Of a stretch of 64,000 nt of DNA, positions 1-64,000 are shown in pieces. The notes under the pieces were generated by a model, which saw only the letters and a list, made by a program, of their open reading frames with translations, searched no databases and had not been told where the DNA came from. Numbering within the stretch: the stretch's first letter is position 1; each line of letters opens with the position of its first letter. The stretch is taken from contig JAGUCH010000001.1 of NCBI GenBank assembly GCA_019096065.1, forward strand, positions 930,001 to 994,000, in the 5' to 3' direction. This DNA comes from Paracyclopina nana. Its lineage: Eukaryota > Arthropoda > Copepoda > Cyclopoida > Cyclopettidae. The position numbers and the translations under genes were made by a program.

Positions 1-41
1 CGGACGAGAACTGGTATGTTCAGTGTGATATGGCCGTTGGC
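1..41 (-). rRNA. 5S rRNA B-type, unit 1 (partial)
   Basis: Only the 5' 41 nt are inside the window; the rest lies beyond the left edge. Confidence 0.9.
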
Positions 42-134
42 AAACATTGCTCAGATGGCTTGTTTTTTTGTCCCACTCTCATGCTATGCAACTCAAAAGT
101 AGACTGCAAGGTTGGGCTGGTAAAAAAGTCAGAT

Positions 135-252
135 GCCAACAGCACCCAGGGTTCCCAAGCAGTCTCCCATCTAAGTACTGACTGGGCTCTACATTGCTTG
201 ACTGCAGTGATCAGACGAGAACTGGTACATTCAATGTGATGTGGCCGTTGGC
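135..252 (-). rRNA. 5S rRNA A-type, unit 1 (A reference copy)
   Basis: This is the RNA of the large ribosomal subunit central protuberance, transcribed by Pol III from an internal promoter. On the minus strand the 118-nt gene starts GCCAACGGCC and ends GGGTGCTGTTGGC, so the ends pair as helix I. The internal control region is present (AGTCAAGC at nt 51-58, then the TACTTAGATGGGAGAC region from nt 76). A T6 run follows the 3' end by eight nt. It differs from the B type at nt 12, 19, 24, 25, 40, 49, 59, 69, 81, 88, 92, 95 and 103. Changes 19/59 and 81/95 are paired changes that preserve helices II and IV. That argues for a working RNA rather than a pseudogene, although expression cannot be judged from sequence. 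Confidence 0.92.
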
Positions 253-395
253 AAGCACTGCCACCACACGGCCGCATTTTCAACACCATCGCCTCTGGTG
301 GCCAAGAAAGCAAAAGTCAACCGCACCACCTTGCAGGCACACCTAACACCTGTAGTTGCTGTTTCATAGTGATGACTCACTCACTAAAAAGAAAT

Positions 396-513
396 GCCAA
401 CAGCACCCAGTGTTCCCAGGCGGTCACCCATCCAAGTACTGACTAGGCTCTACACTGCTTGACTTCAGTGATCGGACGAGAACTGGTATGTTCAGTGTGA
501 TATGGCCGTTGGC
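396..513 (-). rRNA. 5S rRNA B-type, unit 2 (B reference copy)
   Basis: This 118-nt 5S gene is the version closer to general animal 5S in the box C region (TACTTGGATGGG, then GACCGCCTGGGAA). The ends pair as helix I (GCCAAC with GTTGGC). Helix II is nt 16-21 with 57-62, and helix IV is closed by G81-C95. A T5 run lies five nt beyond the 3' end and would terminate Pol III. The upstream flank is an A-rich stretch (the T-run near 535-541 on the plus strand) about 25 nt before the start, where arthropod 5S genes often have an AT-rich element. That role is inferred. Confidence 0.93.
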
Positions 514-606
514 AAACATTGCTCAGATGGCTTGTTTTTTTGTCCCACTCTCATGCTATGCAACTCAAAAGTAGACTGCAAGGTTGGGCTGGTAAAAAAG
601 TCAGAT

Positions 607-724
607 GCCAACAGCACCCAGGGTTCCCAAGCAGTCTCCCATCTAAGTACTGACTGGGCTCTACATTGCTTGACTGCAGTGATCAGACGAGAACTGGTAC
701 ATTCAATGTGATGTGGCCGTTGGC
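607..724 (-). rRNA. 5S rRNA A-type, unit 2
   Basis: Reference A sequence; T6 terminator. Confidence 0.9.
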
Positions 725-867
725 AAGCACTGCCACCACACGGCCGCATTTTCAACACCATCGCCTCTGGTGGCCAAGAAAGCAAAAGTCAACCGCACCA
801 CCTTGCAGGCACACCTAACACCTGTAGTTGCTGTTTCATAGTGATGACTCACTCACTAAAAAGAAAT

Positions 868-985
868 GCCAACAGCACCCAGTGTTCCCAGGCGGTCACC
901 CATCCAAGTACTGACTAGGCTCTACACTGCTTGACTTCAGTGATCGGACGAGAACTGGTATGTTCAGTGTGATATGGCCGTTGGC
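868..985 (-). rRNA. 5S rRNA B-type, unit 3
   Basis: Reference B sequence; T5 terminator. Confidence 0.9.
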
Positions 986-1078
986 AAACATTGCTCAGAT
1001 GGCTTGTTTTTTTGTCCCACTCTCATGCTATGCAACTCAAAAGTAGACTGCAAGGTTGGGCTGGTAACTAAGTCAGAT

Positions 1079-1196
1079 GCCAACAGCACCCAGGGTTCCC
1101 AAGCAGTCTCCCATCTAAGTACTGACTGGGCTCTACATTGCTTGACTGCAGTGATCAGACGAGAACTGGTACATTCAATGTGATGTGGCCGTTGGC
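1079..1196 (-). rRNA. 5S rRNA A-type, unit 3
   Basis: Gene intact, but the terminator T-run is broken (plus strand taactaag at 1066-1073). Confidence 0.88.
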
Positions 1197-1339
1197 AAGC
1201 ACTGCCACCACACGGCCGCATTTTCAACACCATCGCCTCTGGTGGCCAAGAAAGCAAAAGTCAACCGCACCACCTTGCAGGCACACCTAACACCTGTAGT
1301 TGCTGTTTCATAGTGATGACTCACTCACTAAAAAGAAAT

Positions 1340-1457
1340 GCCAACAGCACCCAGTGTTCCCAGGCGGTCACCCATCCAAGTACTGACTAGGCTCTACACT
1401 GCTTGACTTCAGTGATCGGACGAGAACTGGTATGTTCAGTGTGATATGGCCGTTGGC
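1340..1457 (-). rRNA. 5S rRNA B-type, unit 4
   Basis: Reference B sequence; T5 terminator. Confidence 0.9.
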
Positions 1458-1549
1458 AAACATTGCTCAGATGGCTTGTTTTTTGTCCCACTCTCATGCT
1501 ATGCAACTCAAAAGTAGACTGCAAGGTTGGGCTGGTAAAAAAGTCAGAT

Positions 1550-1667
1550 GCCAACAGCACCCAGGGTTCCCAAGCAGTCTCCCATCTAAGTACTGACTGG
1601 GCTCTACATTGCTTGACTGCAGTGATCAGACGAGAACTGGTACATTCAATGTGATGTGGCCGTTGGC
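1550..1667 (-). rRNA. 5S rRNA A-type, unit 4
   Basis: Reference A sequence; T6 terminator. Confidence 0.9.
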
Positions 1668-1810
1668 AAGCACTGCCACCACACGGCCGCATTTTCAACA
1701 CCATCGCCTCTGGTGGCCAAGAAAGCAAAAGTCAACCGCACCACCTTGCAGGCACACCTAACACCTGTAGTTGCTGTTTCATAGTGATGACTCACTCACT
1801 AAAGAGAAAT

Positions 1811-1928
1811 GCCAACAGCACCCAGTGTTCCCAGGCGGTCACCCATCCAAGTACTGACTAGGCTCTACACTGCTTGACTTCAGTGATCGGACGAGAACTG
1901 GTATGTTCAGTGTGATATGGCCGTTGGC
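1811..1928 (-). rRNA. 5S rRNA B-type, unit 5
   Basis: Gene intact; terminator reads TTTCTCTTT instead of T5. Confidence 0.9.
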
Positions 1929-2021
1929 AAACATTGCTCAGATGGCTTGTTTTTTTGTCCCACTCTCATGCTATGCAACTCAAAAGTAGACTGCAAGGTT
2001 GGGCTGGTAAAAAAGTCAGAT

Positions 2022-2139
2022 GCCAACAGCACCCAGGGTTCCCAAGCAGTCTCCCATCTAAGTACTGACTGGGCTCTACATTGCTTGACTGCAGTGATCA
2101 GACGAGAACTGGTACATTCAATGTGATGTGGCCGTTGGC
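2022..2139 (-). rRNA. 5S rRNA A-type, unit 5
   Basis: Reference A sequence; T6 terminator. Confidence 0.9.
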
Positions 2140-2282
2140 AAGCACTGCCACCACACGGCCGCATTTTCAACACCATCGCCTCTGGTGGCCAAGAAAGCAA
2201 AAGTCAACCGCACCACCTTGCAGGCACACCTAACACCTGTAGTTGCTGTTTCATAGTGATGACTCACTCACTAAAGAGAAAT

Positions 2283-2400
2283 GCCAACAGCACCCAGTGT
2301 TCCCAGGCGGTCACCCATCCAAGTACTGACTAGGCTCTACACTGCTTGACTTCAGTGATCGGACGAGAACTGGTATGTTCAGTGTGATATGGCCGTTGGC
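2283..2400 (-). rRNA. 5S rRNA B-type, unit 6
   Basis: Gene intact; interrupted TTTCTCTTT terminator, as in unit 5. Confidence 0.9.
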
Positions 2401-2493
2401 AAACATTGCTCAGATGGCTTGTTTTTTTGTCCCACTCTCATGCTATGCAACTCAAAAGTAGACTGCAAGGTTGGGCTGGTAAAAAAGTCAGAT

Positions 2494-2611
2494 GCCAACA
2501 GCACCCAGGGTTCCCAAGCAGTCTCCCATCTAAGTACTGACTGGGCTCTACATTGCTTGACTGCAGTGATCAGACGAGAACTGGTACATTCAATGTGATG
2601 TGGCCGTTGGC
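2494..2611 (-). rRNA. 5S rRNA A-type, unit 6
   Basis: Reference A sequence; T6 terminator. Confidence 0.9.
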
Positions 2612-2754
2612 AAGCACTGCCACCACACGGCCGCATTTTCAACACCATCGCCTCTGGTGGCCAAGAAAGCAAAAGTCAACCGCACCACCTTGCAGGCACA
2701 CCTAACACCTGTAGTTGCTGTTTCATAGTGATGACTCACTCACTAAAAAGAAAT

Positions 2755-2872
2755 GCCAACAGCACCCAGTGTTCCCAGGCGGTCACCCATCCAAGTACTG
2801 ACTAGGCTCTACACTGCTTGACTTCAGTGATCGGACGAGAACTGGTATGTTCAGTGTGATATGGCCGTTGGC
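2755..2872 (-). rRNA. 5S rRNA B-type, unit 7
   Basis: Reference B sequence; T5 terminator; upstream flank altered (ttgcgttccccaccc at about 2893). Confidence 0.9.
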
Positions 2873-2962
2873 AAACATTGCTCAGATGGCTTGTTGCGTT
2901 CCCCACCCATGCTATGCAACTCAAAAGTAGACTGCAAGGTTGGGCTGGTACAAAAGTCAGAT

Positions 2963-3081
2963 GCCAACAGCACCCAGGGTTCCCAAGCAGTCTCCCATCT
3001 AAGTACTGACTGGGCTCTACATTTGCTTGACTGCAGTGATCAGACGAGAACTGGTACATTCAATGTGATGTGGCCGTTGGC
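2963..3081 (-). rRNA. 5S rRNA A-type, unit 7 (+1 nt)
   Basis: 119 nt: one extra A in the 3' strand of helix II. T4 terminator. Confidence 0.87.
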
Positions 3082-3223
3082 AAGCACTGCCACCACACGG
3101 CCGCATTTTCAACACCATCGCCTCTGGTGGCCAAGAAAGCAAAAGTCAACCGCACCACCTTGCAGGCACACCTAACACCTGTAGTTGCTGTTTCATAGTG
3201 ATGACTCACTCACTAAAAGAAAT

Positions 3224-3341
3224 GCCAACAGCACCCAGTGTTCCCAGGCGGTCACCCATCCAAGTACTGACTAGGCTCTACACTGCTTGACTTCAGTGAT
3301 CGGACGAGAACTGGTATGTTCAGTGTGATATGGCCGTTGGC
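3224..3341 (-). rRNA. 5S rRNA B-type, unit 8
   Basis: Reference B sequence; T4 terminator. Confidence 0.9.
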
Positions 3342-3434
3342 AAACATTGCTCAGATGGCTTGTTTTTTTGTCCCACTCTCATGCTATGCAACTCAAAAGT
3401 AGACTGCAAGGTTGGGCTGGTAAAAAAGTCAGAT

Positions 3435-3552
3435 GCCAACAGCACCCAGGGTTCCCAAGCAGTCTCCCATCTAAGTACTGACTGGGCTCTACATTGCTTG
3501 ACTGCAGTGATCAGACGAGAACTGGTACATTCAATGTGATGTGGCCGTTGGC
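3435..3552 (-). rRNA. 5S rRNA A-type, unit 8
   Basis: Reference A sequence; T6 terminator. Confidence 0.9.
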
Positions 3553-3694
3553 AAGCACTGCCACCACACGGCCGCATTTTCAACACCATCGCCTCTGGTG
3601 GCCAAGAAAGCAAAAATCAACCGCACCACCTTGCAGGCACACCTAACACCTGTAGTTGCTGTTTCATAGTGATGACTCACTCACTAAGAGAAAT

Positions 3695-3812
3695 GCCAAC
3701 AGCACCCAGTGTTCCCAGGCGGTCACCCATCCAAGTACTGACTAGGCTCTACACTGCTTGACTTCAGTGATCGGACGAGAACTGGTATGTTCAGTGTGAT
3801 ATGGCCGTTGGC
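3695..3812 (-). rRNA. 5S rRNA B-type, unit 9
   Basis: Gene intact; terminator reduced to TTTCTCTT. Confidence 0.9.
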
Positions 3813-3900
3813 AAACATTGCTCAGATGGCTTGTTTTTGTCCCACTCTCATGCTATGCAACTCAAAAGTAGACTGCAAGGTTGGGCTGGTAAAGTCAGAT

Positions 3901-4019
3901 GCCAACAGCACCCAGGGTTCCCAAGCAGTCTCCCATCTAAGTACTGACTGGGCTCTACATTTGCTTGACTGCAGTGATCAGACGAGAACTGGTACATTCA
4001 ATGTGATGTGGCCGTTGGC
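3901..4019 (-). rRNA. 5S rRNA A-type, unit 9 (+1 nt)
   Basis: Helix II insertion; terminator only T3. Confidence 0.86.
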
Positions 4020-4161
4020 AAGCACTGCCACCACACGGCCGCATTTTCAACACCATCGCCTCTGGTGGCCAAGAAAGCAAAAGTCAACCGCACCACCTTG
4101 CAGGCACACCTAACACCTGTAGTTGCTGTTTCATAGTGATGACTCACTCACTAAAAGAAAT

Positions 4162-4279
4162 GCCAACAGCACCCAGTGTTCCCAGGCGGTCACCCATCCA
4201 AGTACTGACTAGGCTCTACACTGCTTGACTTCAGTGATCGGACGAGAACTGGTATGTTCAGTGTGATATGGCCGTTGGC
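4162..4279 (-). rRNA. 5S rRNA B-type, unit 10
   Basis: Reference B sequence; T4 terminator. Confidence 0.9.
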
Positions 4280-4369
4280 AAACATTGCTCAGATGGCTTG
4301 TTTTTGTCCCACTCTCATGCTATGCAACTCAAAAGTAGACTGCAAGGTTGGGCTGGTAAAAAGTCAGAT

Positions 4370-4487
4370 GCCAACAGCACCCAGGGTTCCCAAGCAGTCT
4401 CCCATCTAAGTACTGACTGGGCTCTACATTGCTTGACTGCAGTGATCAGACGAGAACTGGTACATTCAATGTGATGTGGCCGTTGGC
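4370..4487 (-). rRNA. 5S rRNA A-type, unit 10
   Basis: Reference A sequence; T5 terminator. Confidence 0.9.
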
Positions 4488-4630
4488 AAGCACTGCCACC
4501 ACACGGCCGCATTTTCAACACCATCGCCTCTGGTGGCCAAGAAAGCAAAAGTCAACCGCACCACCTTGCAGGCACACCTAACACCTGTAGTTGCTGTTTC
4601 ATAGTGATGACTCACTCACTAAAAAGAAAT

Positions 4631-4748
4631 GCCAACAGCACCCAGTGTTCCCAGGCGGTCACCCATCCAAGTACTGACTAGGCTCTACACTGCTTGACTT
4701 CAGTGATCGGACGAGAACTGGTATGTTCAGTGTGATATGGCCGTTGGC
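4631..4748 (-). rRNA. 5S rRNA B-type, unit 11
   Basis: Reference B sequence; T5 terminator. Confidence 0.9.
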
Positions 4749-4838
4749 AAACATTGCTCAGATGGCTTGTTTTTGTCCCACTCTCATGCTATGCAACTCA
4801 AAAAGTAGACTGCAAGGTTGGGCTGGTAAAAGTCAGAT

Positions 4839-4956
4839 GCCAACAGCACCCAGGGTTCCCAAGCAGTCTCCCATCTAAGTACTGACTGGGCTCTACATTG
4901 CTTGACTGCAGTGATCAGACGAGAACTGGTACATTCAATGTGATGTGGCCGTTGGC
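4839..4956 (-). rRNA. 5S rRNA A-type, unit 11
   Basis: Reference A sequence; T4 terminator. Confidence 0.9.
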
Positions 4957-5099
4957 AAGCACTGCCACCACACGGCCGCATTTTCAACACCATCGCCTCT
5001 GGTGGCCAAGAAAGCAAAAGTCAACCGCACCACCTTGCAGGCACACCTAACACCTGTAGTTGCTGTTTCATAGTGATGACTCACTCACTAAAAAGAAAT

Positions 5100-5217
5100 G
5101 CCAACAGCACCCAGTGTTCCCAGGCGGTCACCCATCCAAGTACTGACTAGGCTCTACACTGCTTGACTTCAGTGATCGGACGAGAACTGGTATGTTCAGT
5201 GTGATATGGCCGTTGGC
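5100..5217 (-). rRNA. 5S rRNA B-type, unit 12
   Basis: Gene intact; its upstream flank (5240-5302) is a diverged spacer. Confidence 0.9.
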
Positions 5218-5310
5218 AAACATTGCTCAGATGGCTTGTTTAATGGTCCCACTCTCAAGCTATGCAACTCAAAAGGCGACTGCCAGGTTGGGCCGATATA
5301 AAAGTCAGAT

Positions 5311-5429
5311 GCCAACAGCACCCAGGGTTCCCAAGCAGTCTCCCATCTAAGTACTGACTGGGCTCTACATTTGCTTGACTGCAGTGATCAGACGAGAACT
5401 GGTACATTCAATGTGATGTGGCCGTTGGC
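5311..5429 (-). rRNA. 5S rRNA A-type, unit 12 (+1 nt)
   Basis: Helix II insertion; T4 terminator within a diverged spacer. Confidence 0.86.
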
Positions 5430-5572
5430 AAGCACTGCCACCACACGGCCGCATTTTCAACACCATCGCCTCTGGTGGCCAAGAAAGCAAAAGTCAACCG
5501 CACCACCTTGCAGGCACACCTAACACCTGTAGTTGCTGTTTCATAGTGATGACTCACTCACTAAAAAGAAAT

Positions 5573-5690
5573 GCCAACAGCACCCAGTGTTCCCAGGCGG
5601 TCACCCATCCAAGTACTGACTAGGCTCTACACTGCTTGACTTCAGTGATCGGACGAGAACTGGTATGTTCAGTGTGATATGGCCGTTGGC
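5573..5690 (-). rRNA. 5S rRNA B-type, unit 13
   Basis: Reference B sequence; T5 terminator. Confidence 0.9.
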
Positions 5691-5780
5691 AAACATTGCT
5701 CAGATGGCTTGTTTTTGTCCCACTCTCATGCTATGCAACTCAAAAGTAGACTGCAAGGTTGGGCTGGTAAAAAGTCAGAT

Positions 5781-5898
5781 GCCAACAGCACCCAGGGTTC
5801 CCAAGCAGTCTCCCATCTAAGTACTGACTGGGCTCTACATTTCTTGACTGCAGTGATCAGACGAGAACTGGTACATTCAATGTGATGTGGCCGTTGGC
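5781..5898 (-). rRNA. 5S rRNA A-type, unit 13
   Basis: One base change (C to A at nt 57 on the RNA strand) at the base of helix II; T5 terminator. Confidence 0.88.
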
Positions 5899-6040
5899 AA
5901 GCACTGCCACCACACGGCCGCATTTTCAACACCATCGCCTCTGGTGGCCAAGAAAGCAAAGTCAACCGCACCACCTTGCAGGCACACCTAACACCTGTAG
6001 TTGCTGTTTCATAGTGATGACTCACTCACTAAAAAGAAAT

Positions 6041-6158
6041 GCCAACAGCACCCAGTGTTCCCAGGCGGTCACCCATCCAAGTACTGACTAGGCTCTACAC
6101 TGCTTGACTTCAGTGATCGGACGAGAACTGGTATGTTCAGTGTGATATGGCCGTTGGC
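6041..6158 (-). rRNA. 5S rRNA B-type, unit 14
   Basis: Reference B sequence; T5 terminator. Confidence 0.9.
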
Positions 6159-6249
6159 AAACATTGCTCAGATGGCTTGTTTTTTTGTCCCACTCTCATG
6201 CTATGCAACTCAAAAGTAGACTGCAAGGTTGGGCTGGTAAAAGTCAGAT

Positions 6250-6368
6250 GCCAACAGCACCCAGGGTTCCCAAGCAGTCTCCCATCTAAGTACTGACTGG
6301 GCTCTACATTTGCTTGACTGCAGTGATCAGACGAGAACTGGTACATTCAATGTGATGTGGCCGTTGGC
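6250..6368 (-). rRNA. 5S rRNA A-type, unit 14 (+1 nt)
   Basis: Helix II insertion; T4 terminator. Confidence 0.87.
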
Positions 6369-6511
6369 AAGCACTGCCACCACACGGCCGCATTTTCAAC
6401 ACCATCGCCTCTGGTGGCCAAGAAAGCAAAAGTCAACCGCACCACCTTGCAGGCACACCTAACACCTGTAGTTGCTGTTTCATAGTGATGACTCACTCAC
6501 TAAAAAGAAAT

Positions 6512-6629
6512 GCCAACAGCACCCAGTGTTCCCAGGCGGTCACCCATCCAAGTACTGACTAGGCTCTACACTGCTTGACTTCAGTGATCGGACGAGAACT
6601 GGTATGTTCAGTGTGATATGGCCGTTGGC
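6512..6629 (-). rRNA. 5S rRNA B-type, unit 15
   Basis: Gene intact; upstream A-run lengthened on the RNA strand. Confidence 0.9.
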
Positions 6630-6718
6630 AAACATTGCTCAGATGGCTTTTTTTTTTCCCACTCTCATGCTATGCAACTCAAAAGTAGACTGCAAGGTTG
6701 GGCTGGTAAAAGTCAGAT

Positions 6719-6836
6719 GCCAACAGCACCCAGGGTTCCCAAGCAGTCTCCCATCTAAGTACTGACTGGGCTCTACATTGCTTGACTGCAGTGATCAGAC
6801 GAGAACTGGTACATTCAATGTGATGTGGCCGTTGGC
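6719..6836 (-). rRNA. 5S rRNA A-type, unit 15
   Basis: Reference A sequence; T4 terminator. Confidence 0.9.
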
Positions 6837-6979
6837 AAGCACTGCCACCACACGGCCGCATTTTCAACACCATCGCCTCTGGTGGCCAAGAAAGCAAAAG
6901 TCAACCGCACCACCTTGCAGGCACACCTAACACCTGTAGTTGCTGTTTCATAGTGATGACTCACTCACTAAAAAGAAAT

Positions 6980-7097
6980 GCCAACAGCACCCAGTGTTCC
7001 CAGGCGGTCACCCATCCAAGTACTGACTAGGCTCTACACTGCTTGACTTCAGTGATCGGACGAGAACTGGTATGTTCAGTGTGATATGGCCGTTGGC
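6980..7097 (-). rRNA. 5S rRNA B-type, unit 16
   Basis: Reference B sequence; T5 terminator. Confidence 0.9.
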
Positions 7098-7190
7098 AAA
7101 CATTGCTCAGATGGCTTGTTTTTTTGTCCCACTCTCATGCTATGCAACTCAAAAGTAGACTGCAAGGTTGGGCTGGTAATATAGTCAGAT

Positions 7191-7308
7191 GCCAACAGCA
7201 CCCAGGGTTCCCAAGCAGTCTCCCATCTAAGTACTGACTGGGCTCTACATTGCTTGACTGCAGTGATCAGACGAGAACTGGTACATTCAATGTGATGTGG
7301 CCGTTGGC
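7191..7308 (-). rRNA. 5S rRNA A-type, unit 16
   Basis: Gene intact; T-run destroyed (plus strand taatatag at about 7178). Confidence 0.88.
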
Positions 7309-7451
7309 AAGCACTGCCACCACACGGCCGCATTTTCAACACCATCGCCTCTGGTGGCCAAGAAAGCAAAAGTCAACCGCACCACCTTGCAGGCACACCT
7401 AACACCTGTAGTTGCTGTTTCATAGTGATGACTCACTCACTAAAAAGAAAT

Positions 7452-7569
7452 GCCAACAGCACCCAGTGTTCCCAGGCGGTCACCCATCCAAGTACTGACT
7501 AGGCTCTACACTGCTTGACTTCAGTGATCGGACGAGAACTGGTATGTTCAGTGTGATATGGCCGTTGGC
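7452..7569 (-). rRNA. 5S rRNA B-type, unit 17
   Basis: Reference B sequence; T5 terminator. Confidence 0.9.
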
Positions 7570-7662
7570 AAACATTGCTCAGATGGCTTGTTTTTTTGTC
7601 CCACTCTCATGCTATGCAACTCAAAAGTAGACTGCAAGGTTGGGCTGGTACTCTTCTCAGAT

Positions 7663-7780
7663 GCCAACAGCACCCAGGGTTCCCAAGCAGTCTCCCATCT
7701 AAGTACTGACTGGGCTCTACATTGCTTGACTGCAGTGATCAGACGAGAACTGGTACATTCAATGTGATGTGGCCGTTGGC
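7663..7780 (-). rRNA. 5S rRNA A-type, unit 17
   Basis: Gene intact; T-run replaced by tactcttctc on the plus strand, so no terminator at the usual place. Confidence 0.88.
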
Positions 7781-7923
7781 AAGCACTGCCACCACACGGC
7801 CGCATTTTCAACACCATCGCCTCTGGTGGCCAAGAAAGCAAAAGTCAACCGCACCACCTTGCAGGCACACCTAACACCTGTAGTTGCTGTTTCATAGTGA
7901 TGACTCACTCACTAAAAAGAAAT

Positions 7924-8041
7924 GCCAACAGCACCCAGTGTTCCCAGGCGGTCACCCATCCAAGTACTGACTAGGCTCTACACTGCTTGACTTCAGTGAT
8001 CGGACGAGAACTGGTATGTTCAGTGTGATATGGCCGTTGGC
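7924..8041 (-). rRNA. 5S rRNA B-type, unit 18
   Basis: Reference B sequence; T5 terminator. Confidence 0.9.
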
Positions 8042-8135
8042 AAACATTGCTCAGATGGCTTGTTTTTTTGTCCCACTCTCATGCTATGCAACTCAAAAGT
8101 AGACTGCAAGGTTGGGGTGGTAGAAAGTGTCAGAT

Positions 8136-8253
8136 GCCAACAGCACCCAGGGTTCCCAAGCAGTCTCCCATCTAAGTACTGACTGGGCTCTACATTGCTT
8201 GACTGCAGTGATCAGACGAGAACTGGTACATTCAATGTGATGTGGCCGTTGGC
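8136..8253 (-). rRNA. 5S rRNA A-type, unit 18
   Basis: Gene intact; terminator only T3 in a rearranged stretch. Confidence 0.88.
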
Positions 8254-8396
8254 AAGCACTGCCACCACACGGCCGCATTTTCAACACCATCGCCTCTGGT
8301 GGCCAAGAAAGCAAAAGTCAACCGCACCACCTTGCAGGCACACCTAACACCTGTAGTTGCTGTTTCATAGTGATGACTCACTCACTAAAAAGAAAT

Positions 8397-8514
8397 GCCA
8401 ACAGCACCCAGTGTTCCCAGGCGGTCACCCATCCAAGTACTGACTAGGCTCTACACTGCTTGACTTCAGTGATCGGACGAGAACTGGTATGTTCAGTGTG
8501 ATATGGCCGTTGGC
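8397..8514 (-). rRNA. 5S rRNA B-type, unit 19
   Basis: Reference B sequence; T5 terminator. Confidence 0.9.
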
Positions 8515-8608
8515 AAACATTGCTCAGATGGCTTGTTTTTTTGTCCCACTCTCATGCTATGCAACTCAAAAGTAGACTGCAAGGTTGGGCTGGTAAAAAA
8601 AGTCAGAT

Positions 8609-8726
8609 GCCAACAGCACCCAGGGTTCCCAAGCAGTCTCCCATCTAAGTACTGACTGGGCTTTACATTGCTTGACTGCAGTGATCAGACAAGAACTGGT
8701 ACATTCAATGTGATGTGGCCGTTGGC
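8609..8726 (-). rRNA. 5S rRNA A-type, unit 19
   Basis: Two private substitutions (plus strand ctttac at 8661 and acaaga at 8689); T7 terminator. Confidence 0.87.
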
Positions 8727-8869
8727 AAGCACTGCCACCACACGGCCGCATTTTCAACACCATCGCCTCTGGTGGCCAAGAAAGCAAAAGTCAACCGCAC
8801 CACCTTGCAGGCACACCTAACACCTGTAGTTGCTGTTTCATAGTGATGACTCACTCACTAAAAAGAAAT

Positions 8870-8987
8870 GCCAACAGCACCCAGTGTTCCCAGGCGGTCA
8901 CCCATCCAAGTACTGACTAGGCTCTACACTGCTTGACTTCAGTGATCGGACGAGAACTGGTATGTTCAGTGTGATATGGCCGTTGGC
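8870..8987 (-). rRNA. 5S rRNA B-type, unit 20
   Basis: Reference B sequence; T5 terminator. Confidence 0.9.
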
Positions 8988-9080
8988 AAACATTGCTCAG
9001 ATGGCTTGTTTTTTTGTCCCACTCTCATGCTATGCAACTCAAAAGTAGACTGCAAGGTTGGGCTGGTAAAAAAGTCAGAT

Positions 9081-9198
9081 GCCAACAGCACCCAGGGTTC
9101 CCAAGCAGTCTCCCATCTAAGTACTGACTGGGCTCTACATTGCTTGACTGCAGTGATCAGACGAGAACTGGTACATTCAATGTGATGTGGCCGTTGGC
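9081..9198 (-). rRNA. 5S rRNA A-type, unit 20
   Basis: Reference A sequence; T6 terminator. Confidence 0.9.
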
Positions 9199-9341
9199 AA
9201 GCACTGCCACCACACGGCCGCATTTTCAACACCATCGCCTCTGGTGGCCAAGAAAGCAAAAGTCAACCGCACCACCTTGCAGGCACACCTAACACCTGTA
9301 GTTGCTGTTTCATAGTGATGACTCACTCACTAAAAAGAAAT

Positions 9342-9459
9342 GCCAACAGCACCCAGTGTTCCCAGGCGGTCACCCATCCAAGTACTGACTAGGCTCTACA
9401 CTGCTTGACTTCAGTGATCGGACGAGAACTGGTATGTTCAGTGTGATATGGCCGTTGGC
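9342..9459 (-). rRNA. 5S rRNA B-type, unit 21
   Basis: Reference B sequence; T5 terminator. Confidence 0.9.
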
Positions 9460-9552
9460 AAACATTGCTCAGATGGCTTGTTTTTTTGTCCCACTCTCAT
9501 GCTATGCAACTCAAAAGTAGACTGCAAGGTTGGGCTGGTAAAAAAGTCAGAT

Positions 9553-9670
9553 GCCAACAGCACCCAGGGTTCCCAAGCAGTCTCCCATCTAAGTACTGAC
9601 TGGGCTCTACATTGCTTGACTGCAGTGATCAGACGAGAACTGGTACATTCAATGTGATGTGGCCGTTGGC
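9553..9670 (-). rRNA. 5S rRNA A-type, unit 21
   Basis: Reference A sequence; T6 terminator. Confidence 0.9.
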
Positions 9671-9813
9671 AAGCACTGCCACCACACGGCCGCATTTTCA
9701 ACACCATCGCCTCTGGTGGCCAAGAAAGCAAAAGTCAACCGCACCACCTTGCAGGCACACCTAACACCTGTAGTTGCTGTTTCATAGTGATGACTCACTC
9801 ACTAAAAAGAAAT

Positions 9814-9931
9814 GCCAACAGCACCCAGTGTTCCCAGGCGGTCACCCATCCAAGTACTGACTAGGCTCTACACTGCTTGACTTCAGTGATCGGACGAGAA
9901 CTGGTATGTTCAGTGTGATATGGCCGTTGGC
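9814..9931 (-). rRNA. 5S rRNA B-type, unit 22
   Basis: Reference B sequence; T5 terminator. Confidence 0.9.
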
Positions 9932-10023
9932 AAACATTGCTCAGATGGCTTGTTTTTTGTCCCACTCTCATGCTATGCAACTCAAAAGTAGACTGCAAGG
10001 TTGGGCTGGTAAAAAAGTCAGAT

Positions 10024-10141
10024 GCCAACAGCACCCAGGGTTCCCAAGCAGTCTCCCATCTAAGTACTGACTGGGCTCTACATTGCTTGACTGCAGTGAT
10101 CAGACGAGAACTGGTACATTCAATGTGATGTGGCCGTTGGC
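10024..10141 (-). rRNA. 5S rRNA A-type, unit 22
   Basis: Reference A sequence; T6 terminator. Confidence 0.9.
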
Positions 10142-10284
10142 AAGCACTGCCACCACACGGCCGCATTTTCAACACCATCGCCTCTGGTGGCCAAGAAAGC
10201 AAAAGTCAACCGCACCACCTTGCAGGCACACCTAACACCTGTAGTTGCTGTTTCATAGTGATGACTCACTCACTAAAAAGAAAT

Positions 10285-10402
10285 GCCAACAGCACCCAGT
10301 GTTCCCAGGCGGTCACCCATCCAAGTACTGACTAGGCTCTACACTGCTTGACTTCAGTGATCGGACGAGAACTGGTATGTTCAGTGTGATATGGCCGTTG
10401 GC
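10285..10402 (-). rRNA. 5S rRNA B-type, unit 23
   Basis: Gene intact; upstream A-run rearranged (tttttccctttgccac on the plus strand). Confidence 0.9.
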
Positions 10403-10496
10403 AAACATTGCTCAGATGGCTTTTTCCCTTTGCCACACTCTCATGCTATGCAACTCAAAAGTAGACTGCAAGGTTGGGCTGGTAAAAAAGTCAGAT

Positions 10497-10614
10497 GCCA
10501 ACAGCACCCAGGGTTCCCAAGCAGTCTCCCATCTAAGTACTGACTGGGCTCTACATTGCTTGACTGCAGTGATCAGACGAGAACTGGTACATTCAATGTG
10601 ATGTGGCCGTTGGC
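10497..10614 (-). rRNA. 5S rRNA A-type, unit 23
   Basis: T6 terminator; upstream spacer has a private block tacgacctaag near 10667. Confidence 0.9.
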
Positions 10615-10757
10615 AAGCACTGCCACCACACGGCCGCATTTTCAACACCATCGCCTCTGGTGGCCAATACGACCTAAGTCAACCGCACCACCTTGCAGGC
10701 ACACCTAACACCTGTAGTTGCTGTTTCATAGTGATGACTCACTCACTAAAAAGAAAT

Positions 10758-10875
10758 GCCAACAGCACCCAGTGTTCCCAGGCGGTCACCCATCCAAGTA
10801 CTGACTAGGCTCTACACTGCTTGACTTCAGTGATCGGACGAGAACTGGTATGTTCAGTGTGATATGGCCGTTGGC
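10758..10875 (-). rRNA. 5S rRNA B-type, unit 24
   Basis: Reference B sequence; T5 terminator. Confidence 0.9.
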
Positions 10876-10966
10876 AAACATTGCTCAGATGGCTTGTTTT
10901 TGTCCCACTCTCATGCTATGCAACTCAAAAGTAGACTGCAAGGTTGGGCTGGTAAAAAAGTCAGAT

Positions 10967-11084
10967 GCCAACAGCACCCAGGGTTCCCAAGCAGTCTCCC
11001 ATCTAAGTACTGACTGGGCTCTACATTGCTTGACTGCAGTGATCAGACGAGAACTGGTACATTCAATGTGATGTGGCCGTTGGC
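10967..11084 (-). rRNA. 5S rRNA A-type, unit 24
   Basis: Reference A sequence; T6 terminator. Confidence 0.9.
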
Positions 11085-11226
11085 AAGCACTGCCACCACA
11101 CGGCCGCATTTTCAACACCATCGCCTCTGGTGGCCAAGAAAGCAAAAGTCAACCGCACCACCTTGCAGGCACACCTAACACCTGTAGTTGCTGTTTCATA
11201 GTGATGACTCACTCACTAAAAGAAAT

Positions 11227-11344
11227 GCCAACAGCACCCAGTGTTCCCAGGCGGTCACCCATCCAAGTACTGACTAGGCTCTACACTGCTTGACTTCAGT
11301 GATCGGACGAGAACTGTTATTTTCAGTGTGATATGGCCGTTGGC
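11227..11344 (-). rRNA. 5S rRNA B-type, unit 25
   Basis: Two private substitutions near nt 24-30 (plus strand gttatttt at 11316); T4 terminator. Confidence 0.88.
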
Positions 11345-11437
11345 AAACATTGCTCAGATGGCTTGTTTTTTTGTCCCACTCTCATGCTATGCAACTCAAA
11401 AGTAGACTGCAAGGTTGGGCTGGTAAAAAAGTCAGAT

Positions 11438-11555
11438 GCCAACAGCACCCAGGGTTCCCAAGCAGTCTCCCATCTAAGTACTGACTGGGCTCTACATTGC
11501 TTGACTGCAGTGATCAGACGAGAACTGGTACATTCAATGTGATGTGGCCGTTGGC
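11438..11555 (-). rRNA. 5S rRNA A-type, unit 25
   Basis: Reference A sequence; T6 terminator. Confidence 0.9.
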
Positions 11556-11697
11556 AAGCACTGCCACCACACGGCCGCATTTTCAACACCATCGCCTCTG
11601 GTGGCCAAGAAAGAAAAGTCAACCGCACCACCTTGCAGGCACACCTAACACCTGTAGTTGCTGTTTCATAGTGATGACTCACTCACTAAAAAGAAAT

Positions 11698-11815
11698 GCC
11701 AACAGCACCCAGTGTTCCCAGGCGGTCACCCATCCAAGTACTGACTAGGCTCTACACTGCTTGACTTCAGTGATCGGACGAGAACTGGTATGTTCAGTGT
11801 GATATGGCCGTTGGC
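11698..11815 (-). rRNA. 5S rRNA B-type, unit 26
   Basis: Reference B sequence; T5 terminator. Confidence 0.9.
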
Positions 11816-11907
11816 AAACATTGCTCAGATGGCTTGTTTTTTTGTCCCACTCTCATGCTATGCAACTCAAAAGTAGACTGCAAGGTTGGGCTGGTAAAAA
11901 GTCAGAT

Positions 11908-12025
11908 GCCAACAGCACCCAGGGTTCCCAAGCAGTCTCCCATCTAAGTACTGACTGGGCTCTACATTGCTTGACTGCAGTGATCAGACGAGAACTGGTA
12001 CATTCAATGTGATGTGGCCGTTGGC
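11908..12025 (-). rRNA. 5S rRNA A-type, unit 26
   Basis: Reference A sequence; T5 terminator. Confidence 0.9.
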
Positions 12026-12167
12026 AAGCACTGCCACCACACGGCCGCATTTTCAACACCATCGCCTCTGGTGGCCAAGAAAGCAAAAGTCAACCGCACC
12101 ACCTTGCAGGCACACCTAACACCTGTAGTTGCTGTTTCATAGTGATGACTCACTCACTAAAAGAAAT

Positions 12168-12285
12168 GCCAACAGCACCCAGTGTTCCCAGGCGGTCACC
12201 CATCCAAGTACTGACTAGGCTCTACACTGCTTGACTTCAGTGATCGGACGAGAACTGGTATGTTCAGTGTGATATGGCCGTTGGC
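12168..12285 (-). rRNA. 5S rRNA B-type, unit 27
   Basis: Reference B sequence; T4 terminator. Confidence 0.9.
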
Positions 12286-12375
12286 AAACATTGCTCAGAT
12301 GGCTTGTTTTTGTCCCACTCTCATGCTATGCAACTCAAAAGTAGACTGCAAGGTTGGGCTGGTAAAAAGTCAGAT

Positions 12376-12493
12376 GCCAACAGCACCCAGGGTTCCCAAG
12401 CAGTCTCCCATCTAAGTACTGACTGGGCTCTACATTGCTTGACTGCAGTGATCAGACGAGAACTGGTACATTCAATGTGATGTGGCCGTTGGC
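12376..12493 (-). rRNA. 5S rRNA A-type, unit 27
   Basis: Reference A sequence; T5 terminator. Confidence 0.9.
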
Positions 12494-12635
12494 AAGCACT
12501 GCCACCACACGGCCGCATTTTCAACACCATCGCCTCTGGTGGCCAAGAAAGCAAAAGTCAACCGCACCACCTTGCAGGCACACCTAACACCTGTAGTTGC
12601 TGTTTCATAGTGATGACTCACTCACTAAAAGAAAT

Positions 12636-12753
12636 GCCAACAGCACCCAGTGTTCCCAGGCGGTCACCCATCCAAGTACTGACTAGGCTCTACACTGCTT
12701 GACTTCAGTGATCGGACGAGAACTGGTATGTTCAGTGTGATATGGCCGTTGGC
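12636..12753 (-). rRNA. 5S rRNA B-type, unit 28
   Basis: Reference B sequence; T4 terminator; upstream flank diverged. Confidence 0.9.
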
Positions 12754-12845
12754 AAACATTGCTCAGATGGCTTGTTTTTTGTCCTTCTCTCAAGCTTTGC
12801 ACCTCAAACGTAAACTACAAGCTTGCCCTACTAAAAACTCTACCT

Positions 12846-12964
12846 GTCTACAGCACCCAGGGTTCCCAAGCAGTCTCCCATCTAAGTACTGACTGGGCTC
12901 TACATTTGCTTGACTGCAGTGATCAGACGAGAACTGGTACATTCAATGTGATGTGGCCGTTGGC
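12846..12964 (-). rRNA. 5S rRNA A-type, unit 28 (diverged 3' end)
   Basis: 119 nt with the helix II insertion, and the 3' end reads GCTGTAGAC instead of GCTGTTGGC. Two helix I pairs are lost, so this copy may be a pseudogene. The downstream spacer is the most diverged of the array. Confidence 0.75.
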
Positions 12965-13106
12965 AAGCACTGCCACCACACGGCCGCATTTTCAACACCA
13001 TCGCCTCTGGTGGCCAAGAAAGCAAAGTCAACCGCGCCACCTTGCAGGCACACCTAACACCTGTAGTTGCTGTTTCATAGTGATGACTCACTCACTAAAA
13101 AGAAAT

Positions 13107-13224
13107 GCCAACAGCACCCAGTGTTCCCAGGCGGTCACCCATCCAAGTACTGACTAGGCTCTACACTGCTTGACTTCAGTGATCGGACGAGAACTGGTAT
13201 GTTCAGTGTGATATGGCCGTTGGC
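13107..13224 (-). rRNA. 5S rRNA B-type, unit 29
   Basis: Reference B sequence; T5 terminator. Confidence 0.9.
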
Positions 13225-13315
13225 AAACATTGCTCAGATGGCTTGTTTTTGTCCCACTCTCATGCTATGCAACTCAAAAGTAGACTGCAAAGGTTGGGCT
13301 GGTAAAAAGTCAGAT

Positions 13316-13433
13316 GCCAACAGCACCCAGGGTTCCCAAGCAGTCTCCCATCTAAGTACTGACTGGGCTCTACATTGCTTGACTGCAGTGATCAGACGAG
13401 AACTGGTACATTCAATGTGATGTGGCCGTTGGC
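13316..13433 (-). rRNA. 5S rRNA A-type, unit 29
   Basis: Reference A sequence; T5 terminator. Confidence 0.9.
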
Positions 13434-13576
13434 AAGCACTGCCACCACACGGCCGCATTTTCAACACCATCGCCTCTGGTGGCCAAGAAAGCAAAAGTCA
13501 ACCGCACCACCTTGCAGGCACACCTAACACCTGTAGTTGCTGTTTTCTACTGATGACTCACTCACTAAAAAGAAAT

Positions 13577-13694
13577 GCCAACAGCACCCAGTGTTCCCAG
13601 GCGGTCACCCATCCAAGTACTGACTAGGCTCTACACTGCTTGACTTCAGTGATCGGACGAGAACTGGTATGTTCAGTGTGATATGGCCGTTGGC
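13577..13694 (-). rRNA. 5S rRNA B-type, unit 30
   Basis: Reference B sequence; T5 terminator; small spacer change (tttctactg) near 13543. Confidence 0.9.
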
Positions 13695-13784
13695 AAACAT
13701 TGCTCAGATGGCTTGTTTTTGTCCCACTCTCATGCTATGCAACTCAAAAGTAGACTGCAAGGTTGGGCTGGTAAAAAGTCAGAT

Positions 13785-13902
13785 GCCAACAGCACCCAGG
13801 GTTCCCAAGCAGTCTCCCATCTAAGTACTGACTGGGCTCTACATTGCTTGACTGCAGTGATCAGACGAGAACTGGTACATTCAATGTGATGTGGCCGTTG
13901 GC
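13785..13902 (-). rRNA. 5S rRNA A-type, unit 30
   Basis: Reference A sequence; T5 terminator. Confidence 0.9.
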
Positions 13903-14044
13903 AAGCACTGCCACCACACGGCCGCATTTTCAACACCATCGCCTCTGGTGGCCAAGAAAGCAAAGTCAACCGCACCACCTTGCAGGCACACCTAACACCT
14001 GTAGTTGCTGTTTCATAGTGATGACTCACTCACTAAAAAGAAAT

Positions 14045-14162
14045 GCCAACAGCACCCAGTGTTCCCAGGCGGTCACCCATCCAAGTACTGAAGAGGCTCT
14101 ACACTGCTTGACTTCAGTGATCGGACGAGAACTGGTATGTTCAGTGTGATATGGCCGTTGGC
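14045..14162 (-). rRNA. 5S rRNA B-type, unit 31
   Basis: Private change in the helix V region (plus strand gaagag at 14090); T5 terminator. Confidence 0.88.
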
Positions 14163-14254
14163 AAACATTGCTCAGATGGCTTGTTTTTTTGTCCCACTCT
14201 CATGCTATGCAACTCAAAAGTAGACTGCAAGGTTGGGCTGGTAAAAAGTCAGAT

Positions 14255-14372
14255 GCCAACAGCACCCAGGGTTCCCAAGCAGTCTCCCATCTAAGTACTG
14301 ACTGGGCTCTACATTGCTTGACTGCAGTGATCAGACGAGAACTGGTACATTCAATGTGATGTGGCCGTTGGC
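14255..14372 (-). rRNA. 5S rRNA A-type, unit 31
   Basis: Reference A sequence; T5 terminator. Confidence 0.9.
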
Positions 14373-14515
14373 AAGCACTGCCACCACACGGCCGCATTTT
14401 CAACACCATCGCCTCTGGTGGCCAAGAAAGCAAAAGTCAACCGCACCACCTTGCAGGCACACCTAACACCTGTAGTTGCTGTTTCATAGTGATGACTCAC
14501 TCACTAAAAAGAAAT

Positions 14516-14633
14516 GCCAACAGCACCCAGTGTTCCCAGGCGGTCACCCATCCAAGTACTGACTAGGCTCTACACTGCTTGACTTCAGTGATCGGACGAG
14601 AACTGGTATGTTCAGTGTGATATGGCCGTTGGC
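14516..14633 (-). rRNA. 5S rRNA B-type, unit 32
   Basis: Reference B sequence; T5 terminator. Confidence 0.9.
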
Positions 14634-14726
14634 AAACATTGCTCAGATGGCTTGTTTTTTTGTCCCACTCTCATGCTATGCAACTCAAAAGTAGACTGCA
14701 AGGTTGGGCTGGTAAAAAAGTCAGAT

Positions 14727-14844
14727 GCCAACAGCACCCAGGGTTCCCAAGCAGTCTCCCATCTAAGTACTGACTGGGCTCTACATTGCTTGACTGCAGT
14801 GATCAGACGAGAACTGGTACATTCAATGTGATGTGGCCGTTGGC
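14727..14844 (-). rRNA. 5S rRNA A-type, unit 32
   Basis: Reference A sequence; T6 terminator. Confidence 0.9.
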
Positions 14845-14986
14845 AAGCACTGCCACCACACGGCCGCATTTTCAACACCATCGCCTCTGGTGGCCAAGAA
14901 AGCAATGTCAACCGCACCACCTTGCAGGCACACCTAACACCTGTAGTTGCTGTTTCATAGTGATGACTCACTCACTAAAAAGAAAT

Positions 14987-15104
14987 GCCAACAGCACCCA
15001 GTGTTCCCAGGCGGTCACCCATCCAAGTACTGACTAGGCTCTACACTGCTTGACTTCAGTGATCGGACGAGAACTGGTATGTTCAGTGTGATATGGCCGT
15101 TGGC
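14987..15104 (-). rRNA. 5S rRNA B-type, unit 33
   Basis: Reference B sequence; T5 terminator. Confidence 0.9.
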
Positions 15105-15192
15105 AAACATTGCTCAGATGGCTTGTTTTTGTCCCACTCTCATGCTATGCAACTCAAAAGTAGACTGCAAGGTTGGGCTGGTAAAGTCAGAT

Positions 15193-15310
15193 GCCAACAG
15201 CACCCAGGGTTCCCAAGCAGTCTCCCATCTAAGTACTGACTGGGCTCTACATTTCTTGACTGCAGTGATCAGACGAGAACTGGTACATTCAATGTGATGT
15301 GGCCGTTGGC
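15193..15310 (-). rRNA. 5S rRNA A-type, unit 33
   Basis: Same helix II base change as unit 13; terminator only T3. Confidence 0.86.
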
Positions 15311-15452
15311 AAGCACTGCCACCACACGGCCGCATTTTCAACACCATCGCCTCTGGTGGCCAAGAAAGAAAAGTCAACCGCACCACCTTGCAGGCACACC
15401 TAACACCTGTAGTTGCTGTTTCATAGTGATGACTCACTCACTAAAAAGAAAT

Positions 15453-15570
15453 GCCAACAGCACCCAGTGTTCCCAGGCGGTCACCCATCCAAGTACTGAC
15501 TAGGCTCTACACTGCTTGACTTCAGTGATCGGACGAGAACTGGTATGTTCAGTGTGATATGGCCGTTGGC
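15453..15570 (-). rRNA. 5S rRNA B-type, unit 34
   Basis: Reference B sequence; T5 terminator. Confidence 0.9.
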
Positions 15571-15662
15571 AAACATTGCTCAGATGGCTTGTTTTACTGT
15601 CCCACTCTCATGCTATGCAACTCAAAAGTAGACTGCAAGGTTGGGCTGGTAAAAAGTCAGAT

Positions 15663-15780
15663 GCCAACAGCACCCAGGGTTCCCAAGCAGTCTCCCATCT
15701 AAGTACTGACTGGGCTCTACATTGCTTGACTGCAGTGATCAGACGAGAACTGGTACATTCAATGTGATGTGGCCGTTGGC
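15663..15780 (-). rRNA. 5S rRNA A-type, unit 34
   Basis: Reference A sequence; T5 terminator. Confidence 0.9.
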
Positions 15781-15923
15781 AAGCACTGCCACCACACGGC
15801 CGCATTTTCAACACCATCGCCTCTGGTGGCCAAGAAAGCAAAAGTCAACCGCACCACCTTGCAGGCACACCTAACACCTGTAGTTGCTGTTTCATAGTGA
15901 TGACTCACTCACTAAAAAGAAAT

Positions 15924-16041
15924 GCCAACAGCACCCAGTGTTCCCAGGCGGTCACCCATCCAAGTACTGACTAGGCTCTACACTGCTTGACTTCAGTGAT
16001 CGGACGAGAACTGGTATGTTCAGTGTGATATGGCCGTTGGC
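15924..16041 (-). rRNA. 5S rRNA B-type, unit 35
   Basis: Reference B sequence; T5 terminator. Confidence 0.9.
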
Positions 16042-16133
16042 AAACATTGCTCAGATGGCTTGTTTTTTTGTCCCACTCTCATGCTATGCAACTCAAAAGT
16101 AGACTGCAAGGTTGGGCTGGTAAAAAGTCAGAT

Positions 16134-16251
16134 GCCAACAGCACCCAGGGTTCCCAAGCAGTCTCCCATCTAAGTACTGACTGGGCTCTACATTGCTTGA
16201 CTGCAGTGATCAGACGAGAACTGGTACATTCAATGTGATGTGGCCGTTGGC
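16134..16251 (-). rRNA. 5S rRNA A-type, unit 35
   Basis: Reference A sequence; T5 terminator. Confidence 0.9.
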
Positions 16252-16394
16252 AAGCACTGCCACCACACGGCCGCATTTTCAACACCATCGCCTCTGGTGG
16301 CCAAGAAAGCAAAAGTCAACCGCACCACCTTGCAGGCACACCTAACACCTGTAGTTGCTGTTTCATAGTGATGACTCACTCACTAAAAAGAAAT

Positions 16395-16512
16395 GCCAAC
16401 AGCACCCAGTGTTCCCAGGCGGTCACCCATCCAAGTACTGACTAGGCTCTACACTGCTTGACTTCAGTGATCGGACGAGAACTGGTATGTTCAGTGTGAT
16501 ATGGCCGTTGGC
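16395..16512 (-). rRNA. 5S rRNA B-type, unit 36
   Basis: Reference B sequence; T5 terminator. Confidence 0.9.
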
Positions 16513-16605
16513 AAACATTGCTCAGATGGCTTGTTTTTTTGTCCCACTCTCATGCTATGCAACTCAAAAGTAGACTGCAAGGTTGGGCTGGTAAAAAAGT
16601 CAGAT

Positions 16606-16724
16606 GCCAACAGCACCCAGGGTTCCCAAGCAGTCTCCCATCTAAGTACTGACTGGGCTCTACATTTGCTTGACTGCAGTGATCAGACGAGAACTGGTAC
16701 ATTCAATGTGATGTGGCCGTTGGC
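16606..16724 (-). rRNA. 5S rRNA A-type, unit 36 (+1 nt)
   Basis: Helix II insertion; T6 terminator. Confidence 0.87.
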
Positions 16725-16867
16725 AAGCACTGCCACCACACGGCCGCATTTTCAACACCATCGCCTCTGGTGGCCAAGAAAGCAAAAGTCAACCGCACCA
16801 CCTTGCAGGCACACCTAACACCTGTAGTTGCTGTTTCATAGTGATGACTCACTCACTAAAAAGAAAT

Positions 16868-16985
16868 GCCAACAGCACCCAGTGTTCCCAGGCGGTCACC
16901 CATCCAAGTACTGACTAGGCTCTACACTGCTTGACTTCAGTGATCGGACGAGAACTGGTATGTTCAGTGTGATATGGCCGTTGGC
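16868..16985 (-). rRNA. 5S rRNA B-type, unit 37
   Basis: Reference B sequence; T5 terminator. Confidence 0.9.
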
Positions 16986-17074
16986 AAACATTGCTCAGAT
17001 GGCTTGTTTTTGTCCCACTCTCATGCTATGCAACTCAAAAGTAGACTGCAAGGTTGGGCTGGTAAAAGTCAGAT

Positions 17075-17192
17075 GCCAACAGCACCCAGGGTTCCCAAGC
17101 AGTCTCCCATCTAAGTACTGACTGGGCTCTACATTGCTTGACTGCAGTGATCAGACGAGAACTGGTACATTCAATGTGATGTGGCCGTTGGC
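17075..17192 (-). rRNA. 5S rRNA A-type, unit 37
   Basis: Reference A sequence; T4 terminator. Confidence 0.9.
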
Positions 17193-17333
17193 AAGCACTG
17201 CCACCACACGGCCGCATTTTCAACACCATCGCCTCTGGTGGCCAAGAAAGCAAAAGTCAACCGCACCACCTTGCAGGCACACCTAACACCTGTAGTTGCT
17301 GTTTCATAGTGATGACTCACTCACTAAAGAAAT

Positions 17334-17451
17334 GCCAACAGCACCCAGTGTTCCCAGGCGGTCACCCATCCAAGTACTGACTAGGCTCTACACTGCTTGA
17401 CTTCAGTGATCGGACGAGAACTGGTATGTTCAGTGTGATATGGCCGTTGGC
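17334..17451 (-). rRNA. 5S rRNA B-type, unit 38
   Basis: Gene intact; terminator shortened to T3. Confidence 0.9.
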
Positions 17452-17542
17452 AAACATTGCTCAGATGGCTTGTTTTTGTCCCACTCTCATGCTATGCAAC
17501 TCAAAAAGTAGACTGCAAGGTTGGGCTGGTAAAAAGTCAGAT

Positions 17543-17660
17543 GCCAACAGCACCCAGGGTTCCCAAGCAGTCTCCCATCTAAGTACTGACTGGGCTCTAC
17601 ATTGCTTGACTGCAGTGATCAGACGAGAACTGGTACATTCAATGTGATGTGGCCGTTGGC
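17543..17660 (-). rRNA. 5S rRNA A-type, unit 38
   Basis: Reference A sequence; T5 terminator. Confidence 0.9.
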
Positions 17661-17803
17661 AAGCACTGCCACCACACGGCCGCATTTTCAACACCATCGC
17701 CTCTGGTGGCCAAGAAAGCAAAAGTCAACCGCACCACCTTGCAGGCACACCTAACACCTGTAGTTGCTGTTTCATAGTGATGACTCACTCACTAAAAAGA
17801 AAT

Positions 17804-17921
17804 GCCAACAGCACCCAGTGTTCCCAGGCGGTCACCCATCCAAGTACTGACTAGGCTCTACACTGCTTGACTTCAGTGATCGGACGAGAACTGGTATGTT
17901 CAGTGTGATATGGCCGTTGGC
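17804..17921 (-). rRNA. 5S rRNA B-type, unit 39
   Basis: Reference B sequence; T5 terminator. Confidence 0.9.
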
Positions 17922-18014
17922 AAACATTGCTCAGATGGCTTGTTTTTTTGTCCCACTCTCATGCTATGCAACTCAAAAGTAGACTGCAAGGTTGGGCTGG
18001 TACAAAAGTCAGAT

Positions 18015-18132
18015 GCCAACAGCACCCAGGGTTCCCAAGCAGTCTCCCATCTAAGTACTGACTGGGCTCTACATTGCTTGACTGCAGTGATCAGACGAGA
18101 ACTGGTACATTCAATGTGATGTGGCCGTTGGC
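18015..18132 (-). rRNA. 5S rRNA A-type, unit 39
   Basis: Gene intact; T4 terminator. Confidence 0.9.
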
Positions 18133-18275
18133 AAGCACTGCCACCACACGGCCGCATTTTCAACACCATCGCCTCTGGTGGCCAAGAAAGCAAAAGTCAA
18201 CCGCACCACCTTGCAGGCACACCTAACACCTGTAGTTGCTGTTTCATAGTGATGACTCACTCACTAAAAAGAAAT

Positions 18276-18393
18276 GCCAACAGCACCCAGTGTTCCCAGG
18301 CGGTCACCCATCCAAGTACTGACTAGGCTCTACACTGCTTGACTTCAGTGATCGGACGAGAACTGGTATGTTCAGTGTGATATGGCCGTTGGC
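18276..18393 (-). rRNA. 5S rRNA B-type, unit 40
   Basis: Reference B sequence; T5 terminator. Confidence 0.9.
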
Positions 18394-18483
18394 AAACATT
18401 GCTCAGATGGCTTGTTTTTGTCCCACTCTCATGCTATGCAACTCAAAAGTAGACTGCAAGGTTGGGCTGGTAAAAAGTCAGAT

Positions 18484-18602
18484 GCCAACAGCACCCAGGG
18501 TTCCCAAGCAGTCTCCCATCTAAGTACTGACTGGGCTCTACATTTGCTTGACTGCAGTGATCAGACGAGAACTGGTACATTCAATGTGATGTGGCCGTTG
18601 GC
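18484..18602 (-). rRNA. 5S rRNA A-type, unit 40 (+1 nt)
   Basis: Helix II insertion; T5 terminator. Confidence 0.87.
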
Positions 18603-18745
18603 AAGCACTGCCACCACACGGCCGCATTTTCAACACCATCGCCTCTGGTGGCCAAGAAAGCAAAAGTCAACCGCACCACCTTGCAGGCACACCTAACACC
18701 TGTAGTTGCTGTTTCATAGTGATGACTCACTCACTAAAAAGAAAT

Positions 18746-18863
18746 GCCAACAGCACCCAGTGTTCCCAGGCGGTCACCCATCCAAGTACTGACTAGGCTC
18801 TACACTGCTTGACTTCAGTGATCGGACGAGAACTGGTATGTTCAGTGTGATATGGCCGTTGGC
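18746..18863 (-). rRNA. 5S rRNA B-type, unit 41
   Basis: Reference B sequence; T5 terminator. Confidence 0.9.
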
Positions 18864-18953
18864 AAACATTGCTCAGATGGCTTGTTTTTGTCCCACTCTC
18901 ATGCTATGCAACTCAAAAGTAGACTGCAAGGTTGGGCTGGTAAAAAGTCAGAT

Positions 18954-19071
18954 GCCAACAGCACCCAGGGTTCCCAAGCAGTCTCCCATCTAAGTACTGA
19001 CTGGGCTCTACATTGCTTGACTGCAGTGATCAGACGAGAACTGGTACATTCAATGTGATGTGGCCGTTGGC
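18954..19071 (-). rRNA. 5S rRNA A-type, unit 41
   Basis: Reference A sequence; T5 terminator. Confidence 0.9.
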
Positions 19072-19214
19072 AAGCACTGCCACCACACGGCCGCATTTTC
19101 AACACCATCGCCTCTGGTGGCCAAGAAAGCAAAAGTCAACCGCACCACCTTGCAGGCACACCTAACACCTGTAGTTGCTGTTTCATAGTGATGACTCACT
19201 CACTAAAAAGAAAT

Positions 19215-19332
19215 GCCAACAGCACCCAGTGTTCCCAGGCGGTCACCCATCCAAGTACTGACTAGGCTCTACACTGCTTGACTTCAGTGATCGGACGAGA
19301 ACTGGTATGTTCAGTGTGATATGGCCGTTGGC
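19215..19332 (-). rRNA. 5S rRNA B-type, unit 42
   Basis: Reference B sequence; T5 terminator. Confidence 0.9.
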
Positions 19333-19424
19333 AAACATTGCTCAGATGGCTTGTTTTTGTCCCACTCTCATGCTATGCAGCTCAAAAGTAGACTGCAAGG
19401 TTGGGCTGGTAAAAAAAGTCAGAT

Positions 19425-19542
19425 GCCAACAGCACCCAGGGTTCCCAAGCAGTCTCCCATCTAAGTACTGACTGGGCTCTACATTGCTTGACTGCAGTGA
19501 TCAGACGAGAACTGGTACATTCAATGTGATGTGGCCGTTGGC
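19425..19542 (-). rRNA. 5S rRNA A-type, unit 42
   Basis: Reference A sequence; T7 terminator. Confidence 0.9.
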
Positions 19543-19685
19543 AAGCACTGCCACCACACGGCCGCATTTTCAACACCATCGCCTCTGGTGGCCAAGAAAG
19601 CAAAAGTCAACCGCACCACCTTGCAGGCACACCTAACACCTGTAGTTGCTGTTTCATAGTGATGACTCACTCACTAAAAAGAAAT

Positions 19686-19803
19686 GCCAACAGCACCCAG
19701 TGTTCCCAGGCGGTCACCCATCCAAGTACTGACTAGGCTCTACACTGCTTGACTTCAGTGATCGGACGAGAACTGGTATGTTCAGTGTGATATGGCCGTT
19801 GGC
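19686..19803 (-). rRNA. 5S rRNA B-type, unit 43
   Basis: Reference B sequence; T5 terminator. Confidence 0.9.
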
Positions 19804-19896
19804 AAACATTGCTCAGATGGCTTGTTTTTTTGTCCCACTCTCATGCTATGCAACTCAAAAGTAGACTGCAAGGTTGGGCTGGTAAAAAAGTCAGAT

Positions 19897-20014
19897 GCCA
19901 ACAGCACCCAGGGTTCCCAAGCAGTCTCCCATCTAAGTACTGACTGGGCTCTACATTGCTTGACTGCAGTGATCAGACGAGAACTGGTACATTCAATGTG
20001 ATGTGGCCGTTGGC
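19897..20014 (-). rRNA. 5S rRNA A-type, unit 43
   Basis: Reference A sequence; T6 terminator. Confidence 0.9.
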
Positions 20015-20157
20015 AAGCACTGCCACCACACGGCCGCATTTTCAACACCATCGCCTCTGGTGGCCAAGAAAGCAAAAGTCAACCGCACCACCTTGCAGGC
20101 ACACCTAACACCTGTAGTTGCTGTTTCATAGTGATGACTCACTCACTAAAAAGAAAT

Positions 20158-20275
20158 GCCAACAGCACCCAGTGTTCCCAGGCGGTCACCCATCCAAGTA
20201 CTGACTAGGCTCTACACTGCTTGACTTCAGTGATCGGACGAGAACTGGTATGTTCAGTGTGATATGGCCGTTGGC
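20158..20275 (-). rRNA. 5S rRNA B-type, unit 44
   Basis: Reference B sequence; T5 terminator. Confidence 0.9.
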
Positions 20276-20368
20276 AAACATTGCTCAGATGGCTTGTTTT
20301 TTTGTCCCACTCTCATGCTATGCAACTCAAAAGTAGACTGCAAGGTTGGGCTGGTAAAAAAGTCAGAT

Positions 20369-20486
20369 GCCAACAGCACCCAGGGTTCCCAAGCAGTCTC
20401 CCATCTAAGTACTGACTGGGCTCTACATTGCTTGACTGCAGTGATCAGACGAGAACTGGTACATTCAATGTGATGTGGCCGTTGGC
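20369..20486 (-). rRNA. 5S rRNA A-type, unit 44
   Basis: Reference A sequence; T6 terminator. Confidence 0.9.
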
Positions 20487-20629
20487 AAGCACTGCCACCA
20501 CACGGCCGCATTTTCAACACCATCGCCTCTGGTGGCCAAGAAAGCAAAAGTCAACCGCACCACCTTGCAGGCACACCTAACACCTGTAGTTGCTGTTTCA
20601 TAGTGATGACTCACTCACTAAAAAGAAAT

Positions 20630-20747
20630 GCCAACAGCACCCAGTGTTCCCAGGCGGTCACCCATCCAAGTACTGACTAGGCTCTACACTGCTTGACTTC
20701 AGTGATCGGACGAGAACTGGTATGTTCAGTGTGATATGGCCGTTGGC
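20630..20747 (-). rRNA. 5S rRNA B-type, unit 45
   Basis: Reference B sequence; T5 terminator. Confidence 0.9.
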
Positions 20748-20841
20748 AAACATTGCTCAGATGGCTTGTTTTTTTGTCCCACTCTCATGCTATGCAACTC
20801 AAAAGTAGACTGCAAGGTTGGGCTGGTAAAAAAAGTCAGAT

Positions 20842-20959
20842 GCCAACAGCACCCAGGGTTCCCAAGCAGTCTCCCATCTAAGTACTGACTGGGCTCTACA
20901 TTGCTTGACTGCAGTGATCAGACGAGAACTGGTACATTCAATGTGATGTGGCCGTTGGC
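20842..20959 (-). rRNA. 5S rRNA A-type, unit 45
   Basis: Reference A sequence; T7 terminator. Confidence 0.9.
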
Positions 20960-21102
20960 AAGCACTGCCACCACACGGCCGCATTTTCAACACCATCGCC
21001 TCTGGTGGCCAAGAAAGCAAAAGTCAACCGCACCACCTTGCAGGCACACCTAACACCTGTAGTTGCTGTTTCATAGTGATGACTCACTCACTAAAAAGAA
21101 AT

Positions 21103-21220
21103 GCCAACAGCACCCAGTGTTCCCAGGCGGTCACCCATCCAAGTACTGACTAGGCTCTACACTGCTTGACTTCAGTGATCGGACGAGAACTGGTATGTTC
21201 AGTGTGATATGGCCGTTGGC
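21103..21220 (-). rRNA. 5S rRNA B-type, unit 46
   Basis: Reference B sequence; T5 terminator. Confidence 0.9.
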
Positions 21221-21313
21221 AAACATTGCTCAGATGGCTTGTTTTTTTGTCCCACTCTCATGCTATGCAACTCAAAAGTAGACTGCAAGGTTGGGCTGGT
21301 AAAAAAGTCAGAT

Positions 21314-21431
21314 GCCAACAGCACCCAGGGTTCCCAAGCAGTCTCCCATCTAAGTACTGACTGGGCTCTACATGGCTTGACTGCAGTGATCAGACGAGAA
21401 CTGGTACATTCAATGTGATGTGGCCGTTGGC
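21314..21431 (-). rRNA. 5S rRNA A-type, unit 46
   Basis: One private substitution in helix II (plus strand acatgg at 21371); T6 terminator. Confidence 0.88.
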
Positions 21432-21574
21432 AAGCACTGCCACCACACGGCCGCATTTTCAACACCATCGCCTCTGGTGGCCAAGAAAGCAAAAGTCAAC
21501 CGCACCACCTTGCAGGCACACCTAACACCTGTAGTTGCTGTTTCATAGTGATGACTCACTCACTAAAAAGAAAT

Positions 21575-21692
21575 GCCAACAGCACCCAGTGTTCCCAGGC
21601 GGTCACCCATCCAAGTACTGACTAGGCTCTACACTGCTTGACTTCAGTGATCGGACGAGAACTGGTATGTTCAGTGTGATATGGCCGTTGGC
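21575..21692 (-). rRNA. 5S rRNA B-type, unit 47
   Basis: Reference B sequence; T5 terminator. Confidence 0.9.
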
Positions 21693-21785
21693 AAACATTG
21701 CTCAGATGGCTTGTTTTTTTGTCCCACTCTCATGCTATGCAACTCAAAAGTAGACTGCAAGGTTGGGCTGGTAAAAAAGTCAGAT

Positions 21786-21903
21786 GCCAACAGCACCCAG
21801 GGTTCCCAAGCAGTCTCCCATCTAAGTACTGACTGGGCTCTACATTGCTTGACTGCAGTGATCAGACGAGAACTGGTACATTCAATGTGATGTGGCCGTT
21901 AAA
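21786..21903 (-). rRNA. 5S rRNA A-type, unit 47 (altered 5' end)
   Basis: The first three nt are TTT instead of GCC, so three helix I pairs are lost; likely non-functional. T6 terminator. Confidence 0.78.
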
Positions 21904-22045
21904 AGCACTGCCACCACACGGCCGCATTTTCAACACCATCGCCTCTGGTGGCCAAGAAAGCAAAAGTCAACCGCACCACCTTGCAGGCACACCTAACACC
22001 TGTAGTTGCTGTTTCATAGTGATGACTCACTCACTAAAAAGAAAT

Positions 22046-22163
22046 GCCAACAGCACCCAGTGTTCCCAGGCGGTCACCCATCCAAGTACTGACTAGGCTC
22101 TACACTGCTTGACTTCAGTGATCGGACGAGAACTGGTATGTTCAGTGTGATATGGCCGTTGGC
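22046..22163 (-). rRNA. 5S rRNA B-type, unit 48
   Basis: Reference B sequence; T5 terminator. Confidence 0.9.
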
Positions 22164-22256
22164 AAACATTGCTCAGATGGCTTGGTTTTTTGTCCCACTC
22201 TCATGCTATGCAACTCAAAAGTAGACTGCAAGGTTGGGCTGGTAAAAAAGTCAGAT

Positions 22257-22374
22257 GCCAACAGCACCCAGGGTTCCCAAGCAGTCTCCCATCTAAGTAC
22301 TGACTGGGCTCTACATTGCTTGACTGCAGTGATCAGACGAGAACTGGTACATTCAATGTGATGTGGCCGTTGGC
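22257..22374 (-). rRNA. 5S rRNA A-type, unit 48
   Basis: Reference A sequence; T6 terminator. Confidence 0.9.
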
Positions 22375-22517
22375 AAGCACTGCCACCACACGGCCGCATT
22401 TTCAACACCATCGCCTCTGGTGGCCAAGAAAGCAAAAGTCAACCGCACCACCTTGCAGGCACACCTAACACCTGTAGTTGCTGTTTCATAGTGATGACTC
22501 ACTCACTAAAAAGAAAT

Positions 22518-22635
22518 GCCAACAGCACCCAGTGTTCCCAGGCGGTCACCCATCCAAGTACTGACTAGGCTCTACACTGCTTGACTTCAGTGATCGGACG
22601 AGAACTGGTATGTTCAGTGTGATATGGCCGTTGGC
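22518..22635 (-). rRNA. 5S rRNA B-type, unit 49
   Basis: Reference B sequence; T5 terminator. Confidence 0.9.
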
Positions 22636-22728
22636 AAACATTGCTCAGATGGCTTGTTTTTTTGTCCCACTCTCATGCTATGCAACTCAAAAGTAGACTG
22701 CAAGGTTGGGCTGGTAAAAAAGTCAGAT

Positions 22729-22846
22729 GCCAACAGCACCCAGGGTTCCCAAGCAGTCTCCCATCTAAGTACTGACTGGGCTCTACATTGCTTGACTGCA
22801 GTGATCAGACGAGAACTGGTACATTCAATGTGATGTGGCCGTTGGC
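22729..22846 (-). rRNA. 5S rRNA A-type, unit 49
   Basis: Reference A sequence; T6 terminator. Confidence 0.9.
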
Positions 22847-22988
22847 AAGCACTGCCACCACACGGCCGCATTTTCAACACCATCGCCTCTGGTGGCCAAG
22901 AAAGCAAAAGTCAACCGCACCACCTTGCAGGCACACCTAACACCTGTAGTTGCTGTTTCATAGTGATGACTCACTCACTAAAAGAAAT

Positions 22989-23106
22989 GCCAACAGCACC
23001 CAGTGTTCCCAGGCGGTCACCCATCCAAGTACTGACTAGGCTCTACACTGCTTGACTTCAGTGATCGGACGAGAACTGGTATGTTCAGTGTGATATGGCC
23101 GTTGGC
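22989..23106 (-). rRNA. 5S rRNA B-type, unit 50
   Basis: Reference B sequence; T4 terminator. Confidence 0.9.
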
Positions 23107-23199
23107 AAACATTGCTCAGATGGCTTGTTTTTTTGTCCCACTCTCATGCTATGCAACTCAAAAGTAGACTGCAAGGTTGGGCTGGTAAAAAAGTCAGAT

Positions 23200-23317
23200 G
23201 CCAACAGCACCCAGTGTTCCCAAGCAGTCTCCCATCTAAGTACTGACTGGGCTCTACATTGCTTGACTGCAGTGATCAGACGAGAACTGGTACATTCAAT
23301 GGGATGTGGCCGTTGGC
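23200..23317 (-). rRNA. 5S rRNA A-type, unit 50 (A' subtype)
   Basis: Carries the B-like base at nt 103 plus a private A16C; same subtype as units 57 and 58. T6 terminator. Confidence 0.87.
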
Positions 23318-23460
23318 AAGCACTGCCACCACACGGCCGCATTTTCAACACCATCGCCTCTGGTGGCCAAGAAAGCAAAAGTCAACCGCACCACCTTGCA
23401 GGCACACCTAACACCTGTAGTTGCTGTTTCATAGTGATGACTCACTCACTAAAGAGAAAT

Positions 23461-23578
23461 GCCAACAGCACCCAGTGTTCCCAGGCGGTCACCCATCCAA
23501 GTACTGACTAGGCTCTACACTGCTTGACTTCAGTGATCGGACGAGAACTGGTATTTGCAGTGTAATATGGCCATTGGC
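23461..23578 (-). rRNA. 5S rRNA B-type, unit 51 (diverged)
   Basis: Several changes in the first 30 nt (plus strand tatttgcagtgtaat and gccattggc). Helix I C6-G becomes a T-G wobble. Interrupted TTTCTCTTT terminator. Confidence 0.83.
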
Positions 23579-23671
23579 AAACATTGCCCAGAAGGCTTGT
23601 TATTTTGTACGTCTCTCCTGCAATGCAGCTCAAACGTAGACTGCAAGGTTAGGCTGGCAAAAAAGTCAGAT

Positions 23672-23789
23672 GCCAACAGCACCCAGGGTTCCCAAGCAGT
23701 CTCCCATCTAAGTACTGACTGGGCTCTACATTGCTTGACTGCAGTGATCAGACGAGAACTGGTACATTCAATGTGATGTGGCCGTTGGC
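23672..23789 (-). rRNA. 5S rRNA A-type, unit 51
   Basis: Gene intact beside a diverged spacer; T6 terminator. Confidence 0.9.
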
Positions 23790-23932
23790 AAGCACTGCCA
23801 CCACACGGCCGCATTTTCAACACCATCGCCTCTGGTGGCCAAGAAAGCAAAAGTCAACCGCACCACCTTGCAGGCACACCTAACACCTGTAGTTGCTGTT
23901 TCATAGTGATGACTCACTCACTAAAAAGAAAT

Positions 23933-24050
23933 GCCAACAGCACCCAGTGTTCCCAGGCGGTCACCCATCCAAGTACTGACTAGGCTCTACACTGCTTGAC
24001 TTCAGTGATCGGACGAGAACTGGTATGTTCAGTGTGATATGGCCGTTGGC
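23933..24050 (-). rRNA. 5S rRNA B-type, unit 52
   Basis: Reference B sequence; T5 terminator. Confidence 0.9.
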
Positions 24051-24144
24051 AAACATTGCTCAGATGGCTTGTTTTTTTTGTCCCACTCTCATGCTATGCA
24101 ACTCAAAAGTAGACTGCAAGGTTGGGCTGGTAAAAAAGTCAGAT

Positions 24145-24262
24145 GCCAACAGCACCCAGGGTTCCCAAGCAGTCTCCCATCTAAGTACTGACTGGGCTCT
24201 ACATTGCTTGACTGCAGTGATCAGACGAGAACTGGTACATTCAATGTGATGTGGCCGTTGGC
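24145..24262 (-). rRNA. 5S rRNA A-type, unit 52
   Basis: Reference A sequence; T6 terminator. Confidence 0.9.
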
Positions 24263-24405
24263 AAGCACTGCCACCACACGGCCGCATTTTCAACACCATC
24301 GCCTCTGGTGGCCAAGAAAGCAAAAGTCAACCGCACCACCTTGCAGGCACACCTAACACCTGTAGTTGCTGTTTCATAGTGATGACTCACTCACTAAAAA
24401 GAAAT

Positions 24406-24523
24406 GCCAACAGCACCCAGTGTTCCCAGGCGGTCACCCATCCAAGTACTGACTAGGCTCTACACTGCTTGACTTCAGTGATCGGACGAGAACTGGTATG
24501 TTCAGTGTGATATGGCCGTTGGC
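24406..24523 (-). rRNA. 5S rRNA B-type, unit 53
   Basis: Reference B sequence; T5 terminator. Confidence 0.9.
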
Positions 24524-24616
24524 AAACATTGCTCAGATGGCTTGTTTTTTTGTCCCACTCTCATGCTATGCAACTCAAAAGTAGACTGCAAGGTTGGGCT
24601 GGTAAAAAAGTCAGAT

Positions 24617-24734
24617 GCCAACAGCACCCAGTGTTCCCAAGCAGTCTCCCATCTAAGTACTGACTGGGCTCTACATTGCTTGACTGCAGTGATCAGACGA
24701 GAACTGGTACATTCAATGTGATGTGGCCGTTGGC
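24617..24734 (-). rRNA. 5S rRNA A-type, unit 53
   Basis: B-like base at nt 103 but no A16C; T6 terminator. Confidence 0.88.
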
Positions 24735-24876
24735 AAGCACTGCCACCACACGGCCGCATTTTCAACACCATCGCCTCTGGTGGCCAAGAAAGCAAAAGTC
24801 AACCGCACCACCTTGCAGGCACACCTAACACCTGTAGTTGCTGTTTCATAGTGATGACTCACTCACTAAAAGAAAT

Positions 24877-24994
24877 GCCAACAGCACCCAGTGTTCCCAG
24901 GCGGTCACCCATCCAAGTACTGACTAGGCTCTACACTGCTTGACTTCAGTGATCGGACGAGAACTGGTATGTTCAGTGTGATATGGCCGTTGGC
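24877..24994 (-). rRNA. 5S rRNA B-type, unit 54
   Basis: Gene intact; T4 terminator; upstream A-run replaced by a cgtcctg-containing stretch. Confidence 0.9.
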
Positions 24995-25087
24995 AAACAT
25001 TGCTCAGATGGCTTGTCGTCCTGTCCCACTCACATGCTATGCCACCCCAAAGTAGACTGCAAGGTTGGGCTGGTAAAAAAGTCAGAT

Positions 25088-25205
25088 GCCAACAGCACCC
25101 AGGGTTCCCAAGCAGTCTCCCATCTAAGTACTGACTGGGCTCTACATTGCTTGACTGCAGTGATCAGACGAGAACTGGTACATTCAATGTGATGTGGCCG
25201 TTGGC
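25088..25205 (-). rRNA. 5S rRNA A-type, unit 54
   Basis: Reference A sequence; T6 terminator. Confidence 0.9.
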
Positions 25206-25347
25206 AAGCACTGCCACCACACGGCCGCATTTTCAACACCATCGCCTCTGGTGGCCAAGAAAGCAAAGTCAACCGCACCACCTTGCAGGCACACCTAACA
25301 CCTGTAGTTGCTGTTTCATAGTGATGACTCACTCACTAAAAAGAAAT

Positions 25348-25465
25348 GCCAACAGCACCCAGTGTTCCCAGGCGGTCACCCATCCAAGTACTGACTAGGC
25401 TCTACACTGCTTGACTTCAGTGATCGGACGAGAACTGGTATGTTCAGTGTGATATGGCCGTTGGC
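25348..25465 (-). rRNA. 5S rRNA B-type, unit 55
   Basis: Reference B sequence; T5 terminator. Confidence 0.9.
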
Positions 25466-25553
25466 AAACATTGCTCAGATGGCTTGTTTTTGTCCCACTC
25501 TCATGCTATGCAACTCAAAAGTAGACTGCAAGGTTGGGCTGGTAAAGTCAGAT

Positions 25554-25673
25554 GCCAACAGCACCCCAGGGTTCCCAAGCAGTCTCCCATCTAAGTACTG
25601 ACTGGGCTCTACATTTGCTTGACTGCAGTGATCAGACGAGAACTGGTACATTCAATGTGATGTGGCCGTTGGC
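25554..25673 (-). rRNA. 5S rRNA A-type, unit 55 (+2 nt)
   Basis: 120 nt: helix II insertion plus one extra G in the 3' GGG run; terminator only T3. Confidence 0.83.
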
Positions 25674-25816
25674 AAGCACTGCCACCACACGGCCGCATTT
25701 TCAACACCATCGCCTCTGGTGGCCAAGAAAGCAAAAGTCAACCGCACCACCTTGCAGGCACACCTAACACCTGTAGTTGCTGTTTCATAGTGATGACTCA
25801 CTCACTAAAAAGAAAT

Positions 25817-25934
25817 GCCAACAGCACCCAGTGTTCCCAGGCGGTCACCCATCCAAGTACTGACTAGGCTCTACACTGCTTGACTTCAGTGATCGGACGA
25901 GAACTGGTATGTTCAGTGTGATATGGCCGTTGGC
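25817..25934 (-). rRNA. 5S rRNA B-type, unit 56
   Basis: Reference B sequence; T5 terminator. Confidence 0.9.
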
Positions 25935-26024
25935 AAACATTGCTCAGATGGCTTGTTTTTGTCCCACTCTCATGCTATGCAACTCAAAAGTAGACTGCAA
26001 GGTTGGGCTGGTAATAAGTCAGAT

Positions 26025-26142
26025 GCCAACAGCACCCAGGGTTCCCAAGCAGTCTCCCATCTAAGTACTGACTGGGCTCTACATTGCTTGACTGCAGTGA
26101 TCAGACGAGAACTGGTACATTCAATGTGATGTGGCCGTTGGC
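26025..26142 (-). rRNA. 5S rRNA A-type, unit 56
   Basis: Gene intact; T-run interrupted (plus strand taataag). Confidence 0.88.
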
Positions 26143-26284
26143 AAGCACTGCCACCACACGGCCGCATTTTCAACACCATCGCCTCTGGTGGCCAAGAAAG
26201 CAAAGTCAACCGCACCACCTTGCAGGCACACCTAACACCTGTAGTTGCTGTTTCATAGTGATGACTCACTCACTAAAAAGAAAT

Positions 26285-26402
26285 GCCAACAGCACCCAGT
26301 GTTCCCAGGCGGTCACCCATCCAAGTACTGACTAGGCTCTACACTGCTTGACTTCAGTGATCGGACGAGAACTGGTATGTTCAGTGTGATATGGCCGTTG
26401 GC
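26285..26402 (-). rRNA. 5S rRNA B-type, unit 57
   Basis: Reference B sequence; T5 terminator. Confidence 0.9.
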
Positions 26403-26495
26403 AAACATTGCTCAGATGGCTTGTTTTTTTGTCCCACTCTCATGCTATGCAACTCAAAAGTAGACTGCAAGGTTGGGCTGGTAAAAAAGTCAGAT

Positions 26496-26613
26496 GCCAA
26501 CAGCACCCAGTGTTCCCAAGCAGTCTCCCATCTAAGTACTGACTGGGCTCTACATTGCTTGACTGCAGTGATCAGACGAGAACTGGTACATTCAATGGGA
26601 TGTGGCCGTTGGC
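26496..26613 (-). rRNA. 5S rRNA A-type, unit 57 (A' subtype)
   Basis: B-like base at nt 103 and A16C; T6 terminator. Confidence 0.87.
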
Positions 26614-26756
26614 AAGCACTGCCACCACACGGCCGCATTTTCAACACCATCGCCTCTGGTGGCCAAGAAAGCAAAAGTCAACCGCACCACCTTGCAGGCA
26701 CACCTAACACCTGTAGTTGCTGTTTCATAGTGATGACTCACTCACTAAAAAGAAAT

Positions 26757-26874
26757 GCCAACAGCACCCAGTGTTCCCAGGCGGTCACCCATCCAAGTAC
26801 TGACTAGGCTCTACACTGCTTGACTTCAGTGATCGGACGAGAACTGGTATGTTCAGTGTGATATGGCCGTTGGC
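26757..26874 (-). rRNA. 5S rRNA B-type, unit 58
   Basis: Last B copy at the right end of the array; T5 terminator. Confidence 0.9.
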
Positions 26875-26967
26875 AAACATTGCTCAGATGGCTTGTTTTT
26901 TTGTCCCACTCTCATGCTATGCAACTCAAAAGTAGACTGCAAGGTTGGGCTGGTAAAAAAGTCAGAT

Positions 26968-27085
26968 GCCAACAGCACCCAGTGTTCCCAAGCAGTCTCC
27001 CATCTAAGTACTGACTGGGCTCTACATTGCTTGACTGCAGTGATCAGACGAGAACTGGTACATTCAATGGGATGTGGCCGTTGGC
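26968..27085 (-). rRNA. 5S rRNA A-type, unit 58 (A' subtype, array end)
   Basis: Last 5S gene. Same A' subtype as units 50 and 57. Only about 86 bp of the upstream spacer remain before array similarity stops near 27171. Confidence 0.87.
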
Positions 27086-27171
27086 AAGCACTGCCACCAC
27101 ACGGCCGCATTTTCAACACCATCGCCTCTGGTGGCCAAGAAAGCAAAAGTCAACCGCACCACCTTGCAGGC

Positions 27172-27349
27172 ACACATAACATCTATTGCGACTTCCTGTG
27201 CTAGCAACACCCAATTTTACCAGTTTTTTCAATGTCGGTAATTATGGTCGTTGTGTCATATTCCAATTTTTAATCTTTTGCCTTTTTTAAATATATTTTG
27301 GGGCATGCGACAGTGTAGCACATAAAACGATAGATTCATGAAAGACGAA
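27172..27349 (-). promoter_or_regulatory. Receptor 3' UTR region with candidate polyadenylation signal
   Basis: Unique AT-rich sequence between the receptor stop codon and the end of the 5S array. A minus-strand ATTAAA lies at 27269-27274, about 75 nt past the stop codon, and is the only clear candidate signal. Confidence 0.45.
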
Positions 27350-30300
27350 TTAGACCATCGAGGCTTCTTTGTTGATGAGTGGCGTTTCGCTCTCCTTCGT
27401 TGTATCTTGGCCGTTACTCGGTGGCAGCAACTTGATTTCGGGCTGTTCGCTCTTCATGTCCGTGATTTGCACCGCGGTGGCGCTGAATATTGTTGTCGGT
27501 TTGACCACGTGGTTCGGGTCAACGACGCACGTGTTTCGCCTCGTTTCCGCGGGCGTCGCGTTGTTCGTCCGGTTGGCGGCATCGGGCGCCACCGCATCCG
27601 CATCCGCAGCCGGGCCTCCGCAGACGAACGCGAGAGCGGGGATCATTTTGATGAATTCCTTTTGGAAGGCCTCGTTATGCATTCCATAGAGAAACGGGTT
27701 GTAGCAAGTGGAGCTCATGGCCATGACGTGGCACACAAAGAACATCAAGTGGTAATATTCCCAGCAGTAAATGGGGAAAAAGTCGAGGTCGGCCAGAAGG
27801 TTGATGATGTTAAGGGGCAGCCAACAGATGCCGAAAACGACGACCATCGAGATGAGCATTCGGTTCGTTTTGAGGTTGCGCGCGCGCTCTTGCTCCTCCT
27901 TCGCAGCAGACCTGAAAGGTAAACAAAAAACACGTGTCATTTGACATTTCGGCCCGGTTCACCTGCTCAGAATTAAGTTGCTGCTGTAATTTTGTTATGA
28001 CTAGGCTAGTCGTATTTTATTTTTGTTCTACCAGCGAAATTGGATGATAATTTGGCGATTTGACGGAATTTCTGGTTTGCGCGAAAATGGCTGTTTTGTA
28101 CTCTGTCCAATGGCTATGACATGGCATTTTTGGGCGAATTTTACTAGAAAAATAGGTCAAAATTCCGCCAAAGTCTATGTATTTACTGATGATGCATGCT
28201 AAGGCCAATTTTGCTCCAAAAATGTTAACAAGTCGATAGAAATTGAATTTCATAGTGCTATATTTAGCTTTTCCACCATCGCATGCTGTAGACCGTGTGA
28301 ATTAGCATTTTTTGTCACGGATAAAATGTGAAGATCGGAAAAAAATATTTTATATACTGTAATACGATTTCCTCGTGTTATAATTCAGTTTACCGATCCG
28401 ACTCAGCTCTTTTATATCACAGTTCTTTCTTAGCAATTTGGGGGATATTAAATACTTAACAGCCCTTGAATCAAATTTGAGGGATTTTAAGTAATTTAAT
28501 ACCCCTGGTATTCCATGGAAGTAATGCAAATTCCAAAGAAGTTGGAAAAAGAGAGGATCATCCAAGCTTCGTACCTCAGACAGTTGGATTAGCATCCCAA
28601 TGCTCTAACCACTGAGCTATGGAAACATCATGATAATTGCATGCTATGTATAGGACTTTAACCGTAATTTTAGCCAGATAAAGAAAAAAAGTTAGTTGAG
28701 GAATGACTGGGGTTTGAACTCGTACAATTACAGCCCTCGCAGGCTCGGGCTAGTAAAGCTGTACTCGAGTTTTCCCATTTTAAAATCCTCGCTCAGCTAT
28801 TTAATGACCCTACTTTACGTGCCCCAGCTCGAAATAAATAACTACTATTATGCCAAAGGTCAACTACTCTCTGTGAAAAAAGTTTTTTGCAGATATGTAA
28901 GGGGAAAGCAGCAAATGGTATGCTTTTTTCTAAACGGATTTTCATTATGGCATTTTTTGAACAGAAATTCAATTAAAGTAGGCCCTTTTATTAAATGCGC
29001 CACGCTCTAAAGAAATTCATTTATGACACGTCTTATTTGTTACGCGCTCCAAAGCTGCACAAAAGCTTTTTCAGATTGCTCTCTCATCTATTGTTAACTT
29101 TTTCGTTTTATAAGGCTCACTATGATGTGACATTTAAGGCTACAAAGCTGTCTTAAAGGCAAATCTCAAGGTACCAAAATAAATCTCGTAAAATGATGCT
29201 TTTTTCAGAGGTTTTCCTCATTTTCAAATCACTCAAGGCTTCATTCAAAAAAGCCAATTTTTCAATAGTCGAGCCTTGTAATTGTTTCCTTTTCAAGTGG
29301 GAGCTTTGCTCCTTTTTAAGGGGGAGCCTAATTGCCTAATGGCCTTTTTAAGGCCTTTGAAATGGTCACTCTCCATCAGCTCCTTACATCAAGAGGCTTT
29401 TAAATGCACTTAAAAAGTCTTGGGAAAACAGGCACAAGTTTTGCCAAACTTGAATTGTCTGTGTACAACTTAAAATAGCCTTATTATACCATGCTTTTAA
29501 TGCCACAAAACACAAATCCTTCGTAAGCCTAAACAATAATGAAGACTGGCTCCCCAATGGATTTACTTCTTGGTGGAGTCGACTTTCCACCTGGGGAATA
29601 AATGTGCATACCACGTGGTTTTTTTCCTGGCATTACACACTTTGCAGCTAGGCAATAAATTCTTGCTTGACCTCAGCAGAAATATCATTCATTTCGCCTA
29701 GAGAAATGGGCCTGGTTCATTAATCAAGCTGCACAACTAAAGTAACATCATCAGCTGATCCAAAAGCAAACACATGCCCTGCTTTAACTACCAATTTAAA
29801 AAAGACAGATGTACTCACAACCTCTACCTTTAATAGGAAATTGATCCGCTTGTTTAGCTCCAGGGCACTTCATTTTAACAACATACACCCAATTAAAGCA
29901 GAGCGCGCGCACTCACATCAAACGTAAACAACCGCGCGCGCGCAACAGCTGCCTAATGGCAAAAATGTAAACAAACACCCATGTATACAATAAACAGGAG
30001 CAGTAAACAAAATAACTTTATTTTATGCAGTGCTTTTTCCTGGGAATACACACTTTGCGGGAAGGCTATCAATTTTTGCTTGACCTCTGCAGAAATATCA
30101 TTCATTTCTCCTCAAGAAATGGCCCTGGATCATTAATCAAGTTACTCAACTAAAGTAACATCATCAGCTGATCCAAAAGCAAACACATATCCTGCTTTAA
30201 CTACCAATTTAAAAAAAAAAGATGTACTCACAACCTCTACCTTAATTAGGAAATTGATCCACTTGCTTAGCTCCAGCGCACTTAATTTTAACAACATACG

Positions 30301-31149
30301 CCCAATTACAGCAGAGCGCGCGCGCTCACATCAAACGTAAACACCCGCGCGCGCGCAACAGCTGCCTAACGGCTTAAGAGTAAACAAACGCGTCAAAAAC
30401 AATTGGTTTTGCAATGCCACCAGACTTAAAAATTGCAATTTAAAATACCTTGGGGCGCCGGGCCGGTGGGCTGACCGCTGGCCCAGCCTGCGTATGATGG
30501 CTGTGTAGCAGAGGATGATGGTGACAAATGGCAGGACAAATTGCATGACATTCGTGAAGGCTCCATAGGCTGTCCTCTTCATGCCATCCCAGGTCTCGTT
30601 GCACCTCTCGTTGCCATCAGGCCCCTCCACAGTGGACACATGGAAGGCATAGGGAGCCGTGAAGAGCCCGGCCAGGACGTCAATCAGAGCGATGAGAGCG
30701 TAGCACGTTTTGACCTGCATGCGCGCCCTGAACGGGTAGATGATGACCACAAATCTGTCGAGGGCAATGATGGTCAGGGTGAGTGTGGAAATGTAGACTG
30801 AGACGCCCTGGCTGAATGGGAAGAGGATACAGAGAGCCTCGCCAAAGAGCCACTTCCCAGTGAAGGACTGGAGGGGAGTGAAGGGGACTGCGAACAAGCA
30901 CATGACCACGTCCGAGATGGCCAAGTTCAGGATGAACAGGTTGGTCACATTCTTCATGTGCTTGTGCCGCATCACCACCACTGACACGAGCAGGTTGCCA
31001 AAAACGCCCAGGCAGAAGATGACCAGGTACAGCAGGCAAAATACCAGTTGGACCAGGGTGGTATTGATCAGCAGCTGCTCAGCTGAGCAAAAGTCCTCAG
31101 CTTGATCCTCGGTTGAATTACTCTGGCTGGAATTGTCAGGGTCCCCCAT
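27350..31149 (-). CDS. sNPF/NPY-family neuropeptide receptor (class A GPCR), two coding exons
   Basis: Seven-transmembrane peptide receptor of the plasma membrane, closest by eye to arthropod short neuropeptide F receptors. Coding exons are 30449-31149 and 27350-27911, joined AG|G with donor GTATTT and acceptor TTTCAG; the spliced frame is open for 420 residues. Visible marks: N-glycosylation sites at N6, N11 and N29; N52 in TM1; D80 in TM2; the C107-C183 disulfide pair; DRF 131-133; proline 207 in TM5; CWLP 263-266 in TM6; NPFLY 305-309 in TM7. The tail is about 100 residues. The start is the ATG at 31149, because a strong acceptor (polypyrimidine then CAG, exon edge 31160) lies 11 nt upstream of it and removes the earlier in-frame ATG at 31173. 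A 5' UTR exon farther right is implied but was not found. Oddity: position 4.50 in TM4 is D157 where nearly all class A receptors have Trp. The 3' UTR runs towards the 5S array. Confidence 0.88.
28552..28625 (-). repeat. Degenerate tRNA-like sequence (SINE head)
   Basis: The minus strand reads TAGCTCAGTGGTTAGAGC (box A) followed by a paired anticodon arm with loop ATGCTAA and a weak GTACGAAGC box B. The T-stem does not pair and there is no long variable arm despite a GCT (Ser) anticodon, so I call it a tRNA-derived repeat, not a gene. Confidence 0.5.
28690..28850 (-). repeat. Dispersed repeat (copy 1), next to the tRNA-like head
   Basis: The minus strand shares blocks around AGCCCGAGCCTGC and GGCTGTAATT with 33900-34080 (plus strand) and, more weakly, with 53868-53940. 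It also has a box-B-like GAGTTCAAACCCC. Confidence 0.5.
29619..29960. repeat. Direct repeat, copy 1, with CG-alternating tracts
   Basis: About 340 bp, visibly close to 90 percent identical to 30033-30375. Ends with two CG-alternating tracts (29903-29910 and 29933-29943) around acatcaaacgtaaaca. Confidence 0.8.
30033..30375. repeat. Direct repeat, copy 2, with CG-alternating tracts
   Basis: Second copy in the same orientation; CG tracts at 30315-30325 and 30346-30356. It lies about 75 bp from the receptor exon at 30449. Confidence 0.8.
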
Positions 31150-31225
31150 TATTTTGATGCCTGAAAAAGCCAAAAAATAAATAAATAATAACGTGAAATT
31201 GTGCCTTGCTACATATTAGGAAACG

Positions 31226-31300
31226 AGGATGGCACATAGCGAGACTCGAACGCCGACCGCTCGCGTGTGATCCTAATGCAAGAGCCGTTGAGCTACAAAC
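31226..31300 (-). repeat. tRNA-like sequence just upstream of the receptor exon
   Basis: The minus strand has TAGCTCAACGGC and, about 37 nt later, GCGTTCGAGTCTCGC, resembling boxes A and B. The T-stem is mismatched and I cannot fold a convincing cloverleaf, so it is probably a tRNA pseudogene or SINE head. Confidence 0.4.
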
Positions 31301-33895
31301 TCTGAGCATCAATAACTCGCGCCTTGGACACCCAATTTTGGAAACTTTTGGCGTGTACCAGAATGCAGTATGCCATCAATTCTCAATAAAAGTCAAACTT
31401 GACTGTTTTATAGGGAAACAAATCTGGCGTGGCTCCAAAATGAAAGTTTGCTACACTGACCAACTAGTGGTGTATATTTTTGCTTCACATTGTTATTTGA
31501 GCTGTTGCCACAAAGCGATGATGATAGGGGTTAATCAAGTTCAACACCACATTGTGTGAAAGCTTTCTCTACTCACAAGCACACGTAATCTTTTGATGCT
31601 CAAATCCAATCTTAGGTTATATGGTGTATACATATACCCTAAATACCTAAATAAGGAGGTGATGGGATTTGCGGTGGAAAATAGGATTTTTCAGCATGAT
31701 GCAACGCTGTGTGTACTATTGGCTTTAAAATCACCTTGGGAAAAGTTCAGGCTATAACTTTTCAGATTACAATATGCAAACTTTTCCTGAGCTTGAAATT
31801 GCTTCAAGAGACCACGCCAAACTCTCTTGTAATTGCTCTCCAAGTCATATGAAGCAAGGCTGCATTTTACAACCGGATTTGGACTTCTTTTCCATGTGAG
31901 AAAGCAGCAGAAAAATCTCAGGATTTTCAGGGAAAAAAAACCAAAAAAAGGTTCTTCACATGAAAAATCATGTTTAGAAAGCATTGGGCAAAATAAAGAA
32001 ATCTCATTTGGTATTCTGCTCACACAAAGGGGAAAAGATTGAAAAAGAGACATTTTTTGTAGTTTGCACTTTGTGTCCTTGTAAAGGAGCCTGAATAGGC
32101 TCTTTGAGTATATAGCAGCCTAACATAGTGTGCAAATTGCCCAGGAGATGCTTTTTCTGCGCACTATAATAAACTACATTCATTTCAAATTCACAGCCAC
32201 ACAGTGGGCTAAAATGCAGCATTAAGTGCCCACATGTAATTTGCAGTTAAGATGGTAGATTTGCTAATTTTGGGCCCCAGAATCCTTATTTTTTCCCATA
32301 AATATTTGGGTTTGCCCACTGGGCCACAAAGTGATGCCATGAAAGGCAAACTTGGCAAAATTATCCACTGTGGAGCAAATAAACAGCCATTTTGCGGCAA
32401 CCTCGTAAACTCTCATTTTTGCAGAGCATCTTATATTACGCGAAGGAGTTGCGGGGCTCACTTATAAGAGTGGATTTACCTGCTTAACCGAAGGAGTAAT
32501 AAAGTGGCAGTTTTTGCCCTTTATGAATGTCACACTCAATTAATTCTTTGTTTTATCTTTGAAAAAGCCTCAGTGATCCTTTATTCTCAATTGATGCACT
32601 TTTTAATTGCTTGGAAAACCTAAAAATAATTCAGATTTGAGGCCATAAATTAGATTTCTGCTATGTGTATGCATCTCAATTTTCTTTGTTCTCAGTGGAT
32701 AACAATGGCTGATTCTTATACCACAAGGATTTAATCTAAATTGTGTACTTTGCCTATTATCTTCTCGCATGGATTTCAGCTGATATCATATAACCCCACA
32801 AAGCTAATCATGGCTTTTTGAGATCTTTTGAGCATGAGGGTGCGTTACTTCAAAAAGGAACTACTATGTGCAATGTTCCTTTTTCAGTTAACGCTGCATG
32901 CATCGAAAAGCTCTCTAAAAGCCACAATTTGTTTCGTGGGGAATATTTTTAGTTATATTAGACAGTTCCAAAAGCTCCTTAAAGTAATACCACTCCCATG
33001 ATTACAAAGTGCTAAAAAAATAAACAATTGCGCAGTAACCAGTTTCACCCAGCTTTTGAGACCTGCGTACAATTTCAGACGAAAGCCACTAATTTGCCTA
33101 ATGTTACTTAAAAGCCAATTCATTAGGAGAGAGAGCTAATGTAAATGTATATCCCTAATGTGCCAAAGCTTCTTATTTCCCATTTCTTTCTTAGAAAATT
33201 AACATCAGCTTAAAATATGAGAAAAACCTATATAGTTAATTATCAGTTAATTTTGGCTTACATTTTGTTTTGTCTCATTATTTTGCCCTAAAAAAACAAT
33301 TCTACCCTTTTCCTGTTTCTCTTCAAGCTAAGCCTGCTAATCCTTTCAGCCTTTCACTAATTAGCTACCAAAGACTAGGGAAAAAAGGTGCACCTTTTTC
33401 AGCTTTTGTGCCCTTCTCTAAGTGAAATGAAAGCAACTCCCAAAGGCAACAAGGCAATTTTTCAGGCTGAGAGTGTTTTCCATCAATGACAATCAGTGTG
33501 CTAATCCACTGTGTACGTACTTTGGCACTTGCACCCTTTTGAATAGATTTTCTATTATATATAAATGATGCCATGGTGACACAAGTCTATGCCAAGTATC
33601 TTGATGACTTTGCCCTTCTTCCATCATCAGCTGAGAAAATGAGAGATGTATCTCAGTATTATTGATTTGGTCTGCTTGCCTATGCATACTATGTACTATG
33701 ATGACATAAATATACAACTTGTAACATGCAAAGCCATAAACATCCACTCAACCAGATCCACTTGATGGGTGTAAGGTATGCATATACTACTTGCTCACCA
33801 ATATTATTCAGCCTAATTCTGAAAATTGATTGTTCAAAGCTAAATCAACACTAAAGCAAATACGATTTCAGTAATATGTATTTATATCCAGTAGG
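31301..33895. other. Non-coding, AT-rich
   Basis: No ORF with recognisable features and no tandem repeat on either strand. May hold 5' UTR exons or promoter of the receptor gene, which I could not locate. Confidence 0.5.
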
Positions 33896-34190
33896 GGAAC
33901 TTAAAGTAGAGCCTCGTTAAGTAGCTGAGAGAGGATTTTGCAATGGAAAAACACGAGTAAAAGCTTTAATAGCCCGAGCCTGCAAGGTCTGTAATTTTAC
34001 AAGTGATCTTACATTTTAAAAGCCGAGGTCAGCTATTGAATAGCCCTATTTTATGTTCCCCACCTCATTAAAAACATTTTTTGTGGAGTTAAATGGGGTG
34101 TTTTTGCTAACAGCTATGGCTATAGCTCAGTGGTTAGAGTGTAAGTAACTAAATTCAACCGTCCAAGGTTCGAATCCCAGACATGTTTTA
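33896..34190 (+). repeat. Dispersed tRNA-derived repeat (copy 2)
   Basis: Begins with the agcccgagcctgcaagg block shared with 28690-28850 and ends with a tRNA-like head at about 34121-34188 (tagctcagtggttagag, then ggttcgaatccc). Its orientation is opposite to copy 1, and the order of blocks is the same, which suggests one composite SINE family. Confidence 0.55.
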
Positions 34191-35465
34191 CTTATTTGTT
34201 AATGCATATAAATGTGTGAAGTTATTGGAAAATGAGTGCAATAAAATTGCTTTGCTTACTTTTTAACGAAAATAAGCCATATAATGCTAACAAGTACCCA
34301 ATTTGTATTGCAATTCCTTGTGAATTGAACACAACCTTAAGTTGCCTTATACTCCCTTTTGGGTCATTAAGGTCACTCATTTTATGCATAATACCTTAAT
34401 GGGTGATAATGACAAAAATTAGTTTTTAGAAGCCCTTGTTTGCTAACCATCATAAAATGCATTATTTTTACTAGGCCCTTAAAAATGCATCAGAATCAGT
34501 GTGAACAGCCCTCATCTTGTTTTTTTCGAAATGAGGTAAAGAGTGTGCAATGCATCTGCAATTTTATGCCCTTGGAACAATACGTAACGTCAGCTGCTCA
34601 CATAATGGATTGAGTAACCTCAGCTTTGTATAATGCTGTTGAAAGCATGAATGAAAGCAACTGTAGCTTCAGTAGCAGAAGTGAAATGCATCAAAAGAAA
34701 ATTAGTCTCGCTTGGAAAGGCCTAGAAGGTAGCAGCACCAGCTAAGAGGTGAAATTGCAATTTAATTACAAGAAAATGTGCAGCCTTGTCTTTGTAATTT
34801 CCAAGGAAAATCTTGAGATACATTTCTCAACTTGGATACATGCAATCATTTTGAGGGCTTTCCAATTCCCCTCAAAAAAGTAGATCACACTTTATTGAGG
34901 CAAGGTCTATATTGAACAGCCACCTATCTCACAAATTTCAAAGAAGCTACCCCACTAAACAAAAGAGTAGTAGTTTTTCCCTGCTAACTCCAGTTGGAAA
35001 TTCAATTGTGTCCAAATCGATTTATTTTGACATACATCAATTCGTCTTTAACCATAGAGTACTCACATGTTATTTTTTTTGCTTAATCATAATTAGTCTT
35101 CAAGATATTTAATTTTAAAATATTCAAATTGGCGACAAATTGACGTACTCAAAGTCTTAAAAAAAATTTTTTTAATCTTTAATTTTTGAATTGATATGAA
35201 TTTTTTAGGTAATAATTCTGTCATTCATTGTTAATTTTTTTTAAAAAACCTAAAAATCAATATTACTATTTTTTGTAAGTTTAATTACAATTTTTTAGAT
35301 TAAATTGACACAAAATTGGGATAATTTTTTGTCCCTATCGATATGTTAGATTTTTACTAAAAATTGTTTAAAAGGAATGTATATTAATGCCAATTAGTTT
35401 ACTTGCTTAATTGTGAATTTTTTTAGGATTTACCAATTAGTCTGACTAAAAAAATATTCCAGTTT
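34191..35465. other. Non-coding, AT-rich
   Basis: Nothing recognisable; long T and A runs from 35100 onward. Confidence 0.5.
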
Positions 35466-35960
35466 ATATCACCACTCTCCCGATTTCGTAGGTAGCTATT
35501 TTATCTGGACTCTGCCACTTTCGCCAATAGCAAATCTGTCCCCTCTGAATCACAACGAAATACACTAAGCTCTAATGTCCCATAGTCAATTGGCCCAAGT
35601 TTGACCTAAACAAAAATGGTATACTTTTTCCCCACTAATTCCCCATTCTCCCGATTTCGTAGGTAGCTATTTTATCTGGACTCTGCCACTTTCGCCAATA
35701 GCAAATCTGTCCCCTCTCAATCACAACGAAATACACTAAGCTCTAATGTCCCATAGTCAATTGGCCCAAGTTTGACCTAAACAAAAATGGTATACTTTTT
35801 CCCCACTAATTCCCCGTTCTCCCGATTTTGTAGGCAGCTATTTTATCTGGACTTTGCCACTTTTGCCAATAGCAAATCTGTCCCATCTCAATTGCCACAA
35901 AATACAAGTAGCACTAATGTCAAACAGTCAATTGGCTCGAGTTTGAAGTAAACAAAAATT
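35466..35960. repeat. Tandem repeat, about 171 bp x 3
   Basis: The block starting ctcccgatttcgtaggtagc recurs at about 35477, 35648 and 35819. The third copy is the most diverged. Confidence 0.85.
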
Positions 35961-36090
35961 GTTATCACAATGTGAAATATAGAATTTGCAAATATGATTA
36001 AAGTACATTGAGCATTTGTTGTCTTAACTGTGGAATAGTAAATGAATTTTATCTTGTATCATATTAAAATAATTTAAAAAATAAGAAAAT

Positions 36091-36285
36091 GTCTCAATTT
36101 TCTCTCAATTAAGTCTCAATTTTTGATATTTATTTTTGACTTAACTGTAGATATAAATTGTGTCAATTTTCTCTCAATTAAGTCTCAATTTTTGATATTT
36201 ATTTTTGACTTAACTGTAGATATAAATTGTGTCAATTTTCTCTCAATTAAGTCTCAATTTTTGATATTTATTTTTGACTTAATTG
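36091..36285. repeat. Tandem repeat, 69 bp x about 2.8
   Basis: The block tctcaattaagtctcaattt recurs every 69 bp. Because 69 is a multiple of three, it makes a spurious repeated open frame on the plus strand. Confidence 0.85.
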
Positions 36286-39200
36286 AGTTTGTTCTTAAGA
36301 ATTTTTAAATCTAACTTTGTAAACTGTTCAGAGATGGCTCTGCTTGCAATTCAATAATCTGTGAAATTATTCTGATCAACAACTTTTAGTGGTTTTGAGA
36401 TTTCAAAAATCCTCATTAATAGATGTTGTTTAGAACAACATGAAAGGTGAGTTAGTAAGTATCATGAACCTCAGTTTTTATACAAAAACTGAGATTTTTA
36501 GAATATTTCAATATTTTTTTACATGTACCACAATCAATTTAGTCCACTCTATTTTTTCCGAATCAGAACATTCTATATCTAAAGACTTACATATGAAATG
36601 GGTCATAAGAGTGGAGAGAGCCTTCAAATTTCAGGCTCACATAAAAATTCAAAACTTTATGTAACATAGTTGTTTTTCAGGATTTGATTGCATTGTATCT
36701 TGTTAATTTGTTGTGAATTAAAATATACATAAAAATTGTAAATTATAATCCCAATAGATTAGGAGAAAGTACAATTAGAAGGGATAAAATGGTTGCTTGG
36801 AGTAGATGAAATTACAGTTTTATTACAAAAATTGACAGATAATTGGGAGAAAATTGACTTTCTATTTGACAAGGAGAAATAAAAAAAAATAAAAAATACT
36901 GTACTTAAAGGCGGAAACCCAGAAAAAATCTACTATTAATCTACTTTGCAAATAACTTAGGTCATTAATAACTTTTCCAATAAGCGAAATTTAAAAAAAA
37001 TATATTGTAGTGCATGCATATAACAGCCCATAGATAGCAATTAAAACAATAAAAAAGTCATACAACAAAATTGAAAAAGTCGGTATCCTCCAATCGATTT
37101 ATTTAATCAAAGCGTCACGGTAATCTCGGACTTTTCCCTAATAGAATAGTGAATTTTCTTCGGTAGTAAATCCCAATTTTATCTGGACCGATTTTCATTT
37201 TGTTTAGTGGGGTATTCACTTTTTAGAAAGCTGTGAAGAATGAATATGTGAACTTGCTATAATGTATTCCATACGATCTACTTTCACACTATAGTAGAGC
37301 AAAGGCCTTGGCCATGTCAAAAACGAACCACTCATCAAAAATAAGTGGCCTCACAAGGATATATAAAAAAATTGAGCTTTTCCTTCATGATTCGAGGAGA
37401 GTCACCAACTACTATTATTTACCAAAAAAGCTAGGGAAACGGGAGTAGAAAATTAAAAGCAGTACATATATGTATACACAAAAATGCAGCTATTTTGGAG
37501 CACATGGGAAATAGTCAATCAGTGAGTGATCTTGAACATCCTGAGAAGAGCCATTCTCCATCTTTTACAGTTACTCTCACAGGGTGACACAGACATATGC
37601 ATAATACTGCTTACAGTGTAAATACAGCAGCAGCTGCCTTCATTCCCACATGATCTGAATAAAAAGATACCTTTGAGAACGATTGCTCCTAAATGCTCCC
37701 ATCAGAGAGCTGACACCGTACAAGTGTCCCACAATTTTTTGATGATGTAAGATTCCTGGCAATTACAACCTTTAGGCATTTTATTGAGTATCGCATCTAG
37801 TCACCATGTGCACAATTTTTATAATTGACGCACTCAGCTTGACTCTTTGCTTGTTCCATGAGTCCACAGCATACGAGCTCTATTTATTTCTATATACTTC
37901 ATTTAGCTTCATTGCAACATTTCACTGCTAATTTCCTTGAAACTTAGATCGAATCCACAATTTATAAAATGAAACTGCTACAGATTCCTGAGAAATATAT
38001 TGGAATACTTACTAGAGCTTGAATTTAATTTTTATGGCAACTTACAGACTATCCCACAGTTTTCATTGTAAATAGCGCTCATGAATCATTGATCAAGCTC
38101 AAATATGAGCTGGGTGCGTTACTAATAAAAATTGGGGACATGTCAACTGTAAGAGCTAATTAATTATTTGCCTAAAAATTGTAAGCTAGGTTTTTCTGAA
38201 GGTGCGTTCGCTCAAAAATTGTGGGACACGCTGTTTACAGATGTAAAACATCAGCTGATGATAAACTTGCTTATTGCATGCAAAAACAATTTTGAGAGGT
38301 TGTCGACACTTTGTGTTCAGGCTTTGGATTTCCCATATCATTCTATTTGATAGCAGACTAATAGTATACATTTAAGGTGAATTTTTTATGACTATGGAAA
38401 GATTGGGCAAGATTTGATCCACCACCAATGCCATCACTATGCTTAAAAGTTGGTGCTTAGCAGCAGGAACTTAATCCTCCCTTTGAGCAATATGTCAATT
38501 AAGAGGACTACTATCTGAGACACTTTTCTGCTGATGTAGATCATTACTCAAGGCAGCTAGCACACATTCTAGAGAGCCCTCAAAAGATGTGGGTATATGG
38601 CCCTAATTGAAATCCAGTTTATGAAGCTGCTAATGAGCAACTTAAGGATACATTCAAGAATCTCAGGATATTATTCCCATCTGCTGTTTCATTATTATAC
38701 CATATGCAAAATTCCTGCATACATGCTTTCCTGTCTAAGCCAGTTTTCAAAAAGTGTGCAAAATTCTTTCTCAGTCTGGAAAAGTTGAATAGCCATGCTC
38801 TGTATAAAAGTTTTCTTGAGTATGAGGTTACATATTAAAAATTCATTAGAGTATTTAAGAAAAAGCAAAAAATTTAAGAGTTGCCTTTTGTACAAAAAAC
38901 TAGTTAAAAGACCTTTTTTATTGCTAATTAAAATATATAATTAGTCATAATATCTAAAGATTCAGTTTAGGTTGCGTGAGAAGAGCAGCTGTCAGCTCTT
39001 TGCTACTAGGAATTGGCTTTCTTTTAAAAGTCACAATTTATGCACTGGGAGATGAACTTAGAAGACTCTTGAAAGCCAAACATCGTAGCAAAAATGATTA
39101 ATTCAAGAGGATTGAGCTGTTGCTGCTTCGCCTAAAAAGCAAAGATTGGCTTGCTCAATGAATCTCATGCATTTCTAATGAGCCTAGGTATAAACGTATA

Positions 39201-41844
39201 TAAAATTATCTCGACTCTAAAATAGCCAAAATATCAGCTGTTCGGGTCAATCAGGCCAAAACCGATCCACTCAATCTGAGGCTTCTTCAAATGTGAAATT
39301 GCTGACAATTTGGATTTTTCCAGCCTTTTCCAGATCAAAGTTCCTTTTCTTCAATGCTATGAAATTCAACATTCATTCATTTCTTTGTACAGCTTTTTTT
39401 TAGTTTTTGTTTGTAAATGAGCTTTTTAAAAATGTTAGAAATATGGAGTAATTTTGAAAAAAAGGTTATATAAGTTTTAGGATGCTTAAATATTAGAGCT
39501 CATTAGCATGACCTAAAAAAGGCTGGAAAAATGATGTCATTCCACTTTAAGGTTAATTAAGGCAATTTGCTCAAGAGGAGAAATACAATCTAGTGCCAAA
39601 ACAGGCTTCAGTTTGCAAAAAACAAGCAGAAAAGAGTGCTTTTTCACGAGAAATATTGCACCAACTCGAGGTTAATTCCAGGTGCAATTAATCATAATCA
39701 AGTCCCTAATGAGCTCAACATTATCCAGGCTCTGATGAAAGGAAAGCTTGGAGACTTCTTAAAAAACAAAACGAGGATATTTCCCAACACCATTTACGTC
39801 CACATCAAAGAAAGTCAGTAGAATACATCATTTGAAGGCTATAATGTGCGGCATTTCCTCAGGAAAGCATGAAAGAAGTCCCCTTCTTATTGCACTGCGC
39901 CTCAGCTTGATCCACGCCATCATTCAAGAAATCTCTGAGACCGCAAAAAATGCCAAAAAATCGGTGACTCAGCTCGAAAAAAGTGAAAATGCCAAGCTGC
40001 AATTTTCCTAAAGTGCCATTCTACATGATAAGCAAAAAAGGTGATAATGAAGTGAGCTCTGAATTTTGATTGGAAAAGTTGACTAAATGATTAAAGACTG
40101 CAGAGGCAATTCCAAGTCAGCTGTTGCGCGCGCGCTCTCTCAATTATTACCGGCAAGCGTACTTTCTAAAACATTGCTTCTCAAGCAAAGAAATCAATTA
40201 AAAAATGCTTTTCTTTACATATTTACTAATATCATCTAATTTGCTTTTTTTCACAGTTTGTCTGCTGTTGCGCGCGCGCGCATCGTGTGTTTCCGGGCGC
40301 GCGGTTTTTGTTTACTTTTCTCGAACGTAAACAAAATCATGAGCACGTGAAATTATTATGGAAATCGCTGTTCAAGTAATGCCCAAAAAAACCTCGAAAT
40401 AGGTGCTGTAGAAGGGCAATTTCGTCCTCGCCAAACTGGTTATCTGAGAGCATTATTGCGCCTAAATTGGGTTTTTTCTGTATTTTGTATGGAAATTGTC
40501 GCACATGCCAAGAAGCAACACACCCATAGAGCCAACTTCATATTCAAGCTATTTTCCATAATATAAATTGGATATTGCATCCAAAAAGATTTGCATGTAT
40601 TTCATGACGGTTCATTTCCAATAATAAAAACCTGAAGAGCCTTTTTCAAAAGAAGCAAATTTTCCCAATTATTTAATAGAAATGTCATTTCCAACAATGG
40701 AAAGCCTTAAAGCAGTAATGAATAACCTTTTTCAAAAGAAGCTAATTTTCCCAATTCTTTGCTAAAAATGTCATTTCCAAGTTGAAAAGGGCCAATTTGA
40801 CAGGGCAGGGAAAAATCCAGGCTCAAGCTTTTTTATGTAATATAGGCAAAAATACTTACTGGATTATAGATTGGAAAGTTGCGTGCTAACTGTGATTGCT
40901 CCGTGGAGAGATTGGTTGTTGCAGGATAGCAAATGCCTATGTAGACTAGCAATAAATGCTATTTATTACGCGGAGCCAATTGGTGACAATGGTCTTCCTC
41001 ACAAGTCAACTTCCGCCTGTGGAATAAATCCACGGTGAAGAGAGGAGAATTCCACTGAGGTCGGAGGCCGCGCAAGTCTCTCACACTTCTTCATCGCCAG
41101 CCGCGCGGCCTCAAATACGAGACAAATCGATAAAAGGCCTCAATTTCACTCCTACAAAGAAGATGGGCCTAATGTCCCGTTCATGTGCCCCCAAATTCCT
41201 AACGATACTGCACGTCGAACGCCTTACGGAAAGGAATACTTTCAGGGAAAAACGGGTCAATTTTAAGGCTATTGAAAAGTAAACACTCAAAGCTTTTTTC
41301 AATTTCAATGCCAAAGTGGTAAATTCTGAATCAATATGTATCACACAAATACATTTGAACCAACTCAAAAATTGCAGAGTTAATACATGTAAGATAGTAC
41401 AGCTGAAGAAATCAAAGTTTTTCGATATTTTGCCCTAAATTTGTTAACTCAATTTCTGGTTCAACTAGTTGAGAAGCCCTTCTTAAAAGTGGTTTGTTAG
41501 CAAAACTCCGTGGCCTTTTGACAATTTTTTACTTTCCGAAAAGCAACTTTGCACATGAACGGGATATAAATCCGAGAATGCTAGAGTGTTTGTGATAGGA
41601 GCAGATAAGAACTGTTATTCAACCTTTTAAACATGTTTATGAAGGGTTAGATCATGAGAATACAAGATGCGGTATTTTTGTTACAATTCACCTTTTACAA
41701 AGGCATAAAATGTATTTGCTTACATAGCAGTAGCTTACATCTCTACCTCACCGTATGTTTCTTATCCTCCTTTGATTCTGTATTTTCTATGCATTGCTTT
41801 CACACCACTAATGAATGCATGATATTGGTGCTTTAAGGTAATTA
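36286..41844. other. Intergenic, AT-rich, mostly structureless
   Basis: No gene supported. It contains CG-alternating tracts at 40126-40135, 40270-40281 and 40296-40302, related in reverse orientation to the repeats in the receptor intron, and a short duplicated block (cctttttcaaaagaagc) near 40640 and 40729. Confidence 0.5.
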
Positions 41845-42003
41845 GGCCTTTGTAGGTAAGCATTTCGGCTTTTGACTAAAAAAAGTTAATTAATCCTCTG
41901 AATACTAACGTAGCTAGCTAGGCATTTAAGTATCAAGTCAAATATTGCTTTTTCTTAAAGCCAATAATTTAGACATTAAAAAAAGTTCAAGGGTTATTAA
42001 GCC
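41845..42003. repeat. Direct repeat, left copy, flanking the CaaX gene
   Basis: Shares ordered blocks (ctgaatactaa, tagctaggcat, gtcaaatatt, aaagccaataattt) with 42811-42975 in the same orientation. Confidence 0.7.
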
Positions 42004-42265
42004 AAGGCCGTTTATAATGCATACAGAGTGTTCCACTATTTTAGCTTTAAAAAATCAGATAGCTGGGTAAATATTTCAGCTGTACTCATTTGGAACACTT
42101 TACTTAGTAAAAATCCCCCATGAACTGTTCCAAATGGGGTCAGCTGTTGCCTCTGTATTTTACCCTATATACCGCGGGTAAAACGAAGTCGTGGAGGAAT
42201 TTCTAGAGCCCTAGTTATCACAAGGTGTAAGTTTGATATGTGTACATCAGCTGAGTCATTTCTAC

Positions 42266-42275
42266 GCTATATAGC
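42266..42275 (+). promoter_or_regulatory. Candidate TATA box for the CaaX gene
   Basis: GCTATATAGC lies about 30-40 bp upstream of the ATG. A TCATT initiator-like motif directly precedes the ATG and CAGTT lies at 42291-42295, so the TSS is uncertain and the 5' UTR would be very short. Confidence 0.35.
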
Positions 42276-42305
42276 AAAGGGACAAGTTTACAGTTAGTCC
42301 TCATT

Positions 42306-42647
42306 ATGGATCCTCAGCGAGCTCCAAGTCATAGTCCCAAACCTAAGCTTGAGCTCGGGCCCGAGCCCGAGCCGATCCCTTTTGTGAGTCAACAGATAAG
42401 TCTAGACTTTAAAGGTCTCAAAATTGCATATCAAGTTAACGAACCAGCTTTCGAGTACTTGGCGAGACAAATGCTCTTCAGAAAAATCACTGAGAAAGTG
42501 GTTGATGGCACCGAGTATCTTTGTGGAAAATTGGTGAAGCCTGTGGTGGATGCTGCTGGCAGCGTGATCGACCTAGGAGCAACAATTGTCACAAAAGCAA
42601 CAGACAAATTGAAGCAGCAAGTGAAGGAAAATTGTACGATTTCATGA
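42306..42647 (+). CDS. Small single-exon protein with C-terminal CaaX box
   Basis: 113 codons, no introns, family not recognised. Residues about 1-27 are Pro/Glu-rich with an acidic-proline run (LGPEPEPIP). Residues about 28-70 look globular (a possible amphipathic segment around AYQVNEPAFEYLARQ), and residues about 75-108 are a likely helix rich in Val, Ala and Lys. The last four residues are CTIS, which fits a CaaX prenylation signal (Ser at X favours farnesylation), with lysines just upstream. That suggests a membrane-tethered cytosolic protein; the inference rests on the motif alone. The codon mix is balanced, unlike the AT-rich surroundings, and a TATA-like box lies just upstream. No AATAAA was seen close downstream. 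It sits between two direct repeats, so it could belong to a duplicated or mobile segment. Confidence 0.5.
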   Translation: MDPQRAPSHSPKPKLELGPEPEPIPFVSQQISLDFKGLKIAYQVNEPAFEYLARQMLFRKITEKVVDGTEYLCGKLVKPVVDAAGSVIDLGATIVTKATDKLKQQVKENCTIS

Positions 42648-42810
42648 AGATAAGGAATTACACAGTTTACAGTGTAACCTTGAGAGCAAATACATTGCAG
42701 TGTACTAGCGCTTATGCCAATTGTGTATCCAGTTTTTGATTCTTATTTTCTTGCTTTAAAAGCCTTGATCATTCTAGTAGAGCCTTGGTATTTTTTTCTG
42801 TTCAAAATAT

Positions 42811-42975
42811 TGGCCTTTGCACTACGTAAGCATCTCGTCTTTTGAGTAAAAAAGATTATTAGTCTACTGAATACTAATGTAGGTAGCTAGGCATAAAGTA
42901 TTTAGTCAAATATTACTTTTACTCAAAGCCAATAATTTTGGCATCAGTAAAAAAGTCCCAGAGACTAAGCTAAGT
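42811..42975. repeat. Direct repeat, right copy, flanking the CaaX gene
   Basis: Partner of 41845-42003; about 80 percent alike by eye over the conserved blocks. Confidence 0.7.
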
Positions 42976-45900
42976 ATACTGGTTGATCTTAGGTAAGCAA
43001 TACAGTTAAGTACAGAATTGCTTGTTTACATAAGCTATCATGATTACAGGTGAGTTTCTTCATTTTTGAGGTTTCGAAACCTGGTACAGCAATTTCCCCT
43101 GAGTGTCCACTGCACAACCCACATGGCTCACTTTTTTAAGGCCACCATTATTAGGTTAAAAATTTCCGTATTAGGAAATCAACTTTTCATAAATGGACGT
43201 AGCCACAGTTTCCTGAGCGTTTCACATACAGTATTTAATTTTCATAGTTAACAAAATTGAAGATTCCATTCAAAGTGAGAAAAGCTAGGAAAATATTGAA
43301 TTATCTGAACTATAGTAGCCAGAAAGAATGTTAAAATGCTTTTAAATAATATTACTGGGGAAAGCTATTAAATACAATTAGTTGGCTCAGGCTAGTACTA
43401 TGTAATGAGGAATAATTGATCTTATAAGTAAAGAATACTGTATGGTATATTAAAAAGTTTAATAATACATTACTCACTGCTACCACCATTGTATTGGGCT
43501 TTGCTTACGGAGGCTCTGTTAGTAATGATTTTTGCCGCTAGGAGGAGCTAATGATAGCCCAGCTAATAGCAGCGTAGGCTAAGCGGGCTGAAAATTGAAT
43601 TTCGATCTGTTTCTGTTTGCACCTGCTCCGCTACAAGCCCCGATCTAAAAAAATTGAACCTCCGATCAATTTTTAAAGTCATCAGATTTGGTATATTTCA
43701 ACTAATTTACAAATATTTTAGTCTTCTAACTTTTTAAAAGTAAGATTTAATCCAGTTTTGTTGCCATTTTATAGGCACAGTGAGTAATAATTGTGTGCTT
43801 TGCAGGACAATTTGCCCAAGAAAAGCAAGCTTAATACACAGAGTAGCTTTCTGGAAAAGGCAGAAAATCTCTCGTTTCTTGACAAGAACACCAAATATTT
43901 CGTTTTTAAAAGTCAAAAAGCCAAATGATAACGATTATGCGACGAACTAGTTGAAAGGACACTGAAAAAGAATCGGAGGTTACTCCTAATGCCATCTTTT
44001 TTACCTTATTCGGAAAAATGTAACTACACCGTGAGCAAAGCCCAATTGGCCTAAAAAACAGTTGAGCAATTTAAGAGAAAACATTACATATTATGTAAGC
44101 TGAGCTTTGTTCAAAATACGTACTACATACATCAAAATGTATCCATGTCAATTGGAATCTAAATACTTTCTACAAATGTATTCATCGCATAATACATCAT
44201 TGTTGTTGCCACACGAAAACTTCCATTACCAGCTGTAAGCTTTGTAAAAGTATCTTCAACATGAGGAAACACATATTGTGATAATTTTGTTTTGATGGTG
44301 AGCAATCTCATTCTCATGGTTGATGCCCTCAGCTAGAAGAAGAAATCGCCAGTAAAAGAACAAGAGCTCATTCCTAAGTTGATTTTGGCTGCCACCAAAT
44401 GCTGATGGAACAATAACAAAAACATATGATGCAAAAAGTCAGTATTTTGTCTGTATGTAAGCCTATATTTTGTGCTGTCCTTGAAATACATTTGCTAAGT
44501 GTATTACAATCCATGTAAAGAAAAGAGCCATAAATTGAGGGCTGCTGATATAAACTGTCGTAAATTTCCCAGATCCACTGCTGCACAAATTCATTGAAAC
44601 TTTGCATGCTCAGGAAGAAAAGCTTCTAAGAAGGAAGGATAAGACGTCATTAACGATGTTACTAAAAACCTACAAGCAAAGAACTAACAGCACCCAAAAC
44701 ACCTCCATAAAATATTTCATGAGCTTTTTACAAGCAATCTTTAAAACTAAGATATTTGTTTTAAGATTTATTGCAGCAAACCATGACAAAAAACAGACAT
44801 TTGACATTAGCTCGGGCTAATTTTCGAACTTTTCCTAGATGACTGATACGGTTGAAATAATTGGTCAGCTGACGATACAACATAGTAATCACTTCTACCA
44901 ATTTTGGGTACAGAATGTCCCTCAATTTTGGGAGTACATAGAGTTTCACAAAAACCGATCCTACAATTTTCAGGCATGAACATTTGTAGCAAGTACCTAA
45001 TTTTCATTATTTACTTTGATCTGTGAGTCCATAAGAGCTTTAAAGGAATTCACGGTGGATCAAAAAGCCGATTTTACGCGCACGAGAAATTGCGTCAAAT
45101 CGCAGATTTCCGATTTTGGTACCAATTTTCATCTTCTAATTTGAACAATTTCTAGACTATCAAGAGAGCTCAAACTAATGTAAATGACAGTTAAAGATTC
45201 AAATTTGGTGCAGAAAAAATAATTTTTGGGAAAAAGTTGATTTTGGCGAATTCAGTAAAACAGCAATTTTGCACAAATTGAGCAAAAATTGAATCTTCCA
45301 TAACTTTTTATTCCAAACGAATCCAATTGAGTGACCAAGTCAGGGAAGTCAAGCTTATGGCATACATTGATTATCCACCAGAATTGGCTGCTCTTACTTG
45401 CTCTCCCGGGTGCTGAGATGCAACATTTTTAGCTTACGGACTATAAGAAAGAGGAGCCACGTTGATTTCGCGACTTTTTTCCGTGCGCGTGAAATCGGCA
45501 AATAAACCCACTGTGGAATTACAAATATGGTTTCTTTCAAGAATGTGTCACTTCTTTGTTTTTAGGCTTACAAGTACAAGCAGTTTTAATGACGTCATCA
45601 ACTTCCAGGGGAACTTTTGTCAAAAAAGAACTTGGTGCACAAATGCATTGTTTTATGTGCGTATCGCCCCCAGGCTGCTCCCATTTGGCCACATTTGAGT
45701 GCTTTTTTAGGGAGACCACTTCAATTACGCCCTCAGTTTTCCCTCCTCGATCTGCAATTGCCTTTCTTCTTCTTCTAACGATGTAATGCAGTATTCCTAG
45801 TGTAAGCGAAAAAAGGTTTTCACAAATAATGGAGCTATCACTTGTCTCCATTGGATTGGCAGCCACTTTTGTATTTTTAGACAGAAGTAATTTCCAATTG

Positions 45901-46918
45901 GATCAATTAGTCTTCCAAATGAGGTACTTTGGCAACTAGCATATTTTTAAGTGGCAAAGTACCAGTACTAAACTGAATACATAGTACTAAAAATCAAAAT
46001 CACTTTGAAAATGGATCTTTGAGAAAATGGCTATATCTGCATTAAAGCAAACTATTGTCACTGTTTGGCATAGTTTTGCATAAATTAAGCCAATTTCTGG
46101 CAAAGCCACTTGGTTGGCTCCTTTATTGAATAACAGTCACCCCTATTACGCAACAGCATATTTGCATAAATGACAATTGCCCTTTTGAGTGCAAATGTTC
46201 TAGTTTAAAAATACAACCTTACATAGCAAGTTATGACGATTCCAACTGAATTTTTGCTGCAAATTAGGCACATTTGCATGCTCAAATATGCAAAAAACGG
46301 CCTCATAATGAGGCAAATATGCAAAAAAAACCTCTTTTAGAAATACTAGTATGCCTCATGTAAGCCTTTTTTTTCTGGCAATATCTGGTAAAAAATGACT
46401 TGCTCGGATAATCCAAGGCCGCAATTTGAAAGCGGGAATTTTCCTTAGACGACAAATCATCTTTGGGATTTCTTCTCTGATTGACATTCCATAATCCGGA
46501 GATATTTCACTCAAAGCAATTGTCAGCGAGTTCTGAGCTCAGCAATTTTCACAGGAAAAGCATCAAAATAAAACGAGAAAAGCTGAGTTCTTCACAATTA
46601 AGAATCACTACTAAAACCTACAGCTAAATAATAGCTTACATCAAATACAGTTCAAAAAGGCCAAATTCCTTATAGATAGCTTTAGCCCCAATTTTCTTTT
46701 ATTCTTGCAGTGTATCTACAGCAAAATAAAATATGTATTCTGTTGAAGTTGTGCCAAAAGTACATATGAAATGTTCAGCTTAAGTTGACTACTATGTGTA
46801 ATACATTCTGTAGTATAATACTATTGGATACATCCGAAAAAAGTGCAATACATGCAGAGCTGTTAATAACATGAGCCTCATTAACTTAATGTAATAAAAC
46901 AGAAGCCTAGTGGGATGA
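42976..46918. other. Intergenic, no supported gene
   Basis: AT-rich. The longest open frame is 109 codons on the minus strand (45537-45866); it has no recognised domain and no promoter or splice support, so it is not called. A candidate polyadenylation signal for the gene to the right (minus-strand AATAAA) lies at 46698-46703. Confidence 0.5.
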
Positions 46919-47052
46919 TCACATCAATGATTCGTTAGCCAGGAATGGACGCAGAGCAAAACTGAAATTGACTTTTCCTCCAGGAAATGTGAATGTTAAA
47001 AAAAGCAGCAGCAGCAGCAAAGTATTGGAAATGGCAGCATCTGATTTTGGCT
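46919..47052 (-). other. Possible last exon with hydrophobic segment
   Basis: An acceptor (gttcag) gives the phase needed after exon 28. It opens 43 residues with KPKSDAAISN, a Leu-rich stretch coded by a CTG run (LLLLLLFLTFTF) and a 20-residue tail. It would act as a membrane anchor or GPI signal. The pyrimidine tract is weak. Confidence 0.35.
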
Positions 47053-50000
47053 CTGAACTTTTCAGCATCAGCTGTAAGCATACTATCTTTGCATAAGAGG
47101 CTCGCCATGATGTAACTCGGGATAAAAATTGATTGGCAAGAAGATTATATAGCTTCCTTTTTTTATTGGCTTGTTTCCATAACCGATACATAATAAGGTC
47201 AACCTTACAAAATACATATTTCCTTCAAAGTATTCTGGAGAACTTGTTGGAGGTTTGGAAAATAAGAAACATTATTAGGAGTGAATGAGTCGTTGGAAAA
47301 TATATCTTTTACCACAAAAACATGTTTCTGGAAGAAAAGTGTGGCTGAAAAATAAGGTATTTTTACAGGATCCTGAAATGTATCCAATTTTCCTGTAAAT
47401 GCATTTAGAGAAAGGTTGTGTGATAAAGTGCTCAAATTTTCCCTTAATAGCTCAACTCTTCAATGTTTGCTCATATATTCAATAAGTTACCAGGTATTAT
47501 TTCACTTACTTGTGCAGCCTGAAGGTGGACATGGAGTTGTTGTAGTTGTAGCTATAAGAATAGTAGTGAATACATTTCAAAATACGTTATAGTGAATTCA
47601 TTACGATCAATACACATTGGCCATGATTCGGGCAGCTCAAATTGGCCATTGTCTTTACAAGTGATTTGAATTTCAGGCTTTTGGTACCAATCACTGGCAA
47701 AAACCCACTGATCAGGGCAACCATAAAATACAGTTGTATTCACTGGTACAGCTGGGCTTGTGCCTAAAAATACAACAAGTTGACTTTTTTGGTTTCAAAA
47801 TTATGAATGGTTTTTTTATTTCCACCTGGATTTGTGAATCCTGCATAATTCACTGTCATGTCACCACTCACTTCAACCTTGGACATTTCAACATAGGGAG
47901 CTGGAATGCTGAATTTGTCCGCGAACACATCTGGGCCAAACTTGAAGCTAAATTGCACCTTCTTCGGGTCAAAAGAGACAAAGACAATAAAAGGATCTCC
48001 ATAGTCTACTGATACTTCCAAATCCAGAGATTCCCTCTGAAAATATCATTAAAATTCATTAGTTTTAGATTTCAGTATTTTACAGCCAAACTGTGTTAAA
48101 TTAAAATGTATTTTGCTGGTTTTTTTATCACACTCTGTACCGTGTAGCTGCTTCTGATGAGCAAAGTGGAAAAGCTGGGATCAATTTGTATCTTGAGCAC
48201 AGCTTTGTCCATTGAATCCAAGATTGTCATGGTTGGAAGGTCTGATACAGTGTCCATTAAGAAGCCATCCAAGATCAAGTCCAATTCTGGGCCATAGTTG
48301 TCAATCACTGCAAAGCTTGAGGGCAAACCCAATGGGTTGTACACTGAGTAATCAGAAAGGACAAAAAGGTGCTCAGTGTCAGGCTTTGGTATGAAAATGA
48401 GCCTGGTAAAGTCAAAAGGCTCTGGCACCACAGTACAATGAGTATCTATAAAGATAAATTACACTTCAAAGTATTTGTAAAAACTCAGTAAAAAAGCAAG
48501 CTACATTTGCAAGGATCCAATTCATTTTTGGTCCAGGTTTTGTTCCATAGGCATAGTACTGAGGTGGACTCGTAAAAGGTTGAAGAATTCTCCTTCTGGA
48601 ATTTTGCATATGGTCCACACTCGTATTTCACTGTGGTCAAATAAGTGGCATTTCCAGTGCTCCATGCCCATTTACCGCCATAGGGCTTTTCTGGAGGTTC
48701 TTCACACTGAACAGCTAAAAAGACTTTTAATTGAGGCTTTCGCAATTAATTGAAGCAAAGAATTGACAAAACACTAACAAGCCATAACTGAACATTTTAC
48801 TTGATGTTTGACCACAATGTTAAAAGAACACGGAACTTATTTTGCTCAAGATTAATCGCAACCTATTTAGTAAATCATAAATGTCATGCTGATGAGTGAC
48901 TTGAATAAAGTTAAGATCTGAACTTTTACTGGACCACTTACATAAAACAAATAATGTGTCAGCTGATGGAAACACTTCATCGGCCATTAAATAACAACAA
49001 GTGCCAACTTCAAATCTTAATCGTTGTCAGTTAATTGCTATTAGGCTTTTGTACTTTTGAAATGCTCAATCGAGCTTTCAAATTTTATCATTTGTACTAT
49101 TGAAATGCTCAATCGAGCTTTCAAATTTTATCAAAGCGAAGAGCTGATAAAACACTATCAAGCCGCATATAAACATTTCAATTGATGTTTGAACGCAATG
49201 CTTAAAGAATCCATAACTTAATTTGCTCAAGATTTAACACCACCTATTTAGTAAATCATAAATGTCAAGCTGATCAGTGACATGAATAAAGTTAAGATCT
49301 TAACTTTTACTGGACCAATTTCAAAAAACAAATATTGTGTCAGCTGATGGAAAAGCTTATTCGCTCAATAAACGACAAAAAGTAACAATTTCAAATATTA
49401 ATCCTTGTCAGCTATTTGCTTTTAAGGCTTTCATACTTTCTACACAGTTGAGCCAATCCGAGTCTTCCGGAACATCAAAGGAGCCATCAGTGAGGCACTC
49501 AATCTCAAAACTTTTGAAATCTCTGTCATGCTCAAAGAAGAGATTGGCACGTGCACAAGTGTATGTCACAGTGGCTCCAAATTCAACAGGGACTCCACTC
49601 CACAGATGTTTCAAGCCCTTGCCATTTGGCACAGGTGGATCAATGCACTGGTGCCAGACACATGGATCCAGCTGAAATTAAGTCATTTTCTGCCATAATT
49701 GATGGCACATAATGAGGATGTACGCTTACAGGGCTGTAGGGGCTCCAGGTTTGGTTCCATTCGCACCTCATTTTTTGCACTGGGTAAATGGCCTCATAAA
49801 TACTGGAATAATTGGACATGGAAGAGTTCAAAAATTGCCTTGCTGTGCCACAAGTGTAGGTGACATTTGTATTGTAAGGCGTTTTGCTCTTCAAATTCAC
49901 ATCCCAGTCATAAATTCCACCATTGACATGAGGCTTAGTTGGGTCATCACAATATTGCTCTGAGAAAAACTATTTTTAGGGCCAGTTTCTGGGAGAAAAT

Positions 50001-53000
50001 GCAGCAGGTATTTGCACAAACCTCTGGGGTTTAGGCAATACTTCCAAGGCAGAGGAGAGGAGAAATTTCCGTCTGTCAGACATGTAAGGGTGAAGTTCAA
50101 CTTGTAGAAATCCTCCTGGAAGTGAAAGCCTTCCTCGCAGATGTAGGTAACATTTTCCCCGAATTGAATCACCCTTCCGGACTCGTACAACACGGTTAAA
50201 TGGGTATAGTTCGGTGGTATCGGAGGATCAATGCACGCTACCCCTGAAATACATCAATACTTAGTCATATAGGTGGCTTAAATCGAAGCCTATTTCACAC
50301 AATGGACAATTTGTGTGGAGAAAATAGCGCACTTTAGGGTACCAAAAAGTCGCTTTTCAAAGCGTTATTTTACACAGATGAAGTTTCGCATGCCGCTACT
50401 GAAGCTGTGAGCGCCGCTACTCAAGTTGCGCACGCCGCAACTGTAGTTGAGCACAACTCAAGTTGCACGCTGTGCTCAAGTTGGGCGCGCCGCTAATCAA
50501 GTTGCACGCGCCGCTACTCAAGTTGCGTGCACCGCAACTCAAGTTGCGTGCGCCGCTACTCAAGTTGCGTGCGCCGCTACTCAAGTTGCGCACACCGCTA
50601 CTCAACTTGCGTGCGCCACTACTCAAGTTAAGTGCGCCGCTATTCAAGTTGCGCGCGCCGCTACTCAAGTTACGCGCGCGGCTACTCAAGATGAGCGTGT
50701 TACTACTCAAGTTGAGCATGCCGCAACTCAAGTTGCACGCTCTGCTTCTCAAGTTAGACGCGCCGCTGCTGAAGTTGCGCACCGCTACTCAAGTTGCGCG
50801 CACCGCTACTCAAGTTAGACGCACCGCTACTCAAGTTGCGCGCACCGCTACTCAAGTTGCGCGCACCGCTACTCAAGTTGCGCGCACCGCTACTCAAGTT
50901 GCGCGCACCGCTACTCAAGTTGCGCGCACCGCTACACAAGTTGCGCAATCCTCTCCTTGACTTTTTCTTCATCACATTAGCTTCGTTAATTAAGCTTAGT
51001 TAAAAGACTAATTAAACTCTGTATGAAAGTTAAGCCTTGTTTCTCTAGATAGAAAAAGCTGTATCTTACATGTGCATGGCGGTATTTTATCGTTTGGCTG
51101 CCACGCTTGTTCCCAAGGGCAAGTCTTGTTGATGAGCGGCGTTGTTGCATTGACACCTACCAAAAACTCCCTCGCCAGTGGGCATTTGTATCGCAGCTCG
51201 GAAAATGAGCTCGTCACGTTGCGATACCGAAATGGATCCTTTATGTAAGATACTTTTGTTGTTGCCACCTCAGACGCATTGGAGCAGTGTTTACAAATGG
51301 CTGTCACAATGCAAGGCTCGTAGCCTTTCACTGGAAAGCTCACGCTCATTTTGATCAAAGTCTCCATGATTGGATTAGGTATTTCAAGGAGCAAATCTGT
51401 GGCTGAGGTGGAGCTCAGTGTGGCTTTCACACTGGCATCAAATATCACTGAGGCTGGTGTCAACGCTTGTGAAAACACCAGCAAAAGGACAAGTGTGGCC
51501 CCATTGCCAGGAGATGGGGATACAGACCAAGTGTATTGCACTGAGACTGTATCGGCTCCAACCACCCTGGAATCTTGGCCGATTTGAATGGCATTCTCAG
51601 CGCAGCCTTGGACCTCCAGGGCTTCATAGCCTTCAACTCCTGGGCAAACTGTGCCAAAGTGAAGGCCAGAGTGGACCACTTCCACTGTGCCATTCAGGGG
51701 AGGATTTGGTGGGATTGGACAGTATTTGGCTACATAAACGTAAAATACATCATCACGCAATACAGCCAGAAAGCTAAGAACTGACTAAAGTTAAAATTTG
51801 AGGTGATACATAAATGTCGTTTTAAAAAAAATTGGAGCTTTTTTATCAGCTGACAACTTATTTCTTTTAAGAATGTGGTTAAAAAAGTTCGATGAGAAAG
51901 AAGAATCAATGTTCCCATATTTTTAAAAACCTTATGATTTCTTTAAAAAGACTTGTAAAATCATGGGAGAAATAAGTAGTGACATTTGAGCAAGTTGAGT
52001 GAAAATTGAAAGCAGAATGTGCAAATGAAGCTTGAAAGAGTTTTGTCAGTTCTTTGCTTGCAGGAAATTAAAAAAAAACGTACTTTCCACACACTGGCCC
52101 CACTCAGGAAGGATCCACTTGTTTTCAGGCTTGCACGTGGCCTTGACATTGGCTTGAGCAAAATTGGCAAAAAACTTCATTCCCCTGTCACACACATAAG
52201 TTATTTGACTCTCAAAATCAATCACTTGGCCATTCCATATGTAAACCAGTCCGGTATTATTGGGGGCAAATTGAGCCTCCAAACAATGAGTCCCTAAAAA
52301 TTATTCCCTGCATAATTAGGTTTTCTTTTAATAAAGATTGGCTCAGTCTTTCGCACTATTTGCATAGTCACGCTATTTAAATAGCTTATAACAAAAAAAG
52401 GATTCAAATACGACTAGCCACATTCAGAGGCTATTGAAATACATTTTATGCTATGAGCTATTAAAATAGCGTGACTATACAAAACTTAAGGAAGACTAAC
52501 CACATTCAGAGGCTATTGAAATACATTTTATGCCATGAGCTATCAAAATAGCGTGACTATACAAAACTTAAGGAAGACTAGCCACATTCAGAGGCCATTG
52601 AAATACATTTTATGCTATGAGCTATTAAAATAGCGCGACTATACAAAACTTGAGGAAGACTAAGCCTAAGCCACTTTCAGAGGCTATTGAAATACATTTT
52701 ATGCTATGAACTGTTTATGTAGCATGACTCTACAAAACTTGCGAAAGACAAGCCTTTGCTTACAAACACAATCCATCAATTTGTCAGTTGGGCTCCAATT
52801 TCCAGTCCATTGGCAGGTGAAATTCTGCTCAAGAGTTGTGACAGAAGGAGACACATAAAAGGCTCTGGCTTTGCCACATTTGTAAGTCACCAGAGAGTCA
52901 TATAGGAATTCAGCTGTGGTGGGATCAAATGGCTTGGCAGATCCAGCCAAAGATGAAGGCTTGCTATCAAATTCTGCCAAAGATGTGGCACAAGACACAT

Positions 53001-56000
53001 CCACAATGCAAAAGTTCTGATCAGCTGGATATGAAAATCTGACGAGCCCTTTCAGCTCTTTGGCTGAGCCAGCTCCAGCATTGACTCCAATGTAAATTGT
53101 TTGGACCTCATTCGGCCTGATTCCCATGCGACTCACATTGAAGCCCTAAAATTGAAAAAAAAGGAAAATAACTGACAATACACTATTAAAAGTTGCATGG
53201 AATTTTGATCTTACATAAAAATCAGCAAGATCACCGAGTGGATGTGACAAAGTAAAATTCAAAGCCAAATCATTCATTGTTTTGGTGGGTGAGATGGAGA
53301 TCCTGTATCTCTCGAGAGTCTTCTTAATTTTGATACCAGAATACTGGCTTTGGTACCACCTTAGTTTAATTTCAGGGCAGGATGGAGGTGTGCCCTCGGT
53401 GCCCTTAATGAAGCAATTGCCCATTCTGGTTCCAGGCCTGTTCAAGGTAGCAAAAGAGTCCCAAGTTTGCACTGGAGGTGGAGGCAAAGTGGGGCAAATT
53501 TTGGCTATATGAAATAATTTAATTGAGATTTTCAAAATATTTAAAAAAGTGTCAATATATCACTTGGTACACATTGTGGCCAATCAATAGGAGACGGAAA
53601 GCTATTTTTGTCTTGACACTCAATGGAAAATTCCACACCAGCAAATTCAGATTCCAGTAGCATTTCTTCAGCACACGAAAAAGCAACACTCTAAAATATT
53701 AAAAAAATTTGTTTTGTATATTTCCAGTTAGACAATTCAAATTATACCTGACCAATGGGAATAGGATCACCCGTCCAATTGGTGACAACTAAATTCTTGC
53801 TTTTTGGAGGCATTGGAGGATCAGTACAATGAGTCCCTAAAAATATAAAGAATATATTTAATATCATAGAAGAAGCCTAGTGGCTCTTTCAAAGCCGAGC
53901 GTGCGAGAACTGTAATTTCACATAGTAAGCAACTTGGGAAAAGCATTTTTAATTAATAAATTTTTTTTTTGCTAGCTGATTTTGAAAACTTACAGATACA
54001 TGAGGCTCCAGTGAGGTTATAATTAAAGCTGTAGTGTTCATCCCACTCACAAGTGTAATTGACTTCTTTTACAATTTTGCCATTGTCTAGCTGGATACTT
54101 TGCCCTGGATGCTCACATCGATAGCTAATCATTTCAAAAGTTAAGTAAAAGTGAACCTAACATAACATTAGTGCAAAATACGTGTAAGTTGACTGGAACT
54201 CAGTTGTTTGTCTGGCTTTGTAAATTTCCAGCATTGCAGCTTGATCTGGCAACTCTTGAGTCTCTATAAATAATGAATTTAGAAAATACTACAATTTTCA
54301 AAGAAATGATAAAAATCAAGTACTTTTTGATTCATAGTCTGCAGGCCGAATTGCCATAGTGACATATTCCAAGCTTGCAGGATATCCTCTCAAGCCCATA
54401 AAGAAGATTCCAGCACCAGGAGCAAATGTGACATCAGAGTCAGAGTGATTGCCAAAAAAATTGAATGCACAGCAAGTTCCCAAATTTCCAAACCTTGCGA
54501 TTAAAATATTTTAAGCAATGAACCTCAGCATTGTCCATAATTGGCTCACCAGTTGGCAGATTCCAATTCCTCTCCACAATTGTTGTTTGGCCTGTCATCA
54601 TTATCATTGGATCTTGCACTGAACTTGAAATCTTGGTTGTAGGCCAATGCATCCTGAAGAGTCTTTTTTATGTCTATCTTATGAACCTTGGGATATTACT
54701 AAGTACCTTGACAGTCCAATCCAGAGTTGTGGAAAAGCCAGAAGTGGAAAACTTGTAGTTTTCCTCAGAGGAGCCAATTTTGAAGGTGGCATAATCAGCT
54801 TGTCCAAAATGAGACCTTTCAAAAGTCCACATTCTTATTCTTAGACTATAATCTTGAGCTGAAGTTAGGCTGGAAATTAATTTACAAATGAGCAAAGAAG
54901 CAGTTTACAAATGTAGCAAATACTTGTTCAAAGCATTGAGTCCAGAAAAAAATTCAGCTTCACCCGGATATCCAAGTGCTCTGGTTGCCCTGTCAATGGC
55001 ATTCAATTTGGGGGGCAACTGCAGAAAATGGAATTAAAAATGAGGGTTGCATTGGCAGAGTAGAAGAAACTCACATTTCGGCTGGAGCTATCTCTTCTCA
55101 AAATGTGAGTCCATCCTTGGTCGCAGTACACCAGAGCTAATTGCGTATTGGCTCTTTGGCCAGTTGGGTCTATGTAGTAAAAGCCTGGTTGGGTTAATCC
55201 CAGTCGTTCAAGCTCTGAACAATCCGTGACTGGAGGAGTGTCAGCTGAAATAGTATACTTTAATTAAAAGGTTCCCTTAAAAAACTTTAAAACGTTAAGC
55301 TGCACAAAAAAATGGTTAAAGTTTGGGAAAAATATCTTTAAAATAGGAGGGGTAAAATATGGGCAAAATATGGCTGATATTTTGGCAAAATCTAGATGAT
55401 ATTTTGGCAAAATCTAGATGATATTTTGGCAAAATCTACATGATATTTTGGCAAACTATAGATGAAATTTTGGCAAAATACAGATGAAATTTTGGCAAAA
55501 TACAGATGAAATTTTGGCATAAAATTGAATATTTTGGCATAAAATTGAATTTTTTGGCATAAAATTGATGATATTGGGGCAAAATATGGCTAATATAGCA
55601 TTGGCAAAATTAATTAATAGTATTAAAATACTTAGGAAAAATATCTGAAAAATATGGTTAATATATAGGCAAAATATTTAAGCACAAAACTAGCTTCAAT
55701 AAGTGAAAGGATTGTTTCTTCACTTTAATGCCAATTATTGGTAAAATTCCTGCATAGCATGGTTGGGCAAAATGTGGTTAATATTCGCGAAATTTTAATT
55801 GTTGTGTGACATTTGGCTTTATTTTGAATTATGAAACTCACGTGGGCTGACAAAATGAACCACAGCCTCTAAAATCCTCAGCTGAAATGCTTCATTTGTG
55901 GCTTGAATCACCAAAATGTTTCCATAAATGAGCAGGTCACAATTAATCTTCAGTACGGTTTCATTCTCAGCTGGCAGGGTAATGAACTGAAGGCACAATT

Positions 56001-57834
56001 GATTCCAGGTATAGCTAGGCACATAAGGACCTAAAATATACATATAAATATGCTGTCTTAAGTTGTATATCTAGCTATGTTTCACCAGAGCTTAAATCAT
56101 GGACATCAGCAAAGATTTGCACACTTTTGATGTTGTCCCTCTTGCCAAGGAAAAAATGCAAATCCACACCCCTGATGAACCTCTCTTCTTTCAAATCTAT
56201 GTAAACGAATTTCTTCCCACTTTGACTTGGGTCAGTGGCAAAATCCTTTAAGGGACTTGGTGTGATTGGATCCACGAAATCATGGTCAAAAATGTTGGCC
56301 ACAGTATGGTCAGGTTTGACTTCTGAGCTTGCATAAACCTTGAACTCACTAGGATTTATCCTCAATTCTGAAATTTTCCATAGATTTAGAATTTTCATTA
56401 TAATATTTTGGAATTATCATGAAAAATCACCATTGTTGATCATTCTCCTCTTGGACATGTCTGGTGGGGCATTTGGTGGAGCAGGGCAGTATTTGGCTAT
56501 GTAATTACAAAATTGAGAAGAAATCACCATTTTTTAAAAGCAAAAATTGATTACTTATCACACAGGGCTCAATGGGAACATCATAAGTTCCATTCTCAGA
56601 ATCCATGCAAGTTCTGACATAAGTTGTTTGGGTGAAATCCTCTGATAACCTAGCATCACCTACACATTTGTAAGGTACTTTTGCCCCGAATGGAATCCTC
56701 TTTTTTGGGTGATAAAATCCCCTAACTAAGTCAGAGTAAGAAGGCTCTTCAGGAAACTCACAAAATTGCCCTAAGGAAAAAAACATAATGAAGTAGAGAC
56801 TGAGTGAAGATTTAAGGAATGTATCTTACTTATGCAAGTGTAATTGGATACTTCCTCTTGGCTCTTATCAAATGTAGTGTCCCATTGACAGTTAGTGGTG
56901 GTCCAATCTCCAATTTTTGCAGTATTGTAGAATATTTGGAACTTATCAGAGAAGCAGTAAAAGCCAATAGTTGATTGATCTCCACCTGCCAATTGTTGGT
57001 AGGTAGCACTGGCATCAAAATTTGACAACACTCCTGATTCAGGATTAGGAGTTGGATGATTTGGGCAAAATTTTGCTGCCACACAAGGATCATCCTTCAT
57101 TTCTTGCGAAATTTCATAGGTATTTCCTTCCAAGCAATTGACCCAAGCATATCTTAATGTCCTGTTTGATGTGCGACGTTTATCAGATTGACATTCATAA
57201 ACTGGTTTAGTGGCTCCAATGTAGCCAAAAGGCCTGTGTTCCATGTACCCATAAGCTGATGCATCATCCATAGGTCCAAAGCAATAAGTCCCTTATAATG
57301 AAAAATTAAGTATTTTTAAAAACATTTTTAAAGAGTAAGTGAGACTATTACAAACACAAGTTGGTAGCTCAGACCAGGAGCCATTAGAAAGGCAAGATAC
57401 TCTTGTGACATTTAAAGTCTTGTTATTTGGATCAGTGTGACCTTGATTACAAGTATACCTAAAAGTTACAAAAATAAAATTAATGTTAGCAGCTGAAAAA
57501 GGAGAGAAACCCAGAACACCAAGACTCAAATCCTTAGCTAAAAATTGAGTGTGTCTTGCAATCGCAAAATAGCAAGACACACTAAAGTCTATTTTTTTAG
57601 TGTTCAGGTCTGTTTTGGCAAAAGTAACTAAGGTAACCAAAGAAAAAGAATGAATCCCTGCTAAAAAATTTAAGAGTATCAAGTGATTAAAAAATTCCTG
57701 CCAAACAAAAAAAGGGGCCCAACTTTCTAATTGCTTTTGGCTCATGACCAACTTTGCATAGAAGAAACTGTGGTTTTTTTTGAATCACCCTCCTTCAAGG
57801 TTTGATGGATCATTTGCAATACAAGTAATTAGTA
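46919..57834 (-). CDS. Secreted or anchored CCP/discoidin/fibrinogen/galectin-like mosaic protein, at least 28 exons (5' incomplete)
   Basis: Large extracellular multidomain protein; role inferred as pattern recognition or adhesion. Exons from 5' to 3': 57789-57834, 57352-57458, 56830-57291, 56555-56770, 56431-56496, 56086-56367, 55842-56030, 55075-55244, 54924-55018, 54707-54869, 54550-54653, 54324-54493, 54182-54263, 53994-54124, 53748-53836, 53564-53690, 53215-53504, 52764-53145, 52084-52293, 51070-51729, 50022-50243, 49730-49959, 49437-49671, 48505-48714, 48141-48445, 47826-48036, 47605-47763, 47510-47551, and possibly 46919-47052. All use GT-AG. Exon lengths fit one frame; the 54324 edge is uncertain by one base, since only that value keeps phase. 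About 1,930 residues are visible. Boundaries between domains are mostly phase 1, typical of shuffled extracellular exons. No signal peptide exon is visible. Order: CCPs, discoidin-like, fibrinogen-related, CCPs with two unknown segments, galectin-like, Cys-rich module, Thr/Pro stalk, possible membrane anchor. Confidence 0.8.
47510..47763 (-). other. Terminal Cys-rich module and Thr/Pro stalk, exons 27-28
   Basis: Exon 27 codes for FYGCPDQWVF and ITCKDNGQFELPESWPMCID, like the second half of a CCP. Exon 28 (42 nt) codes for a run of five threonines then PCPPSGCT, like a short O-glycosylated stalk. Confidence 0.65.
47826..48445 (-). other. Galectin-like segment, exons 25-26
   Basis: About 170 residues. 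The second half (GDPFIVFVSFDPKKVQF, then FADKFSIPAPYVEMS, KVEVSGDMTV) follows the strand order of the end of a galectin carbohydrate-recognition domain. The canonical H-N-R and W-E-R sugar-binding residues are not evident, so binding may be lost or the similarity may be structural only. An alternative is a laminin-G or farnesoic-acid-methyltransferase-type sandwich. Confidence 0.4.
48505..50243 (-). other. Four CCP modules, exons 21-24
   Basis: Modules: ACIDPPIPP to WKYCLNP (exon 21); YCDDPTKPH with YTCGTARQF and CEWNQTWSP (exon 22); QCIDPPVPN to WLNCVE (exon 23); QCEEPPEKP with YECGPYAKF and CLWNKTWTK (exon 24). They alternate between a WxxC-ending type and a C-x-W type. Many N-x-S/T sites are present. 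Confidence 0.85.
48740..49436. repeat. Tandem duplication inside an intron, period about 381 bp
   Basis: Two diverged copies (ttgatgtttg at 48801 and 49182 mark the period), plus a smaller duplication of gaaatgctcaatcgagctttc near 49061 and 49110. They fill most of the 722-bp intron between exons 23 and 24. Confidence 0.8.
50390..50955. repeat. 21-bp GC-rich minisatellite in an intron
   Basis: About 27 copies of caagttgcgcgcaccgctact, degenerate on the left and near-perfect from 50780 on. It lies in the 826-bp intron between exons 20 and 21. Being a multiple of three, it leaves several frames open on both strands. Confidence 0.92.
51070..52293 (-). other. CCP plus unknown segment plus C-x-W CCP, exons 19-20
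   Basis: Exon 19 is a full CCP (THCLEAQFAPN to WGQCVE). Exon 20 (660 nt) starts KYCPIPPNPP and runs through about 130 residues rich in Ser, Val and Thr (VQYTWSVSP, LVLLLVFSQAL, FDASVKATLSS). It ends with YKCPLAREF and CPWEQAWQPND. Layout and ends match exons 17-18. Confidence 0.65.
52340..52754. mobile_element. MITE with internally amplified 82-bp repeats
   Basis: Terminal inverted repeats ggctcagtctttcgcac and gcgaaagacaagcc match the element at 59814-59985. Inside, an 82-89-bp block starting ccacattcagaggc recurs at 52418, 52500, 52582 and 52671. The right end lies 9 bp from the exon edge at 52764. No clear target duplication. Confidence 0.75.
52764..53504 (-). other. Unknown segment plus C-x-W type CCP, exons 17-18
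   Basis: Begins like a CCP (KICPTLPPPP). About 120 residues with alternating hydrophobic pattern (ISPTKTMNDLALNFTLSHP, VRFSYPADQNFCIVDVSC) follow, which I cannot assign. It closes with YKCGKARAFY and CQWTGNWSPTD. Exon 20 has the same layout, so this is a repeated composite module. Confidence 0.6.
53564..54263 (-). other. Linker and CCP modules, exons 13-16
   Basis: Exon 13 codes for a charged linker (QELPDQAAMLEIYK). Exon 14 holds a Cys-poor CCP-like stretch (YRCEHPGQ to GASC with VNYTCEW). Exons 15 and 16 make one CCP (THCTDPPMPP to DWPQCVP) split by a phase-0 intron. The 157-bp intron between exons 14 and 15 carries a fragment of the dispersed repeat (about 53868-53940). Confidence 0.65.
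53868..53940. repeat. Fragment of the dispersed tRNA-derived repeat
   Basis: Shares agccgagcgtgcgag and ctgtaattt with the copies at 28690 and 33900. Confidence 0.4.
54324..55244 (-). other. Fibrinogen-related domain (FReD), exons 8-12
   Basis: About 233 residues in five exons. It begins DCSELERLG with PGFYYIDPTG and VYCDQGWTHILRRD, continues with GEAEFFSGLNALN, LRIRMWTFE, FKIGSSEENYKFSTSGF and DALAYNQDFKFS, and ends with GIFFMGLRGYP and MAIRPADYES. The calcium loop (SNDNDDR) and the C-terminal cysteine pair region (NNCGEE, GTCC) are present. The Cys-His acetyl-group-binding motif seen in ficolin-like lectins is not conserved (GTCCAFN). FReDs occur in ficolins, tachylectin-5 and arthropod FREPs. 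Introns within the domain are 53-56 bp. Confidence 0.88.
55374..55590. repeat. AT-rich minisatellite of about 20-23 bp in an intron
   Basis: About nine copies around gatattttggcaaaatctaga, grading into ttggcataaaattgaa. Located in the 597-bp intron between exons 7 and 8. Confidence 0.88.
55842..56496 (-). other. Linker plus discoidin (F5/8 type C)-like domain, exons 5-7
   Basis: Exon 5 codes for a short Pro-rich linker (KYCPAPPNAPPDM). Exons 6 and 7 code for about 155 residues with the pattern of F5/8C or fucolectin domains: ASSEVKPDHTVANIFD, then KKFVYIDLKEERFIRGVDL, a conserved R-D-N loop, and a closing strand FQLRILEAVVHF. Such domains bind sugars or membrane lipids. Assignment is by pattern only. 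Confidence 0.55.
56555..57834 (-). other. CCP modules, exons 1-4
   Basis: Exons 1 and 2 together make one Sushi module (from TCIANDPSN to LPTCV, with Cys-Gly-Tyr-Thr-Cys spacing typical of the fold). Exon 3 encodes two modules: YCFGPMDD to DDPCV, then KFCPNHPTP to SNYTC with the C-x-W variant. Exon 4 encodes one (QFCEFPEEP to IEPCV). CCP modules bind proteins or glycans in complement regulators, selectins and arthropod immune proteins. Exon 1 (46 nt) is the least certain because its acceptor (aaaactgcag) has a poor pyrimidine tract, and foreign transposon DNA begins 18 bp upstream. Confidence 0.75.
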
Positions 57835-57844
57835 CTGCAGTTTT

Positions 57845-57852
57845 CATTTTGG
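57845..57852. other. 8-bp target-site duplication (left)
   Basis: CATTTTGG, repeated exactly at 62687-62694 on the other side of the element. Confidence 0.85.
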
Positions 57853-58017
57853 GGCAGTGGCCAGATATCCAGCGCACAGAATCCCCGAAATTGGCTCGCC
57901 CGCTACCAAGCTAGGCAAGTGCAACAAAAAGCTCAGATCGCGCGCCTTGCCCAGCTTATTGAATGCACACAATCACCAAAATCAGCTCACCCAAAAAAGC
58001 TATGCTCCCAACCCCAA

Positions 58018-58915
58018 ATTTCTTGTCCTCATGTGCTCAGGGGGTCAATGATCTGCTAAAATTCTCGCGCGGGGTCAATGACCTGTTTAAATTCTCGCGC
58101 GCCCTCTATTCAGCGCTTTAATGCCGGCCCGCCAGGAAAAAACTTTTTTCTAGCCAAATTACTTGTCCTCATGTGCTCAGGGGGTCAATGAACTGATTTA
58201 ATTCTCCGGCGGGGTCAATGACCTGTTTAAATTCTCGCGCGCCCTCTATTCAGCGCTTTAATGCCGGCCCGCCAGGAAAAATCTTTTTTCTAGCCAAATT
58301 TCTTGTCCTCATGTGCTCAGGGGGTCAATGACCTGTTAAAATTCTCGCGCGGGGTCAATGACCTGTTTAAATTCTCGCGCGCCCTCTATTCAGCGCTATA
58401 ATGCCGGCCCGCCAGGAAAAAACTTTTTTCTAGCCAAATTTCTTGTCCTCATGTGCTCAGGGGGTCAATGACCTGTTTAAATTCTCGCGCGCCCTCTATT
58501 TAGCGCTTTAATGCCGGCCCACCAGGAAAAAACTTTTTTCTTGCCAAATTTCTTGTCCTCATGTGCTCAGGGGGTCAATGACCTGTTTAAATTCTCGCGC
58601 GCCCTCTATTTAGCGCTTTAATGCCGGCCCACCAGGAAAAAACTTTTTTCTTGCCAAATTTCTTGTCCTCATGTGCTCAGGGGGTCAATGACCTGTTTAA
58701 ATTCTCGCACGCCCTCTATTTAGCACTTTAATGCCGGCCCACCAGGAAAAAACTTTTTTCTTGCCAAATTTCTTGTCCTCATGTGCTCAGGGGGTCAATG
58801 ACCTGTTTAAATTCTCGCGCGCCCTCATTTCAGCGCTTTGATGCCGGCCGGCCAGGAAAAATCTTTTTTCTTGCCAAATTTCTTAACCTCATGTGCTCAG
58901 GGGGTCAATGACCTT
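58018..58915. repeat. Foldback left arm tandem array, three 140-bp then four to five 110-bp units
   Basis: The marker tcatgtgctcagggggtcaatg recurs at about 58029, 58169, 58309, 58449, 58559, 58669, 58779 and 58889. The 140-bp units contain an extra copy of a 30-bp block (ggggtcaatgacctgttt). Confidence 0.93.
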
Positions 58916-59796
58916 TATTCAAGTTTCGCTCCCAGTTCAAAAAAGTTGACAAAAAATATGCTAGTTTCAGTTAGTTTTTGCACTGGGAGACTAGTCTGGT
59001 CAAAACTAGGTGAAGCAAAGGCTTAATTTTGGCCTTTGTCAAAAAATGCAATTTTGCTCCAGTAAGTAATACGTTACGCGAGTTTCGCTCCCAGCTCAAA
59101 AAAGTTGCCAAAAAATATGCTAGTTTCAGTTAGTTTTTGCACTGGGAGACTAGTCTGGTAGAACTAGGTGAAGCAAAGGCTTAATTTTGGCCTTTGTCAA
59201 AAAATGCAATTTTGCTCCAGTAAGTAATACGTTACGCGAGTTTCGCTCCCAGCTCAAAAAAGTTGCCAAAAAATATGCTAGTTTCAGTTAGTTTTTGCAC
59301 TGGGAGACTAGTCTGGTAGAACTAGGTGAAGCAAAGGCTTAATTTTGGCCTTTGTCAAAAAATGCAATTTTGCTCCAGTAATTACTCACGTTACGCGAGT
59401 TTCGCTCCCAGCTCAAAAAAGTTGCCAAAAAATATGCTAGTTTCAGTTAGTTTTTGCACTGGGAGACTAGTCTGGTAGAACTAGGTGAAGCAAAGGCTTA
59501 ATTTTGGCCTTTGTCAAAAAATGCAATTTTGCTCCAGTAAGTAATACGTTACGCGAGTTTCGCTCCCAGTTCAAAAAAGTTGCCAAAAAATATGCTAGTT
59601 TCAGTTAGTTTTTGCACTGGGAGACTAGTCTGGTCAAAACTAGGTGAAGCAAAGGCTTAATTTTGGCCTTTGTCAAAAAATGCAATTTTGCTCCAGTAAG
59701 TAATACGTTACGCGAGTTTCGCTCCCAGCTCAAAAAAGTTGCCAAAAAATATGCTAGTTTCAGTTAGTTTTTGCACTGGGAGACTAGTCTGGTCTT
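58916..59796. repeat. Central satellite 1, about 159 bp x 5.5
   Basis: The block gtttcgctcccag recurs at about 58923, 59082, 59239, 59399, 59557 and 59717. The last copy is truncated at ctagtctggt. Confidence 0.93.
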
Positions 59797-61318
59797 GGGC
59801 AACTTGACTCATAGGCTTAGTCTTTCGCAAGTTTTGTAGAGTCACGCGATTTTTAAAAAAAGCTCATAACATAAAACGTATTTAAATAGCAGCTATTTAA
59901 GTACGTTCAGTGGCTATTTAAATACATTTTATGCTATGAGCTATTTAAATAGCGTGACAATACAAAACTTGCGAAAGACTAAGCCATAGTGTTGACTCAT
60001 TTTGAATTGCAATTGCAATTTGAAACTTGCGCATCGTGTTATACTACTCCATAACTGCTAAGAATGTGCGAAATTCTTGACTTGGCCAATTGTGAGTCAA
60101 CAATTCAATGACAGCTGTTTATTTGAGGCAACTTGACTCATAATGTGAGGCAAAGTCAAACTTTTGACTCATTTTGAATTTGCAAATGCGAAAACTTGCG
60201 CATCGCATTATGCTACTCCATAACTGCTAAGAATGCGCAAAATTCTTGACTTGGTCAATTGTGAGTCAACAATTCAATGACAGCTGTTTATTTGAGGCAA
60301 CTTGACTCATAATGTGAGGCAAAGTCAAACTTTTGACTCATTTTGAATTCGCAAATGCAAAAACTTGCACATGGCGTTCTACTACTCCATAAATGCTAAG
60401 AATGCGCGAAATTCTTGACTCGGTCAATTGTGAGTCAACAATTCAATGACAGCTGTTTATTTGAGGCAACTTGACTCATAATGTGAGGCAAAGTCAAACT
60501 TTTGACTCATTTTGAATTTGCAAATGCGAAAACTTGCGCATCGCATTATGCTACTCCATAACTGCTAAGAATGCGCAAAATTCTTGACTTGGTCAATTGT
60601 GAGTCAAAAATTCAATGACAGCTGTTAATTTGAGGCAACTTGACTCATAATGTGAGGCAAAGTCAAACTTTTGCCTCATTTTGAATTCGCAAATGCAAAA
60701 ACTTGCACATCGCGTTCTACTACTCCATAAATGCTAAGAATGCGCGAAATTCTTGACTCGGTCAATTGTGAGTCAACAATTCAATGACAGCTGTTTATTT
60801 GAGGCAACTTGACTCATAATGTGAGGCAAAGTCAAACTTTTGACTCATTTTGAATTTGCAAATGCGAAAACTTGCGCATCGCATTATGCTACTCCATAAC
60901 TGCTAAGAATGCGCAAAATTCTTGACTTGGTCAATTGTGAGTCAAAAATTCAATGACAGCTGTTAATTTGAGGCAACTTGACTCATAATGTGAGGCAAAG
61001 TCAAACTTTTGCCTCATTTTGAATTCGCAAATGCAAAAACTTGCACATCGCGTTATACTACTCCATAAATGCTAAGAATGCGCGAAATTCTTGACTCGGT
61101 CAATTGTGAGTCAACAATTCAATGACAGCTGTTTATTTGAGGCAACTTGACTCATAATGTGAGGCAAAGTCAAACTTTTGTCTCATTTTGAATTCGCAAA
61201 TGCAAAAACTTGCACATCGCGTTATACTACTCCATAAATGCTAAGAATGCGCGAAATTCTTGACTCGGTCAATTGTGAGTCAAAAAGTCAATGACAGCTG
61301 TTAATTTGAAGCAAGAAA
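59797..61318. repeat. Central satellite 2, about 170 bp x 8
   Basis: The block ctactccataa(c/a)tgctaagaatg recurs about every 165-172 bp from 60042 to 61227. Each unit has gactcat motifs and a cagctg site. The first unit is split by a MITE. Confidence 0.93.
59814..59985. mobile_element. Nested 172-bp MITE
   Basis: Inverted repeats of about 30 bp start ggcttagtctttcgcaag at both ends; ATA flanks both sides (59811-59813 and 59986-59988). GGC ends with a 3-bp duplication fit PIF/Harbinger-type MITEs, which is tentative. Same family as 52340-52754. Confidence 0.75.
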
Positions 61319-61375
61319 AATTGAAAAGCTTAGTAGTAAGCAACTGACGCTTCTCAAAACAGATTGGCTGGCATT

Positions 61376-62560
61376 TAATCGCTTTTGTGAGGGCGCATGA
61401 TAATTTTAACAGGTCATTGACCCCCTGAGCACATGAGGACAAGTTTTGTAGCAAGAAAAAAGTTTTTCTGGCAGGCCAGTATATAAGCGCTTAAATGAGG
61501 GCGCGCGAGAATTCAAACAGGTCATTGACCCCCTGAGCACCTGAGGACAAGAAATTTGGCTAGAAAAAAGTTTTTTCCTGGCGGGCCGGCATTAAAGCGC
61601 TGAATAGAAGGCGCGCGAGAATTTAAACAGGTCATTGACCCCGCCGGAGAATTAAATCAGGTCATTGACCCCCTGAGCACATGAGGACAAGAAATTTGGC
61701 TAGAAAAAAGTTTTTTCCTGGCGGGCCGGCATTAAAGCGCTGAATAGAGGGCGCGAGAATTTAAACAGGTCATTGACCCCGCCAGAGAATTTAAACAGGT
61801 CATTGACCCCCTGAGCACATGAGGACAAGTAATTTGGCTAGAAAAAAGTTTTTTCCTGGCAGGCCGGCATTAAAGCGCTGAAATGAGGGCGCGCGAGAAT
61901 TTAAACAGGTCATTGACCCCCTGAGCACATGAGGACAAGTAATTTAGCAAGAAAAAAGTTTTTTCCTGGCGGGCCGGCATTAAAGCGCTTAAATGAGGGC
62001 GCGAGAATTTAAACAGGTCATTGACCCCGCCAGAGAATTTAAACAGGTCATTGACCCCCTGAGCACATGAGGACAAGTAATTTGGCTAGAAAAAAGTTTT
62101 TTCCTGGCAGGCCGGCATTAAAGCGCTGAAATGAGGGCGCGCGAGAATTTAAACAGGTCATTGACCCCCTGAGCACATGAGGACAAGTAATTTAGCAAGA
62201 AAAAAGTTTTTTCCTGGCGGGCCGGCATTAAAGCGATGAAATGAGGGCGCGCGAGAATTTAAACAGGTCATTGACCCCCTGAGCACATGAGGACAAGAAA
62301 TTTGGCTAGAAAAAAGTTTTTTCCTGGCAGGCCGGCATTAAAGCGCTGAAATGAGGGCGCACGAGAATTTAAATAGGTCATTGACCCCCTGAGCACATGA
62401 GGACAAGTAATTTGGCAAGAAAAAAGTTTTTTCCTGGCGGGCCGGCATTAAAGCACTGAAATGAGGGTGCGCGAGAATTTAAACAGGTCATTGACCCCCT
62501 GAGCACATGAGGACAAGTATTTTAGCAAGAAAAAAATTTTTTCCTGACCAGCCGGTATAA
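61376..62560. repeat. Foldback right arm tandem array, about 10 units
   Basis: Reverse complement of the left arm array (marker cattgaccccctgagcacatgagg). Units with the extra 30-bp block lie among shorter ones. Confidence 0.92.
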
Positions 62561-62686
62561 ATGCGCTTAAAAGAGGGTGCGCAAGGATAGGCAGGGCGCG
62601 ATCTGAGTTTTTTGTTGCACTTGCCCAGCTTGGTTGCGGGCGAGCCAATTTCGGGGATTCTGTGCGCTGGATATCTGGCCACTGCC

Positions 62687-62694
62687 CATTTTGG
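62687..62694. other. 8-bp target-site duplication (right)
   Basis: CATTTTGG, identical to 57845-57852. Confidence 0.85.
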
Positions 62695-64000
62695 CTACTC
62701 TTGCTGTCATTAGTTACTGTCATTAGCTCTATAAATCCTAAGTTGCATAAGCTACTCTTTATGTTGCGCAAAAAATCTAATCTTCACTCCTTACTGTTAA
62801 AAATTCTACTGACCTAAGTTAGGTAATTGCTTTTTTCATTATGCTTTCAAACTAAGAAAAGTTCCTGAATTTCTTGATTAATATTTAAACCAGCTATCAA
62901 AAGGCCAAATATTCAGGCCCGAAAAACTTTCAGGCTGGCAATTTTAAAAGTGATTTCTCAAATTTCTTCTGCATCATTTTCCAGGCAAAAGAGTTTCTTT
63001 GAAAAACAAACACTTATGATGATGGGTCGACCGAAGAAAGGAGATTGAATGGCTTCCCGAAAACTACAACAGTCGGAAATTGCCCGCAGAAAAAAGCCAA
63101 GACTCTAAGAAAGCTCAACGAAAAAAAGCAGTTTGATGCGGTTTGCAAAAAAAATATATATAGTTGCACACACAATGAATGCCAATAGGAGATATACACA
63201 CAGAAAAGTTCATAAAATATTGATCAATAGAGCAGCTATGTGCTTTATTGGGCCTCAAGTATAAACAGCTGAGAAGGAGCTTTTTTCATCAATTCTTGTC
63301 AAAAAGTATGCGTGCAAATAAGTTGAAGAATGTACTATTGAAGAATTCTCCTCAGCTAAAGCAAAAAAATAGGCAAATACACTCACTGTAAGAGATGGTG
63401 GGCAAAAACAATGGATTCCAAATCTACTTAGGAAACTGACCCAACAGCAGATAGACAAACACAAAAAGCCTATTGAAACTCAATCTTAATGAGTGCTCAC
63501 TTTTAGAAAGCAACTTTCAGTAAATAATCTGCCTGGATCGCAACTAAAAATCATAACAACCAAAAAGATAACAGGAACCTTAATATAATACACATATGCT
63601 TATTTTTTTAGGTTTTTTTCCATCGCTATAGGAATTTATGCTCTAAAAGTCGTCTCGGATTTTATGCTGAAGCTCCATATTTGTTTGGAATTTTGACCAA
63701 TATTTTGTCCAAATATCAGCCAAATTCCTTTGTAAATTGTAAAATGTTTTGCGGCTCATAGTATAAGTTTAAGCTTAGAAAGGCCGTTCTACTATAGCCC
63801 AATAAAGATGAATGAGAGCCTTGGTTTGGCGGAGCCTTCTTCACCTCTCATTTTCCAGCAACGAAGCGCTAGAAAGCTTCATTCCATCTCTGTCTTCAGC
63901 CATAAGCAGACCACGTCTCATGGGCCCTTTTGTGTATTATTGTTGTAGTAGGTGATAAGACAACCTCAATTATCTGGACTCTAGCCATAAAAAAGAAGCT
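62695..64000. other. Unassigned sequence upstream of the mosaic gene
   Basis: No CCP-coding exon or convincing signal peptide exon on the minus strand. Two short minus-strand frames with hydrophobic starts (63014-63199, 63255-63464) lack splice and domain support. The missing 5' exons presumably lie beyond the right edge. Confidence 0.4.

Follow-up and report, generated by a model that had tools for sequence, protein, structure and literature searches.

Alternating full-length 5S rRNA genes in a 472-bp repeat of Paracyclopina nana apparently reflect an old duplication that is copied unit by unit

Why two different 5S rRNA genes should alternate within a single array is the question raised by the 64,000-nucleotide stretch of Paracyclopina nana DNA analysed here (the window). 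Its first 27,181 bp are filled by 472-bp units containing two full-length 5S genes each, A and B, on the minus strand (array 1, Table 1). This pairing has less the look of a two-gene system in balance than of an old duplication whose members are copied together. TRF returned a single array at 1-27181 (period 472, 57.7 copies, 98% matches), so that the end at 27171 given by a sequence-only reading of this DNA was about right. The 115 5S genes that Rfam identified in the window all lie on the minus strand and comprise 57 whole copies of type A (54 scoring 111 bits and three lower) and 58 copies of type B (82.3-98.8 bits, most of them 97.6), every one of which is a full-length match to RF00001 (model positions 1-120) above the gathering score used (38 bits). 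A 58th A is severed by the left edge of the window, and is whole in the genome at C1:929923-930041. Array 1 reaches beyond this edge and spans about C1:913,283-957,181 (~44 kb), containing in all 80 A and 81 B genes in unbroken alternation, with a B in all 81 segments that A genes bound on one or both sides. The Rfam totals agree independently (57 + 23 A and 58 + 23 B, with one A straddling the boundary between the window and the adjoining left piece). Alternation this strict is far beyond chance, and the earlier claim that every unit has one A and one B is confirmed across the whole array, as is the reported distance of 13 differences between the two types, the reference copies differing by 13 substitutions over 119 positions, without indels (89% identity). 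One low-scoring segment of array 1 is split by an insert of ~6 kb, its B lying at the far end. Past the outermost B the unit stops inside spacer 1, and a GPCR reading frame ends ~170 bp further on.

Table 1. Features of array 1 and candidate transcription signals, in window coordinates.
Feature	Position	Strand	Evidence and remarks
Array 1, tandem 472-bp composite units	1..27181	-	A, spacer 1 (142 bp), B, spacer 2 (92 bp); Rfam, TRF
Type A 5S rRNA gene, example	395..513	-	Rfam RF00001, 111 bits
Type B 5S rRNA gene, example	134..252	-	Rfam RF00001, 97.6 bits; 13 differences from A
Spacer 1, A end to B start	253..394	-	Rfam gene coordinates; consensus
Spacer 2, B end to A start	514..605	-	Rfam gene coordinates; consensus
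Outermost B gene, 5' end of array 1	26967..27085	-	Rfam
T-run behind gene A, Pol III terminator-like	386..390	-	At least 4 T in 73/78 units
T-run behind gene B	122..127	-	At least 4 T in 67/78 units
Start-proximal motif of A, GCAATGTTT	514..522	-	Directly before gene; 7/9 identical to that of B
Start-proximal motif of B, GCAGTGCTT	253..261	-	Directly before gene
A-rich stretch, GAAAA, ~25-30 bp before B	277..281	-	By eye, weak
A-run before gene A	535-541	-	By eye, weak

Array 1 is a composite array, in which the two 5S copies of each repeat are homogenised together. In an alignment of 78 of the 79 intervals between array 1 A genes (the interval with the insert was omitted), the 13 diagnostic sites gave 1014 cells for each type. 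None of the A cells shows the B state, and 5 of the B cells show the A state, all at site 103, which supports the proposal that homogenisation keeps each type uniform across units without making the two alike. Unit variants are dispersed over the array. The number of differences between adjacent units (6.45) does not fall significantly below that between random pairs (6.61, P=0.16), and an insertion of one base in B recurs in 11 of 78 units, the first being unit 2 and the last unit 68. Rare variants bunch in single units, and these may be assembly errors. Array 1 is fully assembled, with genes 92 and 142 bp apart that alternate over 161 genes and hardly interconvert, and it points to the whole repeat, rather than the gene, as the unit of concerted evolution.

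A second array, ~310 kb from array 1, contains 103 A genes but lacks any full B, giving a genome count of ~183 A against 81 B. The suggestion that A and B are dosage-balanced is not borne out, in view of this A-only array, which means that no 1:1 balance is needed genome-wide. All that units of array 2 hold of a second 5S copy is a 3' relic of ~35 nt (96 of 99 intervals were aligned, omitting three of double length, each with an A gene bearing a small indel). The relic shares A88 and T92 with B, and C95 and A103 with A, and is equidistant from the two, with 4 of 34 differences from each; by eye, its T-run flank resembles that of array 2's own A. Derivation of the relic from a truncated B, suggested by the common A88 and T92, is no longer preferred, as C95 and A103 match A and the distances are equal. 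With its truncated second copy, array 2 provides a natural comparison for life without a second gene.

The explanation judged probable, if by no means secure, is that B is an old duplicate, shaped by the 5S fold and now relaxed, which is carried 1:1 with A by homogenisation of whole units. An old 5S duplicate (B) would share its repeat unit with the standard gene (A), and unequal crossing-over and conversion would act on whole 472-bp units, copying A and B together, so that their ratio stays 1:1 and each position is homogenised across units with the types unmixed. B would have diverged while still selected for the 5S fold. Given this selection, a kept start-proximal motif and its own T-run, B could probably be transcribed as a minor form of 5S, and it may be heading towards a pseudogene, under weaker constraint than A. 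The make-up of the arrays, the alternation, the A-only nature of array 2, the divergence that spares the fold and the greater frequency of variants in B are observed directly; the transcription of B, any use of it in ribosomes and the mechanism of homogenisation are inferred.

One rival reading, unlikely but deserving weight, is a functional dual 5S system in which A and B are both used, for example with B limited to a stage or tissue, A present everywhere and array 2 supplying extra A. It is favoured by the full length of B, its intact Rfam pairs, start-proximal motif and T-run, and by the presence of an A-only array beside an A+B array, which would let the A:B ratio vary with the active array. 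The types do not lie in separate arrays, as in a dual stage-specific system, but share one unit, though an A-only array exists. Variation within array 1 argues against this reading. In counts by region, which left out columns in or beside homopolymers of 5 or more, variant copies of B are about five times as frequent as those of A (22 of 78 vs 4 of 78, P=0.00016), and are no rarer than those of spacer 1 (15 of 78, P=0.26). The gap between A and B is smaller when distinct variants are counted instead of units (A, 11 of 119 sites; B, 19 of 119; spacer 1, 18 of 135; spacer 2, 47 of 75), and by this measure B is near spacer 1 and well below spacer 2, and may be more constrained than the latter. 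Of 13 segregating substitutions in B, 5 disrupt Rfam pairs, against none of the 13 fixed differences (one-sided P=0.02), and the one-base insertion found in 11 B copies lies beside helix II. Judged against the lone gene on C2, 11 changes are unique to B and 2 to A (exact P=0.022, a modest value from a small sample of 13 changes and one of several tests), suggesting that B is less constrained than A and has evolved faster. That A and B both enter ribosomes, giving two ribosome classes in a ratio set by the active 5S array, is improbable. If this were true, array 1 would yield A and B equally and array 2 only A, making the composite unit a genetic device for ribosome heterogeneity, and B in ribosomes would give an invertebrate example of heterogeneous ribosomal RNA that is open to study.

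Also in need of weighing, and doubtful, is the reading of B as a plain pseudogene riding in the unit, as in Gnetum and the Xenopus laevis oocyte 5S unit. The more frequent variation and faster divergence of B compared to A are what it would predict, and changes in the control region are not depleted, since boxes A, IE and C, which cover 36 of the 119 positions, contain 6 of the 13 differences (P(>=6)=0.16). The second copy of array 2 has moreover shrunk to its 3' end and is truncated, but the B of array 1 is neither truncated nor unfoldable. Its 13 differences from A disrupt 0 of 34 Rfam base pairs, where a neutral copy is expected to lose about four (null mean 4.0, P=0.005), and the 11 changes on the B branch alone likewise disrupt 0 of 34 (null 3.6, P=0.007), although these P values are modest, come from several tests and rest on a small sample of changes. 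Double compensatory change in the Rfam pair set is limited to one pair (19:59), which is not above chance (P=0.19). In an extended set of 40 pairs, including six extra pairs which we take to belong to the 5S fold, one is broken (72:103; P of so few = 0.02) and a second double compensatory change is present at 81:95 (P=0.015 for two), both results depending on those six. Neutral decay as the whole account of B is weakened by the pair test, and B does not appear to be ordinary junk, having kept its pairs, a T-run of its own and a start-proximal motif like that of A. The match between the two motifs has a chance probability of ~0.002 per comparison, for a motif picked after looking. The T-runs are weak evidence, since in array 2 the relic retains one more often than array 2's own A (95 of 96 vs 78 of 96 units).

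Weaving of separate A and B arrays into one by the assembly, which might be feared given that tandem arrays are hard to assemble and that some units have clustered odd variants, is very improbable in view of the strict alternation, with two different spacers flanking each gene over 44 kb, and of a cleanly different array 2.

Composite 5S units are already known, and array 1 appears, against the literature drawn on here, to be a full-length, pair-preserving and long-range variant of them. Xenopus laevis oocyte 5S DNA has a gene and a truncated 5S pseudogene in each repeat, and is like array 1 in carrying a gene and a second 5S-like copy per repeat, with the difference that B is not truncated. 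A legend in PMC12294053 names an X. laevis 5S pseudogene in M10635. Taken as a claim of uniqueness, the sequence-only reading of two types locked in one unit would not hold, as two 5S copies per unit are known from the tentative unit of Gnetum montanum (PMC6526317), and tandem units of mixed type from Pollicipes (PMC3215682). In G. montanum, a gene-pseudogene unit of the order 5Sc-NTS1-5Sp-NTS2 was tentatively described, while in Ephedra altissima extra 5S copies occur in all or nearly all units and are homogenised like the gene, but are called pseudogenes, with 40-bp 5' deletions and low similarity (PMC6526317). Both resemble array 1 in combining a functional 5S gene with further 5S copies per unit. 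However, their extra copies are classed as pseudogenes and the long-range order of copies in Gnetum was left uncertain (PMC6526317). B, by contrast, has its full length, 89% identity to A and preserved pairs, and the alternation in array 1 is read directly over 161 genes.

Frogs and fish, like P. nana, have two 5S types per genome, but the Xenopus types occupy distinct sites (PMC3342222) and the fish classes are organised separately (PMC3123226), whereas those of array 1 share one unit. In Pollicipes, different 5S unit types adjoin in tandem, some linked to putative pseudogenes (PMC3215682). This mixture of types in tandem is like array 1, but was seen in a few sequenced dimers and one trimer, with types defined by their spacers and no long regular alternation described (PMC3215682). 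In Tribolium castaneum, truncated 5S copies lie among full genes within arrays, like the relic of array 2, but their occurrence was called random, whereas the relic is regular (PMC11202950). Among the open-access matches listed by term searches, there was no report of a regular unit with two full-length 5S types in an animal.

Other small RNAs were also sought. Scans to E=10 for spacer small RNAs including SL RNA (window 1-620), and of the array 2 stretch L018 1000-1800, gave only 5S above the gathering score. Searching the genome for the SL1 family yielded no match, which is uninformative, as the control genomes were likewise without one; COX1 had no match in the assembly. A match to the bantam microRNA (57.9 bits, E=9.4e-10), which falls short of the gathering score (61), is suggestive of a protostome. 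A single 18S-type 3' end (at most 3 mismatches) lies on C6, where the SSU match is 1176 bp long.

Within the 91.95 Mb genome assembly (10 contigs), the left part of the window (C1:930001-994000) is occupied by a tandem 5S array, array 1, the unit of which contains two full-length 5S genes on the minus strand, the standard type A and the divergent type B. In the sense of transcription, the unit consists of A (119 bp), spacer 1 (142 bp), B (119 bp) and spacer 2 (92 bp), and B departs from A at 13/119 positions, with no indels. The only RNA family above the Rfam threshold in the window is 5S, represented by 115 genes (57 whole A, 58 B). Array 1 extends to about C1:913283, left of the window, and contains 80 A and 81 B genes in total, with B present in 81/81 segments between or beside A genes, and the Rfam totals for the window and two extra stretches match this count. 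The strict alternation proposed in the sequence-only reading, with one A and one B per unit, is thus borne out by the whole array, in which there are zero breaks. One unit is split by a retroelement-like insert of ~6 kb (about 5300 in L013 to about 1450 in L014, both fetched from left of the window), containing an integrase-type reading frame weakly matching Pfam Integrase_p58_C (27.5 bits, cut-off 27) and, by eye, a long frame of membrane-type appearance. Beside the array, rhodopsin-type GPCR frames (Pfam 7tm_1; window 27350-27958 and 30331-31215, minus strand) lie within 27350-31215, ending ~170 bp from the 5S array.

Locations of the 5S and rDNA features and of the A/B differences (L-numbers are stretches fetched from the genome)
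Feature	Location	Strand	Description
Array 1 in window	first 27,181 bases	minus	one tandem array, period 472 bp, 98% matches
A/B difference positions	12, 19, 24, 25, 40, 49, 59, 69, 81, 88, 92, 95, 103		
Array 2	C1:1266695-1302193 (L015-L019)	plus	unit ~347 bp, 103 A genes
Lone third-type 5S gene	C2:6683836-6683954 (L001, L020)		Rfam 116.7 bits
18S-type locus	L023 1730-5136 (C6:6391.7-6395.1k)		only one found by 3'-end pattern

The whole genome was searched for A with a 41-base pattern allowing up to 3 mismatches, and for B with a matching pattern. The A pattern gave 102 plus-strand and 80 minus-strand copies, the plus-strand copies among the matches listed all lying at C1:1266.7-1301.4k, while the B pattern gave 0 plus-strand and 80 minus-strand copies, 80/80 inside array 1. 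The plus-strand locus, array 2, was analyzed from the stretch C1:1262001-1306000. Its A consensus is identical to that of array 1, with small indels in 3 of its A genes. A relic comprising ~35 nt of the 3' end of a further 5S gene is present in 99/99 inter-A segments (three double-length segments each scored once) and in the stretch before the first A, and absent from the stretch behind the last A. Because the relic is equally distant from A and B (4/34 differences to each), its parent is uncertain. The array-2 spacer resembles spacer 2 of array 1 (score reached in 1/300 shuffles; 7/300 for spacer 1), so the common history of the arrays extends beyond the gene. At the left edge of array 2, a short inverted stretch resembles, by eye, the array-1 A gene start and upstream motif. 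The lone gene on contig C2, the highest-scoring of 47 candidates scored in the genome search, differs from A at 7/119 and from B at 16/119 positions, has no counterpart of the array genes' start motif, and is single-copy by its own pattern. The census, non-exhaustive for degenerate copies, thus comprises ~183 A genes, 81 B genes and the single C2 gene.

Several features of B speak for a working 5S gene. Across the 13 A/B differences, 34/34 Rfam base pairs remain standard; when 13 substitutions are drawn at random in matching transition/transversion proportions, the mean number of broken pairs is 4.0, and 0.5% of draws break none. For the 11 changes on the B branch alone, 0/34 pairs are broken (null mean 3.6, P=0.007). 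Helix II occurs in three states, CACTG/CAGTG (A), CATTG/CAATG (B) and CGTTG/CAACG (C2 gene), with pair 19:59 changed on both sides between A and B; a single double change in a set of 13 could arise by chance (P=0.19). When six base pairs beyond Rfam's 34, assumed to belong to the 5S pair set, are added, 81:95 emerges as another double change (two: P=0.015), and the pair 72:103 is broken (so few breaks: P=0.02, or P=0.034 on the B branch alone). The start-proximal motifs of B (GCAGTGCTT) and A (GCAATGTTT) match at 7/9 positions, with no clear similarity between spacers 1 and 2 over their full lengths (a score reached by 35/300 shuffles). Runs of at least four T follow B in 67/78 and A in 73/78 aligned array-1 units, but show little, since they also follow the relic in 95/96 aligned array-2 units, and the A genes there less often (78/96).

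B is nevertheless looser than A. Variant B genes occur in 22/78 units and variant A genes in 4/78 (P=0.00016). Spacer 1, variant in 15/78 units, does not differ from B (P=0.26), and spacer 2 is variant in 14/78; a single extra base after position 57 of B is present in 11/78. Distinct variants number 11 for A and 19 for B (119 sites each), 18 over 135 sites for spacer 1 and 47 over 75 for spacer 2, a milder contrast, and B is therefore not clearly unconstrained. These counts include units 3, 6, 29, 34, 45, 50 and 74, each with 5-20 clustered substitutions in stretches of <100 nt, mostly in spacer 2, which may be artifacts of assembly or polishing, or the result of template switching. An Rfam pair is broken by 5/13 segregating B substitutions, compared to 0/13 fixed A/B differences (one-sided P=0.02), and relative to the C2 gene, 11 changes are unique to B and 2 to A (exact P=0.022; unrooted). 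Control boxes contain 6/13 A/B differences, with no sparing visible. B was put to several tests on small samples, and P values near 0.02 are read as suggestive. Judged from its sequence, B looks like a gene with a selected past and a relaxed present, and it may be transcribed.

The sequence-only reading also proposed that each type is homogenized across units without merging, and this is upheld: in array 1, the base of the other type occurs in 0/1014 A cells and 5/1014 B cells. In array 2, the B base occurs in 4/96 A copies, at site 92. A and B hardly exchange sequence despite being separated by 92 and 142 bp, and each gene position is therefore homogenized with its own kind. Most likely, what is copied is the repeat unit itself, which would hold A:B at 1:1. 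Variants are scattered along array 1, and adjacent units show no significant excess of similarity over randomly paired ones (P=0.16), as would be expected of exchange across the whole array. A dosage-balanced system, also suggested, finds no such backing: no observation calls for A and B to be functionally tied at 1:1, and array 2, being A-only, speaks against such a tie.

The Xenopus laevis oocyte 5S unit contains a pseudogene. An X. laevis 5S pseudogene is mentioned in a legend of PMC12294053. Gnetum montanum is tentatively assigned a gene-spacer-pseudogene-spacer unit, and in Ephedra all or nearly all units carry two truncated 5S copies besides the gene (PMC6526317). In the crustacean Pollicipes, units of differing type lie in tandem, some of them linked to putative pseudogenes (PMC3215682). 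The two 5S types of frogs and the two 5S classes of fish are described as separately organized (PMC3342222, PMC3123226). Units combining a gene with further 5S copies are thus already known; by contrast with Gnetum, Ephedra and Pollicipes, the second copy in P. nana is full length, keeps its fold and alternates regularly, as read directly across 161 genes.

The 18S-type locus on contig C6 contains a 1176-bp SSU match that covers the full length of the 1831-position model, together with 5.8S and partial LSU pieces. Its near-universal 3' motif carries one change, and the locus is probably a decayed rDNA copy. A bantam microRNA match in the genome (57.9 bits, E=9.4e-10), short of that family's cut-off of 61, suggests a protostome. 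Elsewhere in the window, several tandem repeats of ~110-317 bp occupy 58014-62582, where, by eye, GGGGTCAATGACCTG-bearing units at the left and its complement at the right suggest an inverted arrangement (~59-61 kb).
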